Made by a program: the position numbers and the translations under genes. From positions 1-54,937 of the forward strand of contig NZ_PDZH01000011.1 in NCBI RefSeq assembly GCF_002735695.1: a stretch of DNA of 54,937 nt, in the 5' to 3' direction. The notes beneath the pieces were generated by a model, which searched no databases, was not told the DNA's origin, and saw only the letters and a list, made by a program, of their open reading frames with translations. The stretch is from Chitinimonas sp. BJB300. Lineage in GTDB: Bacteria; Pseudomonadota; Gammaproteobacteria; Burkholderiales; Chitinimonadaceae. Below are positions 1-54,937 of this stretch, in pieces (position 1 is the stretch's first letter; each line of letters starts with the position of its first letter).

Positions 1-889
1 TTGGCGCGGTGTAGATCGGCCGAATCGCAGCTGCCAATGGCTTGCGATCCTTCCAATTTGCATAGTCAAGGCTGTTCCGGATCAGATGGACGATGCAGGT
101 CTGTAAGGTCGTGGCAGGAAATACTGCGCCTAGTGCCTCGGGCATGCCCTTGAGGCCATCTGTCACGGCGATCAGGATGTCGTTGACGCCACGCGTCTTG
201 AGATCGTTGAAGACTTTCATCCAGAACTTGGCACCTTCGGTGTTCTCGATCCACAGACCCAGGATGTCACGCGTGCCATCGGGCAGCACGCCCAATGCCA
301 AGTAGACTGCCTTGTTGCGCACCACGGCGTCTTCGCGGATCTTCACCCGCAGTGCATCGAAGAACACAACCGGATACATCGGCTCAAGCGGTCGAGCTTG
401 CCAGGCGGTGACTTCCGCCATGACCTCATCAGTAATCGAACTGATGAACGCCGGCGAGACTTCCGTGCCATATTGCTCGCGTAGGAAGCCCTGAATGTCA
501 CGTACGGTCATACCTCGGGCATACATGGCGACAATCTTGTCGTCGAAGCCGGTAAAACGGCGTTCATGCTTGGGAATCAGCCGCGGCTCAAAACGGCTGT
601 CGCGATCGCGAGGGATTTCGATTCGGATTGGACCATCCTCAGTCAGGATGGTCTTGGCGCCCCAGCCGTTGCGTTGATTGGTAACGCTATTTGGCTTAGG
701 CGCACCGGTTGGATAGCCAAGATGGTGGTTCATCTCGGCAGCCAGTGCCCGTTGAATCAAGGCTTTCTTAAGGGCTGTCGTAGCGGTATTGATGGTCTCA
801 GTCGTCATGGGCTCGTTGCCGAATTGCTCCAGCAGTTCGGCGGAAATCGACGGCAAAGCTATGGGCTGGGCTTTCTGTTTGCGAGGCAT
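1..889 (-). CDS. IS256-family transposase (mutator type), N-terminal ~296 residues
   Basis: The reverse-strand frame from the ATG at 889 is open to the window edge. It begins MPRKQKAQPIALPSISAELL and is preceded by a good AAGGAGAG ribosome-binding site. Family hallmarks are a helical N-terminus with NQRNGWGAKTILTEDGPI, the GFDDKIVAMYARGMTVRDI helix-turn-helix-like segment, and the DDE-core pieces FFDALRVKI (first Asp), LGLWIENTEGAKFW and ILIAVTDGLKG (second Asp), followed by TCIVHLIRNSLDY. All are characteristic of IS256/mutator transposases of about 400 residues. The C-terminal part, with the catalytic Glu, is beyond the window. No lesion is seen in the visible part, so the element could be active. 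Confidence 0.92.
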   Translation of the reverse strand, partial: MPRKQKAQPIALPSISAELLEQFGNEPMTTETINTATTALKKALIQRALAAEMNHHLGYPTGAPKPNSVTNQRNGWGAKTILTEDGPIRIEIPRDRDSRFEPRLIPKHERRFTGFDDKIVAMYARGMTVRDIQGFLREQYGTEVSPAFISSITDEVMAEVTAWQARPLEPMYPVVFFDALRVKIREDAVVRNKAVYLALGVLPDGTRDILGLWIENTEGAKFWMKVFNDLKTRGVNDILIAVTDGLKGMPEALGAVFPATTLQTCIVHLIRNSLDYANWKDRKPLAAAIRPIYTAP

Positions 890-944
890 ACACTCTCCTT
901 GGGAGCATGATATGCCCTGAACACGAAATTACTGACAGGTCCCT
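1..944 (-). mobile_element. IS256-family insertion sequence, partial (cut by window edge)
   Basis: The element holds one transposase gene on the minus strand and runs off the left edge of the window, so only its 5' portion is visible. Upstream of the transposase start, at about 905-944, lies a non-coding tip that reads on the minus strand GGACCTGTCAGTAATTTCGT, a plausible terminal inverted repeat, since IS256-type ends sit about 50 bp from the start codon. The other end and the target duplication lie outside the window, so the outer boundary is an estimate. Confidence 0.75.
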
Positions 945-1730
945 CTCTACATTTTCTGGCACCCGGCCTTGCTTCATTACCTCGTTGTGCTGCCATTCTT
1001 TTCCCCCTCCCAAGCCAGATACCCACAAGTCCTAACCGGTTGCGGAATACGACGCGATTCTTTCCCAATGCAGCAGCATCGCAACCGGACAATTAGTTCA
1101 GCACCACTGGTCATTCCCTTTTTGACCTTCCGCAGCTTGTAGCAACGGTTGGATATGCCAATACGAAATTTGAGGAAACAAATGTCAAGCCGGCAGAAGA
1201 AAGCCAGGCTTGTGATTTATATCGCTATATGGGGGATTTCCTTGCCTGACAGAAGCGAGCATAAAACCAGTCAACTTAATAAAAGACTTATTTTCAGTAG
1301 AAAGCATGCCAACTTGATGGTTTGAACGAACTAGTCAATACATTTAAGCCAAAAATCTGATCGTGAATATTACCAATATTTGTTCCTATTCTGGGGCAAA
1401 CAGGGGCACTCGCCCGACAAATACCTGCCTGGAAAGTTAAAAATCGACAAAAGCTGATTTTTTCGAAAGACCGTTATGATGTGCAACATTTAAGTTGAAT
1501 ATAACAAACACGGTCGACATACGCTTATCAAGCTGAAAGCGTTTTCTATGGGCGCAATGCCCAGTGTGACCTCTTCGACCTATCGTCCATGGCGTAAATC
1601 GCCAAATGAATTATATGGAGCGTCGAGTATCCCCTGCGTCATGGGACTAGGTGCTCACGCCAAGTACGAGTGTGTTTGTCGTGGCTTATTACAAGCTGAT
1701 CTGACCATATATTCACTTGGAGGCATTCAA
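945..1730. other. Intergenic stretch between IS256 end and toxin-like locus
   Basis: No convincing coding region is seen. The first 150 bases are GC-rich and the remainder (about 1150-1540) is AT-rich, consistent with a promoter and regulatory region for the downstream accessory locus. A weak AAAATC/GATTTT inverted repeat with a T-run lies near 1440-1466. A frame opens at 1548, but its first 60 codons have no ribosome-binding site and look non-coding. The supported start in that frame is at 1731. Confidence 0.5.
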
Positions 1731-1982
1731 ATGCAATTCGACCAAGGCAAACAGGCGCTTAATAAAGTCTCATTGGTAATGAAACCCCATTCGCTGGGTT
1801 TAAAAGCACGTTTTATGAACCCTCACCTTTACCGGTTGGCAAACATTTCGCAACCGGCATTGGCATTGAAGCATTGCGTGACGGCCAAGTCTACTTATGG
1901 CCACGTTCCAGTGCAGTACCAAAGTGTCGACCACCAGCTTTATCAACAGGCAACTCAGAAACGGGCTGGCGTGGGTCGTTGA
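1731..1982 (+). CDS. Small ORF upstream of toxin-like gene, possible leader or frameshifted 5' end
   Basis: The ATG at 1731 has a near-perfect ribosome-binding site (GGAGG at 1719-1723, 7-base spacer) and opens an 83-codon frame beginning MQFDQGKQALNKVS. Its TGA overlaps the ATG at 1982 of the next gene (TGATG), which would allow translational coupling. The composition of the second half is unnatural. The +2 frame over the same bases reads more like protein (for example STFYEPSPLPVGKHFATG) and continues in frame into the large gene. One possibility is therefore that a single-base frameshift near 1760-1775 has split the true N-terminus; another is that this is a genuine short leader. No family is recognised. 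Confidence 0.35.
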   Translation: MQFDQGKQALNKVSLVMKPHSLGLKARFMNPHLYRLANISQPALALKHCVTAKSTYGHVPVQYQSVDHQLYQQATQKRAGVGR

Positions 1983-4900
1983 TGTTATTTACCTCGCCCG
2001 TTTCTGCAAAGAATCAAGTTGCTCAGTTTTCCTCCTATTGGCAACGCTTGCGCTTGCCTATTACGCTAATGCGTTGGCTAGTGCCATTGCTGTTACTTTT
2101 AGTCACTATGCCGGGCTGGGCAAGTCCGGTGGAAATTATGGATCTGAGTTCAATTGCACCGAATTTGCTTCGGGACACTTTTCTTTCACTAAAACCCCAG
2201 TTCGAAATGGCTGTTCGAAAAATACAAAATAGCAAATTTGGTGATGAAGGGGTTAAGAATTTTATTGATGTTAGCGTCACAAATAATCTTGATGAAGTGG
2301 CGGAACGCTATCAGAAATTGATAGATCAATACTGGCAAGATCGCCAGGTAAGACTATTTTTATTAACTGGGCATAAAGAACTTGATGCTAAGTTACAAGC
2401 AAAATTGAGTGGGGCTGATTTTAATGGAACCATTATCTATAATGCGCACGGATCTCCATTCAGGGTCGGAAAATATCCTATTAAGGATATTGTGGGAACG
2501 GTAGCGAGAGTTATCAAACCAACCAATGCGCCGCTGCAGAAGGTGTTCTTTGAAGCCTGCAATATGTCAAAAGAATGCTTACGATCTACTGTGAAATCCC
2601 TAGTGGATGAAAAAGTCCCACTGGCAGATGATTTTAAAATAATCGCCGCCACTACTTCATTGAGTGTTAATGATGAAAAAATTACTCATGTTGATCCTTA
2701 TGAAGAAGAAGACTTGGCACACAATATTATTGTAGAAGGAAATTTAAAAAAAATACCCCCAAATGTCTATGTTAGCGCCGGGGATATCGGTGAAAATATA
2801 TTGTTAAGCAACCTATTGAGTGATGATAAAACCTTGGCCAGACTACAGCAGCATGGTGATTATATGGTAGTGACCAAAGATGAAGCATCTAGGAATCAAC
2901 CTGATTGGTCAGAACAGTTAAAAAAAGATTGGTCAGCTGAGGTAGATGTCGGATTTTTAGGGACTACTGCTAAGATGAAGGCAAAAGTAGGTGATTTATT
3001 CGATATTGGGGTGGCCTACAAAGACACAAAAAACTTTAACGGTGAAATTCTAAAATATACTAACCAATTGATAAAATATCCCGTAGAGTTGGGCACAGAT
3101 TGGAAATTAAATCCTGAAATCCTTTGGCGTCACGCCGACAGAGAAGCAATAAAAAAGCTTTTCCAATTTATGCGGGAGAATAACATAAAAACTAGCGACA
3201 TATTCATCAATGAGAATGATCCAAAAATAAATGATTTTATCCCTAATTATCAGAGTGCAGATAGATTTCAGAATCATACTTATTTTGCTAAAGGTGCATA
3301 CGCCGATTTTATACTGGAAAACGTCGGACCGAGTTTAGGTAGAGTGGACACTAACAATCAGTTGCTTACACCCTCAGGTGATCTTGTCAAAATTGACAAC
3401 AAGCCTATTACGCTTGACTTTGGTAAATGGGAAAAACCTGTTTTTACGCCGGGGAATACTAATGCTTCTAACTCTAGCTATGACAAACAGTTGATTGTCC
3501 AATTGCAAGGCGACGATGCCAGTTACGAAGCAGCGCGTAATCTATTCGGTAAGCATCCGAATAAATCAGACTGGGTGCAATGGCATGAGGGTAATCCAAC
3601 CACTTCAAACTGGGATGGCAAGCAGCTGAATACACGAAATGGTTTACCCCAGAACAACCAAGGTGCCATACGTCTTGCTCTGATTGGCCACGGAAACGAG
3701 GACGATACTAAGTTCGGTGGTCTAGATTCTGATCAACTAGCGGATGTGTCAAAACAAGCGGTCGGCTCGGTCAAAAAAGGCCCAATAACGCGCCTTCGGC
3801 TCGATTTAGTGGGCACAGGTAAGTTTCAGGGAAACGATTTTAAGAATACGCTTCCTGAAAGCTTAGTTAAAACGTTAACCGGAATGCTAAAGACTGAACT
3901 GAAGCCAGAACAAATTTCCCTGATCGCGCGTAATGCCTTCGTTCGGGTCAACGCCCAGGGAAAGAAGGAATATTTCATTGCAGAATATGACGCAATTGGC
4001 GATTTGATACCCGAAAAAACTGGCTGGTATACTAAGGAAGAAGCCATTCGCTCCCTGATAAAACTCGACCTTATTTGGGATGCAAAGACGCAGAAATATG
4101 TGCAGAAGCCATCTCAGGCTAACGCCAATGCCGTTGCTGTAATCGATAAAATAATAGCGGATCCCCTGGGTAAGAATTTACCCAGCCCAAGCGGTTGCGC
4201 AGAGACGCGCAGTGCGTGTATTTCAGAAAATAATTATGCTGAAATCATTAAACAAGCCAAGGAACAAGCAAAAATAGCCCAAGACGTACAAGCTATCCAG
4301 GCCTTGAATGATGAAGTCTTTGCTGCTGATCCGAAAATCAACCAAAAGGATTCGGTAGTCGTGCTCGATAAGCTGATAGCCGATGGTAAGGGCGGTTATT
4401 CAGTGCCGGTGACGAATGTGCTCACCGGTGAGACAAAAAATCTAACCGTCCAGCACAGCAGCAAACTTGTGCCCGCACAGACCGCGCTGGCGGAGTTCAA
4501 AGCGAGTTTTGCGCAGCTGAAGCCGCTTGTTGAACCAGTGCCGGGCGACCCCCGAAATATCCGGCTGCGGGCAGGTGCTCATGCCCCCGAAGCAAGCAAC
4601 GGCTTGAATACCGCGTTTGGCGCTCAGGCGCTGATGGCCTATCTGCGCGATGGACCAGGGCTGTCGCCTGCAATGCAGCTCAGTACCTATTGGAATCTCG
4701 CCGGTGTTGGAGTGGGTGCCGCAGAAGACATAGCTAAATTAGGCGTCGCGGTGAGAGAGGTTATGGCACCCGGTGCTGCCGTCAGCAAGAGCATGACTGG
4801 GCTGACTCGCGGTTTAGGGGGCCTCAATGTAGTGGCTAGCGTCGGTTCGATAGGTATTGATAGCTACAACCTAGCAACCTCTACAGACTATGTCAGCAAT

Positions 4901-7048
4901 GTTGGTACTGGCATCTCGCTCGGTTTCAATGTCGCGTCATTCGGTGTGTCCAGCGGGGCTTGGGCGGTCGGTGCGGCTTTCCCTGCAGTAGCTGGGACTG
5001 CTGCGGGGTTTGGTTATTTGGCAGGGCCCATTGCGGCGTTGGGTTATGGTTTTAGTGCCCTGGGTATGCAGCTGGCAGTCAATCGGGAAAAGGTGCATGA
5101 CGCGCTGGGTTATCTGGTCAAGACTGACCAGGCCTACGCTACGCCCGTCGCCCTTAAAGAGGGGGTGTGGCTGACCGATCCCCATGCCGTTGTCAGCCAA
5201 CTCGATTTCCGTTCCGGCACTGTGACTTTTGGGAATCAGCGTTTACGTAGTACATCTGATAGTAGAAATGGATACACACCTAGACCGTGTCGTAGCGGCA
5301 AGAACGGGAAGTCGGGGCCGGATGATCCTGATGATAAAGCGTGCTTTGTTGATCTGCACGAGGCGCTGGGCAGCGGTAAGGCCGAGACTAAGTTCAACGC
5401 TGCAGCCGCAACAGAACTGGTATTGCCCATGGTGCCGGCTATCGTACTCGGGTACGAGTACCAAAATGGCGGTAGCTGGGCTTGGGCTGACGGAGAGAAA
5501 GCAACTTGCGATAAACTGTTTGCATCCTCCAAAAAGCTAAGTTGTTATGGTGGTAACGATGCAATAGCAAAATTGATACCGTCGTACGAGGCGCTTGACA
5601 TCAAGCTTCTGCTCGACCAAAAGCCGCGCATACTCTGGTTCGGGCCATTGAACAAGGCTGAAGCCAAACCGATATTAGACAAGCTCAGTTATACCTTTGA
5701 AGGCAAGGGCGGCATCTACCTGCTAAAAGGTGTCCATAATGGTTTGAGTCAAAAACTAAGTCTGAAAGAAGCCCCCAACACGTCTACGCCATCCACTTTT
5801 GTCCTGCAGTTCAGCGATAGGACACTGGCTTATGACCCCGCTCTGACCAAGAATAAGCAAGCTCTGACGGTACTTAATGAAGGTGCAGAAGGAAATAATG
5901 TAGGGCCCTTCAAATTCACGGCATCAGATTCACTCCCCACTGTGACACTTCAAGGCACCGTTGGCACATGGGACATCGACCCTAAAACTGGCAACTACTG
6001 GCTTAGCGCGATTGATATGAGGGCTTATCCACAATTTGATGAAAAACATCTGAAGATAATGACGACCTCCGTCAAAGACTTCACCGTCCATACCCGTGAC
6101 TTGGTCAAGGTGACCATGGGTGATGCGCCACCTAAGCCGCCTGCTAATTTGGATAATAAAGCCGACGCTGAGAGTTATAAGTCAAAACTCATAGAAGCTG
6201 CCAAGAACGCTACCCAAACTGTCTACGACAGCAAAGCGCACAGCTTGATCTCACTCGGCACCACTGATGCCGCCGTACAAAAAGGTAGCCGCATCGTCGG
6301 GCTCACACCTGAGCACGCCTTCTTTGTCAATGAAGCCAAAAAGATATTGTGGCGCACTGACCGTAGCAGCAATAAAGTCGATGCCAGCTATGCTCTGAAC
6401 TATCTTTACACCGAGGGCAAAGAAACCGATGATCATATTGTGGCGGTCGAACTGGTTGATGATAAAACCATTAGACAAAACGTAAAGTTTAATGACGACT
6501 ATGTCTCGTTGATCTATGCCTTAGAAGGTGACGGGCTAAAATTGATTGGCATACAGCCTATCAGCGAAAACCTAAATGGAAAAATGGGTCTTGCTAGTCT
6601 CGAGATGTTTGTCGGCCGATTAGCTGAAGCTTCCAAATTAGAAACACCGACAAAGTTGTCTAAGGTTCAACACTATCCAACAAAGCTAGCTGAGTGGGTA
6701 TCGGTAGCCACGCCCGATAATAAAAACCGCGCCTTGGTCAATATGAGCCTACCAGCCCAAGTCTCGCTGTCCTTTGACAAGGCCGCAATAGACCTAAAGC
6801 CAATCAAAAGTTGGCCTGCGGATCAAGGACATGCGGCGCGTCTATTGTTATGGTCGCCTAAGCAACAATCGGCCTACTTTGTCACCCTATCGCGAGAAAA
6901 TAATGGGCCTTACAAACAAGACAATAAGCAGCTTAAAACACCGCAAATCATATGGGCTGGGGAACGAGAAGGACAGGCTTACCTCGTTACCCAAGACAGT
7001 AAGCTCATCAGCGTAGACTCGCAGGGCAAAGAGACCGTCGTGCATTGA
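1982..7048 (+). CDS. Large exported toxin-like protein: tandem clan CD peptidase-like domains plus TcdA/TcdB-pore-like region
   Basis: About 1,688 residues. A membrane-export signal (MRWLVPLLLLLVTMPGWA, starting at residue 30) suggests secretion; the ATG at 2069, which begins that signal, is the alternative start. Residues ~100-250 form a caspase-like unit with NAHGS (His156) and FFEACNMS (Cys193), the expected catalytic dyad layout. Residues ~500-690 resemble the C80 self-processing protease of MARTX/TcdA toxins: QLIVQLQGDD, then LIGHG (His570), but LDLVGTG has Thr612 where C80 enzymes have Cys. Residues ~870-1030 are glycine/alanine-rich and hydrophobic (for example GISLGFNVASFGVSSGAWAV), similar to the TcdA/TcdB pore region. 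The ~650-residue C-terminal part is unrecognised. The first half is AT-rich, which suggests horizontal acquisition. The domain calls are motif-based; toxin function is inferred. Confidence 0.7.
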   Translation: MLFTSPVSAKNQVAQFSSYWQRLRLPITLMRWLVPLLLLLVTMPGWASPVEIMDLSSIAPNLLRDTFLSLKPQFEMAVRKIQNSKFGDEGVKNFIDVSVTNNLDEVAERYQKLIDQYWQDRQVRLFLLTGHKELDAKLQAKLSGADFNGTIIYNAHGSPFRVGKYPIKDIVGTVARVIKPTNAPLQKVFFEACNMSKECLRSTVKSLVDEKVPLADDFKIIAATTSLSVNDEKITHVDPYEEEDLAHNIIVEGNLKKIPPNVYVSAGDIGENILLSNLLSDDKTLARLQQHGDYMVVTKDEASRNQPDWSEQLKKDWSAEVDVGFLGTTAKMKAKVGDLFDIGVAYKDTKNFNGEILKYTNQLIKYPVELGTDWKLNPEILWRHADREAIKKLFQFMRENNIKTSDIFINENDPKINDFIPNYQSADRFQNHTYFAKGAYADFILENVGPSLGRVDTNNQLLTPSGDLVKIDNKPITLDFGKWEKPVFTPGNTNASNSSYDKQLIVQLQGDDASYEAARNLFGKHPNKSDWVQWHEGNPTTSNWDGKQLNTRNGLPQNNQGAIRLALIGHGNEDDTKFGGLDSDQLADVSKQAVGSVKKGPITRLRLDLVGTGKFQGNDFKNTLPESLVKTLTGMLKTELKPEQISLIARNAFVRVNAQGKKEYFIAEYDAIGDLIPEKTGWYTKEEAIRSLIKLDLIWDAKTQKYVQKPSQANANAVAVIDKIIADPLGKNLPSPSGCAETRSACISENNYAEIIKQAKEQAKIAQDVQAIQALNDEVFAADPKINQKDSVVVLDKLIADGKGGYSVPVTNVLTGETKNLTVQHSSKLVPAQTALAEFKASFAQLKPLVEPVPGDPRNIRLRAGAHAPEASNGLNTAFGAQALMAYLRDGPGLSPAMQLSTYWNLAGVGVGAAEDIAKLGVAVREVMAPGAAVSKSMTGLTRGLGGLNVVASVGSIGIDSYNLATSTDYVSNVGTGISLGFNVASFGVSSGAWAVGAAFPAVAGTAAGFGYLAGPIAALGYGFSALGMQLAVNREKVHDALGYLVKTDQAYATPVALKEGVWLTDPHAVVSQLDFRSGTVTFGNQRLRSTSDSRNGYTPRPCRSGKNGKSGPDDPDDKACFVDLHEALGSGKAETKFNAAAATELVLPMVPAIVLGYEYQNGGSWAWADGEKATCDKLFASSKKLSCYGGNDAIAKLIPSYEALDIKLLLDQKPRILWFGPLNKAEAKPILDKLSYTFEGKGGIYLLKGVHNGLSQKLSLKEAPNTSTPSTFVLQFSDRTLAYDPALTKNKQALTVLNEGAEGNNVGPFKFTASDSLPTVTLQGTVGTWDIDPKTGNYWLSAIDMRAYPQFDEKHLKIMTTSVKDFTVHTRDLVKVTMGDAPPKPPANLDNKADAESYKSKLIEAAKNATQTVYDSKAHSLISLGTTDAAVQKGSRIVGLTPEHAFFVNEAKKILWRTDRSSNKVDASYALNYLYTEGKETDDHIVAVELVDDKTIRQNVKFNDDYVSLIYALEGDGLKLIGIQPISENLNGKMGLASLEMFVGRLAEASKLETPTKLSKVQHYPTKLAEWVSVATPDNKNRALVNMSLPAQVSLSFDKAAIDLKPIKSWPADQGHAARLLLWSPKQQSAYFVTLSRENNGPYKQDNKQLKTPQIIWAGEREGQAYLVTQDSKLISVDSQGKETVVH

Positions 7049-7357
7049 CGCATCTCAACCACCCTGAGCATTGAAATGTTCACTACCAGTTGAGCGATAG
7101 CCTGAGGGAGATTCCCTTGGGCTACTCGATCACCTAGCCCAGATAAATATTGCGGTAGGAAATAAATAGCCACCTTGAGGAGACCTTTGAGTGCTTCCTT
7201 CCATGTGGGTGATAAGAGTGAACCATTTATCTCGGGGCATGACTTAGTATAGTTTGGCCACTACAGCTCAAGTAGGGAATTAGGTGATACCTAACGTTCT
7301 ACAGTAACCCTAGACGGCCACTCAACGGGCTTTATTAATAAAAAGGTGAATTGAGTT
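7049..7357. other. Intergenic region between toxin-like gene and orphan
   Basis: No supported gene. A minus-strand open stretch (about 7022-7250, readable as KGLLKVAIYFLPQYLSGLG) has protein-like composition but no start codon and a stop just upstream. It may be a remnant of an older gene. No terminator was identified after the large gene. Confidence 0.4.
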
Positions 7358-8062
7358 ATGCCTATTATCCATCCTCCTTTAGGTCGTTCTGACACAACAA
7401 TTTCTTATGTTGACGCAGTCCCCACTGATATTGACGGTAATGAACCTATTTCTCGTATTAATGAGCGCTATTTAACACGTGAACAAAAAATGGAATTTAG
7501 CGCCAATATAAGAGGAGTGCTATCATTATACGAAGGCCATACATTTATTGGCCTGTACAACAAAAAATATGACAAAACATACATTTTGCCAACCACAAAT
7601 GAAAAAGTATGGATTTTAATTGACTCAAATGGACATTGTAGGAACGGATGGGAAGTTATTGAAAATATGAACGCACAACCTAGATTTATTCGAGGTGCTA
7701 TATTAGCACCGATAGTTGTTGAAAAATATGAAAACGATCATGCTTATACTCCAAGGATATATTCCAGCTATGAGAGCGATGATGGTGTAAGCAGAAAAAC
7801 ATCACATGACTATATGATTTATTTTTTGGAAGAAGAGGAATGTGTTGAGGATTATTATGGATTCTCACTAAGACAAGATAATGAAAACAAAGACCGTGTC
7901 AACCTAGTATGGGTTTCAGCAACACTGAACTCTAGGGATGAGCAGGGCGTTAGAAGAAGGGGTGCTAATGGAATCCCATTAATAATTCCGGGCGCACAAA
8001 TGGACCCGAGCATTCAATCTCTAGTGAAAGAAAATATAAAAAGAAGCGGTTTTGAAGTATGA
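7358..8062 (+). CDS. Hypothetical protein, 234 aa, AT-rich orphan
   Basis: The frame begins MPIIHPPLGRSDTTISYVD with an AAAGGTGA ribosome-binding site about 9 bases upstream. It has no signal peptide or membrane segment and is soluble and acidic (a notable run is FLEEEECVEDYY). No family is recognised. Codon and base use are markedly AT-rich, like the first half of the preceding large gene and unlike the housekeeping genes, so the two probably arrived together. Its position directly downstream of a toxin-like gene makes a partner role (immunity, chaperone or second effector) possible, but nothing in the sequence shows this. Confidence 0.7.
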   Translation: MPIIHPPLGRSDTTISYVDAVPTDIDGNEPISRINERYLTREQKMEFSANIRGVLSLYEGHTFIGLYNKKYDKTYILPTTNEKVWILIDSNGHCRNGWEVIENMNAQPRFIRGAILAPIVVEKYENDHAYTPRIYSSYESDDGVSRKTSHDYMIYFLEEEECVEDYYGFSLRQDNENKDRVNLVWVSATLNSRDEQGVRRRGANGIPLIIPGAQMDPSIQSLVKENIKRSGFEV

Positions 8063-8363
8063 TTTTTTCACACAAAATAATTCTCTGAATTTCTATTGTT
8101 CCAGTGTCTGTTCGTACTTCAACAGAAGCAGAATGAAAGAATATAGCCGTCGCGCTTGGGGGCGTGCGCTCAGAGCTTGTCAAAGGTGCCCCGTCCGTTT
8201 GTTCGCAACACATTTCCTGGGAAATTGTTCAGTCCTGCCAATTCATTGATACATTGAGTCAGGTCGGAAGCGATGTACTGTTTCACGTATATGCGCTGGA
8301 TTTTCTGCTGGTGCTTGCTCTGACGAATTGGCGGTTTTCTAGTTGTGCAGTACACCCCCGCCT
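8063..8363. other. Intergenic region
   Basis: No supported gene. A 61-codon minus-strand frame (8170-8355) lacks a ribosome-binding site and has no recognisable family. The region lies between the 3' ends of two convergent genes, where a terminator would be expected, but no strong hairpin with a T-run was seen. Confidence 0.4.
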
Positions 8364-9236
8364 TTACAGGGCATCCATCGGTATACGGAGATAGCGTATG
8401 CCATTTGTATCCGCCGGAGGGAGTACGCCGGCGCGGATATTGACCTGGATGGCAGGCAAAATCAGCATAGGCATGCCTAATGTCTTGTCACGTTGGGTGC
8501 GCATGGCCACGAATGTTGCTTCATCTACGCCATCATGGAGATGGATATTGGCTGCACGTTGAGCGGCCACGGTTGTTTGCCACTGAGGTTTACGGTTCTC
8601 GGGCGGGTAGTCGTGGCATAGAAACAAGCGCGTCTGGGCAGGCAGATTGAGCAATTTACGCACCGATTGATACAACGTTGCCGCGTTGCCACCAGGAAAG
8701 TCACAACGTGCCGAACCCACGTCGGGCATGAACAGGGTATCGCCGATGAATACCGCATCGCCAACCTGATAGGCGAGGTCGGCGGGCGTATGGCCGGGCA
8801 CGGCAATAGCACGCGCGCTTAGCGTACCGATGGCGAAGGTTTCGTCGTCCTCAAACAGATGGTCAAACTGGCTGCCGTCGGTGGCGAAATCAGCTTCAAG
8901 GTTGAACAGGGTTTTGAATACCTGCTGCACCGTGCCGATTTTCGCCCCGATAGCGACTTTGCCGCCGACTTGTTGCTTGAGCCATGCTGCTGCCGAGAGA
9001 TGGTCGGCATGGGCATGCGTTTCCAATATCCAGGTGACCGTCAGCGAATGAGCATGCACAAAGTCGAGCACCTTCTGTGCGTTGTCATGTCCCGTACGGC
9101 CGGACTTGGGGTCGTAGTCCAACACCGGGTCGAGAATGGCTGCACTACCGCCCACTTGGTCATACACCACATAGCTGATGGTCCAGGTGGTGGGGTCGAA
9201 AAAAGCTTCGATGTGGGCTGGTTGAGACATAGACAT
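8364..9236 (-). CDS. blh: Blh-type MBL-fold persulfide dioxygenase
   Basis: A cytoplasmic metallo-beta-lactamase-fold enzyme of the ETHE1/Blh group, expected to oxidise glutathione persulfide to sulfite in sulfide detoxification. Metal ligands are visible: THAHADHLSAA (HxHxDH), the next His in VPGHTPADLAYQVG, Asp in FIGDTLFMPDVGSARCDFPGG, and the final His in CHDYPP. The C-terminal LILPAIQVNIRAGVLPP is typical of Blh proteins. It lacks the extra N-terminal DUF442 rhodanese-like domain of some Blh proteins. The start is MSMSQPAH at 9236 (9230 is also possible); the open frame extends further upstream but looks non-coding. It is divergent from a BigR-type regulator, the conserved partner in Xylella and Agrobacterium, with a repeat element inserted between them. 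Confidence 0.88.
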   Translation of the reverse strand: MSMSQPAHIEAFFDPTTWTISYVVYDQVGGSAAILDPVLDYDPKSGRTGHDNAQKVLDFVHAHSLTVTWILETHAHADHLSAAAWLKQQVGGKVAIGAKIGTVQQVFKTLFNLEADFATDGSQFDHLFEDDETFAIGTLSARAIAVPGHTPADLAYQVGDAVFIGDTLFMPDVGSARCDFPGGNAATLYQSVRKLLNLPAQTRLFLCHDYPPENRKPQWQTTVAAQRAANIHLHDGVDEATFVAMRTQRDKTLGMPMLILPAIQVNIRAGVLPPADTNGIRYLRIPMDAL

Positions 9237-9384
9237 TCCGACGAAATTAATCTGCTTGAGAATATATTGTTCGAATATATATTGTGCCAATGGCACGTTG
9301 GACGTAATGATGCACGTTGTTGCATGAATGAGGTATTGCCGCGTTATTGCAGCCGGGTTTGGCCGCTGCGCAAACAACGCCATA

Positions 9385-9524
9385 GAACCTGTCTAAAGTC
9401 TCGCGAGCTAAGGCAAGATAAGGCGAAAACAGCCGAGGAAGCGGAGTTTACACAGGGTAAATGAGCATTCCGAGGACGTTTTCAACGCCAGATTGCTGAC
9501 GCGCAGCAGACTTTAGACAGACTC
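9385..9524 (+). repeat. MITE-like repeat, copy A (140 bp)
   Basis: Forward-orientation copy of the family with ends GAACCTGTCTAAAGTCT ... AGACTTTAGACAGACTC. Flanks are ATA and TTA, so its 3-bp duplication is imperfect. It sits between divergent blh and bigR; its right end lies 16 bases from the bigR ATG and directly abuts the TAGGGAG ribosome-binding site. The original shared operator/promoter region must therefore have been split. Confidence 0.9.
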
Positions 9525-9540
9525 TTAGGGAGTGAGTGAC

Positions 9541-9888
9541 ATGCGTGAAGCGGTGTTGACCCAGGCTCAACTGGATACGCTGTGCCAAGCCGCGGATGCG
9601 GCAGCAACCTTGCTTAAACCATTAGGCAATGCAGATCGACTTTTATTGCTTTGCCAGTTGGTGCCTGGAGAAAAAAGCGTGTCGGTACTGGAGGCCAACA
9701 CCGGCATTCGGCAACCCAGCTTGAGCCAGCAACTGGGTGTATTGCGCAATGAAAAGCTGGTCAGCACCCGGCGTGATGGCAAATACATTTATTACAGCCT
9801 GATCAGTGATGAGGCAATGCGGGTGCTCGCGTTGATGTATGAGATTCACTGTTCGAAAGGCGAGAAAGGCCCGGAACATGCAGATTGA
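9541..9888 (+). CDS. bigR: BigR-type ArsR-family sulfide/persulfide-sensing repressor
   Basis: A 115-residue winged-helix repressor. The ATG at 9541 is chosen because AGGGAG precedes it by 8 bases; a GTG at 9532 would extend it by three codons. The recognition helix is in GIRQPSLSQQLGVLRNEKL and the wing in STRRDGKYIYYSL. Two cysteines match the redox pair of Xylella/Agrobacterium BigR: one in LLLLCQLVPGE (alpha-2) and one in YEIHCSKGE (near the C-terminus). In BigR they form a disulfide or polysulfide bridge when persulfide accumulates, releasing DNA. It is followed 59 bases downstream by a SulP transporter and is divergent from blh, so it probably represses both. The MITE upstream could alter its autoregulation. 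Confidence 0.87.
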   Translation: MREAVLTQAQLDTLCQAADAAATLLKPLGNADRLLLLCQLVPGEKSVSVLEANTGIRQPSLSQQLGVLRNEKLVSTRRDGKYIYYSLISDEAMRVLALMYEIHCSKGEKGPEHAD

Positions 9889-9947
9889 GGGGCCGTGTGA
9901 TAAGGCATGTAGTGGGGCGTTGACCTTGAACTGGCTGAGATACCACC

Positions 9948-11645
9948 ATGCCTGAATGGTTGCGCCGGTACCGGCTAACTGACTTACCGCACGATCTGGT
10001 TGCCAGTGCGACATTGCTGGTATTGCTGGTGCCGCAAGGCTTGGCATATGCCCTGTTGGCGGGGCTGCCACCACAGGCGGGTCTTTATGCCAGCATTGCC
10101 CCGGTGCTTGTATATGCGCTGTTTGGTTCCAGCGCCACCTTGTCGGTGGGGCCGGCTGCCTTGCCCTCGTTGATGACGGCAACAGCGTTGGCTGGGCTGG
10201 CTATACCGGGCAGCAGCAATTGGGTTGGGTTGGCGGCCATGGTGGCGTTGCTGTCTGGCTTGCTGCGCCTTGCGTTGGCTGGGCTTAAATTTGGATTTGT
10301 AGCCAATTTTCTTTCCCAGTCGGTCGTCGGAGGTTTTGTTGCAGGTTCGGCCGTGTTGATCGTGCTGAGCCAATCACCCCATCTCTTCGGCGTGTCGGTT
10401 CACGGTGCGACGGCTTGGGAAATTCTGGTTTCCCTGGTCAATGCCTGGGCGGGCTTGAACAAGGCGGCGTTGATGCTGTCGGTGGCGGCATTGGCGTTGT
10501 TGTTGGCAGGTAAACGTTGGACACGGCCACTTTTACAACGCTTGGGTATGCAGACCAAGCATGCTGATCTTGCAGCCAAGGCCTTTCCAATTGTTGTCGT
10601 GGCTTTGGGGGGTATTGCGGTAAGCACCCTGCAGTTGGGCGTACGGGTGGTCGGTCACTTACCCCAGGGGCTGCCGCCTTTGGCGTGGCCCAACATTGAC
10701 TTGCAAGCGGTACAAGCCATTTTGCCTGCTGTACTGGCGATTGCCTTGGTGGGCTTTGTCGACAGTTTCTCGATTGCACAATCACTGGCGCTGAAACGCC
10801 GCGAAACCGTCAATCCCGACCGTGAGTTGCTGGCGCTTGGGGCTGCCAACGCAGCGGCGGGTCTTACAGGGGGATTTCCGGTGTCAGCCAGTTTCGGGCG
10901 TTCTGCTGCCAATGAGCTGGCAGGTGCCCGCACCCAGCTGGCGGGTGTGCTGTCGGCTGGCTGGATGGCGCTGGTGCTTCTGGTTTTCACGGATTTGTTC
11001 GCCAGTCTGCCGCTGGCGGTGCTGGCGGCCACGATTGTCACTGCCGTTACCCAGATGATAGACCTGAGCGTGCTCAAGCTGGCGTGGCGTTATGACCGCC
11101 GTGATGCCGTGGTCTACCTGGCGACCTTCGCCGCGGTGCTGCTGCTGGGTGTTGTCGATGCCATATTGCTGGGAGTGGCGCTGTCATTGGCCTTGTTTAT
11201 CTGGCGCACAAGCCAACCCCATCTTGCTGTATTGGGGCGGGTGCCAGGGACCGAGCACTACCGCAATATCCTGCGTCACAACACCCATGTCGTGCCTGAA
11301 GTGCTGGCGATACGGGTGGATGAAAGCCTTTATTTTGCGAATATCCGCTTTGTTCGTACCCGTCTGATTGCTTTGCTGCGCGAGCGGTCAGAAACACGCC
11401 ATCTGCTGCTGGTGCTTTCCGCCGTCAACGCGATTGATGTCTCTGCACTACAGGGTTTGCGTGAGCTTAACCAGGGCTTGTTAGAGCAGCGAGTTGACTT
11501 GCACTTGGCTGAGGTCAAGGGGCCGGTCATGGATCTGCTCAAGCAAAGTGGTTTTCTGGATGAGCTTTCCGGCATTGTGCATCTGTCCACCTATACCGCC
11601 ATGCAACACCTTAGTGCCGATCACTATACTGATTATGTCATTTGA
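9948..11645 (+). CDS. SulP-family anion transporter with STAS domain
   Basis: A 565-residue inner-membrane permease (SLC26/SulP). The N-terminal ~400 residues are strongly hydrophobic with the family signatures LLVLLVPQGLAYALLAGLPP (TM1), YALFGSSATLSVGPAALPS (TM3) and FPVSASFGRSAANELAGART. A short hydrophilic linker leads to a C-terminal STAS domain (about residues 440-550: VPEVLAIRVDESLYFANI, LLVLSAVNAIDVSALQGLREL). It follows bigR on the same strand. In sulfide-responsive operons of this type it may export sulfite or sulfate made by persulfide oxidation; the substrate is inferred from context. The start at 9948 has only a weak ribosome-binding site. Confidence 0.9.
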   Translation: MPEWLRRYRLTDLPHDLVASATLLVLLVPQGLAYALLAGLPPQAGLYASIAPVLVYALFGSSATLSVGPAALPSLMTATALAGLAIPGSSNWVGLAAMVALLSGLLRLALAGLKFGFVANFLSQSVVGGFVAGSAVLIVLSQSPHLFGVSVHGATAWEILVSLVNAWAGLNKAALMLSVAALALLLAGKRWTRPLLQRLGMQTKHADLAAKAFPIVVVALGGIAVSTLQLGVRVVGHLPQGLPPLAWPNIDLQAVQAILPAVLAIALVGFVDSFSIAQSLALKRRETVNPDRELLALGAANAAAGLTGGFPVSASFGRSAANELAGARTQLAGVLSAGWMALVLLVFTDLFASLPLAVLAATIVTAVTQMIDLSVLKLAWRYDRRDAVVYLATFAAVLLLGVVDAILLGVALSLALFIWRTSQPHLAVLGRVPGTEHYRNILRHNTHVVPEVLAIRVDESLYFANIRFVRTRLIALLRERSETRHLLLVLSAVNAIDVSALQGLRELNQGLLEQRVDLHLAEVKGPVMDLLKQSGFLDELSGIVHLSTYTAMQHLSADHYTDYVI

Positions 11646-11782
11646 ACCAGTTAACAAACGTAACAAGACACATTAGTCTGAGGACATAAGCAAGGGTGGC
11701 GTGGCGATTGTTGGGGGCTACGAAGCGCTTGATAATATTGGCAAGGAGGTGTTGTTAGGACCGCTGCGAGCTATGGCTCGAG

Positions 11783-12736
11783 ATGGAATACAACATGCTG
11801 CCAACCCTGCCACCTACACGCGAGCCCCTGCGTATTGCCTCTATTGGTTACTTTAATCGGTTCAACTAAGGCGATGAACTTTTACAGCAGTCGATCGCCA
11901 GGCTCTTCATGCATCACGCGATTAACTTCCTTGGCTGGATGCCAAGCTATAGCGCTCTGAATGAATCTGATTTGGTTCTGGTAGGCGGTGGCAGCATTTG
12001 GCCCGACTCTGCTTTCTTCACCCGACATGAAACTCTGTTTGCTCACCTAAGTGTTCCATTTTGCGTAATTGGCATCTCCGCACGTAGCGACAACCCCGGC
12101 ATTAATAATCGTACACAGCGGCTGGTAGACCGCCCTGCTTTTTTCCATGTGCGAGACGAAGAGACCCTGCAGGTATTACCATCGAAATCGGGTATCCGTG
12201 CTGGGGCTGATCTCAGTTGGTGGAATGATGATATTCCTCAGTACCCTGCGGCGAGCGATGGGCGGGGGCCGATTGTGTTGAACCTGCGCGAGTGGAAGCG
12301 CAGTGACTGGTCACCCCCCAAGCTGGCGGCGGCTTGCCGTGAATCTGGCAGCGCTATTCTGCCGATGCCCATGTTTTTTGGCTTGCCGGTCCATGATTCC
12401 GCAATCGATCGAAACGATACGGCCCTCTTGCACGAACTTGGCCTGTCCGACCCGCGGCCTTATTGGCGTGACGAAGTTCTGTCTGACGCGGCTATTGTGG
12501 TGTCGATGCGCTTTCATGGCTTGCTGTTGGGGATTCGATCCTGCCGGCCGGTCATCGGGTTTGACTATCACCCTAAAATCCGCAGCTTGTTTGCTTCACT
12601 GGGGTTGAGCGAGTTTTGCCTACCCTTGAACGAGCCTGTGCGCCTGAGAGAGGCGATTGCAAAGATACGCGATGACTACGATGGCGTGGTGGAGAGGGTA
12701 TCGGCGATCTGCAGCGCGTTATTCGCTACAGGCTAG
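11783..12736 (+). pseudogene. Polysaccharide pyruvyl transferase-like gene, interrupted by in-frame TAA
   Basis: From ATG 11783 (or 11795) the frame reads MLPTLPPTREPLRIASIGYF NRFN, then TAA at 11867-11869, then GDELLQQSIARLF and on, open to 12736. The family start motif is N-(Y/F)-G-D-E, so TAA replaces a Tyr codon: a single-base nonsense change. The remainder is well preserved: LVLVGGGSIW, CVIGISARSDNPG, ADLSWW, IVVSMRFHGLLLGIRSCRPVIGFDYHPKI (typical of PF04230-type exopolysaccharide pyruvyl or related transferases). Immediately upstream, in another frame (11701-11850), VAIVGGYEALDNIG resembles the start of a second member of the same family, possibly a fused remnant. Translation could only restart downstream, for example at the ATG at 11909. 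Confidence 0.7.
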
Positions 12737-12789
12737 GCCGACCGCAGTGCATTTCTACAGACCTTGCAGCAACAGTTCAGTCATCGATT

Positions 12790-13521
12790 CTAGCTGTCAA
12801 AGCCCAATTGGGTTCGCAGCACAGCACGAACAGCACTTTGGCCGGGCGTATCCAGATACGGCAACATCTCGCTGTACCAGACAATAGCTTGGCTGGAAGC
12901 CAGCACCGGTATAACCACCGGCCAGCTTTGTGCCAGGAATGCATCAAAGTCGGGCAGGCCCCGCAGTGCCAGATAGGTAGGGTCGGTATTGTGCAGGGGC
13001 AGATAGACACCCTTCATCCAATCCAGATGGGGCAGGGCCGGTGCCAGCTGCTGTTGCTGGACCAAGGCACGGATAAATTGGGTTCGAATCAGCATGGGCG
13101 GCAATACTTTGCGCCGCTCGTTGATTTCGATAGCCTTGCTAATCCATGCATCCCCCCGCTTCGCGTCACCGATCATGATTGCGGCGACCGCCAATTGCAG
13201 CGCATGGTGTGCCGTGGGTGCCAGTTCAAACAGCTTTTGCGTCACCGAATAGGCATCCGGCCATTGTTCCGACGCGATTGCCGCCAGCGAGCAAATCTGA
13301 ATCGCATCCTGGCGTATGGATTTGTCCGTTGCTTGCATCAAGGGGGTCGCTGCGACAAGTGCAGCGCTAAAGTCGTCCAGCGATAAAGCGGTACGTGCGC
13401 CGGCAAGCGCCAGCTGGTCTGGCGTCAAGGTAGATGAATCGGCCGCAGGAGGTGCGGTCGCAACCGTAGTGGGTGAGGACGGCTTGGCTTGTTGGCCAAA
13501 GAGTTTAGAGAAGAATCCCAT
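12790..13521 (-). CDS. Hypothetical helical (TPR-like) protein, 243 aa
   Basis: The start is placed at MGFFSKLFGQ (13521), a typical protein N-terminus; the open frame extends 36 codons further upstream without good features. A Pro/Thr/Ala-rich linker (residues ~11-35) leads into regularly spaced alpha-helical repeats with alanine/leucine patterning (for example LAAIASEQWPDAYSVTQKLF, ALQLAVAAIMIGDAKRGDAW), suggesting a TPR-like scaffold. There is no signal peptide or membrane segment. It is convergent with the pyruvyl transferase pseudogene. The function is unknown. Confidence 0.72.
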   Translation of the reverse strand: MGFFSKLFGQQAKPSSPTTVATAPPAADSSTLTPDQLALAGARTALSLDDFSAALVAATPLMQATDKSIRQDAIQICSLAAIASEQWPDAYSVTQKLFELAPTAHHALQLAVAAIMIGDAKRGDAWISKAIEINERRKVLPPMLIRTQFIRALVQQQQLAPALPHLDWMKGVYLPLHNTDPTYLALRGLPDFDAFLAQSWPVVIPVLASSQAIVWYSEMLPYLDTPGQSAVRAVLRTQLGFDS

Positions 13522-13748
13522 TACGTCCCGGCATCCAGCGAGGTAGGTTGATAGTGTAATGCCAAGCGGATGGGAAGAAAAAGGAAGGCTACCCATCGCG
13601 CGTGAGGCTGATACCGTAGTAGCAGCCAATCGGCGTGCTAGCTACCCCCACTTCACCCTGCTGACAGCTGCGGGTGGCAGACCGTAAAAAAGATTCTTCG
13701 TCCATGCTAAACGCGGCGAAAAGGACTGCGCCCCACAATCAAACTTGG

Positions 13749-14183
13749 CTAGTCACACCAGGCGCGTGCCACCATTTGTGCATTGTTGTATTGGATACTG
13801 CATTGCTTAAGCCCTGCGGGTAAGGGTTTTGATAACTCGATGACACTATTGCGATAGCTGCAAATAAACCAATTCTCTTCAGACGTAGAGAAGGGCCAGA
13901 CATTGATGAAACTGCGCTCTTTCTTGGATTTAATGGTTCTATCTGGTGCCAGTATTGCCCTTTCTTCCGGCGGGCCTGATGAAAAGCCGGTGACCTCGCC
14001 ATGATGCTTGCTGGTAGTTGTGCCCTGATCAAGCACCGTAGGGGATGATTTTGAGATGCGCCATCCGCTGGGCGGGGTAACGATTTCTTGTTTTGTTTCT
14101 ATTTCAGCCGGGCAGGAAAGTTCAAGGCTGGCTGCAGCAACCTCGGCGGAAACCGCAAGCGCTAAGACAGTGAATATGCGCAT
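13749..14183 (-). CDS. STY0301-like secreted protein
   Basis: A 144-residue protein with an N-terminal signal peptide (MRIFTVLALAVSAEVAAA) and mature sequence LELSCPAEIETKQEIVTPPS. Paired cysteines and the end pattern WFICSYRN ... LSKPLPAGLKQCSIQY match the STY0301 family of small periplasmic or secreted proteins of unknown role. The start at 14183 is preceded by GAGAG about 9 bases upstream on its strand; the frame extends 13 codons further without a ribosome-binding site. It is divergent from the DUF2165 gene. Confidence 0.75.
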   Translation of the reverse strand: MRIFTVLALAVSAEVAAASLELSCPAEIETKQEIVTPPSGWRISKSSPTVLDQGTTTSKHHGEVTGFSSGPPEERAILAPDRTIKSKKERSFINVWPFSTSEENWFICSYRNSVIELSKPLPAGLKQCSIQYNNAQMVARAWCD

Positions 14184-14389
14184 TTTTAGTAATCTCTCAC
14201 CATTTAAGGTATGTGTAGGCAATCAAGGAATCGTACTTTACGTTGCCAGAATGTGGATAGGGTTAATGCCTAATGGCAGAATATTTATCAGTCTGTATTA
14301 TAGAAGGGCGCGAGTAATAAACATTGTCAGACACATCTAGTGTCTTCGTAGAAGTATTTCGACCCACTGATGCTACAGAAATCTCCGAA

Positions 14390-14920
14390 ATGACAACCAA
14401 TCAGCAATTCATTCAGATCCAACGTTTGACTAAAGGCGTGTTGGCGATTTCGATCGGCTTTTTCGGTCTACTTGTCGCTAGCGGGAATATGCTTGATTTT
14501 AATTCCAACTGGCAATTTGTTCAGCATGTGTTAGCGATGGACAGTATGGAACCTTGGTTTTCAAGCCCGGTGTTGCAAGCACGAGCTATTGCCAATGTAG
14601 GGCTGCAGCAGGCTTTCTATATCGCCATCATCTGTGGTGAATTGACTTTTGGTCTGCTATGCAGTCTTGGTGGGGGCTGTATATTAATTGGCACGCTAAT
14701 GCACACCAAGGCAAACTTTCTGTTACGAGGGAAAAGCTGCTTTACGCTTGGTTGCCTCATTGCTATTTTGGTTTGGTATACGGGTTTTGCCGTAATTGGG
14801 GGCGAGTATTTCGCCATGTGGGCCAATAAATGGAATGGCCAAATGAAAGCCTATGCGTTTATTGGTTTTATTTTACTAAGTCTGATGTATATTTCACAGC
14901 CAGAATATTCTGCTGAATAG
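14390..14920 (+). CDS. DUF2165 family small integral membrane protein
   Basis: About 176 residues, beginning MTTNQQFIQIQRLTKGVLAI (ATG 14390); a TTG at 14324 would add 22 residues without hydrophobic character. Four hydrophobic helices are visible: LAISIGFFGLLVASGN, AFYIAIICGELTFGLLCSLG, CLIAILVWYTGFAVIGG and AYAFIGFILLSLMYIS. The pattern VQHVLAMDSM followed by a helix with GE fits DUF2165 inner-membrane proteins. No function is established for the family. It is a single gene with no obvious operon. Confidence 0.8.
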   Translation: MTTNQQFIQIQRLTKGVLAISIGFFGLLVASGNMLDFNSNWQFVQHVLAMDSMEPWFSSPVLQARAIANVGLQQAFYIAIICGELTFGLLCSLGGGCILIGTLMHTKANFLLRGKSCFTLGCLIAILVWYTGFAVIGGEYFAMWANKWNGQMKAYAFIGFILLSLMYISQPEYSAE

Positions 14921-14964
14921 AGTAGCATTGGCGGTAAATGTTATTGATGTCGAATTGATCTTGT

Positions 14965-15771
14965 TTATTTTTTAATATAGTGAGCAATTAATTTAGCCAG
15001 CCGACCATTTCTTTTTATTCTGGTCAGTTCCTGATTAAAGCGCGGCATATATTTCTTCCACTTCTTGCTGAACATAAAACGTAGGTCATAGCTATCAACT
15101 TCCTTGTTTGAGTGACCTAAATGATCTGCCCATCCTTGTGTCTTAATAATCCAAGACCCGGTAATTTCATTGAGGATAGCCACGTCGCTACGACCAATCA
15201 GTAGTTTGGCCAATATGGTTTTTTCAGTTGGTGCGTCTTCGCGTTTCATATAGCCATGCTGGAAAAAGGTATCCAGGGATTTATAAAAATAGCCCAGATG
15301 CGTACCTACTACTTTTCCTTCCAGTGACATAGGGTTTTCATAAACCACGGGTGCCAGGGTGTTTGAGAATACAACATCTCGCACACGAAAAAATGAATCA
15401 GTAAAAACAAAACGCTCAGGTTGTACAGCCCATTCTATTGCCCGATACGCTACATCCGCAGTTTGGTTATGAACTACCGATTCAATGCGTTTCTCGGGGG
15501 TTGCCACTGCCTGAACTATATAACCAGAGTTTTTAACTATTTCTTGTAATACATCAATAATCAATCCATAGGTGTCTTGCCCAGGCTCAACAAATAGGAG
15601 AGGGGGTAAGCCGTCTGAAGGAACGCTGATGCGAATAATTTTATCTGCAAATGCGACGGGCATTGAAAAGGCAATGTGCAGCAGTAGCATTGCTCGAAAG
15701 TATGTGTGTATATCTGACTGGAAAGTTAGTCTTTCTCTGGCAAAATTAACTACACCGACAATGCTATTCAT
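14965..15771 (-). CDS. Periplasmic solute-binding protein-like (SBP family 3)
   Basis: A 268-residue protein with a probable signal sequence ending at MPVAFA, after which the mature chain starts DKIIRISVPSDGLPPLLF. The fold signatures of family-3 amino-acid-type binding proteins are present: YGLIIDVLQEIVKNSGY, VDVAYRAIEW-like segment (ADVAYRAIEW), SLEGKVVGTHLGYFY and ILNEITGSW near the hinge. No permease or ATPase is adjacent, so it may serve a distant transporter or act as an orphan sensor. The start at 15771 is uncertain: ATG 15690 gives a conventional shorter signal peptide. Confidence 0.75.
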   Translation of the reverse strand: MNSIVGVVNFARERLTFQSDIHTYFRAMLLLHIAFSMPVAFADKIIRISVPSDGLPPLLFVEPGQDTYGLIIDVLQEIVKNSGYIVQAVATPEKRIESVVHNQTADVAYRAIEWAVQPERFVFTDSFFRVRDVVFSNTLAPVVYENPMSLEGKVVGTHLGYFYKSLDTFFQHGYMKREDAPTEKTILAKLLIGRSDVAILNEITGSWIIKTQGWADHLGHSNKEVDSYDLRFMFSKKWKKYMPRFNQELTRIKRNGRLAKLIAHYIKK

Positions 15772-16082
15772 GATAGTGAATCTTAGGTGTTTAAATAATA
15801 TTTGATTGTAACATTCAGTTATCTATTATGTCTTTGTCCTAATGGTAAACGGGAGATGTTAACTTGGATTCGGCATGTGTATGGCCTAATCGAATCGGGA
15901 TAATATATTCCCGGCCGCCCCTATAATATATTCTTTGGGTGTGTAATCAAGAGGTAGATTTTCTGAATTGAGCGTGAGCCGAATACAAGCGATGGTGCGA
16001 TGTGAGTACAACTTTTTAATGTGTCGCTACGGTATATTCCGCTTGGTCGGGTCCCAACGTTATTCCGTTGAGACTTGCCGCT
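15772..16082. other. Intergenic region
   Basis: No gene is supported; short AT-rich stretches are compatible with promoters of the upstream minus-strand gene. Confidence 0.4.
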
Positions 16083-16113
16083 AGAAAGGGCGGTGTTTCC
16101 TAACCCGCCCTCA
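16083..16113 (-). terminator. Probable Rho-independent terminator of SRPBCC gene
   Basis: GGGCGG/CCGCCC stem (16088-16093 with 16105-16110), followed on the minus strand by TTTC, just downstream of the stop of the SRPBCC gene. Confidence 0.55.
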
Positions 16114-16117
16114 ATGC

Positions 16118-16600
16118 TTACATATTCTCCACCAGCGTGGCAAGCTGGTCGGCACACTGCCCCCAGCCTTCATAAAAGCCCATCTTTTTGTGCGTTTCAC
16201 AGTCGGCAACGCTCCAGTGGCGTACACGTGCGGTGTACTTAGTCTTGCCGCCCATATCTTCAAACGTCAGCACGACTGTCATAAATGGTTTTTCTGCGGG
16301 TTCCCAGGCTGCTGTATAGGCATCGGTGAACACAATCCGCTCATTTTTGACGATCTCCAGATAGACACCCCGGTTCGGTAGTTCCACCCCCTCTGGGCTG
16401 CGCATTACCACCAGACTCGAGCCCCCAGGCCTTACATCGAGCAGGGCTACCGGCGTTGTATAAGGCAATGGCGCAAACCATTGCTTGAGTAATTCCGGCT
16501 CCGTCCAGGCACGGAACACCTTCTCGCGTGGGGCGTTGATTAGGCGACTTAGCATCAGTTCGCGGTCAGAAGTCGATTTGGCCTGGGCGGTGGCGGACAT
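16118..16600 (-). CDS. SRPBCC / AHSA1-domain protein
   Basis: A 160-residue protein with the START-like helix-grip fold of the Aha1-C-terminal/polyketide-cyclase-like superfamily. Signatures are RLINAPREKVFRAWTEPELL and LKQWFAP at the N-terminus, VRPGGSSLVVMRSPEG, YLEIVKNERIVFTDAY, and a C-terminal helix KMGFYEGWGQCADQLATL. The start at 16600 is supported by GGGGAG 7 bases upstream. These proteins bind hydrophobic ligands; the ligand here is unknown. Monocistronic. Confidence 0.88.
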   Translation of the reverse strand: MSATAQAKSTSDRELMLSRLINAPREKVFRAWTEPELLKQWFAPLPYTTPVALLDVRPGGSSLVVMRSPEGVELPNRGVYLEIVKNERIVFTDAYTAAWEPAEKPFMTVVLTFEDMGGKTKYTARVRHWSVADCETHKKMGFYEGWGQCADQLATLVENM

Positions 16601-16785
16601 AAAAATCTCCCCGAATAATTTTCGCTTTGTAGGATGTGGTGGTTGCGCTTGAACAGGTTTCTAGCATTGGAAATATAGGCTGCCGGCCTCAAGGGACAAA
16701 TGATGAAGTTTGCTGATTGCCGGGAGACCAATGCCCAAGGTTGTCCCCTATTAGGCGAGGACAGGGCTGTTGAGAGGGATGTCGC

Positions 16786-17427
16786 CTATGTAGGCCGCTG
16801 CGGATTATCAGTGGATAGCAGCAATGGAAGCTGGCGATCATGCCTGCGCGAGAAGCATAACAAGGTGGTGATTGCCCCGATCAGGGCACAGAACATGTCG
16901 GATTGTGTATCCCAGGGGTCGCCCTGGGTGCCAAGAAATTCGTCAGCGCCTTGGCCAAGCGCCAACGCGGCGGCCCATTCGATCAATTCGTAGGTGGCGC
17001 TGATCGCAAGCACTATGCAGATGACGATAAAGCCAAGCATCTTTGGCCCCCGTATGTATGCGCCGCGTATGAGTATCTCGCGCGCTGCCAGAGCGGGGAT
17101 AAGGCCTTGAAAGAAGTGGCCGATCTTGTCGTAGGGGTTACGGCTCAGCTCCAGCAGTTCCGCAATCTGAAACCCCAGGGGGACGCGCGCATAGGTGTAA
17201 GTGCCGCCGATGATCAAGACGACAGCATGTAAAAAAATGCCGGCATACAAAAGCGTGGTGAGGGGAAAAGAGCGATGCGTTGCCCACAGCAGCGGTAGCA
17301 CGATAAGGACGGGAAATACTTCCAAAAGCCAAGTGCCGCGATCGTAAGGCTGTACGCCCGATAGGGCGAGCAGCCCCACGAGTACGATAGATGCGCCCAC
17401 CAGTGGCTTATTGGATACGGTTGGCAT
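16786..17427 (-). CDS. DUF2238 family inner membrane protein (YjdF-like)
   Basis: A 213-residue protein with about six transmembrane helices. The family motif is clear: GTYTYARVPLGF, then ELSRNPYDKIGHFFQGLIPALAAREILIR, then a terminal ATYELIEWAAAL with GDPWDTQSDMFCALIG. Conserved His, Asp and Glu residues in these segments define DUF2238/YjdF; the function is unknown. It shares strand with the next membrane gene but with a gap of about 100 bases. Confidence 0.87.
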   Translation of the reverse strand: MPTVSNKPLVGASIVLVGLLALSGVQPYDRGTWLLEVFPVLIVLPLLWATHRSFPLTTLLYAGIFLHAVVLIIGGTYTYARVPLGFQIAELLELSRNPYDKIGHFFQGLIPALAAREILIRGAYIRGPKMLGFIVICIVLAISATYELIEWAAALALGQGADEFLGTQGDPWDTQSDMFCALIGAITTLLCFSRRHDRQLPLLLSTDNPQRPT

Positions 17428-17528
17428 GAGCTGGGAGCAGCCTTCGGCAAAGTAATCGGTTGCCGGAGTGTGCAGGATAAAGTCAGGTCAAACAAATCGC
17501 AGTCTGGCTAGTCGTTGGTTGCGTGGCG

Positions 17529-18524
17529 TCAGTGAAACGGTGGGACGTTCTTCCGTACGAATAGTGGCAAGCAGTTGAGTATGAGTGCGCGGCTCGGGTG
17601 CCAAAATGCGGACAGCAAGAGTAAGGCAGAGCCAATAGCCATTGCCGTGATGGCAAAGTGCAGGCTGACTACGCCATATTGCTTGAGCAGTGCGCTGAAG
17701 GTGTACAAGACATAAGCCAGAGCCGACACCATCAATGCCCTGCGGTCAATCGTGAGGGAAACCAGCGCGATGACAATATAGAGCCCCACCACCATGATAG
17801 CTTGGGCCGGGCTGGTAGGGCCGCCGAAGATATTCAGCGAAGCTAATACCGGGTGCACCAGCAATGGCGCAGCCAAGAGATGGAGCCAGAACGCAACATC
17901 TGCCTTGCGGGTCTGTCGCAGGGTATCGGCGGTATCCCAACGCAGTGCCAGGATAAACACACCTACACCAGCCAGGACAGAAAGAATGTCTGCTGACTTT
18001 GCAGCCTCATTTGCCGTTGGAAACAACAAGGTGATGACCACGCCAATAAAGGCGATGGCACCTGCTGCGACGGTGATGGGCACCTTGAAACGTAACCAGT
18101 GCAGCCATGCCGCTGCCGCCGCAATGGCGCTGGCAGAAGCGAGGCTCCCATCCTTATTGCCTGGCATGAAGGCGAAAGTCATAAAGACTCCACCGACAAA
18201 AGCCAGGAGCAACACAATGGAAGGCAACGCCATGCGGCGCTTACGGGTAAAGAATTCAGCCAGCCCCCATGCTGCGGCAGCGACACCCAATGCGCCTACC
18301 GGGGGAGTGGCGGCTGCGCCAATCCAAGCGATCGAGGCCAGCAGTAACACACACGCAATGAACACAAAAATATCATTGAACCCGGTGATGAACCGAAAGT
18401 CTTCTTCGTGGATATTTTTGGGTAGGCCCTTTTGCTGCGCGACGTGGGCTCTAAATGCGGTGGCAGTGTCGTTGGTCAGAACACCGGCTTTGATGGCGGA
18501 AGCGAGATCGTCTTCGTTGTACAT
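17529..18524 (-). CDS. Multi-pass membrane protein (DUF2157/DUF4401-like), function unknown
   Basis: A 331-residue protein. The soluble N-terminus (residues 1-45, MYNEDDLASAIKAGVLTN) resembles the short helical leader seen in DUF2157-type proteins. It is followed by about ten hydrophobic helices in tight succession (for example IFVFIACVLLLASIAWIGAA, IVLLLAFVGGVFMTFAF, VITLLFP). The end is basic (ALILNCLPLFVRKNVPPFH). It lies downstream of acnA on the same strand with a hairpin in between, so co-transcription is possible but not obvious. Confidence 0.72.
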   Translation of the reverse strand: MYNEDDLASAIKAGVLTNDTATAFRAHVAQQKGLPKNIHEEDFRFITGFNDIFVFIACVLLLASIAWIGAAATPPVGALGVAAAAWGLAEFFTRKRRMALPSIVLLLAFVGGVFMTFAFMPGNKDGSLASASAIAAAAAWLHWLRFKVPITVAAGAIAFIGVVITLLFPTANEAAKSADILSVLAGVGVFILALRWDTADTLRQTRKADVAFWLHLLAAPLLVHPVLASLNIFGGPTSPAQAIMVVGLYIVIALVSLTIDRRALMVSALAYVLYTFSALLKQYGVVSLHFAITAMAIGSALLLLSAFWHPSRALILNCLPLFVRKNVPPFH

Positions 18525-18548
18525 AAATCGATAGTTGGGTTGGACAAT

Positions 18549-18569
18549 GGGTCGGCCTTAAGCCGACCC
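18549..18569 (-). terminator. Hairpin after acnA
   Basis: Perfect 8-bp stem GGGTCGGC/GCCGACCC with CTTAA loop, 22 bases after the acnA stop. It lacks a clear T-run, so it may be an mRNA-stabilising or attenuating hairpin rather than a full terminator. Confidence 0.45.
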
Positions 18570-18591
18570 GACTTTACACACTATCTAGATA

Positions 18592-21387
18592 TCAAGCCTT
18601 GGCCATAAGTTCCCGCAGCACAAAGGGCAGAATGCCGCCGTGCTTGTAATAGTCAACCTCGATGGGTGTGTCGATACGGCAAAGTACTTGTACATCCTGG
18701 TGACTGCCATCGGCCCGGGTGATACGTAGGGTAAGGTCCTGCTGCGGTTTAAGGCTGGCGTCCACACCGATGATGTCAAAAGTCTCGTCGCCCTTCAGCC
18801 CGAGTTTTTCCTGATTGGCATCGCCTTTGAACTGAAGGGGCAATAACCCCATCCCGACCAGATTGGAGCGATGGATACGCTCGAAGCTGCGCGCCACCAC
18901 AGCCTTGATGCCCAACAACTGGGTACCTTTGGCGGCCCAATCACGGCTGGAACCGGTGCCGTATTCTTCACCAGCAAAAACCACGGTCGGTGTACCCCGG
19001 GCGATATAGGCCTGAGCGGCGTCGTAGACCGACGTTTGCACGCCATCAAGCAAGGTATAGCCGCCTTCCTGGCGACTGCCATCGGCCTTTAGTGGCAGCA
19101 TCAGATTTTTCACCCGTACATTGGCAAAGGTGCCGCGAATCATGATGTCGTGGTTGCCCCGCCGGCTGCCATAACTGTTGAAGTCCACCTTTTGCACACC
19201 ATGCTCAAGCAGGTAGCGGCCCGCCGGCGTGCTGTCCTTGAATGAACCCGCCGGTGAGATATGGTCGGTAGTGACCGAGTCGCCCAACACCAGCAAGGCG
19301 CGTGCGCCGCGGATTTCATTGATTTGGCCCGGTTGCATGCTGAAGTCTTCAAAGAACGGTGGCCGGGCGATATAGGTGGACGTTGGCCAGGTATAGACTT
19401 GGCCGGTAGGCGCGGGGATGGCGTTCCACAGGTCGTGGTCACGCGTGAAGTCGCCATAGAGGCGGCGAAACACCTCCGGGTTCATGGCGAAGTGCATCAA
19501 GGCGGCGATTTCGTCGCTGCTGGGCCAGATATCCCGCAAAAAGACGGGTTTACCGTCGTTGCTGGTGCCCAGTGGTTCGGTTTCCAGGTTGATATTGGCG
19601 CGGCCCGCCAGGGCGAAAGCCACCACCAGCGGTGGGCTGGCAAGGAAGTTGGCTTTGATATTGGGATGGATGCGTGCCTCGAAGTTGCGGTTGCCACTAA
19701 GGACGGCGGCGGCGATCAGGTCGTTGTCAATGATGGCTTCGTTAAATTCGGGGGCAAGGTCGCCGGCATTGCCGATGCAGGTTGTGCAGCCATAGGCGGC
19801 AACGTTGAAGCCTAACTGGTCGAGGTAGGGCTGCAGGCCGGTTTCTTTCAGGTATTCAGTAACGACGCGCGAGCCAGGGCCGAAGCTGGTCTTGACGCGC
19901 GGGTGTACAGTCAGGCCCTTCTCCACAGCCTTCTTGGCCAACAGGCCGGCGGCCAGCAGCACGCCTGGGTTGGAGGTATTGGTGCAGCTGGTGATAGCGG
20001 CAATCAGGACATCGCCATGGCCGATATCGATATTGGATACTTTGGCGGCAGTAGTGGGTTTGTCCACCATCTCGACCATATTGTGCACGGGCGCGATTTG
20101 CCGGAGCGGCTGTGCGCTGGCCGCCGCATTGTGTTGGGTGGATACCCGTTTGCCCAGTTCTGCCGCCGGTTTGCCAAAGCCATTTTCACTGATCGGCAGG
20201 CTAAATAGGCTGTTGAAGCTGCTGGCCATGTCGGGCAGAGCGATGCGGTCTTGCGGGCGCTTGGGGCCGGCAAGGCTGGGTACGATGGTAGTGAGGTCAA
20301 GCGACAGGGTTTTGCTGTATTGGATCTCGCCCGGCTTGGGCATGCCGAATAGTCCTTGGGCTTTGAAGTAAGCTTCGAAAGCCTCGACTTCGGCATCCAG
20401 CCGACCGGTGCCACGCAGGTAGGCCACGGTTTTGTCGTCGACGGGGAAAAAGCCCATGGTGGCGCCATATTCAGGTGCCATGTTGCCAATGGTGGCGCGG
20501 TCCACCACGCTGAGGCTGGCGGCGCCTTCGCCAAAGAATTCCACGAATTTGCCCACGACCTTCTCGCGTCGCAGCATTTCGGTGATGGTCAGCACCAAGT
20601 CGGTTGCCGTGATGCCATCGCGCAGCTTGCCTTTGAGCTCGACGCCCACCACGTCCGGTGTCAGGAAATAGACGGGTTGGCCCAGCATGCCGGCTTCCGC
20701 CTCGATGCCACCGACACCCCAGCCCACCACGCCGACACCGTTGATCATGGTGGTGTGGCTATCGGTGCCCACGAGGGTATCCGGGAAGGCCATGCCATCG
20801 CGAATCTGCACCCCGCGGAACAGGTATTCGAGGTTGACCTGGTGGACGATACCGATACCGGGTGGCACCACTTTGAAGGTATCGAAGGCCTGCATGCCCC
20901 ATTTCATAAACTGATAGCGCTCGCTATTGCGCTGGAACTCCAATTCCATATTCAAGCGCAGGGCATCAGCACTGCCGTAGTGGTCGATCATCACTGAGTG
21001 GTCCACCACCAAGTCGACCGGCACCAGGGGCTCAATGGTCTTGGGGTCCTTGCCCAGCTTGGCGGCGACATGGCGCATGGCGGCAAGGTCGGCCAGTAGC
21101 GGCACACCGGTAAAGTCTTGCAATACGACGCGTGCAACAACGAAGGGAATCTCATCCACGCGCGCCGCGGTTGCGCGCCAGTTGGCTAACTCGCGGACAT
21201 GCTCCTCGCTGACTTTCTTGCCATCGCAGTTGCGCAACACCGATTCAAGCACGAGTCTGATCGACACTGGCAGTTTGCTGATCGGGCCGATTTTTGCGAC
21301 CTCCAATGCCGGCAAGCTGTAGTACTGGAGCGATTTGCCAGAGCTCAAGGCCAAGGTCTTGAGGGTGTTATGCAAATTGTGCGGCAT
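18592..21387 (-). CDS. acnA: Aconitate hydratase A
   Basis: A 931-residue cytosolic [4Fe-4S] enzyme interconverting citrate and isocitrate. Cluster ligands are visible as Cys468 in TSCTNTSNP and Cys534/Cys537 in [10 protein letters not shown], with the same 66- and 3-residue spacing as E. coli AcnA and IRP1. Other family blocks are [38 protein letters not shown] and, in the swivel domain, [15 protein letters not shown]. The start [10 protein letters not shown] (21387) is preceded by GGGAGA 6 bases upstream; the frame extends 18 codons further but without support. The gene is full length and intact. A LysR regulator lies upstream on the same strand, and acnB is divergent beyond it. Confidence 0.96.
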
Positions 21388-21589
21388 GTGTGATCTCCCA
21401 ATTGACTGACTTATCCCGCATACGACCATCTGGCGCGGCATGGGGTTCGATATTGGCCCTATCGTTTACCTATCTCCCACGCAAAAGCAAGCATGGCGCG
21501 TGCTCTTTACTTTAGCTTCTGATTACGCATCTTGGTGTACACCCGTCGGGCATGTACGGGTGACGCTGACGTTAGCCCATGGTTTTTAA

Positions 21590-21729
21590 GAACCTGTCTA
21601 AGGTCTCGCGAGCTAAGGCAAGATAAGGCGAAAACAGCCGAGGAAGCGGAATTTACAAGTGGTAAATGAGCATTCCGAGGGTGTTTTCAACGCCATATTG
21701 TCGACGCACAGCAGACTTTAGACAGGTTC
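21590..21729 (+). repeat. MITE-like repeat, copy B (140 bp)
   Basis: Forward copy with perfect TAA duplications on both sides (21587-21589 and 21730-21732). It overlaps the last codons of the LysR gene, whose present stop codon lies inside the right terminal repeat. Confidence 0.93.
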
Positions 21730-22614
21730 TAAGGCCGCGGCGCGTGCTTCTAGCCATTGGCAGAAGGCGGTGATGGCAGGGTCGTTCATCACCGCACGGG
21801 GGGTAATCCAGCAATAACCGCGTACCCGCACCGTTGGGCCGGACAATGGCGCAACCAGTGTGCCGGCGTCGATTTCGGCTTGCATCATGGGCAGGGGGCC
21901 AAGTGTGATACCCAGGCCGTCCATGGCGGCTTGTAGAGCAAGATAAAAGTGATCGAACTGCTGGGTGGCGGCCGGTTTCAGCTCGGGTACGCCGGCCAGG
22001 GTAAGCCACCGCTGCCAGGCGGTGGGGCGTGTGTCGGCATAGAGCAGCGTATGCCTAGCCAGGTCGGCCGGTGTGTGAATGGCGTTGCGTTCGAGCAGGG
22101 TAGGGCTGCACAACGGGATTTCCCATTCGTCCAGAAAAGGCTTGCTGATATAGCCGGGCCAATCACCCGGCCCACGGCGGATCGCCAGATCAAATGGGCT
22201 GTCCAGCCGGCTGACATCACGGTCGCTGGTGACAAGGCGTAATTCCACATCGGGGTGCTGGCGCTGGAAGTCGGTGAGCTGGGGCAGCAGCCAATGCATG
22301 GCCAGTGTGGGCGTGGAGTTGATTACCAGCCGGCGTTGCCGGTTTGGCTGCTGTAGCTGTGCAGTCGCGTTGGCGATGATGTCGAAGCCATCCTGCACTT
22401 GCACCAGATAGCGCCATCCGGTATCGCTGAGTTTGACCCGACCGCCGCTGCGCTCAAACAACTTTATCCCCAACCATTCTTCCAGCTGCTTAATCTGTTT
22501 GCTCACAGCACCGTGGGTAACGAACAGCTCGTTGGCGGCAGCAGAAAAGCTCTCTAACCTTGCTGCTGCCTCAAAGGCGCGTAGGGCATTCAGGGGAGGG
22601 AGGGGTTGGCTCAT
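21718..22614 (-). CDS. LysR-family transcriptional regulator (GcvA-like), C-terminus rewritten by MITE
   Basis: A 298-residue regulator starting MSQPLPPLNALRAFEAAARL, a GcvA/TrpI-type N-terminus with winged HTH (residues ~8-65, FVTHGAVSKQIKQLEEWLG). The effector domain (~95-295) has LVINSTPTLAMHWLLPQL and FDLAIRRGPGDWPG. Its final residues E-P-V and TAA stop are encoded by the terminal repeat of MITE copy B. Removing the element and one TAA duplication restores an uninterrupted tail reading Lys-Thr-Met-Gly-stop. The change is confined to the last residues, so function is probably retained. Lying between acnA and acnB, it may regulate either, but the target is not shown. Confidence 0.88.
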   Translation of the reverse strand: MSQPLPPLNALRAFEAAARLESFSAAANELFVTHGAVSKQIKQLEEWLGIKLFERSGGRVKLSDTGWRYLVQVQDGFDIIANATAQLQQPNRQRRLVINSTPTLAMHWLLPQLTDFQRQHPDVELRLVTSDRDVSRLDSPFDLAIRRGPGDWPGYISKPFLDEWEIPLCSPTLLERNAIHTPADLARHTLLYADTRPTAWQRWLTLAGVPELKPAATQQFDHFYLALQAAMDGLGITLGPLPMMQAEIDAGTLVAPLSGPTVRVRGYCWITPRAVMNDPAITAFCQWLEARAAALEPV

Positions 22615-22865
22615 GCTGTGATGATAACTCACAGTGGCTGTCGCGATTACTCGTTTGTGCGTTGCCCGGCTTACGCGTAATCTCCGCCGCATTCCTTATC
22701 GGCTTTTACCTGTTGAAACAGCCTTTTGGCTAGGGTTAAAGCAGGAAAATAGCCTATAAAATCAGCAGGTTTGATTACTTGCCCGGCACTCCCGGCCGGA
22801 TGGGGAGCAGCCCGTCTGCTTCCCCTTTTAAATATCGCAACCGCAACCGTATAAAGGTCATCGCC

Positions 22866-25454
22866 ATGCTAGAAGCCTACCGCCAGCACGTTTCAGAGCG
22901 CGCCGCTCTGGGTATTCCCCCGCTGCCGCTTACTTCACAACAAGTCGCCGACTTGGTGGAGCTTTTGAAGAGCCCGCCGGCAGGTGAAGCGCAGACCCTG
23001 GTGGACCTGATCACCCACCGCGTGCCGCCCGGCGTGGACGATGCCGCCAAGGTTAAGGCGTCTTTTCTGGCGGCGGTAGCTGAGGGTTCGGTCAAGAGCC
23101 CGTTAATCGACCGCGCATTGGCGACCAAGCTGTTAGGCACCATGGTGGGGGGCTACAACGTCAAGCCGATGGTGGACCTGCTGGTTGATGATGAGGTGGG
23201 TGCCATTGCAGCCGAAGGCCTCAAGAAGACCTTGCTGGTATTCGACTACTTCCACGACGTGAAAGCACTGGCCGATAAAGGTAACGCCAACGCCAAGGGT
23301 GTGCTGCAGAGCTGGGCCGATGCCGAATGGTTCAAGAGCCGCCCGGAAGTGGCCGAGAAAATCACGGTGACCGTCTTCAAGGTGACAGGCGAAACCAATA
23401 CCGATGACTTGTCACCCGCACCGGATGCCTGGTCGCGCCCTGATATCCCACTGCATTACCTTGCGATGCTGAAGAACGCCCGTCCCGGTATCACCCCGGA
23501 AGAAGACGGCAAGCGCGGCCCGATGCAGTTTATTGAAGACCTGAAGAAGAAGGGCAATCTGGTTGCTTATGTGGGCGACGTGGTCGGTACCGGTTCCTCG
23601 CGTAAGTCCGCCACCAACTCGGTGGTATGGGCCACAGGCCAGGACATTCCCTTCGTGCCGAACAAGCGCTTTGGTGGCGTTACCCTTGGTGGCAAGATCG
23701 CGCCGATCTTCTTCAACACGCAGGAAGATTCCGGTTCGTTGCCGATTGAAGTCGATGTATCCAAGCTCGATATGGGCGACGTGATCGATGTGTATCCCTA
23801 TGCCGGCAAGATTGAAAAAAACGGTGCCGTGGTGGCCGAGTTCAAGCTTAAGTCAGACGTGATCCTTGATGAAGTACGTGCCGGTGGCCGTATCAACCTG
23901 ATCATCGGCCGTGGCCTGACCAGCAAGGCACGGGAAGCGCTGGGCCTAGCTGCCAGCACCGAGTTCCGCCTGCCCAAGCCACCTGTCGACAGCGGCAAGG
24001 GTTTCTCGCTGGCGCAGAAGATGGTTGGTCGTGCTTGCGGTCTGCCAGAAGGCCAAGGCGTACGTCCCGGCACCTATTGCGAACCAAAGATGACCACCGT
24101 GGGTTCGCAAGACACCACCGGCCCAATGACCCGCGACGAGTTGAAGGACCTGGCTTGCCTGGGTTTCAGCGCCGATATGGTCATGCAGTCGTTTTGCCAT
24201 ACTGCCGCCTACCCTAAGCCGGTGGATGTGAAGATGCACAAGGAACTGCCAGCCTTTATCAGCACCCGTGGTGGCGTGGCGTTGCGCCCCGGCGATGGGG
24301 TGATACATAGCTGGCTGAACCGCCTGCTGCTGCCTGACACGGTGGGCACCGGTGGTGATTCGCATACCCGTTTCCCGATTGGTATTTCCTTCCCGGCCGG
24401 TTCCGGCTTGGTGGCTTTTGCCGCTGCCACCGGCGTTATGCCGCTGGACATGCCGGAGTCAGTGTTGGTGCGCTTCAAGGGCAAGATGCAGCCCGGCGTC
24501 ACCCTGCGTGACCTCGTCAACGCCATTCCGCTATATGCCATCAAGGCGGGTATGTTGACGGTGGCCAAGGCAGGCAAGCAGAACATCTTCTCAGGCCGCA
24601 TCCTGGAAATCGAAGGTCTGCCTGACCTGAAAGTGGAGCAGGCGTTTGAGTTGTCCGATGCATCGGCCGAGCGGTCGGCTGCTGGCTGCACCGTGCATCT
24701 CGACAAAGCGCCGATCATTGAATACATGACGTCGAACATTACGCTCATGAAGAATATGATTGCCAATGGCTACGCCGATGCTCGTACGCTGGAACGACGT
24801 ATCAGGGCCATGGAAGCCTGGATCGCGAATCCGGAGTTGTTGAAGGGTGATGCGGATGCGGAATACGCCGCTGTAATCGAAATCGACCTCGCCGACATTC
24901 ACGAGCCTATCGTAGCGTGCCCGAACGACCCGGATGATGTGAAGACCTTGTCCGATGTATCGGGGGCGGTTATCGACGAAGTATTCATCGGGTCATGCAT
25001 GACCAATATCGGCCATTTCCGTGCTGCATCGAAGCTACTGGAAGGCAAGCGCGATATCCCCGTCAAGCTGTGGGTGGCCCCGCCCACCAAGATGGATGCC
25101 GAGGAGCTGACCAAGGAAGGCCACTATGGCACCTTTGGCACGGCTGGTGCACGTATGGAAATGCCCGGCTGCTCGTTGTGCATGGGCAACCAAGCCCAGG
25201 TGAAGGAAGGCGCAACCGTGATGTCGACTTCTACCCGTAATTTCCCAAACCGCCTAGGTAAGAACTCGAATGTGTATCTGGGCTCAGCCGAATTGGCAGC
25301 GATCTGTGCCAAGCTGGGCCGCATTCCTACCCGCGACGAGTACATGGCTGACATTGGTGTTCTGAATGCCAAGTCCGGAGAGATCTACAAATACATGAAC
25401 TTCAACGAGATCAAGGATTACCAGGACGTAGCGGATACTATCGCCGTTAAGTAA
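22866..25454 (+). CDS. acnB: Aconitate hydratase B
   Basis: An 862-residue [4Fe-4S] aconitase of the AcnB type, with the HEAT-like N-terminal domain and the swivel domain placed first ([39 protein letters not shown]). Cluster ligands are Cys711 in [13 protein letters not shown] and Cys769/Cys772 in [11 protein letters not shown], equivalent to E. coli AcnB Cys710, 769 and 772. [20 protein letters not shown] is part of the active site. The start [20 protein letters not shown] at 22866 matches the family; an AAAGGT precedes it. It ends at a strong terminator and is not in an operon. AcnB is normally the main citric-acid-cycle aconitase. Confidence 0.97.
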
Positions 25455-25479
25455 TACCGGGAGTTTGCAAGGCACTTAA

Positions 25480-25516
25480 AAATCAGCCCGCCAGAAATGG
25501 AGGGCTGATTTTTTAT
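25480..25516 (+). terminator. Rho-independent terminator of acnB
   Basis: Perfect stem AAATCAGCCC/GGGCTGATTT (25480-25489 with 25502-25511) followed by TTTATTTT, 25 bases after the acnB stop. Confidence 0.93.
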
Positions 25517-25685
25517 TTTGGCGATGGGAAACCGAGGTTTTTTCAAGTGACTGCTTATTCACATGCGCCAGGGCAGCGGCTAAGGCTGGTTTTTGATGGA
25601 CGGCTGTTTGCTTTTGTAAATTCTTCATCCAAAAAGAAGGCTGCTGCTTCGCAGCATCAGTACCTATTTTTGGAGGATCAACAAG

Positions 25686-26846
25686 ATGGCTAAAACAGCG
25701 CTTAAAAAGCCAAACAAGGCGGAAAAACCCAAGGTCGCCCTGATTCTGCAAGGGGGTGGGGCTCTGGGTGCTTACCACATCGGTGCCTACCAGGCGTTGC
25801 AAGAGGCGGGATACGAGCCGGATTGGCTGTCCGGCATTTCGATCGGGGCGATCAACGCCTGCATCCTGGCCGGCAATGCACCCGAAGACAGGCTTGGTAA
25901 GCTGGAGATGCTTTGGCAGGAGATTTCCCGTCCGGGCCTTGATGGCTTTCTGTTTGAAGGAGAGATGCGCCGCCTGTACAACCAGTTCAGTTATCTTGGT
26001 GCGGTGATGCTGGGCCAGCCCAATTTTTGGCAGCCACGTTTCCCGTCACCGCTCCTGCTAAGTGAAATGTTGCCGCAACAAGCCAGTTACTGCGATACGG
26101 CGGCCATGTTGGCAACCTTGGAGCGCTTGGCGAACTTTGATTTGATCAACCAGCAGACCACACGCTTGTCACTGGGCGCTACCAAGGTGACAACCGGCGA
26201 ATTGGTATTTTTTGATAATCACCGACAAAAAATCGGACCGGAACATGTGCTGGCCAGTGGCTCGCTCCCCCCAGGCTTCCCTGCCACGGAAGTGGATGGC
26301 GAACTGTACTGGGATGGTGGTTGTGTTTCGAATACCCCGCTGGATGCCATATTCGATGATGAAGAGAGCGCCAGCGGCCATACCTTGATCTTTATGGTTG
26401 ACTTGTGGGATGCGCACGGGCTGCCGCCAAACAATATGGGCAATGTCAGCTGGCGGCAAAAGCAGATCATGTATGCCAGCCGTAGCCGGCAAAATATCTG
26501 TGCCGTGGCCAGCAAACATAACCAACGGCGTGCATTGCATCAAATGGCTAAGGCGTCGCCTGCCGCTGCGGCCAAAGTAAGTAGTGATCTGCATCTGCAC
26601 AAGCACAATGAGCAGGCCACCTTTGATATCGTGCACTTGATCTACCATCCGGCATCCGACCAGATAGCGGATTCCGATGCGGAGTTTTCGCGCACTTCGA
26701 TTGAAGAGCGACGCGCTGCCGGGTATTCAGATATGCAGGGCGCTTTGGAAGATGCATCGTGGCGGCGTTATCGGCGTCCATCGTCTGTGGGCACCGCGGT
26801 GCATACCGTACGCCAAGGCGAGGTTCGTAGCGCCTGCCCAACTTAA
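25686..26846 (+). CDS. Patatin-like phospholipase with DUF3734 C-terminus
   Basis: A 386-residue serine hydrolase of the patatin family. The oxyanion loop is LQGGGALGAY, the nucleophile Ser52 is in GISIG (GxSxG), and the catalytic Asp210 is in WDGG, so the Ser-Asp dyad is complete. The C-terminal ~120 residues (QKQIMYASRSRQNI ... SIEERRAAGYSDM) match the DUF3734 extension of bacterial patatins. There is no signal peptide. The start has an excellent GGAGG ribosome-binding site (25672-25676). A TGCTGC-TTC-GCAGCA hairpin lies in the leader (25642-25656). MITE copy C separates the stop from its terminator. It probably acts on membrane lipid or a similar ester; the substrate is unknown. Confidence 0.92.
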   Translation: MAKTALKKPNKAEKPKVALILQGGGALGAYHIGAYQALQEAGYEPDWLSGISIGAINACILAGNAPEDRLGKLEMLWQEISRPGLDGFLFEGEMRRLYNQFSYLGAVMLGQPNFWQPRFPSPLLLSEMLPQQASYCDTAAMLATLERLANFDLINQQTTRLSLGATKVTTGELVFFDNHRQKIGPEHVLASGSLPPGFPATEVDGELYWDGGCVSNTPLDAIFDDEESASGHTLIFMVDLWDAHGLPPNNMGNVSWRQKQIMYASRSRQNICAVASKHNQRRALHQMAKASPAAAAKVSSDLHLHKHNEQATFDIVHLIYHPASDQIADSDAEFSRTSIEERRAAGYSDMQGALEDASWRRYRRPSSVGTAVHTVRQGEVRSACPT

Positions 26847-26866
26847 CACCAGTCATATACAGGTAA

Positions 26867-27007
26867 GAACCTATCTAAAGTCTCGCGAGCTAAAGCAAGA
26901 TAAGGCGGAAACGGCCGAGGAAGCGGCGTTTACACAGGGTAAATGCGCATTCGGAGGGTGTTTTCAACGCCATATTGCCGATGCGCAGCAGACGCTTAGG
27001 CAAGTTC
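26867..27007 (+). repeat. MITE-like repeat, copy C (141 bp)
   Basis: Forward copy flanked by TAA on both sides (26864-26866 and 27008-27010), between the patatin stop and its terminator. Ends are slightly diverged (GAACCTATCTAAAGTCT ... AGACGCTTAGGCAAGTTC). An open frame runs through the whole copy. Confidence 0.92.
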
Positions 27008-27019
27008 TAAAGATGTAAC

Positions 27020-27055
27020 GCAGCCTACTGGGGAACTGGTAGGCTGCTTTTCTTT
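27020..27055 (+). terminator. Rho-independent terminator, originally of the patatin gene
   Basis: GCAGCCTAC/GTAGGCTGC stem (27020-27028 with 27039-27047) followed by TTTTCTTT. Without the 144-bp MITE insertion it would start about 29 bases after the patatin stop. Confidence 0.9.
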
Positions 27056-27262
27056 GCGGGTACTGCCCAACGTCTGGCAGATTTTTTGATTTGTAGCCGA
27101 TATTTTTTTACTACAGGTCGAGTTTGCTGGTAAAAGGCGGCCCAAGACTTGTTGTAACGATCAACCTCGGGACCGGTGCCAAAAGTGCGGGTCTGCTTTC
27201 GTTGCAAATCAATTGGCCATGGCGTGGCCCGAGCTGCCACGCACAAGTATTGGATAGAACAA

Positions 27263-28669
27263 ATGCCCAAGCAGAAAATCGGCGTTATCGGCATGGCGGT
27301 CATGGGCCGCAATCTGGCGCTAAACATTGAAAGCCGTGGCCACACGGTGTCGATCTACAACCGGTCGTCCGACAAGACCGAAACAGTGGTGGCTGAAAAC
27401 CCAGGTAAGCAGCTGCGGCCTTTCTACAGCCTGAAAGACTTCGTGGCTTCGCTGGAAACCCCACGCCGCATCCTTTTGATGGTGAAAGCCGGTACGGCCA
27501 CCGATGCGACCATCGAACAGCTCAAGCCATTGCTCGACAAGGGCGACATCATCATCGATGGCGGTAATACGCTTTATACCGATACGATCCGGCGTAACCA
27601 CGAATTGTCGGCATTGGGTTTCAACTTCATCGGTACCGGTGTATCGGGTGGGGAAGAAGGCGCGCTCAAAGGCCCATCCATCATGCCTGGCGGCCAGCGC
27701 GAAGCTTATGAGCTGGTGGCACCTATTCTGAAAGAAATCGCCGCCAAGGCCCACGGCGAGCCCTGTGTGACTTATATCGGCCCCGATGGCGCCGGCCACT
27801 ATGTGAAGATGGTCCATAACGGCATTGAGTATGGCGATATGCAGTTGATTGCCGAAGCCTACGACATCCTGAAACGGGTGGTGGGGCTTTCCAACGCCGA
27901 ACTTGCCGAGGTATTCGCCGAGTGGAATCGTGGCGAACTCGACAGTTTTCTGATCGAGATCACAGCCAGCATCTTCAAGAAGCAGGATGAAGAGAGCGGC
28001 GGCGAGTTGGTGGATGTGATCCTGGATACAGCTGGCCAGAAGGGCACCGGTAAGTGGACCAGCAAAAGCGCGCTTGATCTGGGCGTACCTTTGCCCTTGA
28101 TTACCGAATCGGTGTTTGCCCGCTTTATTTCGGCGTTGAAGCCTGAGCGTGTCGAAGCCGCCAAGGTGCTACATGGCCCGGCGACCCGCGCCGCGGTGAC
28201 CGACCGAAACGCCTTTGTCGAATCGGTGCGCCGTGCGCTCTACCTTTCCAAGATTGTTTCCTACGCCCAGGGTTTTGAGCAGATGCGCAAGCAGTCGGAT
28301 GAGATGGATTGGAACCTCAACTACGGTGAGATTGCCCGGATTTTCCGTGCCGGTTGCATCATCCGCTCGGGCTTCCTACAGAACATCACCGATGCCTATG
28401 CTAATAACCCAAAACTGATCAACCTCCTGCTTGATCCGTACTTTGCCAAGATCGCCAATGAATATCAGGCGGCCCTGCGTGAGGTGGCTGCTACCGCCGT
28501 ACTCAACGGGATTCCGGTACCCACGTTTGGTTCGGCGATTGCGTATTTCGACAGCTACCGTGCTGAACGTTTGCCGGCCAATTTGATTCAGGCCCAGCGC
28601 GATTACTTTGGTGCGCATACGTTTGAACGTACCGACAAGCCGGGGGGTTTCCACGCTCAGTGGTTTTGA
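27263..28669 (+). CDS. gnd: 6-phosphogluconate dehydrogenase, decarboxylating
   Basis: A 468-residue cytosolic enzyme of the oxidative pentose phosphate pathway; it oxidatively decarboxylates 6-phosphogluconate to ribulose 5-phosphate with NADP+. The Rossmann motif is [20 protein letters not shown], and NRSSDKT follows beta-2, in line with NADP preference. Substrate and catalytic blocks are [40 protein letters not shown] (catalytic Lys, with the Asn that follows) and the C-terminal R-x-FGAHTFER ([15 protein letters not shown]). The start at 27263 is fixed by the conserved N-terminus. It is full length and ends at a strong terminator. Confidence 0.97.
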
Positions 28670-28694
28670 TCGCCACAAGTCTTGGTGGTCAGTA

Positions 28695-28730
28695 CAAAAA
28701 AGCAGCGTCTTGTAAAGACGCTGTTTTTTT
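28695..28730 (+). terminator. Rho-independent terminator of gnd
   Basis: CAGCGTCTT/AAGACGCTG stem flanked by A-run and T7-run, 26 bases after the gnd stop. Confidence 0.93.
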
Positions 28731-28847
28731 ATGTCTGCCAAGTATCTGCATGTAGGTTTATGTCGTCACGTCGGCTTTCAGGGTGGGTGCGACGGGGAAT
28801 TTCCCGTGCCAAGGCCGGTCTCTCCCTATGTTGTTGAGGAGGGCACC

Positions 28848-29171
28848 ATGCAAGAGACGATAGCCGACCGGTGGCGTCTGGATGTGAACGCCTGTTTGTG
28901 GTTCCGAGCCTCGGCGGGTAGTACGGTCCGGCTGGCTTCCGGTAGAGCCTATCTGATACCACCACCGCAGTGGCTGGCCGATACGATGGTATGTGAACGC
29001 GTGATCCTGCTTGGGGGGAGCACCCATGTCATGCGTGCATCAGGCTGGGTGGTTATCCAGGCAGCCAGCGCCACTGAGCTATGGGTCGCGGCGAATGGCA
29101 ACGTGCCATCGTGGCCAGCATGGTGTCTAGAAAGGGCGATGCGTTGGTTGAAACGATGTATTTCAGCCTAA
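28848..29171 (+). CDS. DUF2917-like small protein
   Basis: A 107-residue protein, MQETIADRWRLDVNACLWFR. The ATG at 28848 has a strong GGAGG ribosome-binding site 6 bases upstream, which decides the start (the frame is open from 28731). The central VRLASGRAYLIPPP and VILLGGSTHVMRASGWVVIQA resemble the beta-rich cupin-like DUF2917 domain, but the match is by eye only. No signal peptide. Its TAA stop (29169-29171) is the left target duplication of MITE copy D. Confidence 0.65.
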   Translation: MQETIADRWRLDVNACLWFRASAGSTVRLASGRAYLIPPPQWLADTMVCERVILLGGSTHVMRASGWVVIQAASATELWVAANGNVPSWPAWCLERAMRWLKRCISA

Positions 29172-29301
29172 GAACCTGTCTAAATTCTGCTGCGCTTCGG
29201 CAATATGGCGTTGAAAACACCCTCGGAATGCGCATTTACCACTTGTAAATGCTACTTCCTCGGCTGTTTCCGCCTTATCTTGCGAGACCTTGGACGGGCT
29301 C
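29172..29301 (-). repeat. MITE-like repeat, copy D (130 bp)
   Basis: Reverse-orientation copy. Left flank TAA (the stop codon of the preceding gene), right flank TGA, so the duplication has one mismatch. The right terminal repeat is degraded and about ten bases are missing near it. Confidence 0.88.
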
Positions 29302-29475
29302 TGAGCGTCGCTTATTTGCATCGTACCGCCCGTAACGACTGGTTGATTGAAGCACATGCGCATAAACTGGTGCGCTTGCTGGGTATGGGTTTAAGCCTTG
29401 AGCCAATATACCCGTCCCGATGATAATTAAGATTGCCAGCGTATGCTTGGCGGATGCCTATGTGGGAGTACTTGG

Positions 29476-29811
29476 ATGATGCGTAAATCGGCTGCTCAAT
29501 GTAAATCACTGTTGGGCTTGTTGCTGGTGGTGTCGCTGGGTGCCTGTGCCCCCTTTGTGCCGCTCAAGTCAGCGGCCGAAGCCGTTGAGGTCAGCAACCT
29601 GGAAGCCACTACTGCTTGCACCCTGAAGGGGAATGTAAGGGTAAAGGTGCTGAACAAACTGGGGCCGGTGGCGCGTGACCCGGGCAAGGTCATTATCGAA
29701 CTCAATACCTTGGCCCGTAATTCGGCGGTTGAGCAAGGTGGTGACACCGTAGCGGCAGCTGGGCCGATTGCCGATGGCGAGCGGGAGTACAAGGTTTTTC
29801 GCTGCCATTGA
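29476..29811 (+). CDS. DUF4156-type outer-membrane lipoprotein
   Basis: A 111-residue protein starting MMRKSAAQCKSLLGLLLVVS with a lipobox LGAC (LGACAPF), indicating signal peptidase II processing and lipidation of the Cys. The mature sequence (VEVSNLEATTACTLKGNVRV, and the ending DGEREYKVFRC) fits the small DUF4156 lipoproteins, with a conserved Cys pair. GGGAG sits 8 bases before the ATG. No function is known. Confidence 0.8.
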   Translation: MMRKSAAQCKSLLGLLLVVSLGACAPFVPLKSAAEAVEVSNLEATTACTLKGNVRVKVLNKLGPVARDPGKVIIELNTLARNSAVEQGGDTVAAAGPIADGEREYKVFRCH

Positions 29812-29959
29812 ACGTGGCTACCTGGATGGCATCTGGCGCTGGGGGTGGCGTCAGTTGCGTTAGGACAACGCAAGCAATGTAGTTTGAGTGGCGAAGCCAA
29901 CAACAATGCTGTTCTGGGGAAACGCCGCAGCCGCATGGCGGCGTCGTTGCGCGTTGGAT
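29812..29959. other. Short intergenic region before IS6 remnant
   Basis: Contains a TTGCGTT/AACGCAA hairpin (29855-29873) that could end the lipoprotein transcript. The rest shows no gene. Confidence 0.35.
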
Positions 29960-30465
29960 GGTTCTGTCGCAATAAGCCCGTTGAAGTGAAAAAGTTCAGG
30001 TAAGCGGAGCCTATGAAAGCCGTCCACCTTCAGCTCGAGATGTCGAGCCTTCGCAATGTCCTGAAGCGTCTGCACTATCCGCTGGAGATCATGTTGATGT
30101 GCGTGCGCGGGTACGCAGCCTACCCACTGAGCCTGCGTCATCTGGAAGAAATGATGGCCGAACGCGGCGTGACGGTCGATCACGCCACGATACACCGCTG
30201 GGCGCTCAAACGCCTGCCCGTGCTGGCCAAGGTGTTTCGTCAGCGCCATCAAACGGCGAACTCGGCCGATGCTCGGATTCAAGGACTTTCGTTCGACGCC
30301 AGGATAATTGCCGGTATCGAAACCCTGCACATGATCTGCAAGGGGCAGCTCGACTGTCCCAAGGGCACCCCTTTATCTTCAGCGCAGCAATTCTATTCCC
30401 TAGCATACTGAGGACCACCACGGGACTGGGCTTTTCTCATCCATCACCCTTTTTGCGACAGAACC
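29960..30465 (+). mobile_element. Internally deleted IS6-family element with intact terminal repeats
   Basis: Perfect 13-bp inverted repeats GGTTCTGTCGCAA (29960-29972) and TTGCGACAGAACC (30453-30465) bound a 506-bp element; full IS6-family elements are about 800 bp. Expected 8-bp target duplications are absent (left flank CGTTGGAT, right flank GCCGTTGT), so the surroundings have been rearranged after insertion. The right side abuts an IS5-family remnant. Confidence 0.85.
30013..30411 (+). pseudogene. IS6-family transposase with in-frame internal deletion
   Basis: A 132-codon frame. The N-terminal ~70 residues are the IS6 HTH region (EIMLMCVRGYAAYPLSLRHL, EEMMAERGVTVDHATIHRW). From about residue 90 the text jumps to the family C-terminus (IIAGIETLHMICKGQLDCPK). 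The DDE catalytic core (about 100 residues between them) is missing, so the product cannot be an active transposase. Confidence 0.85.
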
Positions 30466-30656
30466 GCCGTTGTTCCACCACGTAAACATCGTAAAGTGCA
30501 GCGCGAGTATGACAAAGACTTGTATCGCCACCGTCATCTGGTCGAAAAGGCTTAAAGCGCAGGCGGGGCATCGCAGCCCGTTATGCCAAGAATATGGCCT
30601 CTTTTCTGGCGGCCGCCCAGATCCGCTGTATGGCGATCTGGATCGGCATCTTGTGA
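30466..30656 (+). pseudogene. IS5-family transposase C-terminal remnant
   Basis: AVVPPRKHRKVQREYDKDLY followed by RHRHLVEKA is the typical end region of IS5-group transposases. After a small gap and frame change it continues LKRRRGIAARYAKNMASFLA to a TGA at 30656. The catalytic-Glu segment is disrupted by the deletion and the N-terminal two-thirds are absent, presumably removed when the adjacent IS6 element rearranged the locus. Confidence 0.75.
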
Positions 30657-30665
30657 CGACACCCT

Positions 30666-31844
30666 CTAGCTACTTTGCAGTTTTCGCATAGCGGCTTCCA
30701 AGCCGGCAGGTGTGAGGGGATACATACGTTCCTCCATTAACCCGCGCGTAATACGCAGTGACTCGGTATAGGCCCAACGGGATTCCTCGACGGGGTTAAG
30801 CCATACGGCACGGTGAAAGTGCGCTAGCAGTCGTTTCAGCCAAACTTCACCTGGTTCCTCATTCATGTGTTCAACCGAGCCACCAGGGTAGACGATCTCA
30901 TACGGGCTCATGGTTGCGTCGCCCACGATAATAAGCTTGTAGTCACTGGGATAGGTGTGCAGCAAGTCAAAGGTCGATTGGCGTTCGCTATTGCGGCGTT
31001 GGTTATTGCGCCAGATCGACTCGTAGAAAAAATTGTGAAAATAGACATGTTCCAAATGCTTGAATTCACTTCGCGCAGCGGAGAACAAGTTTTCGCAAAC
31101 TTCGATGTGGTCATCCATGGACCCCCCGACATCAAGGCATAGCAGCACTTTCACCGCGTTGTGGCGTTCCTGTGCGAATTTCAGGTCCAGCCAACCCGCG
31201 TTGTCAGAGGTGGCGCGGATGGTGGCATCAAGGTCCAGCTTGCTGGCTTCGGATTGACGCACCAGCTGGCGTAGACGGCGCAGGGCAACCTTGAAATTGC
31301 GGGTACCCAGTTCACGGCTATCATCGAAGTCCTTGAATTCACGATGGTCCCATACCTTGACCGCGCGGTGATGGCGCGACTCATTTTGGTCGATGCGGAC
31401 GCCTTCCGGATTGTAGCCATGGGCGCCGAAGGGGCTGGTGCCGCCGGTGCCTATCCATTTGTTACCCCCCTGGTGGCGTTCCTTTTGCTCAGCCAACCTT
31501 TCCTTCAGTGTTTGCATCAGTTGGTCCCAGCCAAGGCCTTTGAGCTGAGCTTTTTCCTCGTCGGACAATTGTTTTTCAACCAGTTTGCGTAACCAGTCTT
31601 CTGGGATGGCGGTTTCCAGTTTCTCCAGCAGGTTGTTCACTCCCTTGAAGTACTGGCCGAAGACTTGGCCATAACGGTCGAAATATTTTTCGTCTTTGAT
31701 CAACACGGTGCGGGAGAGGAAGTAGAAGTCATCCAAACTGCCGCTGACTACGCGTGTATCCAGCGCTTCCAACAGCGTCAACAACTCTTTGGTCGAGACA
31801 GGTAGCTTGGCGTCGCGCAGGTGATAAAAAAAGTCGATCAGCAT
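30666..31844 (-). CDS. VWA domain-containing protein (CoxE-like)
   Basis: A 392-residue cytosolic protein. The N-terminus MLIDFFYHLRDAKLPVSTKE is a hallmark of the CoxE-like/YehP group. A charged middle (residues ~110-215) precedes a VWA fold with MIDAS motif LCLDVGGSMDDHIEV (Asp-x-Gly-x-Ser, with Gly for the usual Ser in the second position) and later LIIVGDATMSP. These proteins commonly partner MoxR-type AAA ATPases, which are not next to it here. The start has only a weak ribosome-binding site but matches the family start. Confidence 0.87.
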   Translation of the reverse strand: MLIDFFYHLRDAKLPVSTKELLTLLEALDTRVVSGSLDDFYFLSRTVLIKDEKYFDRYGQVFGQYFKGVNNLLEKLETAIPEDWLRKLVEKQLSDEEKAQLKGLGWDQLMQTLKERLAEQKERHQGGNKWIGTGGTSPFGAHGYNPEGVRIDQNESRHHRAVKVWDHREFKDFDDSRELGTRNFKVALRRLRQLVRQSEASKLDLDATIRATSDNAGWLDLKFAQERHNAVKVLLCLDVGGSMDDHIEVCENLFSAARSEFKHLEHVYFHNFFYESIWRNNQRRNSERQSTFDLLHTYPSDYKLIIVGDATMSPYEIVYPGGSVEHMNEEPGEVWLKRLLAHFHRAVWLNPVEESRWAYTESLRITRGLMEERMYPLTPAGLEAAMRKLQSS

Positions 31845-31936
31845 GGTGGTAGAGGGGTGGGCTGGAACAGACCCTTATTGTCGCTGCTATTGATCCACGC
31901 TGCCATGGCTTGGCGTGCTTCAGGGTTTTGTTGATA

Positions 31937-32812
31937 ATGGCTCTCAATAAAATATCGAAAGCTGCTATGCGTTGTTCTTTACCCAGTCGGGTGCTGGTCC
32001 TCGCGGGCTTGTGCTGCAATCTGGTGGCTTGTGCTACTGCACCCAGTACGCCCAAGCCGTTATCGGCGGTCTTGACAGGCTCGAATACGGTGCTGCTTGG
32101 CGAGGTACATGACAATGCCGTAGTACATGCATTCCGGCTTGCCGCGTTACGCCAAGCTGTTGAAGCCGGCTGGCGGCCGGCGATTGCCATGGAGCAATTC
32201 GATCGTGAAAAGCAGGCGACGCTTGATTTGGTCCGACAGGCTAAACCGGTGGATATTGACCGGTTGATAGTCGAAGCGGCTCCATCAGGAAAAGGTTGGC
32301 AGTGGGACTACTACCGGCCGGTATTGGCATTGGCCATCCAGTACAATTTGCCCATTGTTGCGGCGAATCTATCGCGTGTGGATGCTGCCAAGGTAGCAAA
32401 GCAAGGTGTTGCTGCGGTATTGCCAGATAAGTTGATAGTGGACTATGGCCTTGCAGCGGGTGTGCCTGACGATCTATTGGCGAAACAACGCCGGGCGATA
32501 GACCTAGGGCATTGTGGGCAGCTGCCCCCATCGTTGCTCGAAGGCATGGCGCAAGCCCAAATAGTGCGCGATGTAGTGATGGCTGAGGCAATCAAACCCT
32601 ACTTACAGAATAAGCGGGGGGTGGTGCTATTGGCCGGCAACGGCCATGTGCGGCGCGACATGGGCGTACCGCATTGGCTGCCGGGTGCCATATCGGTAGG
32701 GATGGTGGAGCAAACTGAGGCGGCGGCTTATGACCAAACCTATCTATTGCCCACCCAAACCCGGGCTGACCCATGCGCTGGGCTATCCTTGCCGATGGCT
32801 ACATCGAAGTGA
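31937..32812 (+). CDS. ChaN-family lipoprotein
   Basis: About 291 residues. The signal peptide ends at the lipobox LVACATAP, giving an outer-membrane lipoprotein. The ChaN fold is evident from NTVLLGEVHDNAVVHAFRLA, AIAMEQFDREKQATLD, WDYYRPVLALAIQYNLPIVAANLSR and LLAGNGHVRRDMGVPHWL. ChaN of Campylobacter binds stacked haems and is linked to iron uptake; the haem role is by family only. The start could also be ATG 31967 (MRCSLPSRVL), which would give a tighter signal peptide. Confidence 0.85.
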   Translation: MALNKISKAAMRCSLPSRVLVLAGLCCNLVACATAPSTPKPLSAVLTGSNTVLLGEVHDNAVVHAFRLAALRQAVEAGWRPAIAMEQFDREKQATLDLVRQAKPVDIDRLIVEAAPSGKGWQWDYYRPVLALAIQYNLPIVAANLSRVDAAKVAKQGVAAVLPDKLIVDYGLAAGVPDDLLAKQRRAIDLGHCGQLPPSLLEGMAQAQIVRDVVMAEAIKPYLQNKRGVVLLAGNGHVRRDMGVPHWLPGAISVGMVEQTEAAAYDQTYLLPTQTRADPCAGLSLPMATSK

Positions 32813-32850
32813 CGTTGCGCCACCTTGCACCAAGCCAGGGTCGGGTCTTA

Positions 32851-32990
32851 GAACCTGTCTAGAGTCTGCTGTGCGTCGGCAATATGGTGTTGAAAACCCC
32901 CTCGGAATGCTCATTTACCACTTGTAAACTCCGCTTCCTCAGCTGTTTTCGCCTTATCTTGCCCTAGCTCGCGAGACTTTAGACAGGTTC
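32851..32990 (-). repeat. MITE-like repeat, copy E (140 bp)
   Basis: Reverse copy with perfect TTA duplications (32848-32850 and 32991-32993), 38 bases after the ChaN stop. Confidence 0.93.
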
Positions 32991-33140
32991 TTAAATCGCT
33001 GCCCCGTCAGATGTTGCATCGCCGATACGCTTGGGTGCTAGCCTGTAAGCACCTTTGCCCGCTGTCTGTCGTTTTTGTAGATAAGCCGAGCAATCGCTCG
33101 ACTGCGTGGCGATTGCCTGCTTTAGAATGACCCTGCACAT
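32991..33140 (-). CDS. Possible small protein, 49 aa
   Basis: A minus-strand frame MCRVILKQAIATQSSDCSAY ending GDATSDGAAI. It is divergent from the aldehyde dehydrogenase and its TAA stop coincides with the target duplication of MITE copy E. There is no strong ribosome-binding site or family, so it may be spurious. The rest of 32994-33225 holds only the promoter and ribosome-binding region of the next gene. Confidence 0.25.
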   Translation of the reverse strand: MCRVILKQAIATQSSDCSAYLQKRQTAGKGAYRLAPKRIGDATSDGAAI

Positions 33141-33225
33141 CAGAATGCGGTGAAAAACCGCAGCCTCATGCTTGGTGAGACGACGTAGCGGGCAGAGGTA
33201 TCCACAAGACAACGAGGAGGCAACT

Positions 33226-34653
33226 ATGCAGGCCATGTTCGAACCCCACGACAGCCAAGCTGAAAAAGCACGGCTTGCCGAGTTGTATGCGCGGCAGCGC
33301 GAGGCATTTGTTGCCGATCCATTCCCCGCTGCCGAAGTAAGGCGCAGTCGGCTGGGCCGTCTGAAACGTGTGTTGTTAAAGCACCAGGATGCGCTTGCTA
33401 AGGCGATTTCTGCTGACTTTGGGCATCGATCGGTACATGAGACGCGGCTGCTTGAACTATTCCCCAGTATTGCCGGTATCAAGCACACATCGCGTAAACT
33501 GACTCGCTGGATGAAGCCCAGGCGGCGCGGGGTATCGATCTGGTTTATGCCGGCCAGCAATACGGTGATTCCACAGCCGCTTGGTGTCGTCGGCATTATT
33601 GTCCCTTGGAACTACCCATTGTTTTTGTCGATTGGCCCGTTGACAGCGGCATTGGCCGCTGGGAATAGGGCAGTGGTCAAGATTTCCGAATACACGCCGC
33701 GTTTTGGCGAAGCATTACGTTTGGCGTTAGCTGAGGCGTTTGACGAGCGTGAAGTGGCGGTACTCAACGGCGGGGCGGAAGTCGCCCAGACATTTTGCAG
33801 CTATGCCTGGGACCATTTACTGTTTACCGGCTCTACCAATGTGGGTAAGCATGTGATGCGCGCCGCTGCTGATAATCTGACCCCGGTGACGTTGGAGTTG
33901 GGTGGCAAGTCGCCTTGTATCGTGCATCCGGACTTCCCTATTGCGACAGCGGCCGAGCGCATTTTGCATGGCAAGTGCCTGAATGCGGGGCAGACCTGTG
34001 TCGCGCCGGACTACGTCTATGTCCCCGAAGGTAAAGAAGCTGAATTTATTGCGGCAGCCAAGGCGGTGGTTGCCAAATGGTACCCGACCCCTGGCCAGAA
34101 CCCGGACTACACCGCGGTGATCAATGGCCGGCATCTGGCGCGCTTGCAAGGGTATTTGCGGGATGCTGAAGAGAAGGGTGCGAAGGTACAGGCACTCGCG
34201 AGTGTTGATGCGGCATCGGGGAAGTTGGCTCCGACAGTGGTGCTGGGTGTGAATGACCAGATGACCATCATGCAAGAGGAGATTTTTGGTCCGATTCTGC
34301 CGGTGCTGACTTATCGCACCCTGGATGAACCCATTGACTATATCAACGCTCATCCACGGCCGTTGGCCTTGTATTACTTCGATTACGACAACCAGCGCAT
34401 TGGCCGGATGCTGGCAGCCACTATTTCTGGTGGTGTCGGCATCAACGAAACCGTGATGCATGTGGGACAAGACGACTTGCCGTTTGGTGGTGTGGGGGCA
34501 TCCGGCATGGGGCACTACCACGGGCATGAGGGCTTTGAAACGTTCTCCAAGCTGAAGCCCGTTTTCGTACAAAGCCGCCTCAATGGAATATGGATGATGC
34601 GCCCACCTTATGGGTCTTTGGTAGCAAGACTATTGAAGTTCATGCTGCGCTAA
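33226..34653 (+). CDS. Aldehyde dehydrogenase (coniferyl-aldehyde-type)
   Basis: A 475-residue NAD(P)+-dependent enzyme oxidising aldehydes to acids. Catalytic Cys258 is in LNAGQTCVAPD and general base Glu224 in VTLELGGKSP; PWNYPLFLSIGPLTAALAAG and FTGSTNVGKHV form the cofactor site. Overall it resembles the coniferyl aldehyde dehydrogenase (CalB)/fatty-aldehyde group, which ends in a hydrophobic C-terminal tail. The start at 33226 has GAGGAGG 6 bases upstream. It is the first gene of a tight three-gene operon with a Tat-exported subunit and a GMC oxidoreductase, consistent with stepwise alcohol to aldehyde to acid oxidation. Confidence 0.93.
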   Translation: MQAMFEPHDSQAEKARLAELYARQREAFVADPFPAAEVRRSRLGRLKRVLLKHQDALAKAISADFGHRSVHETRLLELFPSIAGIKHTSRKLTRWMKPRRRGVSIWFMPASNTVIPQPLGVVGIIVPWNYPLFLSIGPLTAALAAGNRAVVKISEYTPRFGEALRLALAEAFDEREVAVLNGGAEVAQTFCSYAWDHLLFTGSTNVGKHVMRAAADNLTPVTLELGGKSPCIVHPDFPIATAAERILHGKCLNAGQTCVAPDYVYVPEGKEAEFIAAAKAVVAKWYPTPGQNPDYTAVINGRHLARLQGYLRDAEEKGAKVQALASVDAASGKLAPTVVLGVNDQMTIMQEEIFGPILPVLTYRTLDEPIDYINAHPRPLALYYFDYDNQRIGRMLAATISGGVGINETVMHVGQDDLPFGGVGASGMGHYHGHEGFETFSKLKPVFVQSRLNGIWMMRPPYGSLVARLLKFMLR

Positions 34654-34664
34654 GGAGTGAGGTC

Positions 34665-35222
34665 ATGCTCACCCGACGCCAATTGCTACAAACCGGCTTT
34701 GCCGGTGCTGTTGTATTGGGGCTGGCGCGTTTTGCCTATGGACCGATCACACCCGATGCCGTGTATGCAGGGGGGCAGCCCAGTCGCTTCAAGGTGCTTG
34801 ATGCCGAGAGTTGTACTGCCATTGCAGCAATTGCACGGGTGATGCTGAAAGGCGCTTTGCCTACCAACGATACGGCAGCGTATGCGATGGCATTGCAGGC
34901 TGCGGTGGCAGGTTGTGATACCGTTATTTCCGGTTTACCCGAAACTGTTCAGGATGAAGTCAAAGACTTGCTTGCTTTGTTGGCGAGCAGGCTTTCCCGA
35001 CGCTGGATTGCTGGTGTGAGCTCTGCCTGGGAAGCGGCAAGCGACGACGAGGTCGCGTATTTTCTCAATCGTTGGCGTTACTCCGCCTTTTCCTTGTTGC
35101 GCAGCGGCTATCAGGCGTTACACCAGATTGTCTTTGCTGCCTGGTATGGCAATCCGCAAGCTTGGGTCGGCATTGGCTATGAAGGCCCCCCTGAATTTGT
35201 GAAAGGTTATTGGCATGCCTAA
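34665..35222 (+). CDS. Twin-arginine-exported protein, gluconate 2-dehydrogenase subunit 3-like
   Basis: A 185-residue protein with a Tat-like signal (MLTRRQLLQTGFAGAVVLG, RR followed by a hydrophobic core). The mature helical domain (DAESCTAIAAIARVMLKGAL, VAYFLNRWRYSAFSLLRSGY) resembles the gamma subunit of membrane-bound gluconate/alcohol dehydrogenases, which helps export the GMC partner. AAGGAG lies 8 bases before the ATG, 11 bases after the aldehyde dehydrogenase stop. Its end overlaps the GMC gene by 8 bases. Confidence 0.82.
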   Translation: MLTRRQLLQTGFAGAVVLGLARFAYGPITPDAVYAGGQPSRFKVLDAESCTAIAAIARVMLKGALPTNDTAAYAMALQAAVAGCDTVISGLPETVQDEVKDLLALLASRLSRRWIAGVSSAWEAASDDEVAYFLNRWRYSAFSLLRSGYQALHQIVFAAWYGNPQAWVGIGYEGPPEFVKGYWHA

Positions 35223-36849
35223 AGACCTGATTGCCGAGGGGTTGGCATCTGGCAAATGGGATGTACGCGATGCCTCTAGCTTTTTGCAGGATCAAACCGT
35301 AGAGGCGGATGTCGTTATCGTCGGTACGGGGGCGGGTGGTGGTGTGGCGGCCGAAATATTGAGCTTGGCGGGTCTTAAGGTCGTCATGGTTGAGGAAGGG
35401 GGTCTGAACTATGCCTCCAAGCATTTCCACTTGCGTGAGGCGGAGGCTTACCCGCAGCTTTATCAGGAATCGGCGGGCCGGCAGACCAAAGACAAAGCGA
35501 TCACGATTCTACAGGGACGCACCACGGGCGGTTCGACGGTGGTGAACTGGACTTCCAGCTTTCGTACACCGCCCACAACCCTGCATCACTGGCGTACCCG
35601 TTTCGGCCTTGAAGATATGACAGTGGAGGGCTTGGCCCCTTGGTTTGGTCATGCCGAGAAGCGCTTGAACATAAGGGATTGGCTGGTTGAACCCAATGCT
35701 AACAATAAGGCCCTCGCCCTGGGTGCCGAACGCATCGGTATTCATTGGGCAAAGATGCGCCGCAATGTGAATGGTTGCCTGAATCTTGGCTACTGCGGAA
35801 TGGGTTGCCCGGTCAATGCCAAGCAGTCGATGTTGGTTACCACCATACCTTCCGCCTTGAACCAAGGCGCAACGCTGTTTATCCATAGCCGGGCTGAGCG
35901 GGTATTGCTGGAGGGGGATCGAGCAGCGGGTATTGAATGCGTGGCCATGGATGCGAGTGGAAGATATTCCATTGGGACGCGGTTGACGGTTCAGGCCCGT
36001 ACAGTGGTATTGGCAGGTGGTGCGATCAATACACCGGCATTGATGTTGCGTTCAAAACTTCCCGACCCATTTGGGTTGATCGGAAAACGTACATTTTTGC
36101 ATCCGGTGAATATTTCCGGCGCCATCATGCCTTCCAAGGTGGAAGGGTGGCAGGGCGCCCCTCAGAGCATTTACTCCGATCATTACCTCGATACCATGCC
36201 TGTTGACGGCCCCATTGGCTACAAGTTGGAAGTGCCGCCACTGCACCCTGTTTTAACGGGGATTACCATGAGTGGCTTTGGTGAAAAGCACCGTAATTTG
36301 ATGGCGTGTTTTGATAAGTTACAGGTAGTTTTGGCTTTGCTTCGTGATGGGTTCAATGAGGGGAGTCAGGGTGGTACTGTGGGGTTAAAGTCCGATGGCA
36401 CGCCATTGTTGGATTATCCTATCAGCAGCTATGTGTGGGCGGGCGTGCGGGAAGCGTATCTCACGATGGCAGAACTGCAGTTTGCAGCAGGCGCAACGCA
36501 CGTCATGCCGATTCATGAAGATGTTGCGGCAGAGGGGTATGCCAGCTGGGCAAAGGCTAGGTCAGCCATTCTGGCGCTACCATTGGTGGCGCTGCGTGCC
36601 AGGATGGTGTCTGCGCATGTGATGGGTGGGGCGGGTATGAGCGTGCGTGCTAACGAAGGCGTGGTGAATAGCGAGGGCCGGTTCCATCATGCGAATGGTT
36701 TGTATGTGATGGATGGGTCGGTTTTCCCAACCTCCATCGGCGCGAATCCGCAACTGTCGATATACGGGTTGGTGAGCCGTAATGCAAGCTTGCTTGCCAA
36801 GGCCCTGACCGGAAGGACGGTGGTGTGGCCGGTTGCTTCTTCCGTGTAA
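35215..36849 (+). CDS. GMC-family FAD-dependent alcohol oxidoreductase
   Basis: A 544-residue flavoprotein. The FAD-binding motif is ADVVIVGTGAGGGVAAEIL (GxGxxG), with VVMVEEGG after it; GRTTGGSTVVNWTS is the GMC signature; HVMGGAGMSVRANEGVVNS and SVFPTSIGANPQLSIYGL form the C-terminal active site (His near the end of the chain). A cysteine-rich insert GCLNLGYCGMGCPVNAKQS is typical of long-chain alcohol oxidase-type GMC enzymes. It overlaps the preceding Tat subunit and shares its operon. No cytochrome subunit is encoded nearby. Its TAA stop (36847-36849) is the target duplication of MITE copy F. Confidence 0.92.
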   Translation: MPKDLIAEGLASGKWDVRDASSFLQDQTVEADVVIVGTGAGGGVAAEILSLAGLKVVMVEEGGLNYASKHFHLREAEAYPQLYQESAGRQTKDKAITILQGRTTGGSTVVNWTSSFRTPPTTLHHWRTRFGLEDMTVEGLAPWFGHAEKRLNIRDWLVEPNANNKALALGAERIGIHWAKMRRNVNGCLNLGYCGMGCPVNAKQSMLVTTIPSALNQGATLFIHSRAERVLLEGDRAAGIECVAMDASGRYSIGTRLTVQARTVVLAGGAINTPALMLRSKLPDPFGLIGKRTFLHPVNISGAIMPSKVEGWQGAPQSIYSDHYLDTMPVDGPIGYKLEVPPLHPVLTGITMSGFGEKHRNLMACFDKLQVVLALLRDGFNEGSQGGTVGLKSDGTPLLDYPISSYVWAGVREAYLTMAELQFAAGATHVMPIHEDVAAEGYASWAKARSAILALPLVALRARMVSAHVMGGAGMSVRANEGVVNSEGRFHHANGLYVMDGSVFPTSIGANPQLSIYGLVSRNASLLAKALTGRTVVWPVASSV

Positions 36850-36959
36850 GAACTGTCTAAAGCCTGCTGCGCGTCGGCAATATGGCGTTGAAAGCGTCCT
36901 CACTTCCCCGGCTGTTTTCGCCTTATCTTGCCTTGGCTCGCGAGACTTTAAACAGGTTC
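36850..36959 (-). repeat. MITE-like repeat, copy F (110 bp, internally deleted)
   Basis: Reverse copy with perfect TAA duplications (36847-36849 and 36960-36962). About 30 bp are missing from the middle. The left TAA is the stop codon of the GMC gene. Confidence 0.92.
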
Positions 36960-36976
36960 TAAGGGAGAGCCAAATC

Positions 36977-37005
36977 AAAAGCCCCGTATCAGCACGGGGT
37001 TTTTG
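36977..37005. terminator. Bidirectional Rho-independent terminator
   Basis: AAAAGCCCCGT/ACGGGGTTTTT between the convergent GMC and TetR genes. MITE copy F lies between the GMC stop and this hairpin. Confidence 0.9.
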
Positions 37006-37030
37006 ACTGGTTGAAAGGGTTGACCAACCC

Positions 37031-37669
37031 TCAACTCGGTTTGTAGCGTGCTTCGATCTTCTCGAACGTCGCTGCATATTCTGGTTGCACATAGGGTTTG
37101 AGCAATGCCAATACTTGGCGTACACCTTGCCTGCCGGTCTCTTCCGTCAGGGGGATATCCGGCCGTACTGTCTGCTGGAAGGTGAACCAGAATTTCACGA
37201 TGAGCCAGGCTGTCGTGGCCAGCGGTTGGATATCGCCAAGTTTGACTGACAAGAAACCGATGCTGGCGAACTCACTGAAAGCGCGTGCCAGTATGGGGGC
37301 AATATCGTCCTTCACAAAGGCTTGGTAGTCGTTTTGCAGCTGCGAATTGCGGCTTAACAAACCTGGCAAGTCGTAAAAGAGGAAGCGGTACTGCCACATG
37401 GCAGTGAAGGCAGCATCGAGATACTGCCCCAGATCTTCTGCTTCCAATGCCCGGTTCTCGGGCACGCGCAGGTGTTCCCGCATGTACTCTTGATACAGGC
37501 GGAAAATCTGGTAGACAATTTCTTCCTTATTGCGGAAATGGTAGTACAGGTTGCCGGGGCTGATGCCCAGATGGGCTGCGATATGGTTGGTCGTGATAGG
37601 ACGTTCACCATGCTCGTTAAAGAGCTGGAGACTTTCCTGCACGATACGGTCGTAGGTCTTCATCGTCAT
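37031..37669 (-). CDS. TetR-family transcriptional regulator
   Basis: About 212 residues. The N-terminal HTH is ITTNHIAAHLGISPGNLYYHFRNKEEIVYQIF (recognition helix followed by the diagnostic LYYHF). The ligand domain (~60-205) is helical with the TetR_C-type segment QYRFLFYDLPGLLSRNSQL. It may start at 37669 or 37663; neither has a strong ribosome-binding site. It is convergent with the aldehyde dehydrogenase-GMC operon and might regulate it or other lipid/alcohol genes, but the target is inferred from proximity only. Confidence 0.9.
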   Translation of the reverse strand: MTMKTYDRIVQESLQLFNEHGERPITTNHIAAHLGISPGNLYYHFRNKEEIVYQIFRLYQEYMREHLRVPENRALEAEDLGQYLDAAFTAMWQYRFLFYDLPGLLSRNSQLQNDYQAFVKDDIAPILARAFSEFASIGFLSVKLGDIQPLATTAWLIVKFWFTFQQTVRPDIPLTEETGRQGVRQVLALLKPYVQPEYAATFEKIEARYKPS

Positions 37670-37696
37670 TCTAGGAGGGGCGGGCGTAAGAATGAC

Positions 37697-37706
37697 GTAA
37701 TATTAC
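37697..37706. promoter_or_regulatory. Candidate operator palindrome upstream of TetR gene
   Basis: GTAATATTAC, a perfect 10-bp palindrome 28 bases upstream of the TetR start, a typical position for an autoregulatory operator. By eye only. Confidence 0.3.
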
Positions 37707-37791
37707 ACGACTTGAGTAACTGCTCTAAATTACCATTTGGATAAATTGAGCGTGTGCAGAGAAATAAAGCGGGATTTTTATAAAAGGAGAG

Positions 37792-37889
37792 GTGGCGAGC
37801 CCGACCCTCGGCACTTACCTGCATCGCTGTGGCTGCTTCCTTCCGGACCTGACCAGATTCACGACTTGGCAATGCGAGGAGACCCGCCA
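37792..37889 (-). ncRNA. ffs: Signal recognition particle RNA, small (4.5S) type
   Basis: On the minus strand the conserved core GGTCAGGTCCGGAAGGAAGC is present, comprising the SRP54-binding domain with its GGAA tetraloop. The 5' GGCGGGT and 3' GCTCGCC pair to close the helix, giving a ~98-nt hairpin RNA with no Alu domain, as in proteobacteria. A T-rich TTTTAT follows the 3' end and could terminate it. It is complementary to no gene; a plus-strand open frame over it is spurious. Confidence 0.95.
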
Positions 37890-37929
37890 TTGAGATCACG
37901 ACATCCGCCCGACAACGCGACGAACGGCG

Positions 37930-39234
37930 CTATTCTAACACTGTATCCGTCACCGAGTCGAATCCAGACGCGGTGGACCATTGGATGTCGCCGCACAAAA
38001 CATGGGGATTGCCATCAAGCAACAACCCCAGTGATAGCGTAATGCATTGTTCTTCGCCCACGATTGATAAATAAGGGCGGGAAATTTGCAGTTCTCCAAA
38101 GCGCCGCATGGCTTGGCGGAAATAGTGACGGCGGGACCAGATGGCGCCGTGAGTGTCGTCAAGCGGGGAGAAGCGGGGCGTAACGGTAGGGTGGTCGCCG
38201 GCACGCGTGTTGACGTTAACCTGCCGCCCTTCCGCATCCAGTAGGAAATAGCGGACAGAAGCGGGTTCGACCAGAAATGCTTGGGCGGATACTGCAAATG
38301 GCTCGGCTTCCGCCAGCCGTGCAGCGCCCTTTAGCAACGCGCTACAGTAAGGGGCCAGCTGTTGTTGATTGTTTTCTATTTCGAGCCGCATGCGGGCGTT
38401 GAAATTACGCCAAAGTGCCTGGAAAAGCGGTTCTGTGGGGCCACTTTGCAGCAAGCCGGGCGCAGGGCGGGCAAAGTAGTAGCCTTGGACAAGGTCGCAA
38501 TCGGCCTCCAACGCCAAAAACGCTTCGGTTTCGGTTTCCACACCTTCCGCCAGCACCAAAGCGCCGGCTTCATGCAGCAGACTGACCAAGCCAGGCAGGA
38601 TCCTGCGTGCGTCCCGGTTACAGGTGGCGTTTGCAATCAGGGATCGATCAAGTTTGACAATCTCTGGGCGTAGTCGCCAAACCCGGTCCACGTTTGAGTG
38701 GCCAGCCCCAAAATCATCAATTGCAATTAGACAGCCCATTTCACGGAAGTAGGCCACGGAGCGCGCCAAGGCCCGGTGGTTCTCAATGGCGGTTTCCAAT
38801 ACCTCGATCACGATACGTTCTGGCGGTATGCCCAGTTGACTCAGCAATTCCGGGAAGAAATGACCGTATTGGTTCATCTGGGTGAAGGCATTGGGTTCGG
38901 CGTTCAAGAACAACCACTGTGATGGCTCGCTTAATTGGGAGGACAGCGCGCAAAAATTTTGTACATGCAACAGACGCGACAAACGATCCAACGTCACCAG
39001 TTCTGGCTCGTTATAAGTCGACGTAAACACGGTGGTTGGCGGCAAAGATTGGCCCGCCGTGGTCCAGGCCCGCATCAATCCTTCGTGCCCCACCACACGG
39101 CGATGGGCAAAGCTGAAAATAGGCTGGAAGTAGCTATTGAGCAATAGCCCACGATGACTTGCCGTGTACTGCTGCCCTTGTCTTTGCAGCAGGCCTAGCA
39201 AATCGTTTAGTTGGAAGAGGGGGGTGGAAGACAT
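37930..39234 (-). CDS. EAL-domain cyclic-di-GMP phosphodiesterase with C-terminal sensor-like domain
   Basis: A 434-residue cytosolic protein. The EAL domain (~25-260) retains the catalytic set: HEGLMR (ExLxR, with Gly for Ala), FLNAEPN, IEVLET, IAIDDFGAGHSN, VKLDRS, LAEGVET and VQGYYFARP, so hydrolysis of c-di-GMP is expected. The C-terminal ~170 residues (SALLKGAARLAEAEPFAVSA, VRYFLLDAEGRQVNVN, HYFRQAMRRFGELQISRPYLS) resemble the Cache-like sensor found in EAL proteins of this layout. It reads away from the SRP RNA and is convergent with no gene. Confidence 0.9.
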   Translation of the reverse strand: MSSTPLFQLNDLLGLLQRQGQQYTASHRGLLLNSYFQPIFSFAHRRVVGHEGLMRAWTTAGQSLPPTTVFTSTYNEPELVTLDRLSRLLHVQNFCALSSQLSEPSQWLFLNAEPNAFTQMNQYGHFFPELLSQLGIPPERIVIEVLETAIENHRALARSVAYFREMGCLIAIDDFGAGHSNVDRVWRLRPEIVKLDRSLIANATCNRDARRILPGLVSLLHEAGALVLAEGVETETEAFLALEADCDLVQGYYFARPAPGLLQSGPTEPLFQALWRNFNARMRLEIENNQQQLAPYCSALLKGAARLAEAEPFAVSAQAFLVEPASVRYFLLDAEGRQVNVNTRAGDHPTVTPRFSPLDDTHGAIWSRRHYFRQAMRRFGELQISRPYLSIVGEEQCITLSLGLLLDGNPHVLCGDIQWSTASGFDSVTDTVLE

Positions 39235-39270
39235 GGGGGGCGCAGTGTATCCGTTTGGGAGGCTTGGCTG

Positions 39271-40296
39271 TCAACCAGCGCTTAATTCTCCGCGCAGGCT
39301 GATTGGGAGTTTGTCTTCCGGCCCGAGTACGCCGGCATGTTGGGACAAGAGAAAGTACAGTTTACAGAGTGCAGCTTCCGGGGTCATATCGCAGCCAGAT
39401 ACTAAACCTGCACGCGCCAGCGTCGAACCTGCTGCATAGCTATCCATATCAACCCGGCCGGAGATGCACTGGGTGGTATTCAAGATCAAGGTACCCTGCT
39501 CACGCGTGCTGTGGGCGAGCGCATCCAGCAATTCAGTATCCGCATCGGGTGCGTTGCCTGCGCCATAGCTCTCCAGTACTAACCCTGCCAAGGGGGGGGT
39601 GCCAAGCAGCAGTTTTTTGATGATTTCTACGCTAAAGCCCGGATACAACTTGAAACCGGCAATCGGCAGGGCGGCGTTGATGAGGTGAGCGACGAAGGTA
39701 CCATGGGGCTTGGGGAGGCAAAGGACTGGATTGAGCTCATAGTGTCCTTGAAAGCGGCCGAGAATAGGATAATTGGGCGAACCAAACGCACCCATCTCGG
39801 ATCCCCAAAGTTTACGGCTGCGATTGCCCCGTAGCAGCTGTCGATTGAACGCGACGCACACTTCAAACAAGCCCGGCTGGATGGCCCAATGAAACGCGTC
39901 GATCAGATTTTGCTCGGCATCGTTGGGGTGTTCAGACAGCGGTACCATCGCCCCGGTTACGACAACAGGCTTGCCTAGGTTTTCCAGCATGAAGCTGAGC
40001 GCTGAAGCTGTATACGCCAGCGTATCTGTGCCATGGATGATGACGAAGCCATCATAATCAGCGTAGTTGTTGGAAATATCGGCTGCCATGACGTTCCAAT
40101 GCTCGGGCTTGAGATTGGACGAGTCGATGAGGGGCGCGTATTCCTTCAGGGTGTAGGAAGGAAAATTGGGGGTGCGCGCGGCAATATGCGCTAGTTCGGC
40201 AGGCAGATAGCCCGGCGCGGGTGCATGCCCCTGCGGGGTCGCTTGCATACCGATGGTGCCACCGGCGTAAATAACAAAAAGGTGTTTAGCGGGCAT
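39271..40296 (-). CDS. ansA: Type I L-asparaginase
   Basis: A 341-residue cytosolic enzyme hydrolysing asparagine to aspartate and ammonia. Both active-site blocks are present: FVIYAGGTIGMQ (nucleophile Thr) and IIHGTDTLAYTASALSFML (second Thr-Asp-Lys-type site), with VVVTGAMVPLSEHPNDAEQN. It has no signal peptide, in agreement with the cytoplasmic type I enzyme, and is of usual length. It is divergent from smpB. Confidence 0.93.
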   Translation of the reverse strand: MPAKHLFVIYAGGTIGMQATPQGHAPAPGYLPAELAHIAARTPNFPSYTLKEYAPLIDSSNLKPEHWNVMAADISNNYADYDGFVIIHGTDTLAYTASALSFMLENLGKPVVVTGAMVPLSEHPNDAEQNLIDAFHWAIQPGLFEVCVAFNRQLLRGNRSRKLWGSEMGAFGSPNYPILGRFQGHYELNPVLCLPKPHGTFVAHLINAALPIAGFKLYPGFSVEIIKKLLLGTPPLAGLVLESYGAGNAPDADTELLDALAHSTREQGTLILNTTQCISGRVDMDSYAAGSTLARAGLVSGCDMTPEAALCKLYFLLSQHAGVLGPEDKLPISLRGELSAG

Positions 40297-40411
40297 GGGT
40301 GAGGGGATTCGAGTAAAATCCGTGCTTTGTTTCGCGCACAGGTCCGGCCGTTAGTCCAAAAGGCACAAATGTGGGGCGGACTTTACCGCGCTCTTATCCA
40401 ACTAGCCAACC

Positions 40412-40861
40412 ATGTCCATTATTGATAACCGTAAAGCTTTCCATGACTACTTCATCGAAGACCGCTTCGAGGCAGGGTTGGTGCTGGAAGGCTGGGAAGT
40501 GAAGTCCATTCGTGCCGGCCGTGTACAGATCAAGGAAGGCTACGTGATTTTGCGCAATGGCGCTTTATGGTTGGTAGGCGCGCATATTTCGCCACTGACT
40601 TCGGCATCGACCCATGTGCTTCCTGATCCAACCCGAAGCCGTAAGCTGCTGCTGAACCAAGCTGAAATCAATAAACTGATCGGCAAGGTGGAGCGAGCAG
40701 GTTATACGCTGGCGCCGCTCGATATGCATTACAAGGCGGGCCGTGTCAAGTTGGCGATTGGCCTCGCGAAGGGTAAGAAGCAACACGATAAGCGCAATAG
40801 CGAGCGTGATAAGGATGCCCAACGCGAGGTGCAGCGGGCCATGAAGGTACGTCAGGGCTAG
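40412..40861 (+). CDS. smpB: SsrA-binding protein SmpB
   Basis: A 149-residue RNA-binding protein that delivers tmRNA to stalled ribosomes for trans-translation. The conserved start [34 protein letters not shown] is covered by N-RKAxHDY and GxEVKS, and [20 protein letters not shown] plus the basic tail [20 protein letters not shown] are diagnostic. Full length. The tmRNA gene itself was not seen in this window. Confidence 0.97.
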
Positions 40862-40925
40862 CAGCCTCGCTTGGTTGATGGGGTTGAGTTGGCGGAACGT
40901 TGGCCCGTGTTGAGATTTTTCATTT

Positions 40926-42329
40926 TCAGCTATGTCTAGGCAGTTTGTTGTTCGCAGTCAGAGGCAATATAACCAGGGCATTGCAACCGCCACCTTGATC
41001 GCTTTCGCTTATTTCCACTCGCCCGCCATGTTGTTCGGCGATTTCTCGTACGATAGACAAGCCTAACCCGGCCCCTTCTGCCGGTACATTGTCTCCTCGA
41101 AAGAAACGCTGGAATACTTGTTCCCGTTGTGGAAAAGGAATGCCGGGACCATTATCGGTAACGCTGATTAGCGCACTGTCTGCCCCTCGCTGGACTGAAA
41201 CCGTTATCCAACATCCAGGAGAGACGTAACGGCAGGCATTGTCGATCAGGTTGCCGATCATTTCCTCCAATAGATGCCGATTGCCTATATAGCCGGCAAG
41301 TTGGTTTTCACCCTCGTACCCCAGGTCAATCTGCCGGGCAACGGCGGTCGGTACAAATTGCTCAGTGACGCTACGCGCCAAGACAGCCAGGTCGATCTCC
41401 GACGTGCCCATATGAACCTGAGCAGATTCCGCGCGAGACAGGGTCAATAGTTGTTCCGCTGTGTGGCTGGCCCGAGAGGCGCTTTGCTCGATCTCCGTCA
41501 AAACATCTCGCGCAACTTCATTTCGCGGGTCTTTTAACGACAATTGCACATGTAGCTGGAGTGCCGCCAACGGGGTACGTAACTGGTGGGCTGCATTGGC
41601 AGTAAAGCGTTGCTGCAAACCTACGGCGTTTTCCAGGCGAGCCATCATGTGGTTGATTGCGTTGATCAAGCCGCGAACCTCACGGGGCGCAGCACCCAGA
41701 TCCAGGGGAGAGAGATTATCCAGCGAGCGGCTTGCGGCTTCGACTTCTAACTTTGCCAGTGGCGCCAGGGCGCGGGAAATACCATCCCATAGGACCGCGA
41801 TGGTGACGGCGGCCAACACCAACATCAAACCAATTAGCGCCACGAGTACATCACGAATCAAAGAATCCCGCTTATGGCGCGTTTCCCCAACCTCTATCAG
41901 GATCGAATTGTCTTCCTCCAGATTGACGACCATACGAGTCAGTCGCAGGGTGCCGCGTTTGGATTTGATATCCTGGAAGAAGGGGCGACTATCCGTCGGC
42001 ATCTCGGCTTCGACAGGCTTAGGCAAACCATGTTCGCCAAGCGTCCGTCCTCTGGTGAGGTCGGTGACCCGGTAGACGATAACGTCGTACTGGTCGGCTA
42101 GCAAAACCCGTTGCGCAGACGGCGGCAGATCGAGACGAACCTCCTTTCCGTGTAATGTGACTTGCTTTGAGAGGCTGATGGCCAAATCAAGCAGCGCACG
42201 GTCATACGCCAAATTCGCGTAGTTATTTGCAAGGGCATATCCAACGGCTGATCCCAATAGGGCAACCACGGACAGTGCTGCCACCAGGCGAGTGGTTAGA
42301 GTACGACGCAACGAATGCTTAGACTGCAT
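40926..42329 (-). CDS. Sensor histidine kinase with 2CSK N-terminal domain (TctE-like)
   Basis: A 467-residue inner-membrane kinase with TM1 at ~10-35 and a periplasmic 2CSK_N-type domain (YANLAYDRALLDLAISLSKQ, VRLDLPPSAQRVL), TM2 at ~160-182, HAMP, a dimerisation His in NAAHQLRTPLAAL (about residue 255), N box EMIGNLIDNACRYV, G1 VTDNGPGIPF and G2 GAGLGLSIVREIAE. The start at 42329 overlaps the response regulator stop by 11 bases, indicating translational coupling. 2CSK kinases such as TctE often respond to carboxylates; the signal here is unknown. Confidence 0.92.
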   Translation of the reverse strand: MQSKHSLRRTLTTRLVAALSVVALLGSAVGYALANNYANLAYDRALLDLAISLSKQVTLHGKEVRLDLPPSAQRVLLADQYDVIVYRVTDLTRGRTLGEHGLPKPVEAEMPTDSRPFFQDIKSKRGTLRLTRMVVNLEEDNSILIEVGETRHKRDSLIRDVLVALIGLMLVLAAVTIAVLWDGISRALAPLAKLEVEAASRSLDNLSPLDLGAAPREVRGLINAINHMMARLENAVGLQQRFTANAAHQLRTPLAALQLHVQLSLKDPRNEVARDVLTEIEQSASRASHTAEQLLTLSRAESAQVHMGTSEIDLAVLARSVTEQFVPTAVARQIDLGYEGENQLAGYIGNRHLLEEMIGNLIDNACRYVSPGCWITVSVQRGADSALISVTDNGPGIPFPQREQVFQRFFRGDNVPAEGAGLGLSIVREIAEQHGGRVEISESDQGGGCNALVILPLTANNKLPRHS

Positions 42330-42987
42330 CGGGTGTTTCCTGCAAGAAATAGCCAACGCCTCGCACTGTCAATATAACCAAGCCCGCGGGTGCCAACTTG
42401 CGGCGAAGGCGGTGGATATAGACTTCAACCGTATTTTCCCCTGCTGCCAGTTGAGTGTCTCCCATGCGCCAAGCCAGGGTTTCCTTGTTTACGACTTTCC
42501 CGGCTTGTTGGAGCAAGGATTCAAGTAATACCGAATCTTTGGCAGAGAGTGTCAAAAGCTGCCCATTCACGATCGCCTGACGTGTTTGCCAGTGCCATTC
42601 GAGCGATCCGAGGACTGTGATTGCACCGTGGCCGCGCCGAAGCTGCGCACGCACACGCGCCTCGAATTCAGTGAGGTCGAAAGGCTTGGTCAGGTAGTCG
42701 TCCGCGCCGCCATTGAGGCCAGCGATTCTGTCTTCCAGCCGGTCACGTGCGCTGAGTATCAGAACAGGCACCGGTTGGCGTCGGCTGCGCAAACGCCGCA
42801 GTACATCCAGTCCATCAAGACCCGGTAACCCGAGGTCGAGTACAAGCAGATCAAATTGTTCCGAGGCCAGCAGCGTGTCGGCATGCTCGCCATTGCCCAC
42901 AACGACCGATTGATACCCCATCCGGTTGAGGGCTTCGCGTAAGCCGCGCTGTAATGCTGGGTCATCCTCGGCGAGCAATATGCGCAT
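42319..42987 (-). CDS. OmpR-family response regulator
   Basis: A 222-residue regulator. The receiver domain has acidic pocket LLAEDDPALQ, phospho-acceptor Asp in LLVLDLGLPGLDG, Thr/Ser switch in LILSARDRLEDR and Lys in DDYLTKPFDL. The C-terminal winged helix has VYIHRLRRKLAPAGLVILTVRGVGYFL. It is the partner of the overlapping kinase; TctD/QseB-like by architecture. It is divergent from the hydrolase-ACP-ketosynthase operon, which it could regulate. Confidence 0.94.
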   Translation of the reverse strand: MRILLAEDDPALQRGLREALNRMGYQSVVVGNGEHADTLLASEQFDLLVLDLGLPGLDGLDVLRRLRSRRQPVPVLILSARDRLEDRIAGLNGGADDYLTKPFDLTEFEARVRAQLRRGHGAITVLGSLEWHWQTRQAIVNGQLLTLSAKDSVLLESLLQQAGKVVNKETLAWRMGDTQLAAGENTVEVYIHRLRRKLAPAGLVILTVRGVGYFLQETPDAV

Positions 42988-43059
42988 ATTCGCTTTCAGT
43001 TATGTTTAAGCTTGCTTCGTTAGAATGCGAGCTATTTGATAAATATGCCCCAAGTTTAA

Positions 43060-43917
43060 ATGGATACCAGCTTGCCTCAACGCCAACAGCATTGCATGTT
43101 GTTACATGGTTTGATCAGCACCCCAGCAGAGTTTTCTGCGATGCGGGCGCCGCTGGCGCAACGCGGCATTCAGTTGCACACTCCTGTGCTGCCCGGCTAC
43201 AGCTACACGAAGAATATGCAACCACGGCGTTGGCAAGATTGGCTAGCCGAGGGAGAGCAGTTGCTCGCGGATACAGTGTCGGATGGACAAGCAATCACCT
43301 TGGGCGGTTTGTGTATTGGTTCCATATTGGCGTTGGCGCTTGCCGCGGAGCATCCGGGCCGTGTCAATAAGCTGGTATTGCTTTCTCCCACTTTGTATTA
43401 CGACGGCTGGGGGCTTTCGCGTTGGCGTTGGATGCGTCAGCTGGGGTACCTCCCGGGGTTGCGACGTTGGTTAGGTACTCCCGAGCGGGAACCTTATGGT
43501 GTCAAGAACCCACAAATTCGCAAATGGATTGCCCGCGAGCTGGAGAAGCAGGCGGTTTCGGCTGCGGGGGCGGCCAAGCTGCCTTTATGGGCAGTCCACG
43601 AAGCTGAGCGGTTGATTGCGCATACCAAGCGACAGCTGCACCGTATCGATGCGCGGAGTCTTATCCTCCATGCCCGGGAAGACGAAGTTACCAGCCTCAG
43701 AAGCCCAGAATATCTGGTTGCCAAACTCGGGGAAAATCGAACGCGCTTCATCATTCTGGAAAACAGTTACCACATGGTAACGCTCGATAATGACAGGCAG
43801 CTTGTCAACCGTGAAATCGCTGACTTCATGCTGGCTAAGCCAGACATACACACCATTACTGCCAATAACCCTACTTTTAACTTGATGCAAGGAAACCAAG
43901 CATGTCAACAACCTTAA
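43060..43917 (+). CDS. Alpha/beta-fold hydrolase with cysteine in the nucleophile elbow
   Basis: A 285-residue soluble protein. N-terminal MLLHGLISTPAEFSAM is the oxyanion region. The nucleophile elbow is LGGLCIGS, with Cys85 where esterases have Ser (GxSxG), a substitution seen in some dienelactone-hydrolase-like members. The catalytic Asp is in AREDEVTS and His in ENSYHMVTL, so the triad would be Cys-Asp-His. Its stop overlaps the following acyl carrier protein gene by 16 bases. In a cluster with an ACP and a ketosynthase it could act as a thioesterase or acyltransferase; that role is inferred from context. Confidence 0.85.
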   Translation: MDTSLPQRQQHCMLLHGLISTPAEFSAMRAPLAQRGIQLHTPVLPGYSYTKNMQPRRWQDWLAEGEQLLADTVSDGQAITLGGLCIGSILALALAAEHPGRVNKLVLLSPTLYYDGWGLSRWRWMRQLGYLPGLRRWLGTPEREPYGVKNPQIRKWIARELEKQAVSAAGAAKLPLWAVHEAERLIAHTKRQLHRIDARSLILHAREDEVTSLRSPEYLVAKLGENRTRFIILENSYHMVTLDNDRQLVNREIADFMLAKPDIHTITANNPTFNLMQGNQACQQP

Positions 43918-44147
43918 CCACTATCCAAGATCTGATCGTTGAAAAATACGGTGTGGATCGTGCTGAATTGCTGCCGAATCGCCCACTTAGCGAATTCGGC
44001 TTGGACTCGCTCAGCCAGGTAGAGCTATTGTTTACCGTTGAAGAAACGTTTGACATCACCATCTCGGACGACCGCGCTCAAGTGGGTAATTTGGCGGAAT
44101 TGACGGCATTGGTTGATGAGTTGCTCGAAGCGGTTGCCTTGGCATGA
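43902..44147 (+). CDS. Acyl carrier protein (non-primary)
   Basis: An 81-residue ACP starting MSTTLTTIQDLIVEKYGV. The phosphopantetheine attachment Ser36 is in FGLDSLSQVEL, the DSL motif; the four-helix pattern and acidic character fit. AAGGAA lies 8 bases before the ATG, inside the hydrolase gene. It differs from the housekeeping AcpP (lower acidity and different helix II flank), suggesting dedication to the ketosynthase next to it, whose ATG overlaps its TGA (ATGA). Confidence 0.93.
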   Translation: MSTTLTTIQDLIVEKYGVDRAELLPNRPLSEFGLDSLSQVELLFTVEETFDITISDDRAQVGNLAELTALVDELLEAVALA

Positions 44148-45364
44148 AGCACGCCGTCGTAGTGACGGGTATTGGTTTGATCAGCCCGCTGGGTAACCAG
44201 CCTGAGGTTGTGTTCGACAGTCTGATGCAAGGGCAGTCGGGCGTTCGCCTATTATCGAGTGAGCAATCAAACGGTGTTGCCACGGCTGCGGGTGTAGTCG
44301 ACTTCTCGCCTGAGCCTTGGTTTACGCGCTTGCAGCTTTCGGGTGTCGACCGTGTAAGCCAGATGGGCGTCGCGGCCGCGGATTTGGCACTGAAAGATGC
44401 AGGATTGGCGGGCGAAGCTTTGATGGATGCAGGAATCTATATTGGCTGTGGCATGGGCGGCGCTAGTGCAATAGAAACTGCCTATACGAGTCATTTCTCT
44501 GCTAAACCGCGCGTCTCGCCATTGTCTGTTGTTGCCAGCATGACGAATGCGCCTGCAGCGCACATTGCTATGCGCTTTGGCATAGGTGGGCGCGTGATGA
44601 CATATTCCATCGCCTGCGCTTCTTCGTCTGTCGCTATTGGTGAAGGCTATCGCGCCATTGCCAGTGGTGAGACGGATATTGTTATTGCAGGCGGTTGTGA
44701 GGCATTGTTGGTCCCTTGCGTGATCCGGGCATGGCAGGCTATGCAGACGCTGGCGATGCCTAGTGCAGAGCAGCCGGAAACCGCATGCCGCCCCTTCTCG
44801 CTCGACCGTAGTGGCTTGGTGCTGGGCGAAGGTGCCGCTATGTTGATCCTGGAGCGTGAAGACCACGCATTGGCACGTGGCGTAAAAATATATGCACGGG
44901 TAAGCGGGTTTGGTATGAGCTGTGATGCTACGCATATTACCCGCCCAGAGCCCACAGGACAGACGCGCGCGTTACACACTGCGCTGCGAAATGCAGATTT
45001 GAGGCCTGCGGATATTGGTTATTGCAATGCCCATGGCACCGCCACACAAGTGGGCGACCCCGCAGAATGCGCTGCATTGCGTGAAGTGTGGGGTAAGGAT
45101 GCAGACAATTTGCTGGTCAGCTCAACCAAGTCTATGCATGGCCATCTGCTTGGCGCCGCAGGTGCGCTAGAGGCAGCAGTGACTGTTTTAGCCGTCCATC
45201 ACAAGCAGTTACCGCCAACGGCGCACTGCAATGATCCCGACCCAGTTTGCAATATTCCATTGGTGAGAAGTACAGGTATAGCTTCACCTCACGTGAAAGC
45301 GGCAATCAGCAATTCTTTTGCCTTTGGTGGCACCAATGCTGTGTTGGTTTTCACTGCGGCTTAA
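44144..45364 (+). CDS. Beta-ketoacyl-ACP synthase (KAS II/FabF-like)
   Basis: A 406-residue condensing enzyme. Catalytic triad: Cys158 in SIACASSSVAIGEG, His in YCNAHGTATQVGD and His in TKSMHGHLLGAAGALEAAV, hence a C-H-H elongating synthase rather than a chain-length-factor type. Other blocks are VVTGIGLISPLG at the start and SFAFGGTNAVLVF at the end. Overlap with the ACP stop shows it is translationally coupled. No ketoreductase, dehydratase or acyltransferase accompanies it, so it must borrow partners from fatty acid synthesis or elongate a special acyl chain. Confidence 0.93.
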   Translation: MKHAVVVTGIGLISPLGNQPEVVFDSLMQGQSGVRLLSSEQSNGVATAAGVVDFSPEPWFTRLQLSGVDRVSQMGVAAADLALKDAGLAGEALMDAGIYIGCGMGGASAIETAYTSHFSAKPRVSPLSVVASMTNAPAAHIAMRFGIGGRVMTYSIACASSSVAIGEGYRAIASGETDIVIAGGCEALLVPCVIRAWQAMQTLAMPSAEQPETACRPFSLDRSGLVLGEGAAMLILEREDHALARGVKIYARVSGFGMSCDATHITRPEPTGQTRALHTALRNADLRPADIGYCNAHGTATQVGDPAECAALREVWGKDADNLLVSSTKSMHGHLLGAAGALEAAVTVLAVHHKQLPPTAHCNDPDPVCNIPLVRSTGIASPHVKAAISNSFAFGGTNAVLVFTAA

Positions 45365-45672
45365 AAGGGCGAGTTTTTGAGAGCGCCTCATTCTGATCTT
45401 CATTCTGGGGTAGAGAACTGCAGCCAAGATCGAAACGGTTTTGGGGCGATGTAGAAGCCCAGCAAGTGCGCATTAAGAAATGCATCGACTGAATGCGCAT
45501 AGATTCGCCATCAAAAATATTGCGCTATTCACGTTTTATTCTGTATTTGGCTGAAGTGTGGATAAGCCCACTAATCCCGATTAATTTTTGCTCAGAAGAC
45601 AGGTGAACGTTTGAATGCGTATATTTGTGCTATACGCAAACATTGCCTTACTCTTGATTTGGACGCTGTCTA
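45365..45672. other. Intergenic region between ketosynthase and GGDEF gene
   Basis: No gene is supported. No strong terminator is visible after the ketosynthase. The AT-rich part (45,520-45,670) is probably the promoter and leader of the next gene. Confidence 0.4.
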
Positions 45673-46836
45673 ATGGGCTTAGATCTTCGTACACTTGTTA
45701 TTACGGAAGCATTGATCTTGATGCAGTTGGCTGCATTGCTCTACGTGGCTGGCCGAAGAATGCGCGATATTTTTCGGGGACCGACTCCTTGGGCGTTGGG
45801 ATTGTTGGGTTTTGCCATATCCCAGTTGCTATTCGTATTGCTTGATGGCCCGGGTCAAGGCCCACTTCGGGTGTTAGGTCATTTACCTGCAGCATTGGGT
45901 TGTAGTGCCATGTTAATTGGCGTCGATGATTTTACTGAGCGTACGCGTCAGTGGCGTGGCGTATTCGTTTTATTGGGTGTGGCTTTAGTTGATTTCCTCT
46001 TTCAAGCCTTTATCTGGACGAGCTTCCCTCTGCAGATTTTCAGCTTTTGCTTGGTGCAACTGATTTATGTGGCGCTGATGCTCCCGCGTCTTTATCGGCA
46101 GGTGCCAAGCCAGCAGCAAATGGGTTTCAAGTTATTACGCCTATTGGCTTGGGGGTGGGGGATGGTCAATCTGGCACGTATGGTTACCGTGGCGTTAAAT
46201 GCAGACCGCGATTCGCAGTTTGGCCACACCATGCAATTGGTTTATTTCATCATGGCGTTGTTCTTTGCTATCTGGCTGGCGTTGGGTTGTTGGCTGGTAA
46301 TGCATGAACGTCTGACCACCGGTTTGATACATGCCGTGACACGCGATGGTCTGACCGGTAGTCATAACACGCGTGGTTTCGTTGAATTGCTTCAGCGGGA
46401 GTCCAGCCGCTTGGTACGGCATTGGTCTCCTACTTCAATAATTCGGATGACGGTTGATGATTTTGCCGCACTCTGTGGAAATTACGGCCATATTGCCGGT
46501 GATCAAGTGCTGATTGCATTTGCCGACGTCGTGCACGAAGAGTTACGCGATGTAGATGGTTTGGCCCGCCTTGAAACAGACCAGTTCGCGATTTTGCTTT
46601 TGAATGCCGATATGGCGGGTGCGGCGATAGTGGCCGAGCGGCTGCATCGTCGGGTGAAGGATCTGGTGGTTTACTCCCCTGCCGGCCCTATCTGGTTTAC
46701 GGCGAGCGTTGGCATCGCGACTTTGCCGGCGCTGGAGACGGAGTTGAGTCTGGTATTCAAGCAGGCGGAATTGGCCTTGCAGCAGGCGCATAAGGCTGGG
46801 GTGGACCGGCTGGTGATGGTGGAGAGCGCAAGTTGA
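45673..46836 (+). CDS. Membrane protein with degenerate GGDEF domain
   Basis: A 387-residue inner-membrane protein. The N-terminal ~215 residues hold about six to seven helices (MGLDLRTLVITEALILMQL and others). The C-terminal diguanylate-cyclase fold (~225-380) has DGLTGSHNTRGFVELL and ASVGIATLP, but the signature is LETDQF (residues 300-305) instead of GGDEF, losing both glycines and the catalytic Glu. It cannot be an ordinary cyclase and is more likely a c-di-GMP or GTP sensor or partner. The start at 45673 is the first Met before the hydrophobic region. Confidence 0.88.
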   Translation: MGLDLRTLVITEALILMQLAALLYVAGRRMRDIFRGPTPWALGLLGFAISQLLFVLLDGPGQGPLRVLGHLPAALGCSAMLIGVDDFTERTRQWRGVFVLLGVALVDFLFQAFIWTSFPLQIFSFCLVQLIYVALMLPRLYRQVPSQQQMGFKLLRLLAWGWGMVNLARMVTVALNADRDSQFGHTMQLVYFIMALFFAIWLALGCWLVMHERLTTGLIHAVTRDGLTGSHNTRGFVELLQRESSRLVRHWSPTSIIRMTVDDFAALCGNYGHIAGDQVLIAFADVVHEELRDVDGLARLETDQFAILLLNADMAGAAIVAERLHRRVKDLVVYSPAGPIWFTASVGIATLPALETELSLVFKQAELALQQAHKAGVDRLVMVESAS

Positions 46837-46915
46837 ACGGGAGACCATCCTTACGTTAGGCGTAGTCGGCGGGCTCCTGTAAAATCCGGTTTTTGCACGG
46901 AAAGCCTGCTCGCCC

Positions 46916-48493
46916 ATGGACAAAATCCTCATCCTCGACTTCGGCTCGCAAGTCGCTCAACTTATCGCCCGTCGTGTTCGTGAAGCGCACGTTTACTGCG
47001 AACTGCACCCGTATGATATGCCATTGGCCGAGATCAAAGCCTTCAACCCAAAAGGTATTATCCTTTCTGGCGGGCCAAACTCGGTATACGAAAGTGACTA
47101 CCAGGCTGACGCCGGGTTGCTGGAACTGGGCGTACCGGTGCTGGGTATCTGTTACGGCATGCAATGGATGGCGCAGGCCTTGGGTGGCAAGGTTGAGGCA
47201 GGAGACAAACGTGAATTCGGTTATGCCGAGATTCGCGCCCGTGGCCACTCACAGCTTTTCAATGGCTTGCAGGATCGTACTAACGCCGAGGGGCATGGCC
47301 TCTTGGATGTATGGATGAGCCACGGCGACAAGGTTACCGCCATGCCTACGGGCTTTAGCGTGATAGCTGAAACACCTTCCTGCCCCATCGCGGCAGTCGC
47401 TGATGAAGTGCGTAAGTTCTACGCTGTGCAGTTCCATCCGGAAGTGACCCATACCAAGCGCGGCACAGACATGCTGCATCGATTTGTGTTGGGTATTGCT
47501 GGCGCTCAGCCCAGCTGGACGATGCCCAACTATATCGATGAAGCCGTAAAGAAAATTCGCGAGCAGGTCGGTGACGAAGAGGTGATCCTGGGCTTGTCGG
47601 GTGGTGTTGACTCCAGCGTGGCGGCAGCGCTGATTCACCGCGCTATTGGCGATAAACTCACCTGCGTATTTGTGGACCATGGCCTGTTGCGCTTACATGA
47701 AGGCGACATGGTGATGGACATGTTTGCCCGTGGTTTGGGCGTGAAGGTGATCCGCGTTGACGCAAGTAAGGAGTTCATGAGCCATCTGGCGGGGGTGACT
47801 GACCCAGAAGCCAAGCGCAAGATCATTGGCCGTGAATTCGTCGAAGTCTTTCAGCGAGAGTCCCAGAAACTGCCAAATGCTAAATGGCTAGCACAGGGCA
47901 CCATCTACCCCGATGTGATCGAGTCGGCGGGTTCCAAAACCAAGAAGGCGCATACCATCAAGAGCCACCACAATGTTGGCGGCCTGCCTGAGACCTTGAA
48001 CCTGAAGTTGCTGGAGCCATTGCGCGAACTGTTCAAGGATGAAGTTCGGGAGCTGGGTGTGGCGCTAGGTTTGGCGCACGAGATGGTCTACCGCCACCCC
48101 TTCCCCGGTCCGGGCTTGGGCGTACGTATTCTGGGCGAAGTAAGGGCAGAATATGCTAGCTTGCTGCAACGCGCTGATGCCATCTTTATCGAAGAGCTAC
48201 GCAATACAGTAGACGAGCATAGCGGCAAGACTTGGTACGACCTCACTAGTCAAGCCTTTGCTGTTTTCCTGCCGGTAAAGTCTGTGGGTGTGATGGGTGA
48301 CGGACGTACCTACGAATGGGTAGTTGCGCTACGTGCGGTTGTCACCAGTGACTTTATGACCGCCCACTGGGCCGAGCTGCCATATAGCTTGCTTGGTCGC
48401 TGCTCAAATCGGATTATCAATGAGGTACGTGGTATTAACCGCGTCGTCTACGATGTATCAGGTAAGCCACCAGCGACTATCGAGTGGGAATGA
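46916..48493 (+). CDS. guaA: GMP synthase (glutamine-hydrolysing)
   Basis: A 525-residue cytosolic enzyme converting XMP, ATP and glutamine to GMP. The N-terminal class I glutamine amidotransferase has nucleophile Cys79 in [10 protein letters not shown] and its His in [11 protein letters not shown]. The ATP-pyrophosphatase P-loop is [14 protein letters not shown], and the dimerisation tail includes [16 protein letters not shown], the invariant C-terminus. Full length. IMP dehydrogenase (guaB), its frequent neighbour, is not visible here. Confidence 0.97.
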
Positions 48494-48537
48494 AACAACG
48501 TTAGGTAAGTACTTGCAGTAAATGGCAAGAAAACTGA

Positions 48538-48568
48538 GAAAGGCCCTGATTTATCAGGGCTTTTCTAT
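48538..48568 (+). terminator. Rho-independent terminator of guaA
   Basis: GCCCTGAT/ATCAGGGC stem (48543-48550 with 48553-48560) followed by TTTTCT, about 50 bases after the stop. The remainder of 48,569-48,785 shows no gene. Confidence 0.9.
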
Positions 48569-48785
48569 TCCTGCCTGGCAATGCGTGGCAGTGGTTGGCG
48601 ACGGGATAACACCCCAGATGGCACGGGCAAGAAATCCGGATGGGTTGCACAACCCCGGAGCGGAAACTTTTGGACGCTGTTTAACCCAGAAATCTAGAAA
48701 GTTTTTGCACGCTGTTTTGTAATAAACCTGTGATTTCAGTAGCAGTTTGCAATTCCACGGCTGAATGAACGTTAACCTGAAGCCG

Positions 48786-49448
48786 TTAAGACTTGTTCGG
48801 GCGATAAAGCCAGCCAAAGACAACGGTAGCGGCAGTTGCACCACCCAGTTGAGCTGCAATGAACCCAAAGGTATCTGTAGGCCGAATACCAGCAAACGTG
48901 TTAGTTACTGATCGTGCAAGGGTGACGGTTGGATTGGCAAACGACGTGGAAGCGGTGAACCAGTAAGCGGCCGTGATGTAGGCGGCAACACCGAAGGGCG
49001 TGATTTTCGGGTGGTTGCGTGTGCAGCCGATGATGACGGCAAGGAGGCCAAAGGTAGCGACAAACTCACTCCACCATTGCGCTGCACCCGTCCTGATGTG
49101 CTGGGAGGCAAAGAAAAGTGGTTCGCCAAACATCAAATGTGCCGCGGCCACGCCAGCGAAGGCCCCGACGATTTGTACCATGACGTATGCAGGGACATCG
49201 CGCCAGCGGGTATTGCCAAGCCAAGCGTCTGAGAGGGTAACGACAGGATTGAAATGCGCCCCCGACAGCGGGCCGAAGGTCAGGATTAAGGCGATAAGGC
49301 CTGCTCCTGTAGCCAAGGCATTCGCGAGCAAAGCTAGACCAATATTGCCGCCCGCCAATCGTTCACCCATGATTCCGGAACCGACTACCGTTACCAGCAG
49401 AAAGGCTGTTCCGAGACCTTCCGCTACTACTCGACGACTGAGCGTCAT
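48786..49448 (-). CDS. Aquaporin of an arsenic operon (AqpS-like)
   Basis: A 220-residue six-helix major intrinsic protein. The two pore motifs read SGAHFNPVVTLSDAW (NPV for NPA) and SFANPTVTLARSV (NPT for NPA). It begins MTLSRRVVAEGLGTAFLLVT. Its ATG overlaps the arsC stop (ATGA). In rhizobial ars operons, an aquaporin (AqpS) takes the place of an arsenite pump and lets arsenite made by ArsC leave down its gradient. Here it appears intact while the three genes upstream of it are broken. Confidence 0.9.
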   Translation of the reverse strand: MTLSRRVVAEGLGTAFLLVTVVGSGIMGERLAGGNIGLALLANALATGAGLIALILTFGPLSGAHFNPVVTLSDAWLGNTRWRDVPAYVMVQIVGAFAGVAAAHLMFGEPLFFASQHIRTGAAQWWSEFVATFGLLAVIIGCTRNHPKITPFGVAAYITAAYWFTASTSFANPTVTLARSVTNTFAGIRPTDTFGFIAAQLGGATAATVVFGWLYRPNKS

Positions 49449-49945
49449 GAGGGCATATCCCCGATGATTTGCATCTCGCGCTTGATGGCTGCTTTATCGA
49501 ACTGGGGTAGAGGCAGATTCATCAACAACTGAACACGGCCTTTGATTTTGCGGAATACCTGATTGAAGGCTGCTCGCTTTACTTCTTCACTGCCTTCGAC
49601 GGCTGCTGGGTCTTCAAAGCCCCAATGCGCCGAAATTGGCTGGCCGGCCCACACAGGGCAGACTTCCCCCACTACGTTATCACAAACTGTGATTATGAAA
49701 TGCATTGGCGGTGCATCAGGCTGGGCGAATTCATCCCAACTCTTGCTGCGAAGTTTATCCGCCGTATAGCCCATCGAGACGATTTGCTCAATGGCGAAAG
49801 GGTTAACCTTGCCGGTCGGATAGCTACCCTCGCTTTAGGCCCGGAAGCGGCTGTTGCCCTTCGTGTTGATAAGGGCTTCAGCGATGATGCTACGCGACGA
49901 GTTGCCGGTACAGAGGACAAGGACATTATAAATATTTTCTGCCAT
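49445..49945 (-). pseudogene. arsC: Arsenate reductase (low-molecular-weight phosphatase type), in-frame TAA at codon 37
   Basis: The reading frame from ATG 49945 gives [20 protein letters not shown] (the P-loop CxGNSxRS with nucleophile Cys), then FRA, then TAA (49837-49835), then SEGSYPTGKVNPFAIEQI and on to 49445 without further lesion. Family sequences have an aromatic residue (usually Tyr) at the stop position (FRAYSAGSHP), so this is a one-base nonsense change. The C-terminal half retains ITVCDNVVGEVCPVW with its redox cysteines. Total length 166 codons as expected. It overlaps the aquaporin start. Confidence 0.85.
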
Positions 49946-49965
49946 TGGCTTTTCTCGATAGTGGA

Positions 49966-50457
49966 TCAGCAACAGGTTCCGGTCACCTTAAGTTTGCTGG
50001 TGGGTATGTAGCACGGTGATGTGCTTTCTGTCTTAGCCATGGGAATACAGCAACCAGATTCGGCAGAAGAACTTTCTTGATGGCTACCAAAGACAGGGAT
50101 AGTGTCCAGCGTATGGAAGGTTTCCCAAGCAATACCCTGCGGGTCGTTGATCCAATACTTGTCTGAATTCGCATAACAACATGCTGAATCGGTTTCTTCG
50201 GTCAAATTTGACGCTAGTCCTTGCAAGCGATGGTGCATTTCAGCCAGCTCATCAGCGGACTCAACCTGGATGCCAAGATGATTTAATCCAGTGGCCGCAC
50301 CCCGTTGAGAGATGGCAAAGTTCATACGAGGATCTTCTAGCATCCACTTCGCGTAATCGGATTTGCTGACGGTTGGTGCGGTTGCGAACATTGAAGTGTA
50401 GAAGTCGATGCTCTTGGTCAAGTTATCGACTTAGACATGCACGTGTAGGCGTTTCAT
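49966..50457 (-). pseudogene. arsI: ArsI/CadI-type C-As lyase, in-frame TAA at codon 9
   Basis: From ATG 50457, with AGAGAGG upstream, the frame reads MKRLHVHV, TAA (50433-50431), then VDNLTKSIDFYTSMF and continues to 49966. The family start is typically MKRLHVHVSVDNL, so TAA replaces a Ser codon (TCA to TAA). The rest is a well-conserved vicinal-oxygen-chelate dioxygenase: GLNHLGIQVES (His), ACCYANSDKYWINDPQGIAW and ETFHTL, with paired cysteines that bind trivalent organoarsenical. Reinitiation at the TTG at 50421 could give an N-truncated product without the first metal ligand. Confidence 0.85.
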
Positions 50458-50796
50458 GATGACCTCTCTTCTGTTTTGGCACAGGTTGGGTTACAGACAG
50501 ACGCGCAGGGATTGCCCCCGCAGCAGTTTTCACTAAGGAATGAGAGCAGCACATTCATCGTCTCAAAGTTGGCTGTGTAGATGACAAAGCGCCCTTCTTG
50601 GCGCGAAGTAGTCATGTCGGCATGTGTGAGTTCTTTCATGTGGAAAGAAATCGTAGAGGGGCAATCCCGGTTGCCCCAGCAATCTTTCCGGCAGATACGC
50701 CTTCAGGCCCGGCTTGTACCAAGACACGAAAGATTGCAAGACGAGAGTCTTGGGCGAGGGCTGCCAGTGCTGTAACAACGTCACTTGTTCCAATAT
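50454..50796 (-). pseudogene. arsR: ArsR-family arsenic-responsive repressor with two apparent frameshifts
   Basis: The protein can be followed as VVTALAALAQDSRLAIFRVL, GKIAGATGIAP, then STISFHMKELTHADMTTSRQ and RFVIYTANFETMNVLLSFL, but not in one frame. A base appears missing in the CCCC run at 50658-50661, and another near the start (50785-50790, AA where AAA would keep frame from a TTG). The C-terminal SENCCGGNPCASVC carries the thiols expected of an arsenic sensor. Its stop overlaps the arsI ATG (ATGA). This leaves the operon without an intact regulator. Confidence 0.75.
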
Positions 50797-50986
50797 TTTA
50801 ATGATAATAGAAATATGGAAACAATCGGGTGCCGAATAGAACAAGCGCGCGGTAGAGGGAGTGCTAGATTATGTGCATGTAGCGAAGTCAATTGATCTTT
50901 GCCAATGAATTTCTATTCTTATGCAGCCAGGAGGATGGCCTGTTTGAGGCCATTTAGCGCGTGACCATAATGAATAGGAAATGCAC

Positions 50987-52231
50987 ATGACAAAAATCAT
51001 CGACGATGTGAATACAGCAGCTGCCGCAGTGCTGGACCAAGCGACTGCTGCTGCAAATCAGACCACTTTTGCAGTGGGTGGTGTGATGGTCAATAACCAG
51101 ACTGGGGAAGTTATCTCTGCCATCCACAATAATGTGATCATCCCTTTAAGTAACAATGTCTCATTTACTTTCGACCCGACCGCGCATGGTGAACGCCAAT
51201 TGGTGTATTGGTATTACGCCAATAAAGAAGCACTGAAATTACCCGAGCCCAATCAGATTACAGTGATTACATCGCTTGATCCCTGTGCGATGTGTACCGG
51301 TGCACTACTAACGGCAGGGTTTAATGTCGGCGTGGTGGCAATTGATACTTATGCGGGTATTAATTGTGCGCAGAATTTCCAATTTGCGACCTTGCCCGCG
51401 AATTTGCGCACCAAGGCACAGAAAAACTTTGGTTACTATGCCTCTGGGGCGGCAAATTTCAAACCCCTGACCCGGTCTTATGTGGGTGGGCCCTCCGTTG
51501 CGTTTAAAAATGGCGTTGTCACACCTGCAAACCTCCGTGACTGCGGTACGGTGTTCACTCAGAGTGTTGATACGGTTCGTAACACCAGTAATTCCACGGG
51601 GCTGGCGCCTAGTCAAATGAGTAATCCGGCGGAATTGCCGTCTAACTCAGCGATTCTTCAGGCTTACCGAGCAATTTACAAAAAGGCGTTTACGATTAAA
51701 ATTGACAACCCACGCTTGCCTGATGCGCAGATATTGACTGAATTGAAAGCAGTGCTGGCTGATGCGCCAAACGCACGCAATGCAGTGGCATTCATTGATC
51801 CTTTTGGCAATCTGGTGTTGTGCATGGCTGATGCATTCAATACCAGCCCAGTGCATGCGGCGTTCATGAATGTAACTCAGGAGTATGCAAAGACACGTTG
51901 GGACCTTATGAATAAATACGCGCAGGCATCTACGACAGATAACCCCGCACTGTATTTAACGCACCCTAAATACGGCACCTTTGTTTATCTATATGCGCCG
52001 GATCCTGATGATTCAATAACCATCATGAGTTTGGGTGCTTACGGTTCGACGATGGAGGGGCCGATTCCCAATATGTTTCCGAGTAATCTACAGTTTTATT
52101 ATCCGCCACGTAATGGTGCCCAGTTCTCCGAATTGGTTCCTGTTGTGAATGAGCTTCCGCCGTTTTATACCCAAAACGTAAACATATCGTTAATGCAAGT
52201 ACCTGGCGTGACGCAGGCACCAACTAAATAA
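50987..52231 (+). CDS. Zinc-dependent nucleoside/nucleotide deaminase-like protein with extra C-terminal domain
   Basis: A 414-residue protein. The deaminase fold (residues ~15-150) has Zn ligands His67 in AHGER and Cys100/Cys103 in PCAMC, with Glu69 as proton shuttle. The usual HAE is HGE here. MTGALLTAGF-like text (CTGALLTAGFNVGVVAIDTY) fits the region after PCxxC. About 250 C-terminal residues (YRAIYKKAFTIKIDNPRLPD onward) match no family I recognise. The start at 50987 has AGGA 7 bases upstream (50981 is in frame). A small ATGGCC/GGCCAT hairpin precedes it (50935-50953). The substrate is unknown; no signal peptide. Confidence 0.78.
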   Translation: MTKIIDDVNTAAAAVLDQATAAANQTTFAVGGVMVNNQTGEVISAIHNNVIIPLSNNVSFTFDPTAHGERQLVYWYYANKEALKLPEPNQITVITSLDPCAMCTGALLTAGFNVGVVAIDTYAGINCAQNFQFATLPANLRTKAQKNFGYYASGAANFKPLTRSYVGGPSVAFKNGVVTPANLRDCGTVFTQSVDTVRNTSNSTGLAPSQMSNPAELPSNSAILQAYRAIYKKAFTIKIDNPRLPDAQILTELKAVLADAPNARNAVAFIDPFGNLVLCMADAFNTSPVHAAFMNVTQEYAKTRWDLMNKYAQASTTDNPALYLTHPKYGTFVYLYAPDPDDSITIMSLGAYGSTMEGPIPNMFPSNLQFYYPPRNGAQFSELVPVVNELPPFYTQNVNISLMQVPGVTQAPTK

Positions 52232-52245
52232 GCATCAGCCTTCAA

Positions 52246-52286
52246 AGTGCCAACAACTGCCGCATCATGCGACGGATGTTGGCACT
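52246..52286 (+). terminator. Long hairpin after the deaminase gene
   Basis: AGTGCCAACA (52246-52255) pairs perfectly with TGTTGGCACT (52277-52286), with a nested CGCAT/ATGCG inner stem. There is no T-run, so it may act as a Rho-type or stabilising hairpin. Confidence 0.5.
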
Positions 52287-52301
52287 GTGGCCCTGGCCTT
52301 A

Positions 52302-52443
52302 GAACCCTGTCTAAAGTCTGCTGCGCGTCGGCAATATGGCGTTGAAAACACCCGCGGAATGCGCATTTACGACTTGTAAACGTCACTGCCTCGGCTGTTT
52401 CCGCCTTCTCTTTGCCTTAGCTCGCGAGACTTTAGACAGGTTC
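52302..52443 (-). repeat. MITE-like repeat, copy G (142 bp)
   Basis: Reverse copy with perfect TTA duplications (52299-52301 and 52444-52446). On the minus strand the right duplication reads TAA and is the stop codon of the holin gene. Confidence 0.93.
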
Positions 52444-52749
52444 TTAGAGACGGGATGAAGGAGGGGATTTGTGCTGCCATCGCGGTCCACGGAATAAATC
52501 CGCTACATTGCCGCGTACAGCAAAGACGGCCAGGGTAAGAAACAGCACAGAGATGAACCCACTGACATCAAGCGCAACGTGTTCACCCAATACTAAGCGC
52601 ACAGGTACCGATGCGGTGGTAACAATGAGCAGATAGGCCAGCCAAGCCATATACGGACGGTGCAGACGACCTTTCCGGCGGAAAAACAATAGGCGTAAGG
52701 CGATCAAGCTGCACAGCGCGGCATAAATCCAATGGAAGTGGATTGTCAC
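52444..52749 (-). CDS. Phage holin-like protein (superfamily III/LydA-like)
   Basis: A 101-residue membrane protein with three hydrophobic helices: IYAALCSLIALRLLFF, MAWLAYLLIVTTASVPVRL and VSGFISVLFLTLAVFAV, and basic ends, as in three-helix holins of prophages. It uses GTG (52749), overlapping the stop of the upstream gene (GTGA). Its TAA stop is the MITE copy G target duplication. No endolysin is visible nearby, so the cassette is incomplete or remnant. Confidence 0.7.
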   Translation of the reverse strand: MTIHFHWIYAALCSLIALRLLFFRRKGRLHRPYMAWLAYLLIVTTASVPVRLVLGEHVALDVSGFISVLFLTLAVFAVRGNVADLFRGPRWQHKSPPSSRL

Positions 52750-53135
52750 TCTGTTCCCCCTTTCTGGCGTAGTTTGGCGAGCAACGCCATTGGATTGTTA
52801 GCCTGCCCAATTAGCCAGAGCAGCAGCTTGACCGATATGGCGGCAGTGATGAGGGCGCCCACACTTGGCGTGACGGTAATGTGCTCGGGCAGCAGCCACA
52901 CGAGTACGCTGGTGCCGGTGGATGCACTCGCTATTCCGGTGATGAAGGAAACCAAGAAGTAGCCAGCCTTGCACAGGTTGCTGATCTCCTTGGCGCTCAG
53001 CACGAACACGGCAGCGCCCGCAATAGCGCCCATGACGATGCCGGCATCCACACCAGGAAACAGGCTAACCAAGGTGGTGGTGGAAAGGCTGGTATTGGCT
53101 ACCGTGCCGGATGTTGGAGTAACAGGTTCAGCCAT
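52746..53135 (-). CDS. Putative phage holin (holin_8-like)
   Basis: A 129-residue protein starting MAEPVTPTSGTVANTSL. Hydrophobic segments are at GIVMGAIAGAAVFVLSAKEI, AGYFLVSFITGIASAS and ITAAISVKLLLWLIG, followed by a charged end (LAKLRQKGGTE). MAEP followed by GAxAGAxVFVxSAKE is a recurring prophage holin pattern. It overlaps the second holin gene by 4 bases. The long open frame upstream of MAEP looks non-coding. Confidence 0.7.
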   Translation of the reverse strand: MAEPVTPTSGTVANTSLSTTTLVSLFPGVDAGIVMGAIAGAAVFVLSAKEISNLCKAGYFLVSFITGIASASTGTSVLVWLLPEHITVTPSVGALITAAISVKLLLWLIGQANNPMALLAKLRQKGGTE

Positions 53136-53146
53136 ATCAGTTAGTC

Positions 53147-53380
53147 TCAAAATTGGAGAGGGGTTTGGGTTTGAGGAGGCAGCATACTGGACAAGGCCAC
53201 GGCGGCGCCAAGCGACAAGGTATGAGTTATCAGTACTGCTTCCACAACGACGGGTGTGCGGCCGTACCGGCGATAACAAATCCACTCCACGTTGTCGCTG
53301 TGTCGAGCGATAACGCACATCAAAGCAGCTTGATCAGAGTGCGCGACTTGTCCAATGAATTGCTTACTACTAGTTTGCAT
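53147..53380 (-). CDS. Small phage-associated hypothetical protein, 77 aa
   Basis: The frame from ATG 53380 begins MQTSSKQFIGQVAHSDQAAL and ends 12 bases before the holin start on the same strand, with a hydrophobic stretch near the end (TLSLGAAVALSSML). The open frame extends further upstream but overlaps the preceding gene. No family is recognised; assignment to the phage cassette is by position. Confidence 0.45.
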   Translation of the reverse strand: MQTSSKQFIGQVAHSDQAALMCVIARHSDNVEWICYRRYGRTPVVVEAVLITHTLSLGAAVALSSMLPPQTQTPLQF

Positions 53381-53411
53381 CACCGTATTTGTCCGTTTCG
53401 ACGAGGCTGCG

Positions 53412-53612
53412 CTAGATGGCGTTGTAGTTGTGCAGGCGCTGGGTCCAGGTAGGCTTGCGCGAGGTAATACGCTCCTCGGCAATACGTTGCAGGTAGATGC
53501 GTTCTCCGTTGATTTGCTCCGTGGGTACCGCGGCCAAGGTGCGAAGGCCCGGGCTCTTTTGCTGCTCTGACCACACAGCCAACCCCTCGTTCATATTAGC
53601 CAGTGCTTTCAC
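53412..53612 (-). CDS. Small phage-associated hypothetical protein, 66 aa
   Basis: A GTG-started frame (VKALANMNEGLAVWSEQQKS ... ERIYLQRIAEERITSRKPTW). It is predominantly helical and reads naturally, ending 31 bases before the next small gene. It resembles short proteins in prophage structural/lysis regions, but no named family is clear. It could be the 3' remnant of a longer phage gene. Confidence 0.4.
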   Translation of the reverse strand: MKALANMNEGLAVWSEQQKSPGLRTLAAVPTEQINGERIYLQRIAEERITSRKPTWTQRLHNYNAI

Positions 53613-53724
53613 TAGCGCATTGCGTCAGAACTGGTTCACGATCCTGCTGCGCAGGTGTGATCGGGACGCATAGGCTGCTGGAAAGCCCTCGCAAGGGGAG
53701 GCCGAACTGCTACGGCGATATGCG

Positions 53725-53838
53725 CCAGCAATACGATGTTGAAAGTACTCTCGGAATGCGCATTTACGACTTGTAAACGCCACTGCCTTGACTGTTTCCA
53801 CCTTGTCTTGCTTGGCGCGAAACACTTTTGACAGGCTC
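53725..53838 (-). repeat. Degenerate MITE-like repeat, copy H
   Basis: Contains the internal family signature (GGAATGCGCATTTACGACTT, then ACTGTTTCCACCTTGTCTTG) and an altered right end CTTTTGACAGGCTC. The left terminal repeat is unrecognisable or displaced (a weak match begins near 53627). Bases 53,839-54,093 hold no gene and are AT-rich towards the end, likely the promoter of the next gene. Confidence 0.75.
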
Positions 53839-54093
53839 GAAGTGGGGTTCAGTAACGGTACCGTCCCGTTTTTGCACTTTTCAGGCCTGATTATTTAATG
53901 ACGGAGTCCAATCATTGCGCCCCGCTTCTTATTCGGACGCGTTCGTGTCAGTCCAAATGTGCTGCTCAGCCAGTTAATGACAAATTATTATGTTTACGAA
54001 ACAATCACACATAACTATGTACTAATTCATTGCTGCACCAGCAGGCCTAATTACCCCATATTAGTTTCACTCAACATCACGCGAGAAACGATC

Positions 54094-54261
54094 ATGCAAA
54101 TACTTAGCGCCATGGAGATTCAACAAATTGCAGGCGAAATATGCACGACTACCTTGTCTCTATACCCACCTGACGATGCACTTCGCGGCACGACTAGAAG
54201 CGATATTCCTGCCGGGATTGCTTATGGTATTAATCGAAAAAGCGCGTTCATCGGTAATTAG
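54094..54261 (+). CDS. Small protein, 55 aa, with double-glycine-leader-like N-terminus
   Basis: MQILSAMEIQQIAGEICTTT begins like class II bacteriocin/microcin leaders (LS-x-E-(I/M)-Q-x-(I/V)-x-G), but the cleavage pair is Gly-Glu instead of Gly-Gly. A GAGAAA precedes the ATG. The remaining 40 residues (LYPPDDALRGTTRSDIPAGI) have no known match. AT-rich surroundings suggest acquisition. A second short gene follows in 32 bases. It may be a peptide precursor, a decayed one, or neither. Confidence 0.45.
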   Translation: MQILSAMEIQQIAGEICTTTLSLYPPDDALRGTTRSDIPAGIAYGINRKSAFIGN

Positions 54262-54293
54262 ACAAGTACGCGGATTAAATTGGGAAAACTACT

Positions 54294-54560
54294 GTGAAAG
54301 ACGACCATCTAGACGCATTGTTTCCGAAGAAGACCGCTTTCCTTAATGCTGACTTGATTATTTTAAGTCATCGCGACTTGAGAGACTTTGCTGAAACATT
54401 GGAACGAAACGACTTAATGACATTGCATGTTCAGAGCAGGGAAGATGGTTTATGGCAGGCTACCTTTGAGTTAGAAAGTGAAAGTGGTGATGAATCTTTC
54501 CATAAAATTATGGATGGCTTGCTGAATTGCATTGAAGGGCTGCCCATCAATCTCCGATAG
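54294..54560 (+). CDS. Hypothetical small acidic protein, 88 aa
   Basis: GTG start with GGGAAA 8 bases upstream. The sequence KDDHLDALFPKKTAFLNADL to ESFHKIMDGLLNCIEGLPIN is soluble and acidic. It forms a compact pair with the 55-residue gene in front and might be an immunity-like partner; that is only positional inference. No family is recognised. Confidence 0.55.
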   Translation: MKDDHLDALFPKKTAFLNADLIILSHRDLRDFAETLERNDLMTLHVQSREDGLWQATFELESESGDESFHKIMDGLLNCIEGLPINLR

Positions 54561-54937
54561 CAATGGGATGGTTTGCAGCACCGTACATTAGACTTGGGTT
54601 TTAAGGCCGGTACCGAGACCCGCCGTTACACACGGCAAATCAGTCCAGCGCTTTTGAGCCGCATGGTGAATACCGCGCTTGTGCTTGCGATAACGATTTA
54701 TTCACCGGTGAATATGTAAAGGCGTCAGCTTGGGCAGGATAGGAATGAGGGCGGCACAAGCCGGGCAGCGCGCATTCGTTGTTTGCGTGACATCTGTTTG
54801 TGGCGTTTATTATTCACCCGGCAACTAAGGGTTGATTTATTGGTGTCCGCCCCCAACTGATAGAAATGGACAAAGAAGACGGACGCAAGCTGTCGCGGCA
54901 AGAACAGCACGAAAGGCGCAAGCAAGCTGTGAGGTTG
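54561..54937. other. Right-edge region, no supported gene
   Basis: Several short frames are open but none has a start signal with recognisable protein. A plus frame near 54650-54740 (FEPHGEYRACACDNDLFTGE) looks protein-like and could be the 3' end of a decayed gene. Confidence 0.35.

Follow-up and report, generated by a model that had tools for sequence, protein, structure and literature searches.

The window analysed here, the whole 54,937-nt stretch of Chitinimonas sp. BJB300 DNA, carries several copies of a short repeat, and raises the question of what these copies are, which transposase moves them and what their middle part represents. We consider it likely, at roughly three chances in four, that they are non-autonomous MITEs with two separable parts, namely ends matched to an insertion sequence (IS) and a hairpin core that has come to be joined to ends from more than one IS family.

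The window copies and their partner insertion sequence

A preliminary description had listed seven clear copies (A-G) and a decayed one (H), and all eight were recovered, spanning 9385..53838, by searches with the 17-bp end pattern (12 window matches at up to 3 mismatches vs. 0.06 expected) and with a covariance model of the core (8/8 copies, E 5e-23 to 6.5e-5; two extra weak matches fell on the opposite strand of D, E 0.16, and at 3911-3951, E 0.49):

MITE copy A, 9385..9524, + strand: 140 bp; flanks ATA/TTA; core 9408-9505, 84.0 bits
MITE copy B, 21590..21729, + strand: 140 bp; TAA duplication; core 21613-21710, 91.2 bits
MITE copy C, 26867..27007, + strand: 141 bp; TAA duplication; core 26890-26987, 72.8 bits
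MITE copy D, 29172..29301, - strand: 130 bp; flanks TAA/TGA; core 29191-29288, 68.7 bits
MITE copy E, 32851..32990, - strand: 140 bp; TTA duplication; core 32870-32967, 87.6 bits
MITE copy F, 36850..36959, - strand: 110 bp; TAA duplication; core remnant 36868-36936, 26.6 bits
MITE copy G, 52302..52443, - strand: 142 bp; TTA duplication; core 52323-52419, 57.1 bits
MITE copy H, 53719..53838, - strand: decayed; core 53719-53816, 58.4 bits; one end 53822-53838

The opposite orientations claimed for A-C and D-H hold, and the flanks agree with the perfect 3-bp duplications described for B, C, E, F and G and with the one-base disagreement described for A and D. An internal deletion has removed part of the core of copy F, and copy H has lost its left end, its right end lying at 53838. 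An IS5-family remnant proposed at 30466 was not borne out: NCBIfam was blank for the one reading frame tested, and the neighbouring remnant at 30013-30357 belongs to the IS6 family (NCBIfam, E 2.3e-19).

In the whole genome, the 17-bp ends occur 174 times in forward and 168 times in reverse orientation (control 0), hence the copy number is about 170; the covariance model listed at least 150 copies. Among 48 two-ended copies, 44 are 140 bp long and thus too short for a transposase gene. Perfect 3-bp duplications flank 36 of the 48 (TTA or TAA in 33 of those 36), eight show one mismatch in the triplet and four show neither. Pairing left and right flanks from different copies gave a chance level of 35% for matching triplets, and triplets one step further out agreed in 1/48 copies. 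Being short and without a transposase gene, bearing terminal inverted repeats (TIRs) common to an IS and mostly lying within target-site duplications, the elements are MITEs, the eight window copies among them.

An IS5-like transposase had been suggested as their mobiliser, and a search for a full IS sharing the 17-bp ends had been recommended. An IS5-family element with such ends does lie elsewhere in the genome (L080), but it is decayed (791 bp, gene broken), and no intact IS with the 17-bp ends was found in this assembly of 374 contigs. The ends of L080 match the MITE ends at 17/17 bases on one side and at 16/17 on the opposite one, and TTA flanks the element left and right; its transposase is recognised by PF13340 (55 bits, cut-off 34.3) and scores 58.4 bits, under the cut-off of 110, against the NCBIfam IS5 model NF033580. 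A second IS5-type remnant (L065; PF01609, 36.3 bits, over the cut-off) has the terminus AGATCGTAAACAGGTTC-TTA. Among the loci of the 19 PF01609 and 14 PF13340 matches in the genome, both 17-bp ends occur at L080 only and one related end at L065; two other genomes with homologous MITEs, G022 and G035, gave no PF13340 match. Mobilisation by an IS5-type transposase, supported by the ends and TTA flanks of L080, the end of L065 and the 36/48 duplications, is the best-supported reading. Given the ends common to IS and MITE and these duplications, such a transposase would cut the copies and insert them at TWA triplets. The MITEs and their partner IS may belong to the IS1031 group, the part of the IS5 family with TNA-type duplications. 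The elements resemble IS5-family MITEs in their 17-bp IS5-family ends, 3-bp TWA/TNA duplications, lack of a gene and high copy number, but differ in an interior that is unlike the partner IS past about 20 bp and in a hairpin core common to elements with other IS ends.

Relatives were searched with the element, as had been recommended. None of six same-genus genomes carries it (no match at E 0.001); homologues up to 84% identical occur in two other families of the same order. At the site of copy B, homology restarts 2 bp past the right end in 3/6 relatives, the left flank being too diverged to show a clean empty site. The presence of the element is patchy, and a small number of plasmids carry copies (7 records from one search, 4 from another), as do 4 viral contigs.

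One hairpin core between different ends

Descriptions of bacterial MITEs usually treat each as the shortened relative of a single IS, and long palindromes are common in them. Here, the interior is a hairpin core of ~98 nt with the fixed words AAGGC, AAAAGCGSAGTTTAC, loop, GTAAATGAGCATT and AACGC, in this order. The earlier MITE reading stands, but it had missed that this conserved core is common to elements with other ends. Elsewhere, the same core lies between CAGGCTGTTGAAAA ends with CTAG-type duplications, between GTMACTATTCAGC ends with 8-bp duplications, presumably IS66-like, and between further end types. With 130 bp available on both sides, TIRs of at least 11 bp enclose 125/164 cores and are absent in 39; 42 of the 125 combine the TIR with a duplication of 3 bp or more (3 bp in 4, 4 bp in 30, 5 bp in 3, 6 bp in 3 and 8 bp in 2). 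In the named-genome subset, TIRs were present at 76/99 cores and TIRs with duplications at 21/99, vs. 6/297 and 0/297 at randomly placed positions within these loci.

In one of the genomes with CAGGCTGTTGAAAA ends, a CAGGCTGTTGAAAAA end, which the MITEs of that genome bear, has an IS1182-type N-terminal remnant directly inside it; the remnant is one truncated copy (NCBIfam 27.7 bits vs. a cut-off of 270; no Pfam match). It came from 1/14 stretches retrieved after a search with CAGNCTGTTGAAAAA, and inspection by eye of the matches listed for five genomes revealed no IS-sized inverted pairs of CAGNCTGTTGAAAAA (the reversed-pattern control of this search gave 2 matches in G263 and 0 in other genomes). 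IS66/DUF772 transposases, tried as donors of the other ends (PF05598 + PF03050, 13 genomes), were rejected, as 0/15 loci had the MITE ends tried. The ends at the Desulfobacterales core loci introduced below resemble a Gammaproteobacteria type.

Within the class (Gammaproteobacteria), the core was detected in 56/369 genomes, the studied one included, the reversed-pattern control being 0 in every row. A wider contig scan gave at least 120 stretches with the core; among the 80 stretches listed, MAGs of Bacteroidota contribute 22 and a single MAG of Desulfobacterales 5. The core model (R1) matched 25/25 submitted loci of these two groups, 3 of the 5 Desulfobacterales loci among them, and 23 of the matches span the full model (E 1.2e-12 to 3e-24); all core loci of both groups come from MAGs, in which misbinning is possible. 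By assembly assignment, the core is found in several phyla, on MAG evidence outside Gammaproteobacteria.

We suggest that the outer part of each element would be a TIR matched to a resident IS, here the 17-bp IS5-family end, and the inner part the core, which is nearly constant while the ends vary between hosts; hence, ends from more than one IS family would have been joined to the core. As judged from sequence comparison, the loci show such combinations both within Gammaproteobacteria and within assemblies that are assigned to Desulfobacterales or Bacteroidota. The MITE middle looks like a long-lived exchangeable module, and a core outliving its ends would mean that what is conserved in a MITE can be its middle, with the ends as the replaceable part.

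The structure of the core was analysed in an alignment (A1) of 56 of the 69 distinct cores, 13 with indels, degenerate flanks or a poor fit to the alignment being left out. A1 covers 36 genomes, including the studied genome G000 (one copy) and G024; R1 matches to these genomes hold by construction, and 19 apical letters were fixed by the search pattern, so that the apical motif is invariant in this main sample. The stems covary (score 0.468 vs. 0.149 for shuffled and at most 0.111 for slid controls), double changes affecting 18/29 base pairs, while the internal-loop letters are fixed. Moreover, the sense strand folds more stably in 53/56 cores, with RNA and DNA parameters alike, and the RNA fold of copy B has a z of -9.1 on the + strand and -5.9 on the other. 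Such covariation with fixed internal-loop letters, the strand-specific fold and the occurrence in several phyla argue against the copies being ordinary MITEs, with the palindrome as a by-product and the cross-species likeness due to one horizontally spread element whose ends drifted; drift at the site of a single transposase could also hardly yield end types whose duplications differ in length, 3, 4 and 8 bp among them. That explanation, which we regard as quite improbable, would fit the patchy presence, the plasmid and viral copies, the usual palindromes of MITEs and the fact that, among 32 copies of this genome, the core is not extra conserved compared with the rest of the element (p 0.60; p 0.94 without common variants). 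The analysis of two-ended copies had taken in loci selected for their core-model score, a choice in favour of the core; the conservation test on the 32 copies, which leaves these loci out, was not significant.

Possible roles of the fold

We infer that the element's own spread includes a step at which one strand of the core is folded, either as RNA or as single-stranded DNA, an idea to which we would give slightly less than an even chance; it would explain why the core is kept across lineages without per-copy protection or a gene-direction preference. The conserved ATGAGCATT was considered as coding sequence and rejected, since in L096, L097, L099 and L102 a stop follows its ATG after three or four codons.

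Alternatively, the core might be retained because its RNA helps the host to regulate genes, acting as a stabiliser of 3' UTRs, an RNase site or a terminator. Loci inside predicted ORFs of at least 120 aa are rare (0/35 in the studied genome, 5/84 in named genomes), the weak sX9 match given below points the same way, and, according to a review (PMC10969869), an RNase E site becomes exposed where Yersinia transcripts contain ERIC. However, no preferred direction beside co-directional genes was seen (7 v 8 in the studied genome, 21 v 25 in named genomes, counted on mechanical ORFs and, for the latter, omitting 38 cores near contig ends), the core is not extra-conserved, and scans of copy B gave no promoter- or terminator-like site inside it, which makes regulation of host genes an unlikely reason for its maintenance. 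Somewhat less unlikely is that the core acts as a single-stranded DNA hairpin on one replication-fork arm, aiding end pairing in transposition: the greater stability of the sense strand with DNA parameters (53/56) would agree with this, but element direction is unrelated to GC skew (38 v 46, p 0.30; studied genome 15/40 positive, p 0.11).

ERIC and other known repeats

ERIC is widely used in strain typing, and REP/BIME sequences, whose transposase is RAYT, are palindromic, intergenic and of high copy number, without TIRs or duplications. The family described here resembles REP/BIME in the former features but differs in having both TIRs and target duplications. In 250 kb of E. coli K-12, a stretch not selected for the purpose, R1 gave only two matches at E up to 10, the cysP-ucpA repeat (45.3 bits, E 1.7e-9) and ERIC (E 1.2). 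The cysP-ucpA repeat, which is multi-copy (median 5 places per genome), belongs, by its match to the core model, to the core family. ERIC (RU-1) of Enterobacteriaceae is probably part of it too. Like the family, it is a short unit, described as 127 bp long (PMC2759123), and has AAGGCG and, in several copies, CAACGC, spaced alike from an apical TTAC-loop-GTAA stem, and the models match weakly in both directions: six ERIC loci searched singly with R1 gave two full-length matches (24.8 and 24.0 bits), one of the apex only and three none, and an ERIC-only model (R2) matched family members in register (L096, E 2.5e-4; L197, E 6.1e-4; L138, E 0.056; 58 sources). R2 found nothing over 305 kb except ERIC, itself a training sequence, and had no match to the window elements at E up to 10. 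ERIC differs in its apex (GAGCTTAC/GTAAGTGACT), its ends and its TA duplications (PMC2759123).

Possibly, the matches furthest from the core family, chiefly ERIC, are hairpins of separate origin, any long hairpin scoring in a covariance model; sequence-only nhmmer misses the ERIC of L163, the E-value in 250 kb is 1.2 and half of the six ERIC loci were unmatched. Since K-12 gave two matches only and R2 finds L096, L197 and L138 in register, we consider this rather unlikely. Tentatively, and with less confidence than for the one-stranded fold, we propose that one structured core may have persisted across phyla by repeatedly taking unrelated IS ends, with ERIC, the other E. coli repeat and, perhaps, sX9 RNA of Xanthomonas as branches. 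If true, this would give ERIC an origin; the core model would serve as a search tool for unannotated repeats, and the role of the core becomes testable. Such a core would also correspond, in bacteria, to the highly conserved domains known from SINEs (CORE, V, Deu), described as an unchanged middle carried by different mobile elements, one of them a MITE (PMC6887750); the likeness is an analogy in pattern only, those carriers being eukaryotic and mostly retroelements.

By its description, the 100-bp MITEPsy1 of Pseudomonas syringae, for which transposition was observed, is like the core MITEs in size class, family ('IS5?') and duplications (CTAG or YTAA), and its authors state that similar sequences may be widespread (PMC3189936); its left end occurred in 0/357 loci examined. 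No Rfam family reached its gathering score on the elements. The left half of copy B, read antisense, gave a weak full-model match to sX9 (22.4 bits, gathering 44), and sX9 had no match at E up to 0.5 in another 14 loci, several of which carry the element.

Copies of the element in the window, the genome and its relatives

All eight copies (A to H) that the preliminary description had reported on this contig (C22), one of 374 in the 4.74-Mb genome, were present as described and with the duplications given for them, and their boundaries held overall, differing in detail in that copy C ends at 27007, copy D at 29301, and copy H has one end only. The single frame tested gave no confirmation of the IS5 remnant proposed at 30466; the adjoining remnant belongs to IS6.

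Features in the window
9385-53838, core on + strand in A-C and on - strand in D-H: eight copies, a local excess in 55 kb over the about two expected from about 170 copies in 4.74 Mb
21591-21667, - strand: antisense left half of copy B, matched by the full model of Rfam sX9 (Xanthomonas sRNA) at 22.4 bits, below gathering
30013-30357: IS6-family transposase remnant beside copy D (E 2.3e-19, below model cut-off)
37791-37888, - strand: gene for the bacterial small SRP RNA, near copy F (Rfam RF00169, 74.9 bits)

The genome-wide search proposed in that description yielded many further copies: the end GAACCTGTCTAAAGTCT occurs, with up to two mismatches, at 174 forward and 168 reverse places, against 0 for a reversed-pattern control. 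BLAST with copy B gave at least 41 near full-length copies, B counted, at 93-100% identity (best 40 of 256 candidates scored), and a covariance model of the ~98-nt hairpin inside the element (R1; the hairpin is hereafter the core), with one copy from this genome in its training set, gave at least 150 matches (E 4.2e-22 to 1.9e-12; 1376 candidates). Among 48 unique two-ended copies, drawn from loci L001-L030 and L166-L195 and from the window, 36 carry a perfect 3-bp duplication (TTA 20, TAA 13, TCA 2, TGA 1), 8 have one mismatch in the triplet and 4 have neither; triplets agree in 35% when flanks of different copies are paired, and one triplet further out in 1 of 48 copies.

The element had no match in six of six other genomes of the genus. 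Two genomes from other families of the order (G022 and G035) hold copies at up to 84% identity, with perfect TAA, TTA or TCA duplications in 9 of 16 inspected with flanks, and neither contains a PF13340 transposase. At the copy B locus, homology restarts 2 bp past the right end in three of six relatives, but the left flank has diverged too far to show a clean empty site. Five more of 60 genomes contain core fragments alone; the six loci concerned each give a full-length R1 match, one of them (L036) being the same element as an R1 training row.

A folded core and its probable kinship with ERIC

These fragments, together with plasmid matches in Pseudomonas and Halomonas, drew attention to the interior of the element. 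Among 369 genomes of the class, 56 contain the pattern GTTTACN{4,7}GTAAATGAGCATT, including the source genome, which has the highest count (110, followed by 74 and 70), and the reversed pattern scored zero in every row. Sixty more stretches were fetched. Around the pattern, conservation extends to letters that the search did not specify: AAGGC to the left, AAAAGCGSA ahead of the apex and AACGC to the right. The stems vary yet pair (93.4% of cells), with double changes in 279 cells against 80 in shuffles and a covariation score of 0.468 against 0.149 (sd 0.009) shuffled and at most 0.111 slid. Overall, there are 157 G-T pairs to 25 A-C pairs, or 101 to 25 when the innermost stem is excluded, an excess that may partly come from the folding program treating G-U as a pair; the per-sequence folding energies are independent of that alignment, and in 53 of 56 cores they favour the sense strand, with RNA and DNA parameters alike.

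In 250 kb of E. coli K-12, sampled as five stretches of which one was picked as expected to hold an ERIC, R1 at E up to 10 gave two matches, one to a cysP-ucpA repeat (45.3 bits, E 1.7e-9) and one to the ybhI-ybhJ ERIC (13.8 bits, E 1.2). The former shares the apical fold of the core with different stem letters, and it matches 5375 of 5426 E. coli genomes at 1-8 places each (median 5), the match covering 80% of the query in 1631.

Repeat in E. coli K-12
2543640-2543800 (L206:43640-43800): multi-copy repeat in intergenic sequence, bounded by GAACTTGGTTCAACAGGC / GAACTAAGTTCACCAGGC and having the core fold; the record lists no feature there

Two primer-like probes were exact on the ybhI-ybhJ ERIC and otherwise gave just two matches, in L205, with 6 mismatches of 22. 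When six ERIC loci were searched alone with R1, two matched at full length, one at the apex only and three had no match. Two of the 369 genomes have an ERIC-like apex (loci L196 and L197), where the AGGCG and CAACG boxes, neither part of the search pattern, are present too, and R1 scores these loci at 48.4 and 33.7 bits. Of 58 sources, an ERIC-only model (R2) matched L096, L197 and L138; in K-12 sequence and the window, 305 kb taken together, it found nothing except ERIC, itself a training sequence. ERIC is thus probably akin to the core family; the case falls short of proof because a sequence-only search did not recover the kinship and the E-values ignore that all of these are hairpins.

Different ends around one core

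Terminal inverted repeats (TIRs) of at least 11 bp surround 125 of 164 cores, 42 of which also have a duplication of at least 3 bp. In the named-genome subset, TIRs were found at 76 of 99 real cores versus 6 of 297 random places, and TIRs with duplication at 21 versus 0.

Main end types around the core
CAGGCTGTTGAAAA: 34 loci; duplications CTAG 9, TTAG 2, TTAA 2, CTAA 1, among others
TTCTACTGTGTCAC: 8 loci
GGGCACCTCTAAAA: 7 loci
GTMACTATTCAGC: 8-bp duplications; 2 loci by TIR finder, a third found separately
GAGGCTGTCCGAGA: CTAG duplication
AAGAGAGTGAATAA: 6 loci, an example of the Bacteroidota types

The full insertion sequence (IS) with the 17-bp ends, which the preliminary description had sought, was found in part among the transposase loci fetched: L080, a 791-bp element flanked by TTA on either side, has GAACCTGTCTAAAGTCTTTT at one of its ends, the opposite end matching these 17 bases apart from one mismatch, but its reading frame is broken, one piece matching PF13340 at 55 bits and the NCBIfam IS5 model below cut-off. 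Its sequence and that of the MITE diverge past about 20 bp from the ends; therefore, deletion from this IS does not by itself account for the MITE. A second IS5-type remnant (L065; PF01609 over cut-off in one search, a separately tested piece just below) ends in AGATCGTAAACAGGTTC, then TTA and a further GAACCTG, and a MITE of G035 (L047) has exactly this end, GAACCTGTTTACGATCT. In another genome (G263), the MITEs end in CAGGCTGTTGAAAAA, and locus L352 has that end followed by a transposase fragment without a Pfam match, which matches positions 3-60 of the 488 in the NCBIfam IS1182 model (E 1.2e-6; 27.7 bits, cut-off 270). Hence, core-bearing MITEs have ends in common with two IS families, IS5 (L080) and, on weaker evidence, IS1182 (L352).

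Neighbouring copies on contig C296 of the source genome (27290-27763) have 3 bp between their ends, one spanning 27290-27429 and the next having its end at 27433, as if the target triplet of the older copy had served the newer one. Because ends can adjoin in this manner, exchange between adjacent elements is a possible route to new ends. Locus L063 carries at 1313-1360 a 48-bp mini-element (TTA, GAACCTGTTC...GAACAGGTTC, TAG), consisting of the ends with almost no interior. In titles and opening abstracts, and in passages of PMC5896051, PMC10969869, PMC2759123, PMC3189936 and PMC6887750, we found no description of one core with several IS ends; a passage of PMC3189936 notes that MITEPsy1-like sequences may be widespread.

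Role and breadth of the core

Substitutions per site and copy in 32 copies of the source genome were 0.012 in the core, 0.023 in the TIRs and 0.031 in the rest (0.014 without common variants), core and rest not differing significantly (p 0.60; 0.94 without common variants). There was no direction bias beside co-directional genes (7 versus 8; 21 versus 25) and no link of element direction to GC skew; predicted ORFs contained 0 of 35 elements in this genome and 5 of 84 in named genomes, and neither a promoter-like site nor, inside copy B, a terminator-like site was found. Taken together, these results speak against a function maintained at each host site, and we infer that the function of the core matters to the spreading lineage.

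A contig scan for the core returned at least 120 stretches; among the 80 matches listed, 22 have titles naming Bacteroidota MAGs (Alistipes in 14), a single Desulfobacterales MAG accounts for 5, and the remainder are chiefly from Pseudomonas, Halomonas and further Gammaproteobacteria as defined by GTDB. When 25 of the loci from Bacteroidota and Desulfobacterales (including three of the five from Desulfobacterales) were searched with R1, all matched, 23 at full length. An Alistipes locus (L241) carries a TypA gene and a 1102-aa SecA of a type that we take to be typical of Bacteroidota. Some of these MAG loci may be misbinned, but the Bacteroidota end types group mostly with one another, one such cluster including a Billgrantia locus (L266). 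Four IMG/VR viral contigs (L358-L361) contain the exact core pattern and are possible carriers between hosts.
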